A stretch of 64,000 nucleotides of DNA from Thuidium tamariscinum. Lineage: Eukaryota; Streptophyta; Bryopsida; Hypnales; Thuidiaceae. Numbering within the stretch: position 1 is the stretch's first letter; every line of letters begins with the position of its first letter. Shown piece after piece: positions 1 to 64,000 of this stretch. The notes below the pieces were generated by a model that saw nothing but the letters and a program-made list of their open reading frames with translations, did not search any database and had not been told where the DNA came from. Both the position numbers and the translations under genes were made by a program. The stretch spans positions 3,782,001 to 3,846,000 of the forward strand of contig OX344751.2 in assembly GCA_947034885.2 (NCBI GenBank), in the 5' to 3' direction.

Positions 1-481
1 TGAGTGGGTTTTGAAACCGTTTTGGACTTGAACTGCTTAAATTTAGGAAAACATTATACTTAGGTCCGACATGGAAGTGCATGAAGAACTAGTGTAGAGT
101 ACTATATTTCTGTGATTGTTGCATGGAAAATGAGGTGAACTTGCAAGCATTGAAGCATTGGTTCATTTGTACAAGAGACTATTGCTGACAATAGTTAGTT
201 TCCCTATAATGTTATTAGACTTCTCCACTGACACTAACTCATGCAGCAACTCAGCATTCAAATTTGATGTCAAATTATGTCGGTCATGTACAAACTCAAT
301 TTGGGACACAATGCGTTTCGAAAATGGAAGTTCCTAACTAAAAAACCCACAACATAACCCTATCTCCTATAACATTGTTTGCTTTCACCTGAACTACCTG
401 TCATGCAGATCCCACCAATTCCTGTCCAATTGAATAATACCCTGAACTTGTTCAACTGACAACTCTTTTATTTTTGATAAG

Positions 482-802
482 GAGGCACTAGAGGGTTTCC
501 ATACACACCTTGGTAGTTCAGATCACGGTATCCCAATTCGAGGCACCACTTGGAAGTGCTGGCACTACTTCCTGGTCCCTAACAAGCAAGTGATCCTTGA
601 AATTAGCAACCAAAAATTTCAGAATCTCCAGAAGATTACCTATCGCTTCTTCTGCATTGAAGAGGATGCGGAACCCTTATGTATGCCTCTGCATTGGAGA
701 ACCCAACTCAGTCTCTTAAAATATTTTCTAACGGGAATATGCACGAAACAGTCGAGCAAACCCGTGCATGAAGGTGTGCTATCTTCAAACACTCCAGTCT
801 AG
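482..802 (+). pseudogene. unrecognised exon-like ORF
   Basis: An open frame runs from a possible splice acceptor (pyrimidine-rich stretch ending in taag, about 481) to a stop at 802. The product, about 106 residues, has coherent composition, with a segment GTTWKCWHYFLVPNKQ followed by FFCIEEDAEPLCMPLHW, so it looks coding rather than random. I do not recognise the family. It lies on the same strand as, and upstream of, the transposon-type gene at 2.5-8.8 kb and could be a remote exon of it or of an adjacent element whose start is outside the window. Nothing upstream (1-481) looks coding. Confidence 0.3.
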
Positions 803-1312
803 CTTTCCTTCTCAACTTATAACATGCCTTTGCAGTGCTCAGGTCATTGTGATAAGAGTTCAAGCTGCAAACATAAGACCGTCAAAATACAATCCACTGA
901 CGACGAACGAGTTTTGGAATCTCCAAAGAAATTGCCAAAAAAGCGTGCACAAGAAGTTTTGGACGCCAAGCTTCAGAACACTAACTACATGAATTAGAAG
1001 AACAAGAAACTATTGGCAAATAATTCAGCCACTATTAACCCGCTGGGCTTCCTTCTTGACCGAAATTTCCAATCATTTCATGGAAGAAAGTCTTCATCAT
1101 TACTTTCTCCAAGCCTTTGTACAGCAACGTTGCAGTGCTACAGGTATTGGAAAAGTAGAGACATGTTGAAACAGTTTGCATGCACTGCAATGCTTATTTT
1201 TGTAATGGTATTCTAGGCTGTCAAGTTCTATTGAATTCACAGTATCACAGGAAATCAGAAGCCATCTAATCATCTTCAACATGATAATTGTCTGTAAAAG
1301 ATAGAGATTTGA

Positions 1313-2090
1313 GAGGACGGCTGTAATTGCCACTTCATGTTGTACAAGACGTCCTAAACCGAAGTGAAGCCATTAATGACCTCCTACAATCCTATATCGT
1401 CTTCTCGGTATACAGTAACTTACACTTTCGAAGCCCAGCAGTTCGTGAAACTAGTCTTACAGAGTGACTGCACCGCTGATCTCCTTCTCGCAAACTTGTA
1501 CAGGAAGTACCACCGGAGTTTCAAAGGAGAGATGCCTATTCCAACGGAGTATGAGCTTGTGCGACTAAGGACGATTGTAGCTAACCATTTGCACTTGCAA
1601 GAAACGCTGCACCACAGAGACTCAGTGTAGGTTCTTTCGCAATTCAAGACAGAGAAATGCACCGTCGTTGCTGTGGTTAAAGTCAAGTCTTTGACATTGT
1701 TGTCTTCCTAGTTTAGAATGCAACTTGAGGAATGAAATTACCTGTAGAGATATTCGCAGCGCGTTCCCGAATTCATATATCTTTTGTCGCGAACTGCATA
1801 GCCGCCTTTCATCGCCGCAGGCGGCCAATGGGCCACAGTTGCAATTAAAGTGGACTGTAGAAGTTCTGTATTTGAAGTCACCACAAATAGAAAGGACTGG
1901 CCCGCCTGAAGCTATACTCCCGGTTCCTGAAGCAGTAGATAGTCAATGCATGTCTTGAAATAGGGATGCTCAAACCCTCGAAAGAGTTACTTGTATTCAC
2001 GGAAGTAGCTACGGGAAACCATTTCATTGATAGTTTGAAGCGTAGATGCGTACCTGACATCCTCGATTTCGGAGGCGGTGGTGGCTGCGG
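1313..2090 (+). pseudogene. coding-like remnants in several frames
   Basis: Three short plus-strand stretches look coding but lie in different frames. One is about 1364-1630, containing DLLLANLYRKYHRSFKGEMP. A second is about 1725-1958, containing CRDIRSAFPNSYIFCRELH. A third is about 1969-2089, containing KELLVFTEVATGNHFID and ending in a glycine run and a stop. Changes of frame over short distances without convincing splice sites suggest a decayed gene or unrecognised small exons. The base composition (about even GC) differs from the AT-rich intergenic DNA elsewhere. No family is recognised. Confidence 0.25.
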
Positions 2091-2536
2091 TGCTTGAACG
2101 CCAGCACGTTACGATGTCATGGCAGTCACCGCAAAAAGAAGCCGCCTCTTCTATACCTCGTCTGCTGTGCCTTATAGTAAAACCTAATTTAGAGGTTTTG
2201 GATGAAAAGCGTTTTACTGTGACTATCTTCTACAGCGTGTCCTTCGTTTTGCTCAAAGTTGAGTCAGTCGAAATCTTGCTGTACTTTATGAGTACTCTTG
2301 GAGTTGGCCTTATGCGCGGACCTCCACTTGTGGAACATATGCAGTGCGGCCACGTTTTTAGCAGATATGAATATATCTCTAAGTTGTCGCATCTGGCCAA
2401 TTACTGAGCGTGTTCTGTTACCTGTTCTCTTGCATTTTTACCGTTCAACCAAACAGCCAGGAGGAGGATTGGCATTTCTTGCTTTCTGTAAATAACTATT
2501 TGCGGCTAACTGTGCCACATTCTTTTTTTGATGTAG

Positions 2537-3077
2537 ATATGCACAATTAAACCGACGTGCTCTACAAGACGCCGAGTTGTTTTCCAAAACAGGCAGGGTA
2601 AGAACACCTTCGCCGCCGCCTTCTAATGACTCGGAGGAGGAAGTTAGTGAGTTACATGGCCTTCCTACAGAAGACCTCGGATGCAGCAACATACACCAAA
2701 AAAATGGTACTGTGCAGGAGAACTCAAAGAACGTATCGTCTGCGGTAGAGATTGTACTTCTGTCTAGTGATTCAGAGATCAAGTTCTGTCGATGTCCAAA
2801 TGAGTTGGTAGAACAAGAGAAGCACGATGCTTTCATGACATCTACGGACAACACTACAGGCGAATCGGACTCCGACTTCCAACCAGCGGACGCGGATATT
2901 GGAAGTGAAAGCACAAGCACTGGAAGTTTCTCTAAGTCCCTTCAAACGTCTGAAAATATAGTACAGTTGACAAGCGTGGACAGGATTCGCAGACGTACCA
3001 AAGAATTGCGAAAGAAGAAAAAGCCGAAGAGGGATACTGCATTACTTCGACGGTATAGAATGAGCAGCGAGGAGCAA
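2537..3077 (+). CDS. exon: acidic Ser-rich and basic segment
   Basis: The exon is bounded by a polypyrimidine-gtag acceptor and a perfect gtaagt donor after GAG CAA. It is open throughout (180 codons) and ends in phase 0. The product has an SP-rich start (TPSPPPSNDSEEEVSE), Ser/Asp/Glu-rich middle segments (GESDSDFQPADADIGSES) and a strongly basic end (RIRRRTKELRKKKKPKR) that would serve as a nuclear localisation signal. No catalytic domain is visible. It joins in frame to the exon at 3765. This is probably a regulatory or DNA-binding part of the transposon-type protein. Confidence 0.55.
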
Positions 3078-3764
3078 GTAAGTTTTCTAACATTGTGTTT
3101 AATCAGTGCAGCAGTACCTGTAAGTATTGATTTTGAAGACTGAAAAAATATCCTTCCTACATTCTAGCTATATAGTTTATAGTGTGACAATGAAATAAAT
3201 TGTAGTTTCAAAATTCTTATAATTAACCCTAAACCCATGAATGCATGATGTACTTCTGCAAATGAGACCTACTGAATATGAAGGGAGTGTGCACTATGTG
3301 GGCTTCTTGGACAGCCCCTCGTTTTGTAGGACAAGACTAATATGCAAAGAAAAATAAATTTCCAACAGCTTCAATATGTCATGTACTATTTCAGCCCATA
3401 GACAGAGTACATATATATTGATTGTTCGATTGCTTTGTAATTGGACTGAAGATGAGTACTCTGTTTTATCATGTGTAAATTACATTACCTTGTGTCCATT
3501 GTAGCTACTAATTATGTACTACCAAATGGATGCATGTACGGTTTGAAGAACTGAGCTGTAGAAGTTAGAAGTTAGTGGAGCTACTGAACAGTGTGGGCAA
3601 CTCTAACTTACCTAAGATAGCCGAAGACATTACCGAGGGTCTTCTTTTTGTGCAGTCACTTTCATATGGTACTGCATTTACAAAGACAACTCCCTTGAAC
3701 TTTCATTTTGAAGCACTGCTGAATAATAGCATTGAAATTTGATATCCTCTGTCTCATGCAACAG

Positions 3765-4178
3765 TCCGGGAAAGCGATTATGGCAATGAATGGGGACGAT
3801 GCAGTTGCCCATGAACGTGCGTTGAAGGAGGGGAAGCAATTAATGACCACCCAAAGGCAAACGAGGTCAAGTAAAAAGTCTGTACCAACGGAGGAGGTAT
3901 ATGAAGAGGAAGACAAAGGAGATTTGCCAAGTGCGATTAATGCATGCAAGAAGACAGGACCGAAGAAGGCCGAATCTCGGAAGGGGAAGAAGAAAACAAA
4001 TGCTGTATCACCTGCAGTCGTCAATGTCGTCTTCGGCAATGCTCAGAACTCTGTGGCCGAAGTGAACGAACTTCGGCGAAAGAGGGATGAAGACACCATT
4101 AAGTGTGGTCGAATCCCTAGAGTGGTAGATAATGGGTCGGAACAGCATCCGTCCTCTTCGGCAATGCCAAGGACGTAA
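3765..4178 (+). CDS. exon: charged region
   Basis: It begins after a catgcaacag acceptor, in phase 0 with the preceding exon, and stays open to a TAA at 4176-4178. The product is charged, with segments such as ALKEGKQLMTTQRQTRSSKK and KKAESRKGKKKTN. Internal gt sites (for example after GAGGAG near 3896) could be the real donor, so the 3' end is uncertain. No catalytic domain is recognised. Confidence 0.45.
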   Translation, partial: SGKAIMAMNGDDAVAHERALKEGKQLMTTQRQTRSSKKSVPTEEVYEEEDKGDLPSAINACKKTGPKKAESRKGKKKTNAVSPAVVNVVFGNAQNSVAEVNELRRKRDEDTIKCGRIPRVVDNGSEQHPSSSAMPRT

Positions 4179-4681
4179 CAAGACACCTTCATGAAGCAGG
4201 GATTTCCGGAAGCACAGATATCTTAGATGTCAGAGATGCGGTCACTGGATTCTGTCGTATCGCGTTCACATCGTGAGAAAAACTCCCAACTCGTTTCTTT
4301 TGTTGTTTTACTGCTGTCCACAGAGCAATAATGAAGAGTAACGGATATTGAAATGGAATAATGCAAGTTCATTTAATTATATATATTCTTAGTAGTGTTG
4401 CCAATGGAATACATATTCTTAGTTACCAATGTGATAGTTTTCTCAAAATTCAGAGAGGTAGATGGCTTTAGTTGCCCATATTCGCATTGTTTACATAGGT
4501 AGCTTTTAGGCCTATTGCCAAAATGATTAGTAGTGCTATCACATTGGAAGTGTGTGTTGTCTTGTTCTTTCTTGTATTGGATACAGTTGTAGGTTCTGAA
4601 TAGAATTATACTGTCCTGAATTTGAAATTATATAGGAATCTTATTAGTATTTGCTTGACGTAATGCAGTTCTAGTTGACAG

Positions 4682-4958
4682 AGCACCACAATCTGTGGGA
4701 GAAGTCTATGAAGAAGCCGGATTCTCAAAAGAACGTTCCGCCATTGACCGCTTTCGAAATGCAGTGGCCCACAGCGACATGCATGAAGGTCTGTCCATTG
4801 AGAAGGGTAATCGCAATACAGTTTCCCGAAAAGCAGGTAACATAGACCTGCAGAAGAGCCAGGGGTTGGAAGTTTCTGGTAACTCTAAGGTGCCGTCAGC
4901 AAATGCGAAGGTCGACAGTCGTCCACCACATCCAGTAACCATAGAGAACCCGGGCAGT
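4682..4958 (+). CDS. exon: unrecognised charged region
   Basis: Acceptor tagttgacag and donor AGT-gtaagc bound an open segment of about 92 codons, including SVGEVYEEAGFSKERSAIDR. It has the same strand and similar composition as its neighbours in the 2.5-8.8 kb gene. The reading frame is set by continuity only, because the 3' end of the previous exon is uncertain. No domain is recognised. Confidence 0.4.
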
Positions 4959-5588
4959 GTAAGCCTTTCCCCGAACCCTTGTTTTGAAAATTAAATTGCT
5001 TAGTTTTATGAGTTTGTGACACATGTATGATACAGTATGACTTGCATGCACGGGCCAATTTTCTGAGAGACTTACAGTGAAGCAAGGAAGGTATTCTTTG
5101 ACATACACCGGAATAGTTGTCTGTAAGTGATTTAATGAACACGTGTCTTATAATGTACAAGACTGTATTAGAGGAATTGCAGTCATGGACTGTATTCGCA
5201 GAGAGTACTATCCCTACTGTAAAAAAAAATAATGTAATTGGGAGGACAGATTTGGTCATGCTTGTGACTTTTTATAATTATAAGAAATGTAGTACTGGTG
5301 CAGTGGTAGCACTTAATACTACTATATATACAATATGATGGACGTGGCAGTTTTGAGTTTTCTTGAGTTGGTATGCGTGTATGCATTGTTGGAAGTTGTC
5401 CACGGTGTGGTAAATGATGTCCACAGTGTGAACTGTAGTGTAAATGTGGGCACATTAGAAGTTGTCAATTCTCAGGCATGGGCAGGGTGCTAGTAGAATG
5501 GATGAACAAATGATTTATACTGTTTACTAGAAAATAGTGAACTCCATGATATATTTCAAAGTTTTCAAAGTTCTGGCAGCAGTCGCAG

Positions 5589-6409
5589 ACAAAAGACATA
5601 GTACGCGACAGCTCACGTCTACAGACTCGGCGATCGGAACGTGAACGGTCTGATGACTCCTTATTCAAGTGTCCTGAGGATTTCTAGAAGAACAATAGAA
5701 GGAGAGAAGTGTCGACGAGCCCAAGAAGGAGTGCATCTAGGAGTCCTGGAAAAAGAGTGGAGGTGTCAAGGAGCCCAAGAAGGAGTCCATCTAGGAGTCG
5801 TGGAAGAAGAATGGAAGTGTCAAGGAGCCCAAGAAGGAGTCCATCTAGGAGTCATGAGAGAAGAATGGAAGTGTCAAGGAGCCCAAGAAGGAGTTCATAT
5901 GGGAATCGCGGAAGAAGAATGGAAGTGTCAAGCAGCCCAAGAAGAAGTCCATATATGAATCATGGAAGAAGAACAGAATTATCTCCGAGCCCAAGAAGGA
6001 GTCCACTTAAGAATCGTGGAAGAAGAATAGAATTGTCTCTGAGCCCAAGAAGGAGTCCATGTAGGAGTCTTGAATACAGGAGTGCAGGACGTGAACGAAA
6101 CCGTGAGAGGATGCACAGCAAAGAGAAGGGGAAGAGGCAGCTGCCTCTTGACATTGATGAAGGTATGCTTGCCTGTCATTCCTTTGCGTATTCTTCTTAG
6201 GCTTTGCGTTTTTGCATTCTATGGGGAATGACTGAAATCATTATGTTATCCGTAGGCGATGGAAAGAACCCTGTAATTCCTACTGTTTCACAATGCAAAG
6301 GAGGTGTACTTTGAGAAAAAAACATTTACCTTCTATAGGAAGTAGAGAAGGAAGCCAAAGAACCAGTGATAAGGTTCTTATGAAGAATGACAGTTTCGGC
6401 TTATACAAG
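5589..6409 (+). CDS. exons encoding an arginine/serine (SR) repeat domain
   Basis: Three exons (5589-6162, 6256-6303, 6339-6409) join in consistent phase (1, 1, 0). The first encodes an RS-like segment (RLQTRRSERERSDDS), then a TAG stop at 5685-5687, then in the same frame about seven copies of an 18-residue unit of the type SRSPRRSPSRSRGRRMEV. After the repeat comes a basic region (GRERNRERMHSKEKGKRQ). SR domains generally mediate RNA-processing contacts. Here the regular array comes from a DNA minisatellite, so the domain may simply be a product of repeat expansion. The TAG means the long product could not be made from this copy without readthrough. Confidence 0.55.
5712..6075 (+). repeat. 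54-bp coding minisatellite (about 6.7 copies)
   Basis: Units start at 5712, 5766, 5820, 5874, 5928, 5982 and 6036 (the last partial). The core is gagcccaagaaggagt. Because 54 is a multiple of three, each unit adds 18 residues without changing frame. Early copies are nearly identical, and the last three diverge (SR to KN or MN changes). The alternative plus frame is also open across the array, which is a trivial consequence of the repeat. Confidence 0.9.
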
Positions 6410-6945
6410 GTAAGATATAGAACAATTAAATAAAATCATAGTAAAACAATAGCAACAGTGGAGATAACTATTGAGTATGATGAGAGATAAAATATTTTGC
6501 TAAAATGTAAGAAAGCAATGCATATAAGGATTGTCCTGTGCATAGAGATTTTCCGTTTCTATTATTTTAATTAATGGACGACTAGAGGACAAAGTGCTGA
6601 AATTATTATAATGCATTACCGTGTGCCTCAGAGTTCAGTGACTGTCTTGTTCCTTGAAGTTAACTTGTCGACCATGCTTTTAGTGAACAGTGTGGATTAT
6701 AGAAGATTCTGAGGGGTGACGCCTGAAATCTTGTAATAGACCTTACAGTGTCAGAGAGTGTAAAATTCAAGGAATTTTTTTACTTGACGGTATAGCCTAC
6801 TGTGACATGACGACTTGAATTCGAAGCTGAAACTGCTGTTATGTCGTGAAGTTGTTTGCAGTGTTAACAGTAGAAGCAATTGGAAGCAACGAAATGAAGC
6901 TCGAATAATTCCTTATCCACTCATCACAAATTCTTTGGATGTCAG

Positions 6946-8778
6946 GTGCTCGACATGATAGGCGAATTTCCAGGAATGCAATGCGTAGTCGTAGCAGGGA
7001 ATCGTTGTCAGGTGACGGTTGCTACGAGTTGAAGAGGTCTGAGTCACCAAACAGAAATCGAATGGAACGTCGCAGAAGTCATGTACATTACAAGTCCCCA
7101 ACTCGTACTTCTTCAGGGTCACACCAAGCAACCAAGGCATGCGTGAAAAATGAAGGGGAGGTAGACGTCCGGAATGGAGAGCTTGTGCCATTATCATCAC
7201 CAGTAGTTGATAGAAGAACACGACGTTACAAGCAGGCAGTTCGTGAAGCGGCAAGGTCTGCAAGGCAGATGGAAGGCAAAAAGGCCTTCTACCTGACACT
7301 TGATCCTGAAGGGAAACCGTATGGGCCCGAAAAAGCTTCATGGCTAGCCCATATAAACAAATTAGCAAAAGGTCTTGACTCTTGATCCATCGTGCACCGA
7401 CATTCGGAAACAAACTCATGAAGATGTATGCATATTCAAGGAACGTCTGAACGAGCACTTCGAGTATGCAAGAGATTTGAATGAAGACCATTTACGAGGC
7501 CTGATGGGGAAGGCAGTGACACGGAAAAGGACGGAACTTATAGCTCTTATAAAGAGGGGCGGAGATCAGCCATCTTATGTGGACGAAGATGTGTGGAAAC
7601 GGCTAGAAAAAATCGCTAATAGTAAGCAGAGGGAGAGCAGAACGGAGCATGCTCGATACGCAAATTCTTGCCGTCTGACGCTTGGAAGGACAGGATCCAT
7701 AGGTGTCCAAGGAGTGCGTGAACGACTGCGGGAAAGGTATGGAAGATCACCAGACCCTGACGAAGTCGAAGTAGAAATGAAGCGAGATAAAGGTTTTGGG
7801 AAGAAGGAGGAAACAATTTCTACGCCTAAAAAAGAAAAATGTCGAGAGGAGGTTGAAGAGGCTCCCTTGATGCGAATTGCATCAGAGGAACATGAGTTGG
7901 TACCATATAGCAGCGATGAAGACCGTAACAGCCGAAGGGAAGTTGAAAGGCGTCGTAACTTTCAGGTATGCATGGAAATTGGTGGAAGATATTGTAGCAA
8001 GTTCTTTAAAATGAACTATTTTCATGTAACTTTTTTTTTTTGTATTATGGATGTTCAATGTGAAGAGCAAAGAGGATTCGGTTGGAAAACGTGCCATGAG
8101 CAGAGACCATTTCGAAGGATGGAGAAACAGAGAGAATGCAGCAGGAGATGTTCAGAATGAAAATAAAATGACAAAGTCGGAGTATATATTACATCTTGAA
8201 GCCCAACTTCGCAGCCTAAGAGGTGATATTGGTACTGCTTCTTTGTCTGGGAGGGAGGTACAGGCCGAGGGGGCCCCTCGTGGTCGACAACATAGTCATG
8301 GGCAATTGGTAAGTCAAACGATCATGATAACAGTGAATTGAATGGCAACCACCTTCCCCATCCGATTATTTGACGGAAGTCGCAATATGAAATTGTCTAC
8401 TGTATTCTTGACGAGTTGGATTGCTTATATATAATGGTCTCGTGATGCTAAAAAGGTGAAAGCACTTTAGCATGGATTGGGTACAGAATGATGCAGAAGC
8501 GCCTGTGACGTGTTAGTTGTTTTTGTTTTACAAAAACGTGGATTGCATATTTGCTTTTCATTTTTCAGAATCTAGTTTGGCAAAGGAAATTGAGGGATGC
8601 TCATAATGACGCTCGATCTTCATTTTTATCTAGGACAGCCTTGGTAATTGGAAGTTTAAGTCCCTTTGGAAACCCAAATTCTTACTCATGTATGTTTCCA
8701 TTGCACTGTGGATGTTGCGGGTTTTTTAAGTGGTGCTTCAATCTTTTTCCACAGGGAGTTCATGGCAGACAGTGTTGA
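6946..8778 (+). pseudogene. Transposase_24-like domain and coiled-coil exons
   Basis: The exon 6946-7965 begins with an RS-rich stretch, then RRTRRYKQAVREAARSARQM, then YLTLDPEGKPYGPEKASW. After the frame break at 7374-7387 it continues with DVWKRLEKIANSKQR, HARYANSCRLTLGRTGS, RERLRERYGRSPDPDE and a basic tail. The W-x-x-L, NxCR...GRTGS, and GRxPDxxE pattern followed by a lysine-aspartate-glycine is the pattern I associate with Transposase_24 (PF03004, Ptta/En/Spm). Exons 8066-8308 and 8569-8643 follow in phase 0 and carry a probable coiled coil (KSEYILHLEAQLRSLRGD). A tiny last exon 8755-8778 ends in TGA. Confidence 0.6.
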
Positions 8779-11700
8779 AGGCCGTTGTCCTTAAGCTAAC
8801 CAGAAGCGGAGGTTGAAGGTGAAGAAATATACGGTGATGTTGAAAGTGCTACCTGTTCCAGGAAAAACATTCGGAGGGGTTAGCTGCTGAATACGTATGT
8901 AGGACCCATGATATCGTTTAAAATAAAGAAAGTAGGAAACTGTCGTAATGAGCCTCAAAGGCCTCAGTAATTGTCTGTAGCATACCTACTAGTAGCAATA
9001 AGTGTCAAAGGTGTGAAATAGTCCACTATAGGACAAGGAGTACTTGTCTGCTAGGACAACGACAACATGTGGTTCCATGTCGGAGGTAGAAGTATTTTGT
9101 ATTTCGATTATGCAGAAGAGGGTATTATGTATAGTTTGTGTAAGATGTGGAGTCCAAACACGGAGCACATTCCCTTTAGTAGAATTTCTTTGATGTGATT
9201 GAATTAAAACTTGGACGACACTATGCACTGTATCCAATTCGAGTGTAGGCATGAGGAAGGATAATTTCCTTACTAAGAGGACAGAACCTGGATGAAGACT
9301 TGTGACTTTATTGTGCTCATGTTCTTATAATTTCAGAAGGCGTGGCTTTGCTGTGAAGGTCACTTCTTCCACAGAAATGGCTAACATGTTCCATGCAGTG
9401 AGTTTCCAACGTGCTCCAGTAACGTGGGAATCAAATGGAAGTCAGGAGTTGAAGATGTACAAATGCAATTATGAATGACCCATGTAATGGACGACATGCT
9501 TTCATAAATTGTTCGACGTACCTTGGGAAATCAGACTTTCGAATCTCAGATTCCCAGTAGAGGTATGAGTAATTGTTTACCTTGATTTAATTGGTACGCA
9601 AGGAATGAAGTCACTGTGAAGGTTTGTGGAGATTAGTAATTAGTACACCTGCAGTAGAGGAGGACAACAATCATAAAACAACAAAGAATTTGTCATTGTT
9701 TTCGGAGCTGCATAAGAGATGGGTGTGGCATTTAGTGACAGAAGTTATAGTTCTAAGGAAACGGAATATTATTTCATGTTCTAGGTAGTTTGGAAGTGAG
9801 CGTCCATCTATACATGTTACGTGTTCTTCAAGCTGGAACATAGGCTGCAGTTCATAGGACGATGTGTCGATGTAGGAGTTTAGTGTGCATTCGACTGTAA
9901 CGCTTTTTTGTAGAGGTCTATATTGAGGTAGTATGTCCGAAATATAGTGTGGCATTTCCCAAATTTTAAGCTTATTCTCCGAAAAGGCATGGGAATGTGA
10001 ACAGCGGTTGTTATGTGATGGAGTGTTGCATTGAAAATGCAATGTCATTAACCCTGTGAAGTGTTGTTCCTACCTACAAGGTGGTAATTACATATACGCA
10101 GGGTTGTCTTGTCGGACATATTTTTGGGTTTGGATGTCGTGTAGGACGTCTGACGTCGCGTGTCACGGTGACAACTTTTTACGAAGGGCGTCGCACCTTG
10201 TCGCGAAAGTCCATTTTCAGCAGCTCAAAAAAATGAAAATCTTACTATAACTATGAATCTAAATATAAAATGTAATATGTAATCATGAAACTAAAACACT
10301 TAATTGAAACCGAACTTAAATATGTCAAAAATTTAAATTTCTAATGATTTATTTTTATTTTTTTATGATGTTGACACTATTGGACGTCGCGAGGGCTCTA
10401 CTAGACGTCACGTGACGTCTGTCTGTCGCGCTGTCCGGGTAGAAAACCCTGCATATACGAGCGTCATCCTCGGTACCTCATGTACTTTGTTATAAGTAGT
10501 TCATAATTGTAAGTAGGGAAATGAGTCATAAAAGAAATAAAAGATTTAATGAGAACAATAACTGTTGGAAGGCGGAAAAGAAATACCTAGTGCCTTCTGT
10601 TTAGAGAGCTATATGTTTTGTTACTGATAGTGTAAGCAAAGGGGAAATACATTGTAAAAGCAGTAGTTTTCAGAACATGAGTATGAGTGAAGAAACATAG
10701 AATAAGGTAGGTACAGAAGAAGTGGGCTTCATGTTCCAGAGGTAAGAGTAACCTACTGAAAGGAATTACCAAATGAAGACGACGGAGTAATGCATAGATA
10801 TTATCTTAGTGCGATTCTGGGAACCGTTTTCCGTGATATTGATTGAGAAGTTTAGTGGAATCAGAAGAGTCCTGTGAAAGAATGATTGGAGGTGGGTTAG
10901 GTATTACTGGAACCAAAGTAGAGCAGTCAATGATTTCGCTCAGTGGGTAATGGTAAAAGAGTAAGGTAGTAGGTACAAGACTACAAGTTCCTATGCACTA
11001 TTCCCTATTACGTAATATGTAGTTGTTTGTTGCAGGGTACATGTCCACGCTTCCCCGAAGAGTGGACTTGGTGGGGAAGGAATTCTTTGTAGTAGAGGTG
11101 GATGCTAGCCGACAGAGACTGTAATTGGTAAGAAATCCTCCTCTAGGATGACTTAGAATGTTATGTGTGTCGTTGGATTCTGTTAAGTAAGTTTGTCCTA
11201 TTGAATTTTTTTTTATGTTGCGTAATGTACAGTTCACGGAGTGAATTTGTTTTCGTAGTTTTCATTGGCAGTGCAGTATGCGAAATAGTGGACGTCCAAG
11301 AAGATGTTCTGTACAGTTATTGTCACATTCACTCATGCTTTTTATTTATTACATGTAATAGAATATTTGTACATGGGGGAGTCCAAAATTGAGGAGAGAA
11401 GTGAATAGGTTATTGAATGTAAGTTCAGCAAGGAAGTAATAGTAATCAATCACATTTTTGCTTCCACAATTTCGTGAACATGATGAGCTGGAGAAATGTC
11501 AAGCGTGAAGTTGGTGTTGTTAAAAATTTCAATCGCGCGTGAGAGTCATGAGGTGCTTCGCTTCCTGTAATTCTGAGTATGAGGGAATGTTTGTTTTAGG
11601 ATTTGGAAGTGCTTCGCTGTAACACCTCATTGATTACAACATTAAGTAATTAACGTCAAAATGATCAGAAAGTTATAAAGAGAATTCAGTCTTGGCATCT

Positions 11701-14319
11701 CAATTTTGAATGAAAGAACACCATGAACGGGTTCCAGTTTTTTCATTTCCAAAGGTACGTGAGTACTAGTAGTGGCTGTTCCATTTGTGCATGGCGATGC
11801 AGTAGTACTCGGTGGGTGTCATGGAGGTCGTCAATGAATGTGTGTGGAATGTGGTAGACGAACTTGTCCTACCAGTAGGTAGTTGTCATTGTTGGTAATG
11901 TGAAAGTGATGTCTAATTCCGAAAAGAATATGGGAATTTGAGTATAAATGTTTTTTAAGGTTTTCTAGTGCACTGTCTTACGCTTACAGAAATGGAACAA
12001 GTAATCGCAGTTGCTTCGAGTTGTGCGAGAGTTGAATTCCATGTATTTCCTGCTGTAGCATGTCATTCAGACTAGTAGTAGGCGAAGAGGTGAAGGTTAC
12101 TAGTAATGTGTCTTTGGAAGTGTAATTCTTGTTCATGTCTTCAGTGTGTGGTGTGAGATAGATAGGTCACCTGAAGTGGAGAGAAGTAGTTCGAAAAAGA
12201 ACAGGGCTTACGACCACTGATGAGTATGTTCAAGTTTCTGTAGGAGGTATGCATGTAATTGAAGACAGAGGTGGAAGTAACGGGAGGAGAGGAATTTTTA
12301 TTTTGTTGTGTCATACAAGTGTCGGCAGGGAAGGGACAGACGTCATGGAACATGCGATGTAGTTCTGATGAAGAAATAGCAGAGTAGTTTCATTCCATGC
12401 AATGGAATGTTGAAGGTTGTTTTTGTCGGAGTCTCAAAGTCACAGTGAAGATGTGGGTGGAATTGAATGAAAATTCCTAATACAGTCGGGAGTCTTGGAA
12501 GTAGATTTCACTGTTCGTGCTTTTCATTGTTGTTGTAGTCGTCTTCATAGCCTTCTTGGTTCAGTGCAAGATTTCATGTTTGGACAGTTGAGGTTGGGCT
12601 CATAAACCCTCTTCACATGATTTTGAGAGGTCCAGGGAAAACACTGTCCAATTTGCAATGTCCCTGATACTGCACTTTGAAATGCTTGTCTTTTTTGTGG
12701 ACAGTGGTTTTGACTCGGGAGCACCGAAGCATTTTTTCTCCGGTGGAACAAGAATAGAGGACGTTGAAGAGAAAATGAAGTGGAAGAGATGTTGCAATTT
12801 GGACTTCACTGTGAAAGAGTTGTGGTCGGGAGTGAATTTGTGAGTCAATAAAAATTTTCCTTCGCTGAATTTGAGGAAACTGTTGTTGTAGATGAGGTTC
12901 TCTAGCTTCTTGAATGAGCAATGTCAATGAGGAGTGGAAGAACTAATAGTGCATGTGAATCTTTGTAATTGACTGAAGTGCAGTCCCTTTAAGAATTTTG
13001 AGGGAGGTAATTTCTTTAATAAGATGTGTAGGCTATGAGAGGAATGTGGAATTCATGAAGTCTCTTCTGAATGTGATTATTACCGAGGCATGTATGTAGT
13101 AACAGAGGGAGCTTGTAGGAAATAGTGCATGCTATTTTGCCAACATTGCAGTAGTGAAATTTCATTTATTTGTGATTGCTATATGAAGTTCTCTTGCTTT
13201 TTTGGAGTTCTAGAAGAATTGTGAGTACTACAAGAAATGGGAGTACCTATAAACCGGAGGCTGTGCTGCCATCTACTTCGAAGAGTAGGGAAGACCGCAG
13301 TAGTTCATGAAAATAGGACGAAAGTTGTACCATGTCAGTTTGCATCAGAGAAGACAGTTTTGGAGGTGCTAGTCTTTGAATTTTTACTATTGCATGTATC
13401 TGTGGTAGCCTGATATGTCATTTTACAAACATGTGCGAAATTCAAATTACCTGAAATCATGTTATGTGACAGATCAGAAGAAGAGTAGTTCGTGATTCTT
13501 GAAGTCCAATCACATATGAAAATGACGATGTGTACATGGCGACAGTTCACCTTAATCTATGGTAAGATTTGGTAGGCGTAGAAGGTAGTGCATAATGTAC
13601 AATGTATTGACTCAGAGGAACTGTGACAAATTTATGTCCATGTTGTAATCGTGATTTTGTTCATATGAATTGTTCAAAATTGAATTTGTAAAGAACCCAA
13701 TTCCTCTGATCTTCTGGATGCAAGGCTTAATTTATGCTTTTTTACTTACAAAGTTGCAGTTGAGAGAATTATGCAGGGTGGTGCCTTCAGAAGTCATCTA
13801 TTTAGGCTAATATGTAGTTTTCTGTGCTTGCAGGTCGCAGGGGGTACCTTCTTTGAAGTGTATGTATGAATATATAGAGTGGAATTAGGAAAGTAGAGTA
13901 CGGGAAGAGAACATGTTTCTGAGAAACTTCAATACTTTTCAGAGAGGTTAGCAATTAGCTAGAATGAGGTGTGTGACAGCAATTAGGGTCCCTTATAGAA
14001 ATGTACATATGTGTTTACCTTTATGAAGGGTCTATGATGAATTCCTCATTATGAGTGAATTCAATACATGAACCTATTGAGTAGTGCAGACTGTTTAATT
14101 TTTTCTGCATTTCTTAGTAACACATGGACAATTTCTAGCAATGTCATGTAGAACTTGTGAGTGGTGACTCCATTTTGAGAAATATTAGGGAAAGTCTTCC
14201 AGATTAACATAAGGAAGAAGAATCAGCAATCATGAGTTTGCATAATCTGCATTCATGACCATGAAGGTACCTGGAAGGAAATAAGTAGTATATCTGAGCA
14301 AAGTTCACTCAGATTAGGT
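8779..14319. other. long non-coding stretch with strand-asymmetric composition
   Basis: No convincing coding segment is seen; the longest ORFs (for example 9671-10048 and 12613-12927, both minus) have no recognisable motifs. By eye the plus strand has many more G than C across most of this stretch, unlike the flanking AT-rich DNA. It holds one clean hAT MITE (10099-10451). It may be the 3' non-coding part of the large element whose gene lies at 2.5-8.8 kb and whose right terminus may be at 14576. Confidence 0.4.
10099..10451. mobile_element. hAT-type MITE with 8-bp duplication
   Basis: The element starts CAGGGTTGTCTTGTCGGACA and ends TGTCCGGGTAGAAAACCCTG, which are imperfect inverted repeats of each other. 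It is flanked on both sides by the identical 8-bp sequence CATATACG (10091-10098 and 10452-10459). An 8-bp duplication with CAGGG termini is diagnostic of hAT elements. It is 353 bp with no ORF, so non-autonomous. The subterminal regions are rich in gacgtc and gtcgcg motifs. The perfect duplication suggests a fairly recent insertion. Confidence 0.9.
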
Positions 14320-14576
14320 CACTAATAACAATTTTTTGTTATAAATCAAGGATTACAGTGCACACAAATGAGATCATGTGGACATACATTGTACACTTTT
14401 TTGTTAGAAATCAACATTTGTAGTCAACACTTTTTTGTTCCAAATCAACATTTTTTTGTTCAGTACTGTCCAAGTCAACTTGACCGATTCAACAAACGTT
14501 TGTTAATCTCAAAGTGCCAAAATCAACAATTTTTTGATAATTTTTTGTTGATTCGGTCACAATATTTCTAGTAGTG
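14320..14576. mobile_element. CACTA-type right terminus with subterminal repeats
   Basis: The right edge reads ...CTAGTAGTG at 14576. Read inward in reverse complement it gives CACTACTAGAAATATTGTGA then CCGAATCAACAAA, closely matching both ends of the CACTA element at 34563-37266. Inside are repeated subterminal motifs of the type aaatcaacatttttttgtt, typical of CACTA ends. A possible left end (CACTAATAACAATTTTTT) lies at 14320, but its flank does not match as a 3-bp duplication. It is therefore either a 257-bp deletion derivative or the right end of a much larger element extending left through the gene at 2.5-8.8 kb. Confidence 0.6.
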
Positions 14577-14583
14577 TACACTT

Positions 14584-15000
14584 AAAAAAATGGGGGTAGA
14601 AGGGCCCAACCCCCCACCCTAGCTGCGACCATTGTAGCTTTGACACACTTATATGGATGTAAATTTGTATCCTACTCATACTGGTACATGTTCCCGATCC
14701 CCAAGCGGCACCGAGACACCCCAAAGGGGAGGCAGTCTATGCATCTGGCCTCGCGCTCACTCGCTCATTCCACATTAGGCACCAGACTTAAGAGAAAAAA
14801 ATGGGGGTGGAAGGGCCCAGCCCCCCCCCCCCAACCGCGACCATTGCAGCATCGACACACTTGTATTGATGTGAATTCACATCCTACTCATATTGGCGCA
14901 TGTCCACGACTCGCTAGGGCCCCTCTTGGTACCGAGTTGTCCCATGAAGGGGGGAAGTCTATGCATCTAGAATTGGGCTCCAATGCATCATACAAATTGA
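14584..15000. repeat. two tandem copies of a unit of about 211 bp
   Basis: Both copies begin with an A-run then atgggggt(a/g)gaagggccca and share gcgaccattg, a cacactt-and-gatgtaaatt-like core, catcctactcata and agtctatgcatct. The offset between copies is 211 bp. They are GC-richer than the surroundings, with runs of C next to G-runs able to pair. No coding function is seen and the repeat family is unknown. Confidence 0.75.
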
Positions 15001-15689
15001 CAACCCTAACATACTCAAAAAATTGGACTTATTTCCATGCATATAGGATCTTCTACATCTAAATGAAAATATTGGTAAGGTATCAAAAATACAAAGTTCA
15101 ATATGATTGCGTTATTAAAGAAATTTTGAACTTTAAAGGAGACCCTCGAGAATTGACACGCAACGCTATTTATTGAAGGCTAGAGTTGATAGCCTAAGTA
15201 CACAATATGTGTCGCTACCTTGTGTAAATCTCATCAAGTACTTTTTAATGTGTCAATGTAAGAAATTCACTTCTAGTACCAAGGACTTGAATGACAAAAA
15301 GTACTTGTTGTTCTATTGTCCAATAAGAGGCATTTCATAGTGCAAACATCATGAGCATGATGTACCAATGATCTTACATAAAATAAAAATTTCACATAGT
15401 ACTAAAAATAGATGAGCCATTAGTACTTAATTGCACCAAATTTTTCCTTCTCCAAATAAAATAATCCCTCAATGTATTTAATATATGAATGACAAGAAGT
15501 ACCTAATGTCCCATTATCATATTAAAAAACATGTACCTTTATAAACATCATGATGTCAAAATGGGTGGAAGTAGGGGATAAAAAATGTTTTTTCTTTGAG
15601 GCCTCTTAGACTGTTTAAAATTTTTCTAATGATACAATTGCAACTAATTTGCATCCTATCTTTTGTCTACTGCCATTCGTATTGTAAAC

Positions 15690-15910
15690 ATCTCCTTTCA
15701 CTTTTTTCATCTGTTTTTATTAATTACCCTAAACCTCAGTCAACCACTTTTGTCATCCACTTTTTCATCTATATTTGGCATCTATTTTTTTCATTCACTT
15801 TTGTGTCATGTCGTTGACTTTTTCATCCACTTTTTCATCTACTTTTTTCATCCATTTTGGATCATGTCATCCAAATTCTTTAAAAAATTCATCCACTTTT
15901 TTTTCCTCTT
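15690..15910. repeat. pyrimidine-rich degenerate repeat (ttcatccactttt)
   Basis: The core ttcatc(c/t)actttt recurs about eight times with irregular spacing. The overlapping ORFs, rich in Phe, Ser and His, are artefacts of the repeat. Confidence 0.7.
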
Positions 15911-16779
15911 CTTCACTAATTGTTTTACAAATTCAAACTATTTTTCCAATTTTTCTTTCAATATTCTTCATCCCCACTTACTAATCCTTGCTTTCCGCTC
16001 GCCGTTCCCCGCTTCCTTCCTAGCAACCTTGGGAACTGAAGCAAGGTCTGTGCACAAAGAAGAAAAAAGGGAGTTTGCAAACTAAAACTCCTCTTAAACA
16101 AAATCTAAACTGGAAGCTGTAGAAGTAGAAAAATTTGAAACTAACTGTTCTACCCAAAGTATATGAACATGCTGATAACGTGTTGAGTATAATAAACAAA
16201 ACAAAAGCTCAAAACACAAACACCAAAGAATGCAAGAAAAAAATACGCTTGTTAACATTGAATAATAGAAGTATATACAAAGGAAGAGAGACGATCAATA
16301 GTACTCACCCCAATTAGTTAAAAAATACTTTGTTGACTAATCCGCCATGCCTTACGGGGAGCATTCACACTACGGTTCTCAACAAAAACCAAAGTAAATA
16401 CAATTGCCCACACAAAAGGGGTGGCATGGCTGAGTGACCTTGAGCCTCTTCCACTTGGAGCCAGGGTGGAATGCGCACCTATCTGTGACAAAATGTCCAC
16501 AGCTGTTGATGTCAAGGCTTGTCAAAAAAAAGTTGTAAACTTAATTGTGATTCTAAATTGGCAAGTTTCCAATTGCAGAATGAGATATATAAAGCAGTTT
16601 CTAAGCATCATAACTGATTTTAAGTGAAGCACAGAAAACGTACAAAACTTTTTGCTATTTAGCTGAAATTCTTCATTTTCATGGGAAGTCCCTTAGGCCA
16701 GGACTCTAGGAGAAGAAGACAGATTCACAGTTGAAAACAAGACCACTTGGATTGATTGTATTTTGAGAAGAATAGAATT

Positions 16780-16833
16780 CAGATGGGGTCGAAAATTTCA
16801 CTACCAAAATCACTGAAGAGCATCGCATGTGGT
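16780..16833 (-). pseudogene. duplicated C-terminal exon remnant (copy 1)
   Basis: This 54-bp segment matches 32144-32197 with few differences. On the minus strand one frame gives AMLFSDFGSEIFDPI followed by a stop, and the other copy gives AMLFSDCDSDYFDPI followed by a stop. The differences leave the frame and stop intact, so it may be the end of a shared coding exon. The parent gene is not recognised. Confidence 0.35.
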
Positions 16834-17056
16834 AGTAAAAAGCGAGTCAAATTCAACAAAAGGAAGTCCTTATAAGGACATATTAAAAAACTCAAAAAAT
16901 GCAAGGCCCAATTTGGGTCTCTGTCTAAGTCCTCTTATTGTGAACGATTTAACACCTAGAAGGCCTTCACATTCAAATGAAAATTTTGATGAGAAAATGA
17001 AGTTTAATAGAAATTGTCTTGAAAAGACAACTTCCTCAAAATCCATCAAACAACTC

Positions 17057-17258
17057 CACTACAAGAGAAAAGGGTATTTTAAGTATAGTCCTAGTAGTAT
17101 GGTCTTTTAAGGAATGACTTTTAAGTAAGTTTTTTAGTAAAAATTTACTAAAAAAATTGTTTGTTTAGTAAATTTTACTAAAAGCCTTACTTAAAAGTCA
17201 TTACTTAAAAAACCATACTACTAGGACTATACTTAAAACACCCCTTTCTCTTATAATG
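17057..17258. mobile_element. foldback MITE with CACTA-like ends
   Basis: The two halves are nearly complete inverted repeats of about 95 bp. The left end reads CACTACAAGAGAAAAGGG; the right end in reverse complement reads CATTATAAGAGAAAGGGG. Both continue into tttaagtatagtcctagtag. The left terminus resembles CACTA elements, but the flanks (ctc and ctt) only approximate a 3-bp duplication. It is non-coding. Confidence 0.7.
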
Positions 17259-18149
17259 CTTGAATGTAGTGTTACGCCTAGAAAAATTCAATGCCAAAAA
17301 TGAATACTAGCATCACTTAACAACAAAAAGCAAAAATAGCATGTTTTGAATGAATTATGCTTACCAAACCATACACAACAAAAGTGATTTCCTATGCTTG
17401 AATAGAATCATTTACTACAATCAAAGGAAATAGAAACTTAAAAGCTAGACAATCAAGTGATCCTCAAATTCAATATTGTTTCGAGATTGGGAGTGGACCA
17501 CCAGAAACTTTCTTGCCAACACCAACTCTAAGTGATGTTCATTAAATTCAGTGCTACATTTGCGGCGAAACATGATTGATCAGGAACACTTTGAATGAAT
17601 TTGAAATGAACTCTAAGGTAGAAGGCTCTTAAATGGAGTAGGTTCTAAAATGGTGCCCTATCTTAAATGTATAGCATTTGTACATGTTGCTTTTTCATAG
17701 CCTTCAGCAGTGTACTGACAGTGTACATTGTAGCTTGGGCAGCATTTTACAGCCCTATGCCCTTTCAACTTCAAATTTTGATAACTAATTCAAAAAAGCT
17801 TATAAAAATATGAAACAACTTGGGTTAGATGTCAATTCTACTTGTTTTTCGAGAAAAATTTACTGAAAAATATTTCTAGAGGTTTTACCTCCCTGAAATT
17901 CTGTTTCAGCCTTTAGATGGTCCATTATAGGACCTCTTACCTTACTAAAATGTTAGCTTCAAGGATGGATAGCTGACCAGCAGGATGCAACAAGTGTTGC
18001 CCTCTGAATACGTGCATCAAGTGCTTTCAAGCATCTGCCGTTTTGCCACATTTCCTGCAACCGCCATGAAATACATTGAATGGGATGGCAAACCAACATG
18101 AACCCCAAAATGCCACAAACGTCTTGACTTCTTAGCACCACTTATTCAT
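17259..18149. other. AT-rich intergenic DNA
   Basis: I see no coding segment or clear element here. Confidence 0.4.
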
Positions 18150-18153
18150 TTAA

Positions 18154-18879
18154 CCCTTAAACGACGCCGAAGCCATTCCGTGGCCTTTGGATGACTGCAA
18201 GGGACCAGAAGAGGAGCTGAACAGTAGTTTTTTCATCCGTATTTTTTTAATGCCCTTGCATGTTGAGTTATGAAGAGTGTCCAACTGAGTTTTTTGTCTG
18301 GCTGATGTTTGATTTCATGTGGTTGAGAAGTAATTACCAAAAACGGATGGCAAAATTTGTTGTTTTAGTGTATTTTGAGAAATTGAGTAAATTTAAAATT
18401 TCTCCTTGAAAATGACATTTTTTGAATTTGAGCCCAACTAACAAAATGAAGGTCCTCACTTCTAGTTTCTACTGCAATTGGAATTTTGGAAAAATTCGTA
18501 AAATCGAATGTTCTATAGCAATTTGAATTTTGGCTGCATTTTTAATGTCCACTGCAGCCTAGAAATAGGTGTACACGGAAGTTGAGTTTACACCATAATG
18601 TTTGTCACTATAATGTACACACATGGTGAAATTTTCAGATTTTTTGAGATTATTTTCTATTTTCTATTATTTTTTCTTCACTTTTTCTTCAAAAACTGTC
18701 ATGAAAATCAATTTTCCTCAAAAAAATCTGAAATTTCTGTGAAGTATAGAAGAAATGTACTTTCATCTCTGAAAAATAAAAGTAAAATTTTCCAGGCATG
18801 ACTGGTTCTAAAACGGTAACAAATTGTGTGACGGGAGAGGAGTCTTCAAACCAGTGGTCATAGGCCCGTCGTTTAGGGG
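18154..18879. mobile_element. TTAA element (copy A, 726 bp)
   Basis: It is flanked by TTAA at 18150-18153 and 18880-18883. The ends are CCCTTAAACGACG and, in reverse complement, CCCCTAAACGACG, a 13-bp terminal repeat with one mismatch. It belongs to the family at 34594, 38432, 40105, 44200, 59693 and 62747. The interior is AT-rich and non-coding. Confidence 0.8.
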
Positions 18880-18883
18880 TTAA

Positions 18884-20150
18884 TCACTCACATGAGGACT
18901 TTCTTTTGTTTGATATTATTTTAATTTGTTGACAAACACATTCATTGATTCTCATGATATAAGAGCATCTGCAATCCTTCTGGCAAGAGGGTCCGTATTG
19001 GCACTTTGCTGTGTACAAACAATTTTTTAATTTAAATTTAGACTCCAATGCAATTGTTATTAGGGCCTTCAATTCCAAGGCCTCAGTATGAGACCCCCGA
19101 GGATTAGTAAATTTGCAATATGTGGAGGGTGTGGACGCGTTAAATCGTGTAATCGAAACTAACGTGGCGTAGCTGAAGTTACCCCAAGGTAAACACTGAA
19201 ATTTTTTATTTTTTTCAAAATTTATTTTTTTCAAATTCTGAATTCATATTTGGATTTGGAGACCCCAAATTAGCGAGGGAGGACCTTGACACAACCAAAA
19301 AACCCAACAAAACATAAACCCCAAAACCCTCATCAATCCCTGGTAAAACCTGTTTTACCTGCGGGGGGCTGGATTTACCTGCGCCACGTCAGGTTCGATG
19401 GCACAATTTAACGTCTTGCGGAAGTTGGCCCTTTAGAGAATAATCATTATTGTCAAACATTGGAGTGTGTGCTCTTCAATATAATTTTCCCATATCTTTA
19501 TGGAAAGTCTTTTTATAATGGAGATTCTTTCCATTAAATCTGTCCCATGAAGTGGGATTAGTGGGCTGGATTTACCCCAGGGATAAAGGCTGAAATTTTT
19601 TAATTTTTGCACAAATTTTTTGTTGCAAATTATGAATTCATATTTGCAATCAAAGACCTCATACTAACTTGAAGGAGTAAAAAACATACCCTAAAACAAA
19701 GCACAAAATAGGGGTCTTTTTTAGTTTTATTCTCAAGTAACATGAGTTATATCCTATTGGTCCCACTTTGTGAGACAAATTTAACGGCCTTCGGTCAAAT
19801 GTGGAGGGTCAATGGCCAAATTTTGCTTTGGTAACCATGATTTGCTAAGACATCTATGATTTTTTTTTCTTATCTTGCTTTTGAAATACTTGTCTAATGT
19901 CTAATTTTGAATTCATTTGTACCTTCTACAAGTTCTTTTGGATGTGCTTTTAATGAGACCATTTTTTAAGTTCAGCATTCCAAAGTTAGTTATACAATTA
20001 CAAAGACAATGTATTAGCAACACTACAAATGCTCTGGGTCATCAATGCAGTTTCAACCATCCTTCAAACTCTACCATAACAAGCCGCCAGTTCTTAGTGA
20101 CCTACTAAGAGCATTCCCATACCAAAGACAACAAATGGGGCACCAAGTGG
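18884..20150. repeat. intergenic DNA with a diverged direct repeat
   Basis: About 19160-19280 and 19560-19680 share ttaccccaggataaa-, ctgaaattttttaattttt- and gaattcatattt-like stretches, indicating an old duplicated repeat of unknown type. No gene is supported. Confidence 0.4.
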
Positions 20151-20879
20151 GGGTCATTGAAAGAAACACCAGTCCTATTTTGCATGACACCGCGAACCAC
20201 TTTTTTGTTTTTCACTATAATTTTTGGAGATTAAGTCCAATGAACATGAAATTTTTATTGAACATACCTAACTTGAAGTTTATTAGATCCCTTATTTTTC
20301 AGAAATTAAAGAAAATCATTTTATATTTTAAGAACATTTTCGTTGAGCTGTCATATAAATACGTTTATGGTTACCATTACATTTGCAGTGTCTAAATTTA
20401 ATGATTTGAAGATGAAACTTTCATAGTCTATTTGCATAGGTGTAAAACCTATAAATTCCAAATAAAAATCTAAAAATATGTTTTTTTATGTCCTCTACAT
20501 GAGTACAATTTTTTTCCTGTGGCACGCAATTTTTGAACATTGATGAAGGTTCTAAAATCATTCTTTTGGTCAAATCTCATCAAAATCAACTTTCATCAAA
20601 TGGAAAATTTTTATTTTTTCTTAAAATTGATTTTCCTATTTTTTACAAATTAAAATGTGGAAGTACTAATTTTCATGAGATTTTGCTCTTTTCTGGATTT
20701 CCTACTTAGAGATTTTTCCTATACCTTTCCTTTCTAGGTTACCTTCTTCTTAAAGGTTTATACATGAACCATATTTTTCACTTTTTTTAAAACTTGTTTT
20801 TCTAATTTTAAAGTATTCCCGGAAAAAAAATACAATTGAAAACACTACGCTTTTTGTACGGTGTTTCTTGCAACGACCC
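20151..20879. mobile_element. MITE with 4-bp duplication GTGG
   Basis: The left end is GGGTCATTGAAAGAAACACC; the right end in reverse complement is GGGTCGTTGCAAGAAACACC. GTGG lies directly outside both ends, consistent with a 4-bp target duplication. It shares its terminal repeat with the elements at 25603-26252 and 62251. It is 729 bp and non-coding. A 4-bp duplication with this terminus does not let me name a superfamily. Confidence 0.7.
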
Positions 20880-23800
20880 GTGGAGAATTTTTTTGGGTTG
20901 GTGTGCCTTTCTTTTTGTTTGAAGAGTCGTGTCCCTACTACAAGACTCGTCGAAAGCTCAAAATGTCAAACTTCCATCAATAACTATTAGTTTATTAGTT
21001 CAAAAATAATCTCTTCACCTTTTTAAGTGAAGTTTTCCAAAAGGTAGGGACAAAAAGTCTTTTATATTGCTTAGTGAGCTATTGTGAATACTCCTTAAGA
21101 TTATATGCATTTCTTAAATTTGGTTGTGGCCAATCACAATTTTGGCTTCTCCATACCAAGCACAGGGCAATTATATTGCTTGGGCCCTGCCACTCCTTGG
21201 ATTGCTCTTGTTTAGCATTTTGGCATGGGGATGCTCTTACTAAGGTATTCCCATGGGTACATTGATAATGTCACCCATTTATAATTAATACACTCTTTAA
21301 ATCCATACATGCGACATAATTATAAGAAATGAGACACTTTCGCGTTAATGCTTTGTACAAATGATTCTCTTGTGCCAAAGGTAGTGCCAAAGGTAGTATA
21401 GGTAGATGTAACCTGTCTTTTGAGTGAATAGTGTCTTTTGAGTAGGTAGTGAGGTAGAGGTACCATAAGGCCTCACTACCGACCTAATAGAATTTGAAAT
21501 TAAGAAAAAAAAAATATTAATTCACCTTGCCCCCCCTCCAAGAAAAAATTCAATTTTAAAATTTTAAAATTCAATTTTAAAATTCCCCTCCCCCCATTCT
21601 CCCCCCACCCCATGTTAATGCTTTATACAAATAATTCTCTTTTGCCAGAGGTAGGGGATGTAGATGTAACTTGTCTTTTGAATAGGTAGTGAGGCAGAGG
21701 TACCATGAGGCCTCACTACCCACCCAATAGAATTTTAAATTTAAAAAAAAAATTATTAATTCACCTCGCTCCCCCCCCCCCCTTTCTTATAATTTTCAGA
21801 AGCCAATGTAATTGACAATCAATATGGGATTTTCAATCCCATACTTAGTACTTGTATCTTTATTTAGTATCTACATCTAGTACTATATCTATATTTGAAC
21901 TCCTATCTGTATCTAATATTCACTACGTATTTGTATAAAATATTATATCCATACTCAATATTCATTTTTTGTATTCATATCTATAGTCATATTTGGATGG
22001 CTCAAATCTCACAAGACAATATCAATGGCTTGTAATTTTTTGAGAAATCAACATTTAAAAAAATAAAAACAATCAATGGCCTGTAAATTTTTTGAGGGGA
22101 GGACGGGGGCAATTAATGCAAATTAGTATAGGTGCCATCTTTTGCGAGTATAGTGTAGCTAATGATTATGGCCATAAAACTTCCACAATTCATATGTAAC
22201 TCTAAAGATATCCACATAATTACACGCATCAATGCATTGGAATCTTTGCTAAAATAAGATCAACAGATTTGAGAGAGGGATTGGAAGGGGCATTCACTTT
22301 GAAACTAGTTTGTAACTTTTGGTTGAAGTCTTGAAATTTCAAATTTGCCTTTGTAGATGAAAGTTGATTTGATTTTACCACATTTTTTGAGTTTGAAGTT
22401 TTTTGAAGAAAATCATTCTACTATGCCAAAATGAAGCCAGTTTGAAATTCTCCTTTAATCACAATTCTTACTTTTGATTTAAGTATGAGCAATTGAGCTA
22501 TCACTCATTTTAATTTTCATATTCCATATGGTTTAGTCTACCTCCTACACCTCCAATTGTATAAAGAACCCCATAAAAAATTTTCCTCTCATCTTTTTTT
22601 ACACCAAGATAAATTATATTTAGAATTTGATTGCCAAACACATTGAACTATTTTGAGTATAGCTCTAGTTTTTCTAAAATTAAATTTTACTATCCTACCC
22701 ATGTAGCATGTTTACTAACATAGCATCCTTGCATATGTGACAATTTTTGGCCATATAGAATTCTATGTGGTGGATATTTGAATAATAATAATCTTGTAAA
22801 ATCATAAAATAAAATTAGCATCATTCTGTTGATTATTATCCAAACCAAGATGTTCTTACTAACTATTCTAACCAATATTATATATGATTTCACTTTTATA
22901 ATGGTTTAGCAATTGATTTTCTTTCTAGTGAGAGATGTTTATTGAAACTTTGAATTTCCCTCCTCTTGGATGCTTGCTGTTTGCAAGGTTGTTAAGTAAT
23001 AAAAGTGTGGATACATAGTGTTTCTTAGTATGCATTTTCTACTTTCAAATGGAAATAACCATGCTTTAGCCATACTTGGGAGTTCACAAAAACACAACTA
23101 TCATGGGCAAAAGTAACAAAGCTTGCATGGAAATGCATTATTCTACAATTGTGGTTGTTGACAATTATACATGAAATGTAGCAACAATTTTTGTTTATTG
23201 AAATATAGTTCACCCTCGGGAAGATCACTCTCACTATATTTGGGAGGTCCATGTGCAATGGAGGGGTATTTTGGGGGGCCTATTTACCTCCTAGGCAACA
23301 TTAAGAGGGCCCCTATCATTACCTAATGCAAAAAAATCTCCTATATAATCATCTATATCATTACTCATAATATGTAGGTCAATGCAATTTTTTTTAGCCT
23401 ATATTTTTTGTAAGTAAAATAACTAAATAACTAAATAATGAAAAAATAATTGTGACAAGGAAAAAGTTCATTAAAAAAAGCATTCAATTTCTAACTCAAA
23501 ATCTTATGCAATCTCAAACAATGCTATGTTCAAGGTTTAGGAAATGCAATTTTTGTTGAAAAAGCACTTTGAACATACATATTTTTAGATGCATTGACAT
23601 GTGCATGTAAACAATAAGCACGCTATCTTCAACACCAATTAGCATGAATGAATCAAACACAAAACATTAGAATTGAAAGCTCTACCAATATATAAATTGA
23701 AAAAGGAACTTTTGAAGACAATTGCTAATGATCAAGTGTTTTGTAATATTGTTGCAGCTATCTAATTTAGTATGTGAATTTCTATGTATCATAGCATTTG

Positions 23801-23898
23801 TGTAAGGCATACTTTCAAGTATCTATTGAAGTTATTTTGTTAGTTAAATTCCAAAATTGATCACAATTATATTGGTTCCTTTCAAACATGTAGCATAG
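20880..23898. other. AT-rich intergenic DNA
   Basis: Apart from the 270-bp duplication at 21344-21780 nothing coding is seen. C-runs and A-runs make parts of it low-complexity. Confidence 0.4.
21344..21780. repeat. 270-bp direct duplication with internal hairpin
   Basis: Copies start at 21344 and 21614 with gttaatgcttt(g/a)tacaaat. Each holds ggtagtgagg, a spacer with ggtacc, then cctcactacc, which can fold as a hairpin. Each ends in an A-run followed by a C-run. The second copy lacks a short internal repeat (ccaaaggtagt, cttttgagt) present twice in the first. Confidence 0.75.
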
Positions 23899-24513
23899 GT
23901 TGATGTGGTTTTTGAAGACACAAGATCAGGGAAGACAATTCAACTCCCTCAATTCATATTAGATGAGGCCATTGAAAATGACACTGCTAATAATTGTAAC
24001 ATTGTTTATACACAACCTCGTCATATCTCTACTATTTCAATGGCTACATGTATTGCTATTGAAAGATGTGAACTTCTTGGATTGACCATTGGATATCAAC
24101 TTCATTCAAAGACAGAAATGTCTCCTCAAACCAAATTATTGTTTTATACTACTGATGTATTGCTTCAACATCTTGTATGAAAGTTTGTAATATATATCTA
24201 TAATACGTGCATAAGTATATTTATTTATTATTTTCTTGCAATTTGATTCATTTTAATCACAATAATTTTTTGTTCTTAAGAAAATATTACCAAAACTACG
24301 TTGATGATCAAAAGGATTATTTGCAAATAATTGAAAGTAACATTCAAATAAAAAAATGCATATAAATAATTAAAAAATTTGCATAATACATACAGCTAGC
24401 TCAAAGATCCAATCATTTCTGGTGTGAGCCATAATATAATAGATGAAATTCATGAAGAAGGGATGAATGAAGATTTTTTTTTTATTGTAGTCCATAAATT
24501 GCTGATGAATTGA
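23899..24513 (+). pseudogene. DExH-box RNA helicase fragment
   Basis: Exon A (23899-24174) begins after a catag acceptor and encodes a RecA1 start with a degraded Walker A (EDTRSGKT; family usually GETGSGKT), then QLPQFILDEAI, motif Ia-like YTQPRHIS, and TKLLFYTTDVLLQHL. After a gt...ag intron, exon B (24400-24510) continues in phase 0 with DPIISGVSHNIIDEIHEEGM, containing an intact DEIH box and then NEDF. A stop TGA lies at 24511-24513, after which PDLK, expected next in the family, still appears in frame. The rest of the helicase is absent. It is a truncated, decayed copy of a plant DHX-type gene. Confidence 0.85.
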
Positions 24514-25602
24514 CCTGACCTTAAAGTCTGTAGATCTGAAACCGCACCTTCATCCACTAATTTGGAATTACTACTACTATGCTCCACATTTTCATCCTTT
24601 AACATAGTAATATATTGTAACTCTGATGTACGAGTACTATAGTGTAACTCTAATGTAGTACTATACTTAAACTCTGATGTAGTACAAACAGACCTTACTA
24701 ACTGATACAATTCCTTGAATCTAATTCTCTCGCCTCTAAATTACATGTACCTAAAAATTAATGGACCATATTTTCTTGGCTACCTGGATTTCTTATTAAG
24801 GACTTGTTACTTTTCATGTCTCTTATTTTATATGTAATTTTTTATAAATATTTATAAATATAACCCAAAAGGAATAAAATCCACCCTATATTCTACCACA
24901 CATATGTTCTAAAATGCAAGAAGTGACCCCCTTGAGAGTTCACCTAGATAGCTAGGCTTTGTAGCAACTATAAAATGTGTATCATTGATGATGCCGATGG
25001 CATTGGGGAATATGTATGAGCCTTGAATAGAAATTTTAACAATTTCCTATTTGCTACCACACTACACTTTTTTCAAGTGATAGAATAGCAACCATAACAT
25101 GTTTTGTGAACTTTAATAAATAGGCTATGAAAATATGGAATGTTACAATAGTATTTGTCCTAGACACCTTGGTTCTATAGGTTCCAAATATGAATAGAGC
25201 TATTTAGAATTACAACTATAGATCAAATTGAAGAATAATGCTAGCATTAGAGAAGATGTTGTCGTTTTATTATTATATATGTTCTATAATCTTTCACATG
25301 TTGTGGGTAACAACTTCAATTTTGCTTTGAACCTTTCATAGTTCATATAAAATATGTCATTTATCATGTATGATGATTTTCCTTTTTAATGATGTATGTG
25401 AAAATATTGTTGTAATAATAGACAATTGTGAATTGTAAAGACACCATCCATGAAGAAGTCATCACCACTTTCAAAAAAGCAGAATTGTTGGTTATTCCAT
25501 TTAAATGGAATTTATTATTTAGTTCTAGATGGAATAACCAATAATTTACTACATATAAATCATTCATTCCATCAATATAATTTTGTTCTTTATTTTGACT
25601 TT
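24514..25602. other. AT-rich intergenic DNA
   Basis: A few residues of helicase similarity continue just past 24513, then nothing is recognisable. A small inverted repeat of ttggttattccat lies around 25490-25545. Confidence 0.4.
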
Positions 25603-26252
25603 GGGTGATTGCAAGAAACACTTGACCTTTATTTTATCCCCTTGACCTCCACTAGGTAGTTTTTTGCTCATAACTTTTGCATCTTTTGTCCTATCAATTT
25701 GAAATTTGGAAAGGAGGTGTACACGAAAGTTTTATATGTTGTGTAATTTTTCAATTTTTTCAAAATTGGTTTACTATTTTTAAACTGCCCTCGATTGGTT
25801 GTCTACCTTGGCTATTTGGGGGGGTTTTAGTCCTATTTTTGACTCAAAAATCCGAATTTGAAGCCACAAATTCGACAAGTTGGAGGTCTACTAACATTTC
25901 AAGGATTGATAGTGAATTTTTATGAAAATAGTAAAATGTCTATTGTCCACATGGGGTCAAAGTGACCTTCCTTCGCACAAAGGCTACAAAGCTAAGAGGG
26001 AAAAACTTTTAGAAGAATTTTTTATTGGAATGTGAGCACAATTTTGTTTAAAAAAATGGATTTTTTAAAAATAATTTTTTGATTTTTTTTAATTATAAAA
26101 AATAAAAAGGTCCATAGACCTTTTCTTTGCTATTTTTTGTTCCTTGTATATGTCAAATGTGTTGTGTTGTCAGGATTGTGTAGTACTGCTAGTACTTTGC
26201 CAAAAAACATCATTTTTGAGCTAAAAATGTGAAGTGTTTCTTGCAATCACCC
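25603..26252. mobile_element. MITE with 4-bp duplication CTTT
   Basis: Its ends are perfect inverted repeats: GGGTGATTGCAAGAAACAC at the left and its complement at the right. CTTT flanks both sides (25599-25602 and 26253-26256). It is 650 bp and non-coding. The interior resembles that of the element starting at 62251 (both contain a cataacttttg stretch near the left end). Confidence 0.8.
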
Positions 26253-26256
26253 CTTT

Positions 26257-26959
26257 ATCAAATTTTTCTTTTAAGTATTTCAGTTTTATTTTTCTTCTTT
26301 TGCTTTGAAGACATACATTCTTAAAAATTATTTAAAAAATTATGTAACAAAAGTTTGTTTATTTTTTTTCTTTCACATTTAGAAATTTATTTTAAATTTT
26401 ATTGAATTTTATTTGTTGTCGATTTGGTGCAAATTTTTACTTTACATGGTATAGCTATAGAACTTGAGCACCATTAAAACTAAAAATTCTAATCTAAAAA
26501 GCTAATGTATTAGTATTACACTATTACTCTTACACTATTACACTATATCTTCACTATAAATTGCATACATTTTTAATAAAAAGAAAATTATTTAAAGACT
26601 TTGTAGTGACTATGATGTAAGACATGTACATATGGAAATTGTATGAATTCCATCTTTTGAATTACATGAGGCAATACAACAACATGCTAAAATTTAATGA
26701 AGCCACTCTGTATGTACTCAAACTTATAAAAGTCAAATAAGTGCATGAAAACAAAACAAATGAAGGCCAAATAGAACACTTACATGTCACAATGTGGATC
26801 AACTTGAACTTGTCTAGTTGGATTCCTAAATTCTACATAATTACCTCATTTAGAAGAAGCATGTAATCCCATGGATTGTTTTCCACTCTCCATTTTCCAC
26901 ACAACAAAAGGAGGGTACACCTTCATGGAAAAAGGCTTTTCTTTTAACTTTACAACTTT
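26257..26959. other. AT-rich DNA downstream of the TNL pseudogene
   Basis: No gene is seen. It includes a short ttacactatta microsatellite near 26510-26550. It would hold the 3' flank of the minus-strand TNL. Confidence 0.4.
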
Positions 26960-29496
26960 TCATTCTTCATACAAATGTTTCATTTGCAAAGAAGGTGTAA
27001 TAAGCCCTAATACTTCTAGCTTCTTCAAATTTCTGAAAGACTCAGGCCATCTCTTGATCAAATCATCTTTTCGAAACCACATCTTCAACTCACTATATTC
27101 AAGTGCCTCTATAAAATCTCCCAATGGTTCAAGGTCATTTGTACTCAATTCAAGCCAATGCAAATTTTTAGGAAGTGATGACAAAGAAATTAAACTACCC
27201 ATCCACTTCAATATACGCAATCCTTTCATGAGAGAAAGGTCAACTTGAATTCCTGCCTTCCAAGGAAGGACCAAAGTTTCAAGGGAATCTGGTAGTGGCT
27301 ACACAAACATATCCAAAGAATAATCAATTAAACTTATTAGAATTTTTGTTCAAATATTTCATGAATCAAATTAGGTAAAGATAAACTAAACAATAACATA
27401 TTACATACTTCTATTACTAAAACTAGAAGACTACACACACAACTCTCAGATCATCAATTAAATAACTAGGAAAAACATTACTTCTACACACTTTTAAGTG
27501 TTTGATCTAATATGTCACAAAAGAACTATGGAATAATACTGTATTCAAAAAATTGACCAAATCAAAGTTCAATAGTTACGAACCATATTTCATCCTTGTT
27601 TAATAATGTCAAGCATTCAAAACCCCACAAGTGTTTGCACACACCTGAATTTGTTCTTTCTTGTTTGGCTATGGCACGGCCCATGTCTCGCAAGAAGTCA
27701 TGCATGCACAATTTACCATCTTCAACTGTAATAAAGCCCTTCTCAACAAGGATCTTCACACCTAATGCTGACTGCTAACCTTGGGACCTCCAAACAAGTT
27801 TAGCCATCTCCACAGGTTCTCCCAATAATGCACATGCTATATCCAAAAACATTTCTTGAAATTGCCTTGGAAGAGTATCATAGCTTATTTTAAGAATTTC
27901 AAATAACTTCTTCTCATCGAATATAGTGCTATGATTCAACATCTCTAAAACTTCCTCCCAAATCTTTGCATCCTTCTGATCCCTCAAAAGAAACCCACAA
28001 ACCTTCAATACCAATGGAAGTCCTCCACACGCCATACTAACATCTCAAGTAAGACCTTTCAATCTTAGAGGTACATTCTTTTCACTTCCAAATGCATGGC
28101 ATGCAATGATACTTTGAGAATCTTGCACACTCAAGAGTTGAATGTCATAAGTGTAAACCTCATGATTCATATGAAAAGAAGTTGACTTCTCAAATATGCG
28201 ACGGTTTCGAGAAGTGACAATGCAAATGCTACCTTTCATCAACATTTTGCGTGACATCAAATAGTCCATCTCATCATCATCACGAACATCATCCAAAACC
28301 AAAAGAATTGATTTCTTCGACAACCTTTCTTCAAGAATAACCTTACCCCTTGATTTGTCTACAATATTGTGAATTGCATCATTCTCACACAAGGCCTTCA
28401 TAATATGATTTTGGACACTCATCACACCGCTTCGATTCACCTTCTCCACCACATTTTCCACATAACACCTGGCATCAAATCTTTTCTCCAATTGGTTGTA
28501 TAACTCTCGAGCCAAAGTGGACTTCCCAATTTCACCCATTCCCCACAATATCAACATCAACACTTTCTTCTCATCAACAATTTGAATGAGATTCTGAGCA
28601 ACTTGCTTCACACCTACAATACGATTATCCTCATCCAAAGGAAGGGACTCATTTGTCAATTCAACAATCTTTCCAACCACCTCTTGCACCAAGTTTGCTT
28701 CTGACCTACAAACAATATAAACAAAATTTCATTACCACCAAATGCATTGTCAAATTGAACATTGACCACAAATACTTCATAACATTTAGAGCATACTTGC
28801 ATATTTACCTCTTGTTTCCTACTTTGTGCACCCAACCATTGATCATTGAAGCTTGTTTCAAATCCGTTGTCCAATCCTCAATCATGGATTTATCATGCTT
28901 CTTTGTCAACTTCTTAAATCCTATAGCTAGTTGACCCTTTTGGACATAACGCACTTCCCATGGCTGAACATTGTAAAAGATGGGTAGCATCTTCTTTGAA
29001 GGACAATTCATAATTGCATGTAATTCTTTCAAACACCACTCTGATTCCGCAAACCCCACAGAAAAGATAACTAGGGCTAGGGGTGTTGTTTGGATTGCAT
29101 GGACAATGCATTTCCAAGAATCTTGGCCTTTACCAATAGATTTGCAATCCAAAAAGGGATGCAACCCAACCCCTATCAAAGAGGTGTACAAGAAACTCAC
29201 AAAACCCATCTTGGTATCAGGGCCTCTGTGACTTATGAAAACATCATAGTTCTCAAATTCATCTGCACCACAACCAATAATCAATCTACTTCAAAGATCA
29301 CCACATCCAAAAAGCATCAAATAATGTTTGCAATCACATCCAAAAGTGAGCAATATAAAGTTGTAAACAATGGTACTTCAAAATTAAATAAGAAAAGAAT
29401 AGGTTGGTGGTGAGACCAAGATTAAACTAATCGCATACCTTTAGGAACATGTAATCTCTTGGAAAGCCTTGTGTCACTCTCCACAACACTTGTCAT
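26960..29496 (-). pseudogene. TIR-NB-ARC-LRR (TNL) resistance gene, two nonsense codons
   Basis: Four exons in consistent phase: 29496-29439, 29262-28809, 28705-27580 and 27298-26960, giving 659 codons. Exon 2 encodes a TIR domain (DVFISHRGPDTK at about residues 26-37; WCLKEL with the Glu at about 99, the position known to be catalytic for NADase activity in plant TIRs). Exon 3 encodes NB-ARC: P-loop GMGEIGKST (usually GMGGIGKTT), kinase-2 LLVLDDV, CIVTSRNRR, CGGLPLVL, FLDIAC and the MHD motif (CMHDFLRDMGR). Exon 4 is a short LRR-like tail of about 112 residues, much shorter than normal. TGA at 28045-28047 and TAG at 27775-27777 interrupt NB-ARC while the downstream frame stays intact, so decay is recent. 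TNLs act in immunity; at most a TIR plus partial NB product could be made. Confidence 0.92.
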
Positions 29497-31810
29497 GATG
29501 CCTACTATAGATTTGGAAAAACTCGCCACCAATTGCAAGAATTGAAAAGCAATCTACAGATTTGACAACATACACAAGTTTGTAATTCACCCAACCCACA
29601 CAATTCACTCTTCATGTAACCTTGGAAAGTCAAATTCTAGAGGAATTCATGTCAGCAAAATAAATTACATAAATTATAAAGAAGTGAACTCACATACAAT
29701 GTCAACTAACCTCTTCTCAGCAAGTGGTAGCCTTCACAATGTGAGTGGAGTTCAAAGATACAGGCATACTATAGTTGCATGTTGCAACAAAAGTTTGCAG
29801 ACTTGGGTTTGTTGAGTGCATTTGTAGATCACATAACAAACTGTTCCCACGAGATACTAGAATCCTTCCTGAAACCACTACTTAAAATGGTCTTGAAAAG
29901 AGTATGAATATATCCCATGTAGATCAAATGGCAACAAGATCTATCACCTTTAACTCTTGAATCAAAGCCCATCACGAACTGTCTGCACAACTCACAACAA
30001 TACAGATCACAAACGCATCAAGATGGTATCAGCGACACAAAGGGTTGCTACTGAATTAAGGGTCCTAACATCATTCCTTTGTGATCTGGATACATCAAAA
30101 ACCAAATTCGTAATCAACAGTCACTACCAAACTAGATTACACAGCCTGATAAGAAAACAGAGACTACCCACAGACAAAAGAACTTAAGCATGTTCAGTTG
30201 TAACATTCGCTGGTGGATGCTGCAGAAAGCCTCAGCGTCTCCATCAAACAACCAACTTCTACAGCAAAACGACCAACACAACAAGGCAACAACGGGCAAG
30301 CTGAACCATTTCAAATTTCTCCGTCTTCAACGTTTTCCAATCCTTGTAAGTATGCCGATGCTTGAACCCTAGCGAACCAAGAGGCCCAACTTGGATCTCA
30401 AATCAAATTTAGCAGTTTTGAGTAGCTCATATGGGAACCATCTTTAGTCCCGGTCCAATTTTACATATTTCTGACAGCAAGAGCAATGTTCTTCATTGAA
30501 TCTAATGAATAACAATAAATAATGCTGAGAACAGGTGTTGGCAAACCTACATTGGTGGTTTGATCACGGCTTTGAAATAGTACTGACATGATCTAAACCA
30601 TTTCGACAATGCTCAACCAAGAAGGTCCCATAACTGAGCGCATCCCAAAGCATCGCTTTACGTGGAAAAGAGCACATTCATGAAACTGTTGATCATTTCG
30701 GCAGAAGTAGTGGCAAGACTTGTCAGTTAATGGACGTTCCACACATCATTCTCTCTAGATCTGCATGCCCATATATACTCACCGGAAACCGAATTTTAAA
30801 AACAGAATCGCTACAGGTACGAAATGAACTGCAAAACTAGAGATGAGAAAACGAGTCATAGGCATTTAGGCAAATTTGGTACATAATCATATGCCCTTGA
30901 ATACCGCACAAAGTCAAACATCCCAATCAGGTGTCCAACTTGACAAGCAAAATGACTGGCACAACAAGGCAAGGGATGCCAAGCTCAACTAGGGTTACAA
31001 GAAAACGAATCTTGGTATGTGTTACTACAGCTTCTAATTCGTCGGTAATCCGGCCGCTACAAGTTTCGTAAAGTGGCTCACAACCTTGTCATATCCGTGA
31101 ACATCAAAATGGCACAAATGGGCAATCGTATTCATATCAAGGTTGAAAATCCGCACCGGTGACAACACTGAGGACAAACATGTGACGCAGATTCCAGAGT
31201 GAATTGCGCCAGATCAAACACTGCGCATCGAACAGAGAAAACCCGACATAGCCACAAAATTGTTACAATAAAGAAAGAGCAGGGACTGATGAGCGCGACC
31301 TTCAAATCCCTGACAGAAGCGCATGATCTGTTGATACCGACACGCTCATACCGACAAACAGGTCGATAAAAACCCAAGTGCAGTACAAACCCTCCCGCAC
31401 AGAACTCAGCTCAAAGCTGCATAAAGACCAGAATCCCAACAGAACTAAAATTCTAAGCAACAAGAAAAGCACAAGGAAATCGTCACATGGTGAGACGGGG
31501 AAGAACTCAGCGAGGGTGGCGAAACAAACAAAGTACTCGTTGCAGACAAAGGCGAGTGAAAGTCTCCGGCGACCGTGTTCAGTCACCGGTCCCCACGAAT
31601 TTGCGAGCTCCCAAGAAGGAAAATCAATTACCTCGCATTATTGCATGAAATCGATTATTGCGTCGGTGCTTATGGTCGCCTTCACAACGCAACACGTCTC
31701 AAGAGCTTCATGTGGTTAGTGGAATTCCAAACGTTCCAAACATCCAAAAATTCGAATTCCAGGAGTCCCCAATCAGACGCAATAGACTCTGAATCCGACA
31801 CTTTCTAATC
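29497..31810. other. upstream region of the TNL, C-rich on the plus strand
   Basis: No coding segment is certain. 30.9-31.8 kb is less AT-rich than the surroundings and resembles a minus-strand leader or first exons, with open minus frames at 31132-31377 and 31302-31586 but no recognisable motifs. It may hold the promoter and leader of the TNL or a lost neighbouring gene. Confidence 0.3.
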
Positions 31811-32143
31811 AAAGCCACCGGGTTCACAATTTTTCATGGCTGCGGTATACTGCAAATTCTGTTACTATGGGGTTGGGTTTTTTTGGGTTTTTTTTTTAAC
31901 AAATGAAATGGTATTTCATTGCAATATTATGCTTTTAAATGCTCTCAGATAGTAGAAGTCAGACAGTGCCTGCCTCTTCTCAGGACAAAGTGACGAAGTG
32001 ATAAATTCTCCAAAACATTGACAACCATGCATGAATTTCTAAAGAAGTATTTGTGTCATTTTTTCTTAGAAACCATACAAAAACCATACTTGAAAACCAT
32101 ACTTGAAAAACTTTTGCACAAATCCTAAAAGGGGTACACTAGT

Positions 32144-32220
32144 CAGATGGGGTCAAAATAATCACTATCACAATCACTGAAGAGCATCGCACTTGGTCCC
32201 TGCCCTTGGAACTTTGCAGT
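32144..32220 (-). pseudogene. duplicated C-terminal exon remnant (copy 2)
   Basis: Read on the minus strand, a possible ttactag acceptor leads into GQGPSAMLFSDCDSDYFDPI and a stop. The last 15 codons match copy 1 at 16780-16833. A wider minus frame (32139-32441) is also open with a plausible segment (SGQAFRKRSLHELSRSGTV), but in a different frame. The parent protein is not recognised. Confidence 0.35.
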
Positions 32221-32562
32221 CTAGTAATCTCAGACACAGTTCCACTTCTGGAGAGCTCATGTAAGGAGCGCTTCCGAAATGCTTGACCACTGATGAAGGG
32301 AGGGCTAAGAACTCGCAGCAGACAAAGGATTGGTAACCAGCTTTGATTGTTTGCTCGAACTTGTTTCATCCACGAGCAGGATACTTTGTTCATAATCACA
32401 CAATATTCATCCACAAAGGCAACGATTACGAGAGTTTTCACTCATGGACAAAGCTGGTTATGTCCTGTAACCCACTTGCCGCCTCCCGGCAGCTTGAAGG
32501 TTACCTAGTCCATAGTTTTTTGAATAAATCATGTAGTTTAGGCTTAAGGGCCTTGGGGGATT

Positions 32563-32629
32563 AAGCATTTTAGTAGGAAGTACAATCATAGATGTAATAT
32601 CATAGATTGTACTTCCTACTAAAATGCTT
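32563..32629. repeat. 67-bp near-perfect hairpin
   Basis: AAGCATTTTAGTAGGAAGTA and the following CAATC are exactly complementary to the right arm (25 paired bases), with a loop of about 17 nt. No flanking duplication stands out. It could be a tiny foldback element or, if transcribed, a small-RNA precursor-like stem. Confidence 0.8.
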
Positions 32630-33990
32630 CTCAGTCACTCATAACCTCTTGGATTGATATGAAATTTTAGCCACACAAATTAGACTAAAATAGGCAACTT
32701 TTCAAAAAAAATGATTAGAAACAAACACCATGTGAGGAAGAAACAAGCTGCCAAAGTTCATTGCAATCCAAAAATGTTTGATTTTTTAACTACAAATTGC
32801 TTCCAAACATTCAAAACAACTTGGATTGCCATGATAATTTGACCACAATAACAAGACATCTAGAGGAACGCAATCCAATAAATTTTATTGAAAACAAACA
32901 TTGGATGAAGGAGATATAGGCCCCTGAAGTTGCAAGCATCAACTACAATTTGGTAAAATCAAATTGAACCTATGAACTTTGATTGGCTTCCAAAAAATTT
33001 GCACTTCTTGGATCAGCCTAAAAATTCACAGCTTTCCTGAGAAGTTTTATTGAATTTGGACATTGGATGCAAAAGTTATAGACTTATAGCACTTTGAATT
33101 GGACTTTCAAACTATATTAGGTTATATTTCAACTTCTTGGACATTGAGGGGTTAACACTTGAATCTTTTGGGATTTTGCACATTTTTTCTTATATATATT
33201 TAATCTCTAACTGCCTAGTCAACCATATATAGTCAATTTGAAATTTTAGGCTTATTTTTTTATAAGTAGTCAAATTTTTTTGACCATTTTAAGTTTTTGG
33301 GGGGTAGTTTTGAAGGTTAAATATTGAAAACTTTCATTTTTTTAGTGAAAAAAATCTATTTTTGATTATCGAGAGGTCTTTAAAGGCATAGATGTGGCAT
33401 TAGTGAAGAATAAAGCTTGCTAATTTTACTTCATTACCCAACTTTATTTAGAGCTTGCCAATTTCACTTGATTTGAGTTTTCAAGAAATTGCACTTATCT
33501 ATTAGCTTTGAAAATGATCCCTGTACAAAGAATAAAGTGTTTTTATGATTTTTTCCATTGAAAATTTCAGCGTAGAAGTGTTGATTTGGAGCTATTTGCA
33601 ATTTCTATTTGTAATTAAAAAAATTGCATGTCAACAAGTGCAAGGTGGATTGTGCAATGATGCTAGAGTATGAGCGGGGAACAATGAGCATTGAGCAATG
33701 AGTAATGAGCAATGAAACATGAATGCTCATTGCAAGAATGTTTTCTAAAAATAGACATGTTAGAGAAATAAATAGTATTATCAAATCCAAAAATAATAAT
33801 GTCAAAAAAATTAAAAATTTTAATTTTTTTTAAAAACTACAAAATAATTATATAAAATAGTTGATATTATAATGAAAGGTTGCATGAATGAACACCCATT
33901 CATTCATGTGTGAATGAACTTCATCCATGTCATCCATCCATCATCCATCGTTTATCATTCAATTTCCAAATTATTAAAAATTTTGCAACT
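32630..33990. other. AT-rich intergenic DNA with simple repeats
   Basis: No gene is seen. It contains a short array of (t)gagcaatga around 33680-33735 and catcc/gaat repeats around 33880-33960. A degenerate TTAA-element-like end (gaggggttaa) lies near 33146. Confidence 0.4.
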
Positions 33991-33999
33991 CATTATAAG

Positions 34000-34515
34000 C
34001 TTCTTTGAAACCAGAGGCTTTGAATCATCTATGCTCTTTAATATTGTCTCCCTAAAAGCCTCTTTGGAATCCAAAAAAGTCTTTTCAATTCAAAGAGCCC
34101 TTCTTTGGAGCCAAAGGGCTCTCCTACTATAGGCTTTTTTAGAACCTAAAGAATGCTCCTCGGATTCGAGGAGCTTTTGCTTAATATCGAAAGGCTTTTT
34201 TGGTATTAAGCAAATCGAAGGAGCATTTTTTGGTGCCAAAAAGGTCTTTCATTGAAACCACTTTGGAACTAAAATAAGGGTACTTCAAATCAATGAGCCC
34301 TTCATTTGTGCCAAAAAGCTCATTTAAAGCATCTTTGAATCGAAGAGGCCTTAAAACCATCATTGCTTTTTAATATTGTCTCCCTACAAGCCTCTTTGGA
34401 ACCCAAGGAAGATTCCTCAGATCCAAGGAGACTTTTTTGATACCCAAAACTTCTTGCAATGAAGGCTCCTCCGGATCCGAGGAGCCTTTTTTGGTGCCCA
34501 AAACTTCTTTGTATA
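34000..34515. repeat. array of short palindromes and direct repeats
   Basis: Short self-complementary units such as gctcctcggattcgaggagc and ggctcctccggatccgagga-gcc alternate with ttttttggtgcc(a/c)aaaa and cctctttggaacc(c)aa. A stretch tttaatattgtctccctaaa appears at about 34037 and again about 335 bp later. The array stops just before the CACTA element at 34563. No coding is present. Confidence 0.75.
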
Positions 34516-34593
34516 ATGAGTTATAGCTTTTCATATGAAACTAAGTTTTATAGAAGTGGATTCACTAGTAGAAAAAAACAGTGACCAAATTAA

Positions 34594-35519
34594 CCCCTAA
34601 AGTTCCTTCACTATGTTTTAACAAAAACTGCTCCAAAACTGCCATTTTTAGGATAGCTACCAAATTTTTTTTTTAAAAACATTTTTTGACATATGTAACC
34701 GTAGGATCTTTTAGTGAAATAGTTTGTAAAGATGTAGAAAAAATTTCAGAAATTTTCACCATGTAGATTGCAAGATATTAGTGTTTGAAGTTACAAAAAT
34801 CATTTTTTTTTCACTGCGAAAATCCGGGCAGCTGCACTTCAGAAGGCCACATTTGTATGAAAAAATGTCCAAAATGGTTGCAACTCTTTGGATTCATTCT
34901 CCAATTCAAGTTGGCTACATGCTTGAAAATTTTCATATCATTTGGAATTGTACAACATGTACAAAAAAAATAGTAAGTAGAAAGAAGTAGAGAATGATTC
35001 AAAATACTAAAATGGTAAAAATTTATTTATTGAATTGAAAAATGCCAATCCCAAAGGTTCAAATGTTGTAATAAACAACCTACACCCAATGTTTTAAATT
35101 TTTTTCAAAAATATTGAAAATTGAGTAAAATAAAGGACTTCAAAGTTTATTTTAGAGAAGAGAATCCATAACTACCCGCAAACTAAAATTCTTCATAACT
35201 TTTGACTTATTAATCCAAATGGAATGATTCAAAGCTTTCCATGTACATATAAATCTATAAAACCAATTTCAAATTTTTATTTCCAAAAAAAGTGATTTTT
35301 TCTGATCTGCCCAAACTGCCCGAGTTGAGAAACAAACAACGTTTTATGCGATAACTTTTCAATCATGTAGTCAAAAGTCACGAAAATTATTGGGCTTTGA
35401 AGATACTCCTCGTCCACACCTTCTATTAAAGTTTGGTTCCAAAATATGAAAATCTCTAGCCACACGTACCTGCCCGAAATCGCTATGTTGCCAAAAAAGG
35501 CATGTTGGTCCTTTAGGGG
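34594..35519. mobile_element. TTAA element (copy B, 926 bp), nested in the CACTA element
   Basis: TTAA lies at 34590-34593 and 35520-35523. The ends are CCCCTAAAGTTCC and, in reverse complement, CCCCTAAAGGACC. The interior is near-identical to copy D and to the reverse complement of copy C. The short ORFs inside (for example 34785-34973, shared with D) owe their conservation to recent copying, and no known domain is seen. The target TTAA is part of the CACTA terminal repeat, whose intact form is at the right end. Confidence 0.93.
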
Positions 35520-35769
35520 TTAACAAAACTCAACACAAAAGTGTTGATTTTTTTTGTTGATTTGGACGTGTTAATTTGGATACTTTTGAACACAAAAGTG
35601 TTGATTTTTTAACAAGAAAATGTCAAATTTTAACAAAAAAGAGTTGATTTTTTTTGTTAATTTGGACCATTTTTTTAAATATATTTTAAAAAATTCATAA
35701 AAATTTTCAACCTCTAGGAAGGTGCCATGTGACAACCTATCCATCTGCCACATGGCAACTATTGAGGAA

Positions 35770-35845
35770 GTGAGGCCACCGGGGTTTGAACCCGCGACCT
35801 CGTTGTAGGAGGCCAAGACTCTTGCCAAAGCACCAAGCACTCAAG
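35770..35845 (-). repeat. tRNA-like (SINE head-like) segment
   Basis: On the minus strand a B box GGTTCAAACCC within cgcgggttcaaaccccggtg follows an A-box-like ttggcaagagtcttgg by about 30 nt. This is the arrangement of an internal Pol III promoter in tRNA-derived SINEs. No full cloverleaf is apparent, so it is not called a tRNA gene. It sits inside the CACTA element. Confidence 0.55.
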
Positions 35846-35911
35846 ATGTGTGATTGTTAGAGAAGTAGAAATGTATTTAGATAGTTCTTTCGGGTGTTTT
35901 TCAATTCTTTT

Positions 35912-36272
35912 TTAAAGTCAGCAGACTTTAGAAGCGATTCAGACTTAGTAAACAAACTTTTTTGGAAAAACATTGAACTAAAAAAAGTTGATAAATAAAG
36001 TCTTCTTTCACCTCCAACAATTTTTTTGAGATTTGAATCTTTCAATCAAAAGTTATGAACAAAAATCAGAGAGGGGTGGAAATGAACATTTTTTTTTAAA
36101 ATTTTCAAACTCCCTCTCTGATTTTTGTTCATAACTTTTGATTGAAAGATCCAAATCTCAAAAAAATTGTTGGAGGTGAAATAATACTTTATTTCTCAAC
36201 TTTCTTTAATTCAAATTTTTTCCAAAAAAGTTCTTTTACTAGGTCTGAATAGCCCCTAAAGTCTGCTGACTT
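35912..36272. repeat. large palindrome 1 inside the CACTA element
   Basis: Arms of roughly 160 bp start and end with aaagtcagcagactttag and its complement. The centre lies near 36080-36110 and the arms contain cagagaggg, ataacttttgatt and caacaatttttttgaga. It is imperfect but clearly foldback, and non-coding. Confidence 0.8.
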
Positions 36273-36438
36273 TTCAAAAATCCGATTTGTGATGATTTAA
36301 TTTAAAAAGAAATCTACATTGTAAAATTAAGACTCCAAAGACTTATAAAGAAACAAAAGGATTAAAATTATACTTATATTTGAATTTGGAGTTGAGACAT
36401 ATAATTTTAATTATATTATTCTTTAACGTTTTTCCCAT

Positions 36439-36960
36439 CAAAAGTCAGTAGACTTTAGTGGCGATTTTGTCCTAGTAGATGAACTTTTCAAAAAAACCTT
36501 TGGACCAATGAAAGTTGTAAGATGAAGATATCTTTCACGTGTAACAATCCAATTAAGATTTAGATCTTTCAATTAAAAGGTATGGACAAAAATCAGAGAA
36601 GGTGTTTAAAAATGTAAAAAAAATGTCCATTTCTACTCTTCTCTGATTTTTGTTCATAACTTTTGATTGGAATATCTAAATCTCAAAAAAATTGTTGGAG
36701 GTGAAAGATATATCAATTCTACAACTTTCATTAGTCCAAAATTTATTGAAAAAATTAATTTGACAAAAAAATTTCTTAACATTTTATAACACTACCTCTG
36801 AAATTTATTCATAACTTTTGATTGAAGACTCCAAATTGCAAACGGTTTTTTGGAGATGAAAAATTGTTTTATTCCCCAACTTTTATTTGTTCAAAGTTTT
36901 TTGAAAAAAGTTCTTTTTCTATGACAAAATGACCTCTGAAGTTTGCTGATTTTACACAAT
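36439..36960. repeat. palindrome 2 plus a solitary third arm
   Basis: 36439-36765 is a second, more diverged inverted repeat of the same unit (aaagtcagtagactttagtg at its left edge). 36795-36955 is a further single arm ending tttgctgattt. With palindrome 1 this gives about five copies of one arm-unit in alternating orientation. Confidence 0.7.
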
Positions 36961-37527
36961 ACCGAATAGTGAATGATGAATTTAATAAAACAACAAAGTA
37001 TTGTGCATAGAACACTAACTATGGTGATTCAAACATTTTTCAAATGAAGAAAATTAATTTGAGACACATATATGTGTAAATGAACAAAAAAGTGTTGATT
37101 TTTTTGTTACTTTTGAATTGCAGTATCCAAATCAACAAAAAAAAGTGTTGATTTTGACAATGTGTATTAAAATCAACAAAAAAATGTGAAAATGGACAAT
37201 GCAGTATCCACTTCAACAAAAAATTGTTGATGTTTTGTTAATTTGGTCACTGTTTTTCTAGTAGTGATTTTAGTGTGCTAAAATTCTTTGTAGTTGTTCC
37301 TGTCACCTTTAATCCCACAAAACTTTTATATGCAAATTTTTGGAATATTGTCGGAAAAGGCAACATACTAATTAAATATAAAAAATGCATACTTCTCTTC
37401 TTATAATCTCACAACTCCTATGCAATTTTGCACTCAAAATTGGTGTACATATATTTACTAATAAATAAACTATTTAAAAATCTATACAATTAGAATTTGG
37501 AAAGAAAAAAAATTTGCTTCATCAAAG

Positions 37528-37990
37528 ATGATTACTAGCCAATGCACTCTTTTCATAGTCAAAACACACTTGGAAAGGCTTGGGCATTTAGAGGTTAAGC
37601 AAATATGTTATTTTAGTCACTTTCATCAATTAGGTCATAAACAAATGTCATTTTTTAAGGATTCACTTGCTTTGGATGAATTTGAACAAAATAGTAGCTT
37701 GAATTACTTTGTTCATGATAAAGTTGTGGATGTTGGACCACTAAGGGCTGAAAAATATTGCAAAACTTTAATCTTATAAGGATATTGCAGACCAAAATGG
37801 TCGGATGATAGAGAATTCTTGCATACAAGATAAAAGTGGACTTCTTCATCCTTGGAATTTTGTACAAAAAAGGGGAGGTTATGAACAAAAGTTTGGTCTC
37901 CTATGAATACTTTGAATTTTTTTAAGTAGATGCTTTGCACTATTTCAAAAACAATGATTTTGATGGAGACTACCTTGTCCTTACAATGTT
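37528..37990 (+). pseudogene. unrecognised decayed coding segment
   Basis: 37528-37779 encodes a plausible protein (GHKQMSFFKDSLALDEFEQN, then FVHDKVVDVGPLRAEKYCKT) that ends at a stop. A shifted frame continues with DQNGRMIENSCIQDKSGLLH and further plausible sequence to about 37898. Another frame gives DALHYFKNNDFDGDYLVL near 37930-37985. The frame changes suggest decay. Family unknown. It may belong with the fragments at 39.4 and 41.1 kb. Confidence 0.4.
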
Positions 37991-38431
37991 AATCCAAGAA
38001 TGTTGTTGAGGACATCTTATGTCTCTTAGACAATTTTGAGGATGACTATAAAATGGAAAAAATAGTATTTCATCCAATTTCAAAGGGAAGAAGGAGAAGA
38101 GTGACTAGAATGTACTTTTGAGAACAATATTGCATATTTCCTTGGTTATGATATAATTGACCTTATTTAAAGATGATGATGTTTAATCCACCAATCACCC
38201 TTTGCCTGATTCTACTAAATTTTGTTATTTAATCTGTTCTAAGTCTTTATATCTTCTACAGATAATATGAAGTGCAATTTTAGCAATGAAAGTTTATTAA
38301 TGCACAAGCATTTCGTTTTTTCAACTGAATTGCAACGATGATTCAAGCTTATCTTTTTTCAGCAACTAATGAACGTGTCGTCCCTAGACTGAAAATGGAT
38401 ATATAATCACTTCATATTTCATGGTTGTTAA

Positions 38432-39357
38432 CCCCTAAAGGACTCAAGTGCCTTTTTTGACAACATAGTAATTTTGGGTAGGTACATCTATACATGTGAC
38501 TAGAGATTTTCATATTTTGGAACCAAAGTTTAACAGAAGATGTGGATAAGGAGTATCTTTAAAGCCCAACAATTTTCGTGACTTTTGACTCTATAGATGA
38601 AAAGTTATCACATGATATATTGTTTGTTTCTCAACTCGGGTAGTTCTGGTAGATCAGAAAAAATCACTTTTTTTGGAAACCAAAATTTGAAATTGGTTTT
38701 ATAGATTTATATATATGTGGAAAGCTTTGAATCATTCCATTTGGATTAATAAGTCAAAAGTTATGAAGAATTTTAGTTTGCAAGTAGTTATGGATTTTCT
38801 ACTCTAAAATAAACTTTGAAGTCCTTTATTTTACTCAATTTTCAATATTTTTGAAAAAAATAAAAGCATTGGCTGTAGATTGTTTATTACAACATTTGAA
38901 CCATTGGGATTGTCATTTTTCAATTCAATAAATAAATTGTTAACAATTTAGTATTTTGAATCATTCTCTACTTCTTTCTACTTACTATTTTTTTGTACAT
39001 GTTGTATTATTTGAAATGATTTGAAAATTTTCAAACGTGTAGCCAACTTGACTTGAAGAATGAATCCAAAGAGAAACAACCATTTTGAACATTTTTTAAT
39101 AAAAATGTGGCCTTCTAAAGTGCAGCTACCCAGATTTTCGTAGTATTAAAAAAAGGATTTTTGTAACTTCAAACATTATTATCTTGCAATCTACACGGCG
39201 AAACTTTCTGCAATTTTTTCTATATATTCTCAAACAAGTGCAGTAGAAGATCCTACGGTTACATTATTCAAAAAAAAATTCTAAAATTTGGTAGTTGTGT
39301 AAGAAATGACAATTTTGAAGTAGTTTTGGTGAAAACATAGTCAAAAACCTTTAGGGG
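38432..39357. mobile_element. TTAA element (copy C, 926 bp, inverted)
   Basis: TTAA lies at 38428-38431 and 39358-39361. The ends are CCCCTAAAGGACT and, in reverse complement, CCCCTAAAGGTTT. The interior is the reverse complement of copies B and D with modest divergence, and its length equals that of copy B. Confidence 0.93.
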
Positions 39358-39430
39358 TTAACTAGGCATGTTTACTGAACACATATATAGTGGTTTATGC
39401 CTAGGTTTCTCGATTATGGTTTATATAATT

Positions 39431-39541
39431 TCTGGAATTTGACTGCATCTTTGGACGACACAAGTTCTCACAAGTACATGAGAAGGCAAGGATTGGCTTC
39501 AAAATTACGTCTATGTCTCCTGATGGAAAGCATCAAAATGG
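39431..39541 (+). pseudogene. unrecognised exon-like segment
   Basis: An open plus frame encodes FGRHKFSQVHEKARIGFKIT then SMSPDGKHQNG and runs to a plausible gtaagc donor. No good acceptor is seen. It lies between TTAA elements C and D. Family unknown. Confidence 0.35.
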
Positions 39542-40104
39542 AGTAGTAAGCACTTCAATTTTGTCTTTCTTTGATTTGACACTACTCTTTCATGTCGCTT
39601 ATCGTGTTTCTGATGTAATCCTTTATACTTAGTATGTAGCTAGTCATTGTTCTGGTTTAATAGTGCTTTACAATGTGTCATTTGGAGATTCCCAAATGAA
39701 GAAAATGCATTATAGTACTTGAGATTGTTGTCAAAAGAAGAGAGTGATACTTCATTGAGCAATGGGTTTTAACGGATGATGGAAAATGCTGAAATTGCTC
39801 ATGCATATGGAGATGCTCGCCATGGATGTACTGAAATTCTTTATCTCTCTATTGTTGCCTTTCTGCTTGTGTATAATGTTGTTTCCCTCTCTTTAGATTT
39901 GCAAGGGTTAGTGTAGCCACTCCATATGTAATCATATTGAATTGCGCCTATTCCTCCCATTCCCCTATTCTTCTCTGTTTCTGGAACATTTACCTTTGAT
40001 AGTCAAGTTTTTTGAGGATTGGAAAATGGCGATCTTATTTTTTTGTGCAATGATCCTACTCCTTAGTATGTTCTTTCTTATAGGTATTTAGAGATGCTAC
40101 TTAA

Positions 40105-41029
40105 CCCCTAAAGGACCGCAACTATGTTTCCACCAAAACTGCTCCAAAACTGTCATTTCTAGGACACGTACCAAATTCCAGAAAAAAAACATTTTTTGAC
40201 ACATGTAACCATAAGATCTCTTAGTGCACTAGTTTGGGAAGATGTAGAAAAAATTTCAGAAATTTCCGCCATGTAGATTGCAAGATATTAGTGTTTGAAG
40301 TTACAAAAATCATTTTTTTTCCACTGCGAAAATCCGGGCAGCTGCACTTCAGAAGGTCACATTTGTATACAAAAATGTCCAAAATGGATGCAACTCTTTG
40401 GATTTATTCTCCAATTCAAGTTGGCTACATGCTTGAAAATTTTCATATCATTTGGAATTGTACAACATGTACAAAAAAAATAGTAAGAAGAAAGAAGTAG
40501 AGAATGATTCAAAATACAAAAATGGTAACAATTTATTTATTGAATTGAAAAATGCCAATCCCAATGGTTCAAATGTTGTAATAAACAATATGCACCCAAT
40601 GTTTTTATTTTTTTTCAAAAATATTGAAAATTGAGTAAAATAAAGGACTTCAAAGTTTATTTTAGAGAAGACAATCCATAACTACCCGCAAACTAAAATC
40701 CTTCATAACTTTTGATTCATTAAGCCAAATGGAATGATTCAAAGCTTTACATGTATATATAAATCAATAAAACCAATTTCAAATTTTTATTTCCAAAAAA
40801 AATGATTTTTTCTGATCTGCCCAAACTGCCCGAGTTGAGAAACAAACAACGTTTTATGCGATAACTTTTCAACCATGTAGTCAAAAGTCACAAAAATTGT
40901 TGGGCTTTGAAGATACTCCTCGTCCACACCTTCTATTAAAGTTTGGTTCCAAAATATGAAAATCTCTAGCCACACGTACCTGCCCAAAATCGCTATGTTG
41001 CCAAAAAAGACATGTTGGTCCTTTAGGGG
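40105..41029. mobile_element. TTAA element (copy D, 925 bp)
   Basis: TTAA lies at 40101-40104 and 41030-41033. The ends are CCCCTAAAGGACCG and, in reverse complement, CCCCTAAAGGACCA. It is nearly identical to copy B over its whole length. Confidence 0.94.
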
Positions 41030-41099
41030 TTAATTAGTTCAATGTTTTTGATGTGATGTTCATGTTCATCTCCTGGTTGTACTTATTTGCTATATCAGA

Positions 41100-41324
41100 T
41101 TCATCGATAATGGATTGATGGGTGCCAAAGAGAAGAACAGAGTACAGGAATTGGGAATGTCCTCTGAATACAGTAGCAGGTTTAGTGAAGCTCAGGTTAA
41201 GATGAAGCAACAAAAGGTTGCCGTGATGCAAGAGCTGCTTGTGGCTTGTGTTTTTGACATTTCTAATGACAAAGGAGTGAAGACTCCAAAGTATGGATAT
41301 GATGTACACCAACCATCTCATTGA
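41100..41324 (+). pseudogene. unrecognised exon-like segment, possibly a last exon
   Basis: The plus frame encodes NRVQELGMSSEYSSRFSEAQ then KMKQQKVAVMQELLVACVFD, ends in YDVHQPSH and a TGA, and has a charged, probably helical character. Together with 39431-39541 it could be part of one gene whose introns received TTAA elements. No family is recognised. Confidence 0.4.
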
Positions 41325-42062
41325 ATAGGTAACCCTCATTTTAATATCTCATACTTTGCCTTCAACTTCTATGTGCAACTCCAGTTGGCGTGAATAAGTT
41401 GAATGTGTTGTTGTTAATACAATTATTCCAAACTTCATTAATTGTATAGATGTTGGGCAGTGTTTGTATCTAGGGAAGATGGAGGCTACTTAGGCTAGCA
41501 ATGGTGCAATATGTGCATCATTCACAACATGATTAAAGAGTTAGAGTCAACTACTATAAAATAGGATAAATTCTTTGCTTTCTAGCCATGTTGCTCTTGC
41601 CATCATTGTATAATTTGGAATTTGGAAGATATAGACATTAGTTTATACTATGAAATTGAACATTTTTCTACTTGAATTTCACAATTTATTGCAATAAATT
41701 TTTTGAAAATTTTCCAATCTTCATGTAAATGAATTTGGTAAAAGGTAGTATAAAAAACTCCACATTTTCCATATTCTTCTTGTATAGGCCTTTTGAAGGT
41801 CAATTTTTGCAAAGGATTGCCCAAAACAAATACTATACTATTGCAAGAGCCTTGTTTTCATTGATTGAGGATCTCAAAGAGGTAATTCTTTGGTAATGAC
41901 TCTAAAGTTTTTACTTTCTATTGTACGTGGTTAACCTTTATGATGCCAACAATCATTGATTAATATCAACAAACTAATTAAGTGATGAATGTTTGTACAA
42001 GGTGACAAGGAGATGATTGAATTGACAATTTTCACTTTTAATACATGCAAAATACAATTTGA

Positions 42063-43498
42063 TCCCTAAGAAATCAAGTATCTTTACAAACTAAGGCATT
42101 TTATGGTTTGGGCAAGTTTTCATAGTCTCAATTTTAGCTTTGATTATTTGAAATTTAATTGAAAATATGAAAACACATGACATTTCTAGAAATATAATTT
42201 ATATTTGAATTAGTACCTAGAAAGAAAAGTTATGCCACCATAAAGTTGAAATGAAAATCCCTAAGCAATACAAAAATAATCCTTAAAACTTAAAATAATT
42301 TAGTTTTAATTTTGACTTATATACTCATGTTTATAGAAAATATTTGTATCTACATTGAATCAAAGGTTTATTCATTATATTTTGGTTAGTGATAAATAAA
42401 AGTTATTTAGGGTCTAGTTTTTCAAGCAATCCAAGCATCTTCTTCAAAAAATAATGTAATGAATAAATATCTTAAATCAATTTTCACAAATTCCCCCAAA
42501 TAACATGGTTTAGCTACTTGTTACAATAGTCTCACCATTGGGTTTGGTGTGTTTTAATTCCATCTTAGAGCTAGAATTAGTGATTGAGTTCTTTAATTTT
42601 TCTTATCTCTTATGAATTTGCTACTTAATAGTTTCCTAGTGTGAAAATCAAATTGTTGTTTTCTTTTTGTAGACTTTTAAACTAAATTTTTCTGTATAAA
42701 TTTTTTAATTCAAAATCTATGATGAATTTTTAAAAAAAAAATTAATCCTTATAAGACAAACCTCTCTAACCAGAATAATTATAAAATCAAACATAAATTT
42801 CATATAGTTCTTCATTTATCTTAGATTTTGCTTAAAAAAATGTAGTTTCAACAATTTTCTTTTTAATCCTTTTCATTTTTTTTAGAATTCTTGAAATTGT
42901 AATATTTTTAATACTTTGAAGGTAGCATTTTGAAAGCTTAAAAATACATCACTTTTGAACTTTTCTATCAAATTTTTCCTAATGTAAGCTCAAAAAATAT
43001 ACCAATTACACCATAATATTTATCAACATCATCTTCAATTTTTCTAAAAGCCTTGTACAACTTAAATTTTTTTTAATAATTATGATTATTACAAGAAAAT
43101 TACCTAGACATTACAAAAAATTTTAATTGATAGTTTTAATCATTAAAATTTGAATTAATTTTTAAATATATATTATTAAATTAAAAAAATCAAATTTATG
43201 AAATGTGTATATTTATATAGAATATCTATTAAAGGTTTAGAAAATTCAAAAGCCAAAAAATGTAGTTCTAATAAGGTGCAAGAAAATCTAATTTCTTTTA
43301 TATGAAATAGAAATATCTTGCAATCTACGTGGTCACCATTTCTAAAATTTCTTTTACACAATTTTATACCAATTTAATGCAAGAAGCTATCAGTTGATAT
43401 ACAAAAAGCCATTTTGAAAAAAGAAACTAGATTTTGTAATAGAAATGGTAGTTTTTAGTAATTTTAGATAATTAGATGAAGGCCTTGGCTCCTAGGAG
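42063..43498. mobile_element. decayed TTAA element (copy G, about 1.4 kb)
   Basis: The right edge is ggctcctagga then TTAA (43499-43502). The left edge is degenerate (TTGA-tccctaag). The interior aligns with copy H at matching order: aaaagttatgcca, a (c)caagcatcttcttcaaaaaataa stretch and accattgggtttggtg have counterparts in H. It is an old relative. Confidence 0.55.
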
Positions 43499-44199
43499 TT
43501 AAAGAAGAGAGGCATTTTAGGAGGTTGGGTTGCTGAGGGGCATCAAAACTTTATGCATCACTGTACATTTAGAATGTACAAATGTTTATATAGTACTTCA
43601 CATTTTAGAAGGGATTGAATTCTTTTTTACCTATTTATTTAATCATTTGGATTTAACAAATGTAGACTATTTTGCCTCTAAATTTTCTTTTATTAAAAGT
43701 AGAGTTCTATTGGATTATTTAGGGCCAGATGTAAGTCATTGTGGATGCTAACATACTAGTGAGTTGTAAAATTATAAATAGAATTGACATTACAAAATTT
43801 GAAGACTTTTTAGAAAAGAGAGTTTTGGGACTGTTACTGTAATTAGTAGCTATATTATTGGGCAACAATATTTTTTTCTATTGGTCAAACAATATATACT
43901 TATTAAAAAATATAGAGGCTTTTTTCAAATCCTTTGACTTTTTGGTGGTGAAAAATATGGTTTTACACTGTTGGCTAATATTTGGAGTTTGATCAATGCA
44001 TAGGAGAATTTCAAAAGAATTTGGCCTTGATAATCCTCTTAAAATTTCTTCTTTAATATTTGCTTATAAAAATGGTTGGATCTTGTTCTTATCTCATTGG
44101 TTTATAAAAAAAATTATTATTTAAAATCTGTCTTTTCAAATTTAGTCTTAAATCTATATAATAAGATAGGTTTCACTACAAGCAAAAGGAGTGTTTTAA

Positions 44200-45022
44200 C
44201 CCCTAAGTGCTCAAACGACCATTTTCTGGTCGCTGCCTCACTTCGGGCAAAAAAAAAACTTTTTTCAAATTTTTTTTTTCAGTTTTGAAAAAATTGGGTT
44301 TTCTTTCAACATTGATATTCAAAACTAAGATCATTACAGTCAAACAAAAGTTATAGCAAAAAAAAGGAGAAATAGTACAAAGTGTCTAAAATTGCTTAGT
44401 GTTGAAAAACTTACTATTTGGGGGAAGTACTGATGCTCTCATTAGTAAATACTTTTTATTTTTTTACAAGTCAATAAAAACCACAATTTTGACCAATCAA
44501 AAAAAATTTCAAATCATAAAAATAGAAATTGTATTTTTGGTGAATTTTTGAAGTTATATCTTCAAAATTCATTTGAAGAGAATCTATGAATATTTTTTTA
44601 ATTTTGATCATATGTATACTTTCTACTTTTTGTGCTTTACATTATCTTCTTTGATGCTAACTTCAAAAATGTTGTAAAGCTTATATTTTATAACACATTT
44701 GTATTTTGTCTTAATCCCTTGGGCTTTTAGAGGTTGAATATTTTTAATTTTTCTATAAATCAATAAAAAACACAATTTTGACCAATCAAAAAAAATTTCA
44801 AATCCTAAAAATAAAAATTATATTTTTGGTGAATTTTTGAAGTTATATCTTCAAAATTCATTTAAAAATAATCTAAAAACATTTTTTTTACTTTGACTAT
44901 ATGGATACTTTCTACTTTTTGTGCTTTACATTATCTTCTTTGATACCAACTTCAAAAAAATTGTAATGCTTATATTTTATAACACATTTGAATTTTGTCC
45001 TAACCCCTTGGGCTTTTAGGGG
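44200..45022. mobile_element. TTAA element (copy E) with duplicated right end
   Basis: TTAA lies at 44196-44199 and 45023-45026. The left end is CCCCTAAGTGCTC, and the right end in reverse complement is CCCCTAAAAGCCC. About 289 bp of its right portion, including the terminal repeat, is present twice in tandem. Confidence 0.8.
44471..45022. repeat. 289-bp tandem duplication within copy E
   Basis: tcaataaaaa starts at 44471 and 44760, and gggcttttag starts at 44721 and 45010, both with an offset of 289. The inner copy of the terminal repeat is mutated (aggttgaa) and the outer one is intact (ggggttaa). Confidence 0.9.
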
Positions 45023-45370
45023 TTAAGTGAGTTTTAAGAATAGTCCTAAACACAAGATTATAAGTAATGACCTTTATAGCAATTTTCAATTGTAAAAAAT
45101 TGATTTTCAATTTTGTACTTCTAAGGTACATATTCAAGGAAGTCCTTGAATTTGTATTTTTTACAATTGAAGTCCTTATTGCTTTCAATTGTAAAAAATA
45201 CAAAGAATATTGAATCAATATTTAAATACACTAGAATCACCTAGATGGGTTTTTACTTGAATGCTACCATTCTTATAAAGAATCACCATTTGAAGCCAAT
45301 AGTAGTGATGTAGTGATGCAACCAATAGGAAGGGCAACAATAGTGTTGTCATTGGGTACTTCTACCTTAG

Positions 45371-45605
45371 GGAAAAACGACACTGCCAGGAACTCTCATA
45401 TTGCTTGCAACGCCTTGAATCCCCTGCTCATCGTGTCCCAAACTCCTACCTTACCTGGCTGGGAGGTCTTATTGAAAGTGTTCTAAGTTCACCAGATGAC
45501 CCTGACGTTTTGATCTCGATCATGGAATCATTGCCGACTGATGACGCAATTGGTAAAGCACACTCCGTCAGAGAGTTTGTCAGGATTCCTTTGGCATTCC
45601 TGTAA
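45371..45605 (+). pseudogene. unrecognised conserved-looking exon
   Basis: After a ttctaccttag acceptor the frame encodes EKRHCQELSYCLQRLESPAH, then YLTWLGGLIESVLSSPDDPD and LISIMESLPTDD, ending at TAA. The composition is strongly protein-like and possibly alpha-helical repeat, but I cannot assign a family. The following 300 bp have only broken frames, so it is probably an orphan or decayed exon. Confidence 0.45.
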
Positions 45606-45954
45606 GACTACTGTGAAGGTAAAAAATGGCATGTAGGATTAGGGCAGATTTTGAGAAGATGGGCTTCTGATCTTAGATGACCTCAATGATTGGGCACTCA
45701 CTCGGACCAAATCATTCACACAGGTTCAGTAATCAACGATTACAGTAGGAGTGATGTTTCGAAATTGGAATGGAGAAAAAGCCGTTGAATCTATTCCCTC
45801 AGTTGTTGTCGAAGTCATTACGGTAATACAAAGAGCGACTTGCAACTTTCCCATGCAGCAATTAAACGTGCATATACGACTGCTCACAATGTATTTGACA
45901 AAGAAGGATTGCAGCTATTGAGATTTTTATAAGTACAATGCATGACAATCTATA

Positions 45955-46522
45955 TCAGGCAGCTCTTGCAGTGCAATGACTCAACCTAGGATTGCTGGAA
46001 TAAAGCTCAGAATAGACCGTTTCTAGCCACCAAGATCGAATAAATTCCCGAGGAACTCTCGAAAGCATAAATGCTTGCTCTTCCAGGAAAGAACCCAGGC
46101 CTTGCATCGACCTGCGCTTCTTCAACGATTCTCTTCGCCGATCCAACTTGACCATCCTGCAAATAAGATTGCTTCTGCTGTCAGAAAACAAGCCCGGTGG
46201 CTCCGTTCGAAAAAGCAAGCATTGAAGTAACACTAATAGTGCATTCTGATCTAGCTTTATTACAACAAGCAACTTCTGGGAATGCTTGCACTCGTATAAG
46301 CCTATAAGGAAATTAGGAGAGGACATACTCCTGCGCTACAGCAAAGCGAGGTTGATGCACATGTGCTTCATTTGGTCGCTGATCATCAGCGTCATTTAAG
46401 CTACGGACGTTTGCTTCCATTGGTCGGTAGGCACTAGATTCATTTGATCGCTGGGCACTGGGACCTAAAGGCACCGTACTCGGGTGTTCACAGGATCTCG
46501 CCTCTGTATCACTGTCACACAC
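45955..46522 (-). CDS. possible minus-strand exons of an unrecognised gene
   Basis: Exon-like 46512-46316 (after a gtgtgacag acceptor) contains three spaced motifs QRSNES, YRPMEA and QRPNEA and ends in a stop. Exon-like 46156-45957 starts after gcag; it is open in two frames, one beginning with ATG (MVKLDRRRESLKKRRS) and one in phase 0 (GSAKRIVEEAQVDARPGFF). Which frame is used cannot be settled. It lies downstream (minus) of a GC-rich leader-like zone. Confidence 0.3.
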
Positions 46523-47760
46523 GATAAAAAGCTAGGTGTTAAATCAACCGAACTCTGCTTCCCCAGAACTTGACAATGATCGAACTTTAATGCTAAAAAT
46601 AGACGAAGGAAGGTAACAACAAGAAATGCCACAAGTTGCAAACCTACGGCACTACCGAATTTTAATTCAACTTGCTTGAGCACAGTGTAAAATCGAAAAG
46701 CCCAAAATCCGTCAGGAAAGGACATTCCTAAACCTATAACTAATTTAGTCAAGTCGTGTGAAAGCAAAACCAATATACCAGGCTCTGCTCCGAGGCTCCG
46801 CAGCATTCAGGTCAAGTGCCGCACGAACAACAAAGTTTCTTGTCAACGACGAAACACAAGCGGACCCCGATCGGTTCCTGGAAGAAGTGGAGCGAAGCGT
46901 TGTCTTAATCTTCTGCGGCACCTGTTATTGCACGGCCAAAACCTTTAATCAAACTCCGATCACGCAAACCTCAAGCACAACTCTATCCAAGAAGCCAACA
47001 GAAAAGTTACAACAGAAAATGTCGCCGGAAGTCGGACCATCGTCCGTACAATAAATCACAACACGACCAAATTTCAAAGCAAACCCTACCTGCGCCAAAA
47101 TGCAAACTCCCGACAAACACAAAGGCAGTCCACCCCCTCTCGGCATCTCTTTCCGAGACGTAAGCGGCTTCCCCCGCGGCGAGATCGACGTGGCGAGCGA
47201 CTGCATTTCTCCGACGCGCTAAAACTGGCTCCCGACAAATATTTCAAGAAACAGCTCCCCGCTCCCGATCTCGCCCGGATCAACCACAGAGAACAAAAAA
47301 CCGAAGACAAACCGTGCCAGCAGCAATGCCGCTCCAGAAACGTCCCAAACTCGACGAAATCAAACTACCAAAGAATGTGATCGGAAAAGAATCTCGTTTA
47401 GACAAGAAAAGCGCCAGAAGCTCCCACTCCGACACCCGCGTCGATCGAAAGAGTGGGATGTAAACCCTAAGAAGCAGATCTGTGCGGCGATCTGAGCACG
47501 TCCGGTCAAGGGCGCTGCGACTGCGATGGGAAAGTGCACATGGGCGCCCGCTTGCTTCTTTCCTTGCGCACGATCGAAGAAGAGACGCCAAATTTGGCCA
47601 CTGCGTCCGCCAAAAGGTGAGCGGAAGCAGGGCGAATTCTCCACACGGCAGAGCAGGGTGCAGTCTGAACGCGTCAACGAGGGCGCCCTTCTCGCTTTTT
47701 TACTTCGGGCGGGAACCACCGGGACTTCACTTCGGGTCGCCGCCGGCCGTCACGGCGTAG
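46523..47760 (-). other. GC-rich gene-start-like zone
   Basis: It is clearly more GC-rich than all neighbours and has several long open frames on both strands but no recognisable domain. The composition and abrupt end near 47.8 kb suggest promoter and leader exons of a minus-strand gene running to about 45.95 kb. No start codon can be chosen with confidence. Confidence 0.3.
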
Positions 47761-47906
47761 TTGAGGCCCTGTCCTACCGGGGTGACTGCCGTGTACCCGC
47801 CATGTAATGTTCAAAGCCCCGCACTTGTCAAGGCATGTGCCATGTATAATCATCATTGCCCAAAATGCAACTCCTATTGTACATTACGACATGATAACAC
47901 AAGATG

Positions 47907-48204
47907 CAGGGTTTGTTTTTTCATTTCTTGTGAAGTGTCAAAGTGGCGATATTTCATTTTAATGTGGAGCCCCAAATCTCAACATTCATCCATAGATTAC
48001 ATAGAAAGTATCATATTAGCACATAATACATATCTATCATTCTATTGTCATCCATTATTTGGCAATTTCATCCACTATTTGAAAAAAAATTGAAGTTTAT
48101 TGGTGATTTCATCCAAAATTTCACTATTTTTTTCCTATAGGCTTGGTGCCATTCCAAAAAATTTGGTGCAATTTTGCACCAAATCGCCAAAAAATCCCCC
48201 CTTG
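47907..48204. mobile_element. hAT-type MITE, 298 bp (copy 1)
   Basis: It starts CAGGGTTTG and ends CCCCCCTTG, and is flanked by identical 8-bp ACAAGATG (47899-47906 and 48205-48212). It aligns end to end with 50035-50332. It contains atttggtgcaattttgcacc-aaat, a hairpin with 11-nt arms. Confidence 0.9.
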
Positions 48205-48212
48205 ACAAGATG

Positions 48213-50026
48213 TATATATGGTAGAGGAATCCTTTATTAATTTGCACTCCATCAACAATCATTAGAGTATTGTATTTCAAACCAAAGTTGGAATGGATTT
48301 TTATTTTCTTCTAGGAATTTGTGTTCTTGTACTTTTTTGAGGTTTGGACCAATAAGTTAATGATACACAAGTGAGTGAGAAAGTAGGAAGTAATGAGCAG
48401 AAAAGTAGTTCTTGAATAATTTGAATTAGATGACTTTGGCTGTTGATTATGGGTCTAGCTCAACTTTTGTCTTTCAAAATTTGTAATAATTTCAATTCAA
48501 GAGATCGAATTAACAAATTTTCTCCAACCCCCAATCATTTGTATCAATGCACCTTTGAAGAAATTTGCTTTGCTTTGCCTTGCCATGCACTATCCTAAAT
48601 CATGTTCAAATGTCTTTATTTCATTGATTATGGTCCTTCTATATTATAATAAAAATTATGACAATCTATGAGAAGCCAATAACCCATTATTTCTTTTAAT
48701 ATAACTAAAGACAATGCTTTGAGAAATTCATAAATTTATCATTCAATGTTCAAATAATGCTTTTTGAAGTGCTTTGAAATCCTCTTTTAGTTGTCAATAA
48801 TATTCAATATATAACTAGATTATATTTAATAGTTATAGCTTATTTATGGTTATAAATATTCTTATCTTAATTTGCCAACTTTATCATATTTCTACATTAG
48901 AACATAAATTTCAATTTTTCACATGCAGTAATATATGCCAAAAATGTATTTTTATTTTTAAGTAATTGAAAACATCAAATCAAATTTTATATGGTTTTTA
49001 AAGAAATTTGAGAATAAAAATCATAGTAATTACAAAAATTCTCAAAATATATTTTTTAAAATGGGAATAATAATGACAAACATCATAGTGTAATTAGTGT
49101 TTTCTTTGAGCTCACACCAAGAGAAATTCAATAGACAAAAAGTTCAAAAGTGGTTGATATTTTGAATTGTCAAGTGTCACAAAAATTACAATTTATAATT
49201 TTAACAATTTTGAAAAAAATTACCATTAAATGAAAAGTAGATTCTTAAACTACATCTTCTTAGCTAACCTTAAAAGCATTTAAAATCACAAACATTATAG
49301 AGAATTCTAATGTGACTTTCAAAATGTCCATCAAGCTTACAATGTCCATTAATGGTTAAGGACATAAAGCCAAGTCCTAATTGTTCATCACCAAAGTCCA
49401 CATTTGTACTTATCACAATTGCCATTACAAGTTGTAACTTATAACCTTCTTACTTTTAAACTTGCTTGCTACACCTTTCAACCATAAAGATCAAAGATTG
49501 TGATTGAAAAATGTACAATCAACTAGTTATGTATGACAATTAATTTGTCACTAGCACAACTCATCAATTGTCTAAAATATTTTTGTCACTTCTCACTTCT
49601 CAAAGGTTGAGAATGATCTAATGTTAGTAGCCAAATTGAACCCCACATTTTGTCATTTGCAACTTCTTTTTCACTCACCCCACATTTTATTGCCATTTCA
49701 TAGAATGAAAAGTGACGAGGTTTGTAATAGTGACCATGATTGAGTTGAACAAAAGGAAGCCAACATATCTATGCAATAAAGTTTGATAATATTCTCATAT
49801 TTAATGGTTTAGGAGATTCAATTGAAGCTCTTCTGGGCCTATTTAGAAACTTTGGGTTGGAACCCAAATAAATGGAGTGTTTTGATTGGAACTTTGGATT
49901 GGTACTGTAGCTATTTTCCAATCAAAACAATCCCATTTATTTGGGCTCCAACCCAAGTTTTTTGGATGTAAACAAGCCTAGATGGAACCCACAATTGGGC
50001 TATCAAGCAACAGTTGCCAAGCTACC
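48213..50026. other. AT-rich intergenic DNA
   Basis: No gene is seen. Near 49840-49970 there is an imperfect inverted repeat around gggttggaacccaaataaat. Confidence 0.4.
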
Positions 50027-50034
50027 GCAAGCAT

Positions 50035-50332
50035 CAAGGTGTTTTTTTTTCATTTCTTGTGAAGTGCCAAAGTGCCAATATTTCATTTTATTGTGGAGCT
50101 CCAAATCTCAACATATATCCATATATTGGATAGAAAATATTATATTAGCACACAATACATATCTATCATTCTATTTTCATCCATCGTTTGGCAATTTCAT
50201 CCAATATTTCAATTTTTTTAAAAATTCATTGACAATTTCATCAAAAATTTACTGTTTTTTTCCTACAGGCTTGGTGCCGAGCCGAAAAATTTGATGCAAT
50301 TTTGCACCAAATCACCAGAAAAAAACCCACTG
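50035..50332. mobile_element. hAT-type MITE, 298 bp (copy 2)
   Basis: It starts CAAGGTGTTTT and ends AAACCCACTG, and is flanked by identical 8-bp GCAAGCAT (50027-50034 and 50333-50340). It has the same length and orientation as copy 1, with moderate divergence. Confidence 0.9.
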
Positions 50333-50487
50333 GCAAGCATATCGTTCTTTCCAATGGGGACTAAAATGAACTGTAGAAGAATCCCAACTGTAACCTAATG
50401 CCAGTGACTCGCCCTGTCCACTTGAAACCAAGTGCTGTATGGCGTCAATTATCAAGGTTCTGGTATTCCCCACAATTACACTCTGGT

Positions 50488-50696
50488 TCACAAAACATAA
50501 CCCATATGCTTTGCAAGCTCAACTTCTTCCCTGGAGTATATAAGCCGAGCAACTTCACCTGAAGCCTCACGCAGCCGGGTGCTCAGCACAGAGCGAACTA
50601 TTCTTTCGCCTTTTACTAAAGAATACCGTGCGCTGGGTACACCTACCGGCATACCCTTCTTTTTGGACTGCCCCTCACGGGGCCCAACCAACTGAA
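50488..50696 (-). pseudogene. unrecognised C-terminal coding fragment
   Basis: The minus frame encodes GQSKKKGMPVGVPSARYSLV, then STRLREASGEVARLIYSREE and VELAKHMGYVL with a stop. It looks like a real C-terminal exon but I do not recognise the family. Its 5' edge coincides with the terminal repeat of a decayed TTAA element beginning at 50697, which probably truncated it. Confidence 0.4.
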
Positions 50697-51200
50697 CCCC
50701 TAATCAGGACTCTTCAGTAATGCACTGAAAGCTCCCCACACGGAGTAGCACTAAAAAAATTTTGAAGGCAGTGTAAGCAGTCATCCGGACATTATTCAAA
50801 AGACCTTTCCAATGGTATATTACACGCCCCAGAATTTCAAAAATTGCAGTGGGAAATTGCAAAAAATCGCAAAAATCCATTACGCGCGCATGCACGAAAA
50901 CGTGGCAAAAAGAACCATAGTAAAAAATGACTACGGTTTTTTCAGACCATGTTTTGCTCTAGTGTTTAGACCATAAATTTGCCTTTTCAATACAATGCAA
51001 ATCATTTACTTTAACCAAAAGTACTCATTGGAGACTAAACTACTATGCAAGACCTCCCCCCTTTTGTATAAAATTCCAAAGCTAAACAATTACATTAGTG
51101 TCTTCCTTGAAAGGATTCTCGATCATCTATCGGACATTCATTGTCTACAAAGACTTTAGAGGGTTCAAATGAAAGTTCCTTCCTAAATGCTAGTGTACCT
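50697..51200. mobile_element. left part of a decayed TTAA element
   Basis: The edge reads TGAA-CCCCTAATCAGGACT. At about 327 bp inward, ctcattggagactaaac matches copy F at about 358 bp inward, and similarity continues through tgtataaaattc and atctat(c/t)ggacat. No right end could be found, so the limit given is approximate. Confidence 0.5.
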
Positions 51201-51204
51201 TGTC

Positions 51205-51322
51205 TTAGATACGTTTTTTTGCAAGTTCTGAATTCATAATAAATTCATAATCTAATGTTAATATTAGATACGTTTTTTTGCAAGTTCTGAATTCATAATG
51301 AATTCATAATCTAATATTAATA
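51205..51322. repeat. 59-bp tandem duplication (two copies)
   Basis: The unit ttagatacgtttttttgcaa followed by gttctgaattcataat is repeated at 51205 and 51264 with one or two differences. Confidence 0.9.
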
Positions 51323-51527
51323 TTATGTGTTGATCGTAAGTTGAAAGCTCTCACTTGCTAGGAAACCCTCTAAGACGCAGTTTTTGCAAAGTTTGAATTT
51401 GTATTTTATTGTAAGTAGTAACTCCAAACAATTCCCAATGGAAGTTCTTGACCCCTAAAATATAAATTTTTGCCCAGGAAGAAAGGAATCCTGTCTCCGC
51501 CCGTCTCCAGCAGTTGCAGCGTCTCAG

Positions 51528-51812
51528 CTAAAACAGAATGACGGCCACAAAGACCATAGCCACGAAGCCGTCCATGAACAACGGCAGGGCTAACGAAAGC
51601 CCCGCAAGCGCTCCAGAAAGCAAGTGCGAAGCAACTGCGACCATCTCATCTTTTTTCCGCCTCGCAAATGAAGACCCTCTCCGTCTCCAACGACCGTGGA
51701 TGGGAGATTCTCGCCGACGGCCACGACAATTGCAATTGTCTCTCACTTCAATTATGTCGCGCAAGATGGCAGTGCCGAAAGGCTCATCTCGACTTTCCTG
51801 CGTCAGGTCCAT
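51528..51812 (-). CDS. possible small membrane protein
   Basis: The minus ORF ends with a hydrophobic segment (GALAGLSLALPLFMDGFVAM then VFVAVILF) resembling a C-terminal membrane anchor; an internal ATG would give a 38-residue peptide consisting mostly of that segment. The N-terminal part is Arg-rich and low in distinguishing features. It lies upstream of, and divergent from, the gene starting at 52100, so it could instead be promoter DNA that happens to be open. Confidence 0.25.
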   Translation of the reverse strand: MDLTQESRDEPFGTAILRDIIEVRDNCNCRGRRRESPIHGRWRRRGSSFARRKKDEMVAVASHLLSGALAGLSLALPLFMDGFVAMVFVAVILF

Positions 51813-52099
51813 TCTTAAATTTCACCATCCAATCCTCCACCTGCTGACTGTGGTAGTAGAAATTCTTAAGAATGCATTAAAGTTTTAAAAAGATGGGTCA
51901 TGATTGACTCTTGTGTGACGCTATGCTATGCTTTTTGATCGAGCAGCTGTTGTGGAAGTACTCACTGTCTCGCTTCCGCTTCGGCCAACTTGGTCTTCAA
52001 TCCTCGGAGGACTTGCTCTATTTTCGATTTCCGTGGTGAGGTTAGGTTCTTGATCGGGAAGTGCTGGCGCCGTGCGTCTCCGAACGTTTGAATTAAGCC

Positions 52100-53713
52100 A
52101 TGGCGTCCGGCGCTGAGGTAATGAGCAATTTTCCGAATTGCTGAATGGGTGATGTTGACGAGATTGTGATGATAATCAGGTCACTTGTCTAGCAATTGGA
52201 AAATTATTCTTGGTTTCGTCGTGTGCGTCGGTGTGGGTTTCTTTTTTCTTTTCTCGGAAAGCAATAGAAGTTTCATTTCGACACCATAGAGTACGAATTG
52301 CAGCCAACGAAGCTACCGGCGGCAACTGGATACGAGGTCTTTTCTTTTGCTTTTTGCCTTTGGTGTAAGTTTTAGAGTCAATTGTGACCATTTGCTTTGA
52401 GGGAGTCGTGAGCTCGAACTGAATTTGAGAGGGGGTTTCTTAACTGTTTGCTTCTTGTTTGGTTTTTGGGCACTTGATGTGTGCAGATCTTTTTGTTTGT
52501 GTGGCCAGTTCTCTTGAGTGTAAATGCGAAGTCATCAATCGTGTGTTGAAGTTTGAGCTATTTAATGAACGTCGAGCTGAAAGTTTAAGCGCTGCTCTGT
52601 TGTAGTACAAATTGACAGCATTCTTCGGAAATTTTTGGTGGTAATTAATTGAATTTGGTATGCCATTTTCGTACCTGTAGTAAGTGAAGTTTTGCTTTGG
52701 CCTTGTTTATTGCATGGGACCATGTTTGGAGCATGATACTTAAGCGTTCTGCGAGATACTCAGCAGATTGCTAATGAGCAGAAATACCTATGTGACTGGT
52801 TTTAATTATAATTTTGTTCAGCAGTTATCAGAGTTTTCAGATTATCGCTGCAGGAATTCAATCTCGTAAATTTTTGCACAATTTCAATCTGTTGTGGATG
52901 ACTACCTCCCATTTAAGACATCCTTGTTTTCTTTCTTCCTTCCTCTGCACGCGCTTCCCCAAATTAGATTACTGAGACGACGCATTGGTGCAGGTTGCCA
53001 AGACGAAGGAGGGAGAACTGCAATCCACCTTGACGAAGCAGGAGCTCAGTCACAGTCAACCGCCCGCAGCCGATGAAGTCGTCCCGAATGACGGTGTGAA
53101 CGATTTGAGCAAATCCAAGAAGTCACATGGAGTTCATAACCGGAAGAGTTCCAGTTCATCAGACCGCGGCAGTGGCAGCCATGGCTTTCTACCAGGACTC
53201 ATGAAGAAGATTGGTTTTGGGAGCCAAGAATTGAAGGCAAAGGATACTCACGCATCGGAGTCGCACCTGTCAGGTATACCGCGCTCCACTAGCCACGAAG
53301 TCAAGAATGCCGGAGACGGAGAGCACCAGCACCACCATCGCCGCGGCACTCGAGACAAAGAAACTTTCGGATCCGAGGACGGAGACCGAGAACATCGCGA
53401 CTTGTTTGGCAGTGGAGACGTGGAGTATCAACAAAACGCCGAAAGGGCCAACTCGCTGTTCGGTTTCGAGGACACGAAATTTGAGAGCGGAGAGAAAGGG
53501 CGTGACCTCTATGGCAGCGACGATCCCGACACACTGAGCTTCCGCGAGAAGGCGAACATTGTCGGTTCCGCTGATGCTGATGCCGACGACATTGAGCGGA
53601 CAAGCAACATTTTCGGCGATGAGAATGCGGAAGACAGCGACGACGAGGTCGGCTCTGAAGACAAACTCAAACGTAAGAAGAAGGTTCACAATGGGCATTC
53701 TGTTCTCGACTAA
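52100..53713 (+). CDS. acidic Ser-rich protein with FGSxD repeats, two exons
   Basis: Exon 1 (52100-52117, MASGAE) ends GAG-gtaatg; exon 2 (52994-53713) starts after ggtgcag in phase 0. The product is 245 residues and intact. An N-terminal Lys/Ser-rich part leads to HGFLPGLMKKIGFGSQE, a His-rich patch (EHQHHHRR), then an acidic half with about six related motifs: TFGSEDGD, LFGSGD, LFGFED, LYGSDD, IVGSAD and IFGDEN, spaced about 16-18 residues. It ends basic (KLKRKKKVHNGHS). I know no family with this array. It is likely disordered and soluble, with no signal peptide or membrane segment. The 876-bp first intron and the GC-rich upstream DNA look like a normal expressed gene. Function unknown. 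Confidence 0.85.
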
Positions 53714-56309
53714 CTTAAGGTGGTGGCGTTATGGGGTCACAATTTTTTCTATCACCAGATCTTTCTTGCCTTTTCTTTTGTGAGATTTCTCCCTGGTCTC
53801 CTTCGGGGGTCTGAAATCATAACTGTGGCATAGTTGAATGAGTGACAATGAGTGTGCTACAGCCAATGATAGTGTGCTAAGAGTACATGATATTCCAGAA
53901 TGTCATTTTAGAGGTCAAATTTATGGGGTTTGATTGTATATGGTTGTGCACGTATCAAGCAACTCTGAATGGATGCAGCTTTACTCTGTGGAGTTCATAG
54001 AGCTTCATGTGAACTTTATTTCTATTTTTAATAAGTATGAATCATGCTGTGTAAATTGCTCCATAAGTCCATATGATCTAGAAACGGTCAATTGTCTTTG
54101 AACTTTGATTAAAACGCTGGATTCTTTCAAATGGTAGATGCAAGATTTTCATTGAACTTTCAAGGAATTGATTAGCAATGGTGAAAATTTTGACATCTGG
54201 AGAATGATGGGAGAAACAAATTCTGCAAGGTTATAACTCATTCCCCTAAAATGGGGCACTTCCATCTCCTCGTTCATCTTGGATCTTGCAGAGCAAGTAA
54301 TTCCCCTGTGAAACTCCCTCAATATGCTGGTGTTTGTTGTCTACGGTATCCTCTTCCGAAACATGAGTTTGTTGGCTTGTAGGAAATGGTAGTTCTTTTT
54401 TAGAAATCTCTCTGTCGATTGAAGTTAGCTTGCACGCACGCTAAGGAGTATGCGGTTGAATTGAGTTTTTGCTATCTGCGAACCAGAATTCCTTTTGAAG
54501 CCCCATGTAGGATTTTCATGCAAAAAATTGGGATACTTGTATGCAAGCTATGTAATCAAAACAGACCTGTGAGTACGGTATTAGAGCATGTGCAATTTAA
54601 TTGCTGAGGGATTAATATGAAGAACCTTGTTTCAATGCTCATTTGAATTCTTTCAAGAAAGGATCATTCAGTATGTATTTGAGTTATTTGTAAAGTCTCC
54701 CCCACTTTGGGCATGACTTTTTTTGAAGTTGAGAAGGCAACTATAGTTGAAGCGTCAAACTTTTTTGCAAGATACCTATGTCATACGACTTCAAAAGTGG
54801 GGATTAAACTTTTTTAGGTACCATTTTGATGGAAAAATAAGTTTCATACCCACTTTCATTTCAATTTTTTTAACTCAACTGGCTTTTTCACAAAACTCAT
54901 GGGTTAAAAACCCAATTTAGGATACTTTACAAATAACTCAAATATGTGCAGTTTGTTTTCTGATCTTGAGTCTTCTTGGTAATAGAAGACTCAAGATGTG
55001 CCTCCGACATGTTTGCACTCAATATTGAAAGACTGAGTTTAGTGAGAGTCTCAAGGGTGAATCTTGATACACCTTTGAACTATAATTCTTTTGCTAACTC
55101 CACTTCTAACACCAAGTACAAATATTCCTTTTTATCCCTATTAAAATGTTTTCACTTGGAGTTTGTAAATTGCCAGTATTAATAGATAGGTAGAAGTTAA
55201 CTTACAACTTGGTTTCTTATATGCATTGTAAGTTGCATAACCCCTACCCCCAACTGTAGTTTTCGAGATATTCCATTATCGCCTTGCTCTCTGAATTTCA
55301 TCGTTTCACTCTAGATTATGCGATCCTCGAACACTTTTGATATTGAATGACTATAGATGCACTCCGTTTCAAAAAGATCTTACTTACCAGACTCTAAATC
55401 TTGATTACCATGTTTGATATACAGATTAGGGAGCCACTTTCTATCTACCCTACTATACTCTATAGATCCTACCAAATCCATTTAAAAAGTGATACCACCA
55501 TTCCCAATGGTATTAGTATGTGAGCATGAAAGTGTGAGCATGTGAGCCTTAAGCATATATAAGTATGTATGATGCAACCATTGAAAGTGTTTATAACATA
55601 AACACCTATAATAATATGTATGATATATTCTATTTATAACATATACATACTATTAACGTAGAAGGTTACTATAATATAGACACTTATATTATAGGTGTAT
55701 AATCTTTTAGGCTCAAAGGCTCACATAATAGCAACCCTCCTGCCATACCCAAGTCCAATTAAGTCATTCACTTAACAAGCATTTGCGTACAAGACCAATA
55801 CTTGCAATTGATGGATATAAACATTAGAAACCATATATTAAGCAAATATTGTTTTAATTGAAGACTTAACACAAGCATTCTTAACTTCTAAATGTCGAAG
55901 GCACCAAATTTTGGTATTAAAATAACTTTGAAGTTAAATATAACCTTACTAAGTTATTATTTAATAGTGTGTACAATTGATAAATTCTTTTTGAAATTTA
56001 GTTTTATCATCAAAATATCCAATTTTATAAATGATATATATATATTATAATTATTTTATTCAAGATTTTACACAAGGGTGCTTGTTGCAAATCTTGAATT
56101 TCTAAGTATTGAAGTTTTTTCAAAACGATCCTCAAATACACTAAATCTTGAATAATTAATCTCAATTTGATAAGTGAAAAGAGAATTAAAAGACTTCAAA
56201 TCACATTTATAATTTTAACCCCTTCAATGATCAAATATTATACTCCTTCAATTAATAAGTGATATTATTCTATTTTCTTATCTCTAACATGTTTACTTTG
56301 TATTTCTAT
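53714..56309. other. downstream and intergenic DNA
   Basis: The first few hundred bases are probably the 3' untranslated region of the preceding gene. The rest is AT-rich and holds one MITE (54677-54943). No gene is supported. Confidence 0.4.
54677..54943. mobile_element. MITE, 267 bp
   Basis: The terminal inverted repeat is ATTTGAGTTATTTGTAAAGT at the left and its complement at the right. ATGT lies outside both ends; alternatively the duplication is TA with one base trimmed from each end (Stowaway-like). It is non-coding. Confidence 0.75.
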
Positions 56310-57188
56310 TAAAATTTTAAATTTTTACGGGGACCCTGTTGGGGAACTTCGAGGGAAGGTCGTTGGGAACGCCGTTGGGAAAGCGTGGAATTAGGGTTTG
56401 CCTTTGTCCGTTCTTTTGATGTTGTTCTGGCTATGGTGATGAACGACTGATGGGGCCGGAAGTTAGATGAGTTACTTGCTGGAGAGTTTGACGAAGAAGG
56501 AGGGTATGGTATCTTCACTTGAATGGCACTGGAGATCCGAGTTCTAGGTACACTCTTCTTCCGAGCGTTTCCCTCTTCCTCTTTGTTTTTAAAAGTTGAT
56601 TGAATTGCAGAAATTTGTCACATTGATTTTTTTTGCGGTTTTCGGGATTGTGGAAGAACAGGAGCTTTCAATCAGGTTGAGGGCAGGATGTCTTTGTGAA
56701 GCTTAGAGTTCCTGTTTTCGAAGTATGTTTGGAGGTTAGATGGATTCGAGATTTGATCATGTACGTCAACGGGGATTTGTTTGTCCAGATTTGAACTATC
56801 CACACTGCATTATGGGCTCTTTGTTAATGAAACTTATCAAAATGTTGGCAATTTGTTCAATTTAGAGCAAAATCCAAGAAGCTCAAGAAAGGCCTTGGCT
56901 GCATTTAGGGTTAAATCCTAGCAATGAATCTCTGCGGGAGCTCCAGCGAATTCTCGTTGCCCAACTATCTCCTGTGATTCGCTTAACTCTCTATTGCAAT
57001 TTCAGTGCAATTTTTCTGAACGACTCCGATCACGTGTGTTGTAGGTGCCTCATGTTTCTAGAGACGAGCCGTAACGATGTGGGACAGAGATTTCGGAAAA
57101 GTCTGTAAATTTTGTGCCCGTTGAATTGCTTGAATTTTGTTATTGATGCCGCTCGCTGATTCAGACCGCACGTCTAATTTGGAGGAAG

Positions 57189-58991
57189 ATGGCCGCCCGA
57201 GGACGTGGGCGGGGCAGAGGCCGCGGCGGAGGACCAGGCGCTCAATTTCTGCCTCGCGATGACGATGGCAACATCGTATTCAATAAAAAGCAGGACGGAC
57301 CACCACCTCTTTTCCCTGTGAGCACGCAGAACTTTTTTTTTTGTAGTTTGAATTTTAGTCCCGGCCTTCTGTTTTGGCCTGAAACTAGTGCCCTAAAAAT
57401 TCAAGGAGAGGCGCAAATGTCAAGAAGATTCCATTGCAAACATGAGAATTAGGGTTTTTCAAATGACGCAGAGAATCGAACGGCTTCCTGACTTGCCCAC
57501 CATATCCAAGAGAGACGAAATGCTGGTGGCTCGGCGACATCACCTGCAAAAGGCATGGGAGTGTTCTCCGTATTACGTCGAAAAGACCAAATCAAAGATG
57601 GGTATGTTTCTGGAGAGATTTCTTTCGTAAGTAATAGTTTCTATCGTGTGCATTTGCTTACTCCTTTGCTCGTCTGGTCTGATTGTAAGTTAGTTGGTTT
57701 CTCTTGGGACTTGCGATGTTGATCTGACCGTTGGAAAAGACAATTTCGCATTTTTTGCAGAAGGTATTGTGGCCGAAATCGATCGCTACTCAGATCGATA
57801 TCGAACCAACAAAAGAGCAAATCGTGTGCCACTGAATTCTGTGCTGAAATTGACCGGTGCTTCATTTCCAGTCGAGCTTTTGGGTCAAGGTCGTATTCGA
57901 CTTCAGTTACTTACACCTGCTTCATTCTTTCGTTGCTTCAAAGTGCTATTCGTCGATGTCTTTCAGCATGTGTGCACTTAGGATTTTCTAACAGTGGTGA
58001 TCAGCTTGCAGGTCGTGGCCGGGGAAGAGGGAGCTTACCGCCGGGTTCCACTCCGTGGCTGTTACAGACAAGTTTGGCAAAAACTGGTTAGTTTCTGATT
58101 CTCTTCTGCTGCCGTGAGTTTATTCTTTACTAATTCTTCGACAAGGTATGGCCAGTTTACTTCTTAACGAAGCAATGCACAAGTAGTACAATTCACCGAA
58201 GCAACTGCATTTGATGGAGAAGTGTGCATTTGAATTGCAGATTTACATCGACTGGATCAGCTTGCGTCGTTGGAGCAAAAACGCCTGAAAGACGAGGTAA
58301 CTAATAACAGCTGTTGTACTGACATCTTAGAATGGAGCATATGACATTCCACATTGTGATTTATAAAGAGTATTAACTATGACGTTTTGGTAATTAGATT
58401 TCTCGAAATTCTATTGTTTGAGCACCAGAGATTCTAATCAGTTAGTACTCTTGTTTATTATTTGCTTTAATGTAGGAAAAAGGTGAGAAAGAGGGTGAAG
58501 AGAAGAAACCTGGAGAAGGTGAGGACGCCGATGGCGAGAACGAAGAGCTCGAGGACGAGGAAGAAGAGCTTGGAGACGATGACTATGCCCAGGTTCGTCG
58601 TGCTTTTTTAGTATATTGGAATTCTTTGATCGATGGCATTTTTCTCATTTTAACATCCTTTCTAGTTCCAGATGTCTTTCTAGGGCACGAGCCCTAGGCA
58701 AGGATCACTGTAGAATCGTCAATATCCATCTATTGCCAACTCTTCGGTTCTGTATTGTGCTTCAGGCCTTTGGATTCGACGATGATGAAGATTATGAGGT
58801 GGACGACGGTGGAGATGATGGTATGCACCTTCATTTTTTATATCGTGGGTTCTTTGAATCTGAACAAACGTTCAGTAATTAAGCAGATGTCTCATCCATC
58901 GCCATCTTGTACAATCATGGACCTATGACTCAATTATTTTTTTCTGACTCCTGATAATCATGTTTGTGAAACAGACGGACCAGTATACTAG
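57189..58991 (+). CDS. RPC31: DNA-directed RNA polymerase III subunit RPC31 (RPC7-like)
   Basis: Eight exons: 57189-57317, 57472-57601, 57761-57889, 58012-58087, 58241-58296, 58476-58592, 58766-58820 and 58975-58991. The product, about 235 residues, starts with an RG-rich stretch (AARGRGRGRGRGGGPG), then GPPPLFP, RIERLPDLPTISKRDE, WECSPYYVEK, VAEIDRYSDRY and FPVELLGQG, and ends in a Glu/Asp-rich tail closing with GPVY. The RG start, the SPYY-then-DRYSD order and the acidic tail identify RPC31, the Pol III subunit that works with RPC82 and RPC34 in promoter opening. All introns are GT-AG. One problem: exon 4 ends with one A too many in a run of six (58079-58084) to keep the clear frame of exon 5. 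GC-rich DNA at 56.3-57.2 kb is probably its promoter and leader. Confidence 0.85.
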
Positions 58992-59688
58992 CGGCAGATG
59001 GGCCGATAGCTTATTCCCCAAACCTGGTTCTTCACCGAATGTAACATTGTTTACGGTAAATCCTCTTTTTGTATTTCGCTCTGAATCCTTGTTTTGTAAT
59101 CTTTTCAGGTTCGTGTTAACTCTGGCTATGCATGTTCATTGAAGACTGGTTTGTCATGGACTTCAAACGCCTTCAGTTTTACCCATTTAAGTGAACTCCA
59201 TGCTTGATTTTCAGGTTAGGCATATGTCTTTCGCCATTCATTTATTGACAGCATCGAAGGCCCCTTGCTCATCTCCAGGCTTTACTTTGAGTTAGAAGCC
59301 TAACGCTATCCATCCACCTTTGAGCTACAAGAGGAATTCTTGCAAGAGCTTCAGTCTTTTATGTTCCTCAGTCTGGCTATTTTCGGACATCCGGAGTCTT
59401 TTTTATTGCTCCATAGTGTCTCTCGATTATATTTACAGCAAGGGCTTCAAGCCTGATGATTCGATGTATGTTGCCTGAACCGAAACTCGTTGTGAGCCTC
59501 ACCCCAAAATCTCGGCTTGGAACTTCGAAGCCTGCATTGGTACCTCCCAAAAATGTTCTTATTTCGAAGGCTTCCAAATCATGCGTGTCGGTTTGGAGAT
59601 ATGATGGTACCAGGATCTCAAACTGCAAAATAAGTGTATTTTGAATGAAGATTTGGACAACTTCATGGAATTTTAAGAAGTGTGTATC
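58992..59688 (+). other. 3' region of the RPC31 gene
   Basis: No further coding is recognised. The composition remains moderate in GC until about 59.65 kb, consistent with a 3' untranslated region or an adjacent decayed sequence. A minus ORF (59377-59628) has no known motif. Confidence 0.35.
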
Positions 59689-59692
59689 TTAA

Positions 59693-60847
59693 CCCTTTGA
59701 AGTCCCAAGACCTCTTTTCACTAAAAAAACTGCCATTTCTCTAATTGCAATGAGCAATTTCATTTATGTATTTGTTTATCTATTCGTATTTATCCATAGG
59801 ATATTGCACTCGATTATTGGAAGAATGTGTAGAAGGAATTTTGAAACTTTGATTGAGTAGATTGTAGAATATTTGCATTCAAGTGAAGAAAATAAGTTTT
59901 TTCACACCTTGCTTGATTAGATTTTTGGCCTTTGAATCTTTTTAGTCTATAATTATTGCACTCCTAACTTTGTAAGGATGGGTTGGTCTGTGTGGAAATC
60001 ATACTTTTTTGAACCATGGGAATCATCTATTTTAAAAAATTTCAAAAATATTCATTGGAGACTAAACCATTGTTCATAATTTTTGCCTTTTTGTATAAAA
60101 TTCAAAGATGAATAGTTGCAATTTTATCTTACATACAAGAAATCTTTGTCATCTATTGGACACCTAGTGTCCATAGTAGCATTACTTGGCTAATGATGAA
60201 TTCCTAGTTTTTGATGTTGGAGAATTGAGTTGAAAGTTGGAGAATATTAAAAAAAAATTTAAATTTAAAGTTTGATTTTCATTCTTAAGAAAATTTGTTT
60301 AGTAGTAGATACAAAATAGGAAGAGAATCTAAATTTTTAATAGGTCCAGAATGGAATTAAAATACACCAATCTAAATGGTGAGGTTATTTATAGAAGCAA
60401 AGTCAACTTTATGAAACTTTTATATATTGTGAAATTTGAGTTAAAGAAATGAATTCTATAAGTTATTTTTTGAAGATATTGTAATGATTGCCTATAAAAT
60501 AAAAAGCTATATAATTTTCACATCACTAATTCAAATAAAATGAACCAAAGGTCACATGCAAACAAAAGTATAATCTTTGAGGAAACATAAATTAAAAATT
60601 AAAATTTGAGGTTTTTGTGATGAATTCAATCTTTTGTGATTTTTTATGTCACGAGAAAAAATACTTTTGAACTTGGGGGGCATTTCTTTGGCTCCTAGGG
60701 TCTAATTGAAATAAAAATATATGCCTAGAAAGATGTGGTGATTTTCTAATTTCAAATAAAAATTAGATAATCATATCAAAAACCAATGTCATACAAGCCC
60801 ATCCAAATTTCCAAGAATCCTAAGGCAAAACTTTAGGACTTAAAAGG
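59693..60847. mobile_element. TTAA element (copy F, 1155 bp)
   Basis: TTAA lies at 59689-59692 and 60848-60851. The ends are CCCTTTGAAGTCC and, in reverse complement, CCTTTTAAGTCC. It is related to the decayed copy at 50697. A second, degenerate end-like sequence (ggctcctagggtctaa) occurs inside at about 60690, so it may be composite. Confidence 0.65.
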
Positions 60848-60851
60848 TTAA

Positions 60852-62250
60852 ATATGATAGTCCAACTAGGAAGCTTTTTCTTTACAAAATTTAATAAGAA
60901 CCAATTGCTCTTCATCTCATGATGTTTTGTCAAAATTCAACATTCTAATAATTATTAATATTAGAAAGATAAATTATTACTACAACTCGTTGAAAAATTG
61001 ATGTTATTAAGACAAATTTAGACAAATTTTACAACATCTAATAGCATTTTATAAAAAGGTATTGATAAAAATGAAACTTATAAGTAAAAGCTAATCACTT
61101 CTTTGTAGAGTGAAATGCATGTCTTATTATATACCTTGCAACTATGTGGGTCTAAGACTGTCACCTCCAAATGTATTGAATACATTCATTTTAAGTAGTG
61201 ATTTTTGAAGTACAATATTATTTAAATAATCGATTTTTAAATTGACAATAATAATCACAAATACAATAAATATAGCTCTATTTAGTATCAAGAATGATTC
61301 TAGCACAATGAATCTTTTTCAGAAGTGTATCTAAGTTCATTTTAAACTACTACCAAATACTACTAAACTAAAAACTTTATTAAGAAATAGAACCAATACA
61401 ACCTATCAATTTGACCATTAATAATCTTATTAAATAAGAAGAATTGGCATTCAATAATCCTTGTATTCACTTCATCGTTATGAAAGAATTCTATATAAAA
61501 TGTTGAAAATTGTAGAAATGTGATCAATAATGATTGTAAGTTGAAAATTATTGACACTTGACTAATTGAATGTTTAAAAAAAGTTTAGATTTCTACATTT
61601 GATGAGTACCTTTATAATGCATTCAATAATTAGGTACAAATAGTTAATTAACGTTGACAAATAAGATTTGGCAAATGTGTAAAAATATAAAGATTATTTA
61701 TAATATATTCTTTGAAAAAATAATCTAATAAATCTGGCATCAATTTTAGAAATATTTTTCTTAGAGAGTGTAATTATTGGAGTTGGAATAAAGAAATATT
61801 TTTAAGAAGAAAGCATTAGAATTCTCAATTGAAGAATACAATTTACAAATTTGCCAATCCTTCAAATAGATGCAAGGGATATAAAGGGCCATATTAGAGG
61901 TCGACGGACTATCTAGAAGAATCTAGTTCAAAATTCTAATGACTTTGTCTAGGCTTGAAGAAAAACAATAGTATCTTTGACAATGTAGCATCAAGCATAA
62001 ATGACAATGAAGTGGGCTCTAGTGGCATGGTAGAGGCCATTATGAATATTGACTAAGTGGAATTCCATGTACTCCATACAATATCAATGAAGCTTAAAAT
62101 TCTAGATTTAAGTATATAACTTTATATCAACTTAAAGAAATATTTCATTCTTCGTACTCAACTACATTTACGAATATACATATAATAGAATGGACACATA
62201 ATGAAAATTTTCACTGTTGTACCATATGATGAATATAAAATACATGTATA
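60852..62250. other. AT-rich intergenic DNA
   Basis: I see no gene or clear element here. Confidence 0.4.
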
Positions 62251-64000
62251 GGATGATTGCAAGAAACACTTAAAGCCTTTTGTCACACCCTAGTTTTTTA
62301 TTTATTTATTGCCATAACTTTTGTGTTTTAGCTCCAAATGACTCAAAATTTATAGGGAAGCTACTCATAGTTATTATGTATCTATAATGAATTTTAGAGA
62401 TTTTTCAAAAATAATTTAGTATTTTTAAATAGCCTGAAAATTTCTCATAGGACTCAATTTGGGGTTTTTTAGTACCATTTATCTCCAAAAAAACTAATTT
62501 TGACCTAAAATTTGGAGAGGGTGGTCTCTTATTAGACTTATACCTACCATCTAAAGTAATTCTAAAAAAATTTATTTTTAAGTGTTGTAGAAGTCCACAA
62601 AGAGAGCTTCATTTTGCATTTTTTCTCAAAGGTATACAACATTATTTTTGTGAGTTTTTTGGTCAAATCTCATCACCAAAAAGTTTTTTCAAGTATTTTG
62701 ATTTTATGTATTCAAAGAAAAATAATCCTATGTTTTACAAATTAACCCCTAAAGGACTGAAGTCCCCTCGGGGGACACTTGGAATTTCGGGCAGGCTTGT
62801 GTGACTTGAATTTTTTATATTATTTTTTGAAACTTTTTTTGAAGATAGGAAATCAGATTAGCTTTCCAAAAATATAATTTTTATTTCAATTGGTGCTTGG
62901 AAGCAAAAGTTATGCCATTCTATGTCCAAAAAGCAGTTCGCCGGGCAGAAAAAAAAAAACCACAAAAAAAATTATTTTTTTATTTTTTATTTTTTTTCTT
63001 GAAGATTTTGTTTTGTTCTACATCTGAAGCTTTGTTTCATTTTATTTGGACTAATAATGAGGAAGTTACGGACAATCTTGAATTTCGGGCAATCTAAGCA
63101 CCTTCTTCAGAAAATAACTTACAAAATTCATTTTTGAATGCAATTTTTTGAATTTTTCAAATTTTCTTTTTTGATAGGGTTTAGGATGTTTGCAAGAACA
63201 AGCTCACCGTTGGGATCATGGTTTTTCAATTCCATCTTAAAGTTATTAACAACTTAGTGTTTTGTTCAATCTTGGACCTACTTCTACTTAACAATTTTTT
63301 AATGAATGAAAATCAAGTAGTAGTTTTTTGAATTTTTTTTCCCTAATTCCCAACTCAAATGTTCAACATAATAAATTTTAACTTCATGGTCCATAGTGCA
63401 AAAAAATTCAACAAATGGCAATCAAAGTCATCTGAAATTGCAAGTCAGAGTTCAAAATTTTTTTTTTTTCCAACTTTGAATGCTAATATCTTCCAATCGG
63501 TACGGTCAAACTTCATGAAATTTTGACTATATGATCTCAGACAAGTAATTTACAAGATCCTACGGTTAGATTCTAATAAAATTGTTTTTTTTTGTTTTTT
63601 TGGGAGGAAGTAGCAAACATGGCAGTTTTGAGTGGTTTTCAAGCCAGAAAATGCCTCAGTCCTTTAGGGGTTAAAATGTCACAAGGTGTATTTTCTTCAC
63701 CAGAACTTTGGACATAGAATTCTCATAGAATTTTGGTGAAGAAAATACAACTTGTGACATTTTAATTTGTAAAACATAGGATTATTATTTTCTTAAATAC
63801 ATAAAAACAAAGTACTTGAAAAAACTTTTTGGTGATGAGATTTGACCAAAAAACTCACAAAAATAATGTTGTATACCTTTGAAAAAAAAAGCAAAATGAA
63901 GCTCTCTTTGTGGACTTCTACAATACTTAAAAATAAGTTTTTTTAGAATTACTTTACGCAATAGGTATAAGTTTTCTAAGAGACGACCTTCTCCAAATTT
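62251..64000. mobile_element. large foldback element, cut by the window end
   Basis: It starts GGATGATTGCAAGAAACAC, the terminal repeat of the 4-bp-duplication family. From about 62508 the sequence is matched in reverse complement by 63735-64000, with the fold centre near 63722, once copy H is set aside. The right terminus should lie roughly 250 bp beyond the window. Arms are non-coding and similar to the interior of 25603-26252. Confidence 0.8.
62747..63670. mobile_element. TTAA element (copy H, 924 bp), inserted in a foldback arm
   Basis: TTAA lies at 62743-62746 and 63671-63674. The ends are CCCCTAAAGGACTGAAG and, in reverse complement, CCCCTAAAGGACTGAGG. Just inside the left end is a palindrome (agtcccctcgggggac). 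The uninterrupted target is preserved in the opposite arm of the foldback element, at about 63763-63775 in reverse complement. Confidence 0.94.

Follow-up and report, generated by a model that had tools for sequence, protein, structure and literature searches.

The piggyBac transposons are known chiefly from animals, fungi and protists, and piggyBac is in wide use as a tool for genome engineering. Among non-autonomous elements (MITEs), those of coral genomes have been treated in a paper whose available part, concerned with an animal host, refers often to TTAA and to piggyBac (PMC2872659). Plants have also entered the record: PiggyBac is included among the seven superfamilies into which the accessible portion of one account sorts angiosperm MITEs (PMC10004981), and the portion available for the fern Ceratopteris includes a repeat table in which 1,230 pieces and 122,417 bases are assigned to PiggyBac (PMC6890710).

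The elements analysed here lie in a window of 64,000 nucleotides, by which we mean the whole stretch of DNA that was analysed, and we regard them as almost certainly non-autonomous piggyBac elements. A sequence-only reading had described seven elements with CCC starts between TTAA sites, and reading the limits of each in the window upheld that description, save that one start, placed at 62747, was a base late and belongs at 62746. The features are as follows.

18154-18879, plus strand: piggyBac MITE, 726 bp, between TTAA at 18150-18153 and TTAA at 18880-18883
34594-35519, plus strand: main-type piggyBac MITE, 926 bp, flanked by TTAA at either end
38432-39357, minus strand: main-type piggyBac MITE, 926 bp, flanked by TTAA at either end
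40105-41029, plus strand: main-type piggyBac MITE, 925 bp, flanked by TTAA at either end
42063-43494, strand not given: decayed relative, TTGA on the left flank and TTAA at 43495-43498 on the right
44200-45022, plus strand: piggyBac MITE, 823 bp, TTAA on both sides
59693-60847, minus strand: diverged relative, 1,155 bp, between TTAA at 59689-59692 and TTAA at 60848-60851
62746-63670, plus strand: piggyBac MITE, 925 bp, between TTAA at 62742-62745 and TTAA at 63671-63674
63731-64000, minus strand: empty (uninterrupted) counterpart of the target site of the 62746 element, in which TTAA occurs once, at 63762-63765

The six main elements are non-coding, range in size from 726 to 926 bp and all carry CCC at both ends; in the diverged element at 59693 one end is CCC and the opposite end CC. 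The copies at 34594, 38432 and 40105 are 85.5-93.5% identical across their whole length, the second being inverted relative to the other two; the element at 44200 contains an internal tandem duplication of 289 bp (44448-45024), and that at 18154 is 82% identical to an element nested in another locus, L009. The 59693 element aligns in reverse orientation with the 62746 element (65.5% over 629 bp). Two further places had been proposed as decayed relatives. At 42063 the homology is real: the element at 62746 is matched at 76% over 109 bp and that at 34594 at 85% over 47 bp, and a possible partner end lies at 43494. At 50697 the proposal found no support, as neither a partner end nor homology emerged from the comparison, and we have dropped it. 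The end pattern is also fitted by a lone right end at 33151 and by 56219-56910, for which neither the rest of the window nor the first eight loci yielded a match.

The count of TTAACCC in the window (11 on the plus strand against 4.2 expected under a first-order Markov model, with 9 of GGGTTAA) is by itself too weak as evidence; since the motif is not rare, the argument is carried instead by paired ends, by homology among copies and by counts across the genome. A search of 363 Mb for element ends, as the earlier reading had proposed, returned 7,628 occurrences of CCCYTAAAGGAC, of which 6,607 (86.6%) are immediately preceded by TTAA, so that ends do lie mostly at this target; TTAACCCYTAAAGGAC accordingly occurs 6,607 times, 3,382 forward and 3,225 in reverse. 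Control patterns read backwards were found 27 times for CCCYTAAAGGAC and not once for TTAACCCYTAAAGGAC. Among 100 places listed there were 21 ends without TTAA, and in the 20 of these that we inspected the flank was one substitution away from TTAA in 15, TTAA with an extra C in one, and further off in four.

Comparison of occupied with empty sites agrees with TTAA targeting, as do the genome ends: the duplication of TTAA on insertion is seen at one empty site, and all three comparisons fit a target of four bases, with an exact TTAA at the empty site in one of the three. When the flanks of 62746-63670 are joined, 248 of 270 positions (92%) align with 63731-64000, which is the other arm of an inverted duplication. 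The joined flanks of the 40105 element match two uninterrupted places (87% and 85%), where the four-base site reads TGAA and AGAA rather than TTAA. At L009, where the insertion is nested, uninterrupted copies of the site read TTCA, again not TTAA.

The source of the transposase had been left as a question by the sequence-only reading, which did not expect piggyBac in a land plant; the answer runs against that expectation, in that the genome itself encodes piggyBac transposases. The host is a land plant and probably a moss: exons for the DNA-binding part of LEAFY are present in the genome and were read, and the D in KMRDYVHCYALHCL of that protein we take to be a mark of mosses. With the PF13843 profile there are 658 candidates in the genome, and all 116 places scored lie above the cut-off; the domain (DDE_Tnp_1_7) was recovered in each of the six main transposase frames scanned. 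Full-length elements have TTAA on both sides and, in five of five, CCC at both ends. Hence the full-length copy that was to be sought exists, with the same kind of ends and a PF13843 transposase, and the assignment to piggyBac stands on both target and enzyme. A motif scan for the catalytic triad, which in T. ni piggyBac is D268, D346 and D447, detected all three motifs in six of eight frames; in L029 and L030 the scan missed the second, which by eye reads TDNFFTS and VDNFFTS. The catalytic aspartates of L029 and L034 align with those of piggyBat (9c0f) and of T. ni piggyBac (6x67). Judged by eye, seven of the eight frames have Cys/His-rich C-terminal ends, which may correspond to the cysteine-rich domain found there in piggyBac, with L037 ending earlier.

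The L029 element, at 5,088 bp, has three copies at unrelated TTAA sites, the copies at L038 and L039 each differing from it by one mismatch in 5,088; near-identity at unrelated sites implies recent movement, and by their sequences the copies of this family look recently mobile. In five of the six families read, the transposase has a helical domain upstream of it, and neither a fold search of this domain against a PDB library (nothing at E <=0.001, best E 1.4) nor a Pfam scan of three upstream frames (nothing at E <=0.01) returned a match. L030 has a piggyBac frame of 847 aa; neither a left end nor the upstream domain was found in the 6.2 kb read there.

Matching of MITE ends to the five autonomous elements read, with significance taken from 300 shuffles, divides the window elements. 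Both inner ends of the 34594 element match L035+L034 (z 10.4), as do the ends of those at 38432 (z 8.7) and 40105 (z 9.4), and both ends of the 44200 element match L032 (z 10.9), in every case with 0 of 300 shuffles doing as well; the nested element of L009 matches L029, also at 0 of 300. Inner ends thus agree with those of full-length elements for three types of MITE. The 18154 element is only weakly matched to L029 (z 2.0, 13 of 300), and no partner was found among these five for the elements at 62746 (best z 2.0) and 59693. The idea of a single family gives way to at least three end-groups in the window, matched to different autonomous families. End matching is not perfectly specific, since two MITEs that are 72% alike, L014 and L018, have different partners (L032 and L035+L034, respectively) and the 40105 element has secondary, weaker matches to L031 and L032 (1 and 2 of 300 shuffles).

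Three other explanations turn on how the target is read. Were these Tc1/mariner MITEs with ACCCC ends, a TA target and a preference for TTAA, the TA contained in TTAA would be accounted for, but a T precedes TAA in 6,607 of 6,794 TAA-preceded ends in the genome, a regularity that the earlier reading had anticipated in arguing against mariner; the outermost ends, moreover, match piggyBac elements. The fourth-base T together with empty sites of four bases leads us to reject a TA target, and we consider mariner exceedingly improbable. PIF/Harbinger (Tourist-like) MITEs duplicate three bases, TTA or TAA, both of which lie within TTAA, but a three-base repeat would leave unequal ends, whereas TTAA followed by CCC is observed symmetrically at both; this explanation too is rejected, at a probability we judge just as negligible. 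Equally hard to credit is that TTAA forms part of the inverted repeats, with no duplication of a target: TTAA is indeed constant in most copies, but paralogous sites keep four bases (TTAA, TGAA, AGAA) rather than none.

Kolobok MITEs, moved by a Kolobok transposase, would share the TTAA target and are marginally less implausible, though still very unlikely. Kolobok termini are given as 5'-RR and YY-3' in the available part of one account (PMC9587614), whereas the ends here start with CCC, pyrimidines that do not suit Kolobok. In addition, PF13843 is encoded by elements whose ends agree with these in both their outer and their inner parts. On these two grounds we disfavour it. Among plants, that part of the account lists Kolobok in chlorophytes and rhodophytes (PMC9587614).

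Returning to piggyBac, the MITEs of the window themselves carry no transposase gene, and so must have depended on full-length partners. We propose that transposase from full-length elements would bind matching MITE ends and then excise the MITE, which would be joined to a new TTAA with duplication of the four bases, as for piggyBac elsewhere. Counting against this reading are the elements without a partner (62746 and 59693) or with a weak one (18154), the secondary end matches, and the empty sites of the 40105 and L009 elements, which are not TTAA. We would give roughly even chances to a broader proposal, namely that a branch of piggyBac which is old, diversified and still mobile persists in mosses and shares a helical domain upstream in the transposase gene. 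With its thousands of MITE passengers, it would then be the first natively active piggyBac system to be described from a land plant; a literature search found no report of autonomous piggyBac elements in bryophytes.

The nearly identical full-length copies in this land plant widen the range of hosts in which piggyBac has clearly been mobile, and piggyBac elements account for TTAA repeats that number in the thousands in this genome. As native plant elements they offer a system for the study of transposition, silencing and MITE amplification, and the conserved upstream domain may provide a new handle on DNA binding by the transposase or on its regulation.

Set beside the plant precedents, the available part of the angiosperm account describes piggyBac-type MITEs with no autonomous element or transposase (PMC10004981), and the PiggyBac pieces of Ceratopteris average about 100 bases, with no intact element in the portion available (PMC6890710). 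For both transposases searched, the best solved relative is piggyBat of Myotis (9c0f; E 3.4e-27 for L029 and 1.4e-26 for L034), which differs in its mammalian host and in that no comparable upstream domain was seen in the alignments. T. ni piggyBac (6x67, 6x68; E 1.1e-22 for L029 and 9.6e-25 for L034) resembles the present elements in its TTAA target, CCC ends, DDE_Tnp_1_7 domain and aligned aspartates; unlike it, they reside in a plant, encode much longer proteins or are divided into several exons, and possess an extra upstream domain.

The repeated elements of the window are piggyBac MITEs (small non-coding passengers) of a plant, and the same genome also holds full-length, recently mobile piggyBac elements. 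All seven elements to which the sequence-only reading had assigned TTAA on both flanks are present in the window:

18154-18879, piggyBac MITE, TTAA on both sides
34594-35519, piggyBac MITE, TTAA on both sides
38432-39357, piggyBac MITE, inverted, TTAA on both sides
40105-41029, piggyBac MITE, TTAA on both sides
44200-45022, piggyBac MITE, TTAA on both sides
59693-60847, diverged element, TTAA on both sides
62746-63670, piggyBac MITE, TTAA on both sides

The longest stop-to-stop frame across 25 elements, six from the window and 19 from contig C1, is 111 aa. Copies 34594, 38432 and 40105 (named by start position), which represent the main type, share 85.5-93.5% identity over their whole length, and a 40105 query matched the genome at 95-100% identity in the 41 matches listed, on contigs C1 to C10 (40 scored of 8,602 first-look candidates). 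Fifteen of the 19 C1 elements measure 907-924 bp; the other four have lengths of 696, 832, 1,163 and 1,655 bp, and the longest consists of two elements, one nested within the other. Most fall into subfamilies with 70-97% likeness, and the 832-bp element matched no other element compared. Most of the 44200 MITE, up to its right end, consists of a tandem duplication of 289 bp (44448-45024; 89% matches).

Since the C1 elements were picked by their TTAA-containing ends, they are uninformative on target choice; a genome-wide count of CCCYTAAAGGAC is free of this bias. The motif occurs 7,628 times in 363,211,507 bases (27 for the backwards pattern) and directly follows TTAA in 6,607 cases (86.6%; none for the backwards pattern), so that the genome-wide search proposed from the sequence alone bears out TTAA targeting, the ends lying mostly at TTAA and not at other flanks. 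Where the last three target bases read TAA, the first is T in 6,607 of 6,794 ends and A, C or G in 187, and 15 of 20 non-TTAA ends read are one substitution away from TTAA. The 62746 element sits within one arm of an inverted duplication, the other arm of which (63731-64000) is uninterrupted and carries a single TTAA, with 248 of 270 positions identical. The joined flanks of 40105 matched two other places in the genome across all 236 bases (87% and 85%), where the site is four bases, TGAA and AGAA. At locus L009, a 727-bp relative of 18154 is nested in a 40105-type element with TTAA on each side, and uninterrupted copies of that site read TTCA (4/4 compared). The 40105 and L009 comparisons agree with one target site roughly four bases long, without displaying an intact TTAA.

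The search for full-length copies that the same reading had proposed recovered the piggyBac domain, PF13843, at 116 or more places and in none of 14 control genomes. Of 658 first-look candidates 116 were scored, and every one of these lay above the 22.4-bit cut-off, at 244.9 to 275.7 bits. Five full-length piggyBac elements were read (coordinates within each locus):

L029, 1350-6437 (5,088 bp), TTAA both sides, CCC ends
L031, 586-6192 (5,607 bp), TTAA both sides, CCC ends
L032, 1165-7102 (5,938 bp), TTAA both sides, CCC ends
L033, 1277-6362 (5,086 bp), TTAA both sides, CCC ends
L035+L034, 7,787 bp, TTAA both sides, CCC ends

With these ends, and PF13843 in all six main frames scanned, the earlier assignment to the piggyBac superfamily holds. 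Eleven of the PF13843 matches listed have in common a stop-free open frame of 1,023 aa, ten scoring 269.4 bits and one 269.6; three of the ten were read (L029, L038 and L039). A single base in 5,088 separates L029 from L038, and likewise from L039; the three copies lie between TTAA sites in unrelated surroundings. At L029 (424-1349) a main-type MITE adjoins the autonomous element, one TTAA (1346-1349) being common to both.

L035+L034 starts with CCCCTAAAGGACCAAACAGCGTTTTTTGG, as the main MITE family does at its ends. In a comparison of bases 9-60 from the left and right termini of 11 MITEs against the five full-length elements (300 shuffles each), 34594, 38432 and 40105 matched L035+L034 (z 10.4, 8.7 and 9.4), 44200 matched L032 (z 10.9) and the nested L009 element matched L029 (z 5.4), none of these being equalled in 300 shuffles; 18154 matched L029 weakly (z 2.0; 13/300). 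Two further C1 MITEs, L014 and L018, matched L032 (z 5.4) and L035+L034 (z 3.6). Among the five elements there was no convincing match for 62746 or 59693 (best z 2.0 and 1.5) and none for the C1 MITE L015. Weaker secondary matches exist, e.g., 40105 with L031 and L032 (1/300 and 2/300).

Six transposase families (L029, L030, L031, L032, L033 and the group L034/L036/L037) show mutual identities of 32.5-51.1%, so that piggyBac has either diversified within this lineage or entered it more than once. The coding frames of L034, L036 and L037 are separate, with a donor-like ATGGGTAAG site 5' of a conserved LA(K/R)(E/D)DLPPRRSD stretch, so that, judging by the sequence, the gene is probably spliced. 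On contig C8 (23933884-23942167) two transposase domains, both scoring 273.2 bits, are divergently oriented at a distance of about 6 kb. L031 has element ends in mirror image at positions 268 and 586, an arrangement that would fit two head-to-head copies or the inversion of one.

Five of the six families have in common a stretch of about 105 aa 5' of the transposase; L030 is the family in which it did not turn up. A Pfam scan of three upstream frames gave no hit at E up to 0.01. For the L036 copy, a model from six sequences (mean pLDDT 84.1, pTM 0.74) predicts five helices, a fold with no PDB match at E up to 0.001. A genome search with this copy, in which 150 of 234 candidates were scored, returned at least 107 matches, and at least 32 of the 107 are followed on the same strand, at a distance of 1.7-3.8 kb, by a listed transposase domain, compared with 2 on the opposite strand, 1 in reverse order and 0.09 at random positions (the size of one contig being guessed); 32 is a lower bound because only 116 of 658 transposase candidates were listed.

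Contigs C1-C9 are chromosome-sized (24.9-54.2 Mb), and the LEAFY DNA-binding domain is encoded by two exons at one locus, with a residue that we take to be a moss mark. Together with the TIR-NBS frames and the U5 RNA gene listed below, this points to a land plant as host, very probably a moss. The window also contains:

5706-6069, 54-bp tandem repeat, 6.7 copies, encoding an arginine/serine-rich stretch
28048-29290, minus strand, frames resembling a plant-type TIR-NBS resistance gene, recognised by eye
35908-36959, overlapping inverted-repeat cluster between two MITEs, arms 117-184 nt, 74-90% complementary
50573-50685, U5 spliceosomal RNA gene, scoring 88.5 bits (gathering score 40)

In the accessible text of each source, plants are named among piggyBac sources without detail (PMC10813416), a fern repeat table has a PiggyBac row (PMC6890710), seven angiosperm MITE superfamilies include PiggyBac (PMC10004981) and a Physcomitrella mutagenesis paper names piggyBac (PMC5505980); the match shown for PMC10619864 is 'piggybacking', and the Sphagnum genome paper has no match for piggyBac or MITE (PMC9946827). 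Plant piggyBac-type repeats have therefore been named earlier; the accessible open-licence literature yielded no description of an autonomous bryophyte piggyBac, and a Repbase or Dfam entry may exist. L029 and L034 match piggyBat (9c0f) and Trichoplusia ni piggyBac (6x67) by phmmer, and the three catalytic aspartates align in both. PiggyBac MITEs accompanied by full-length elements are known as a kind, and what would surprise a specialist is the host, the scale and the additional domain 5' of the transposase.
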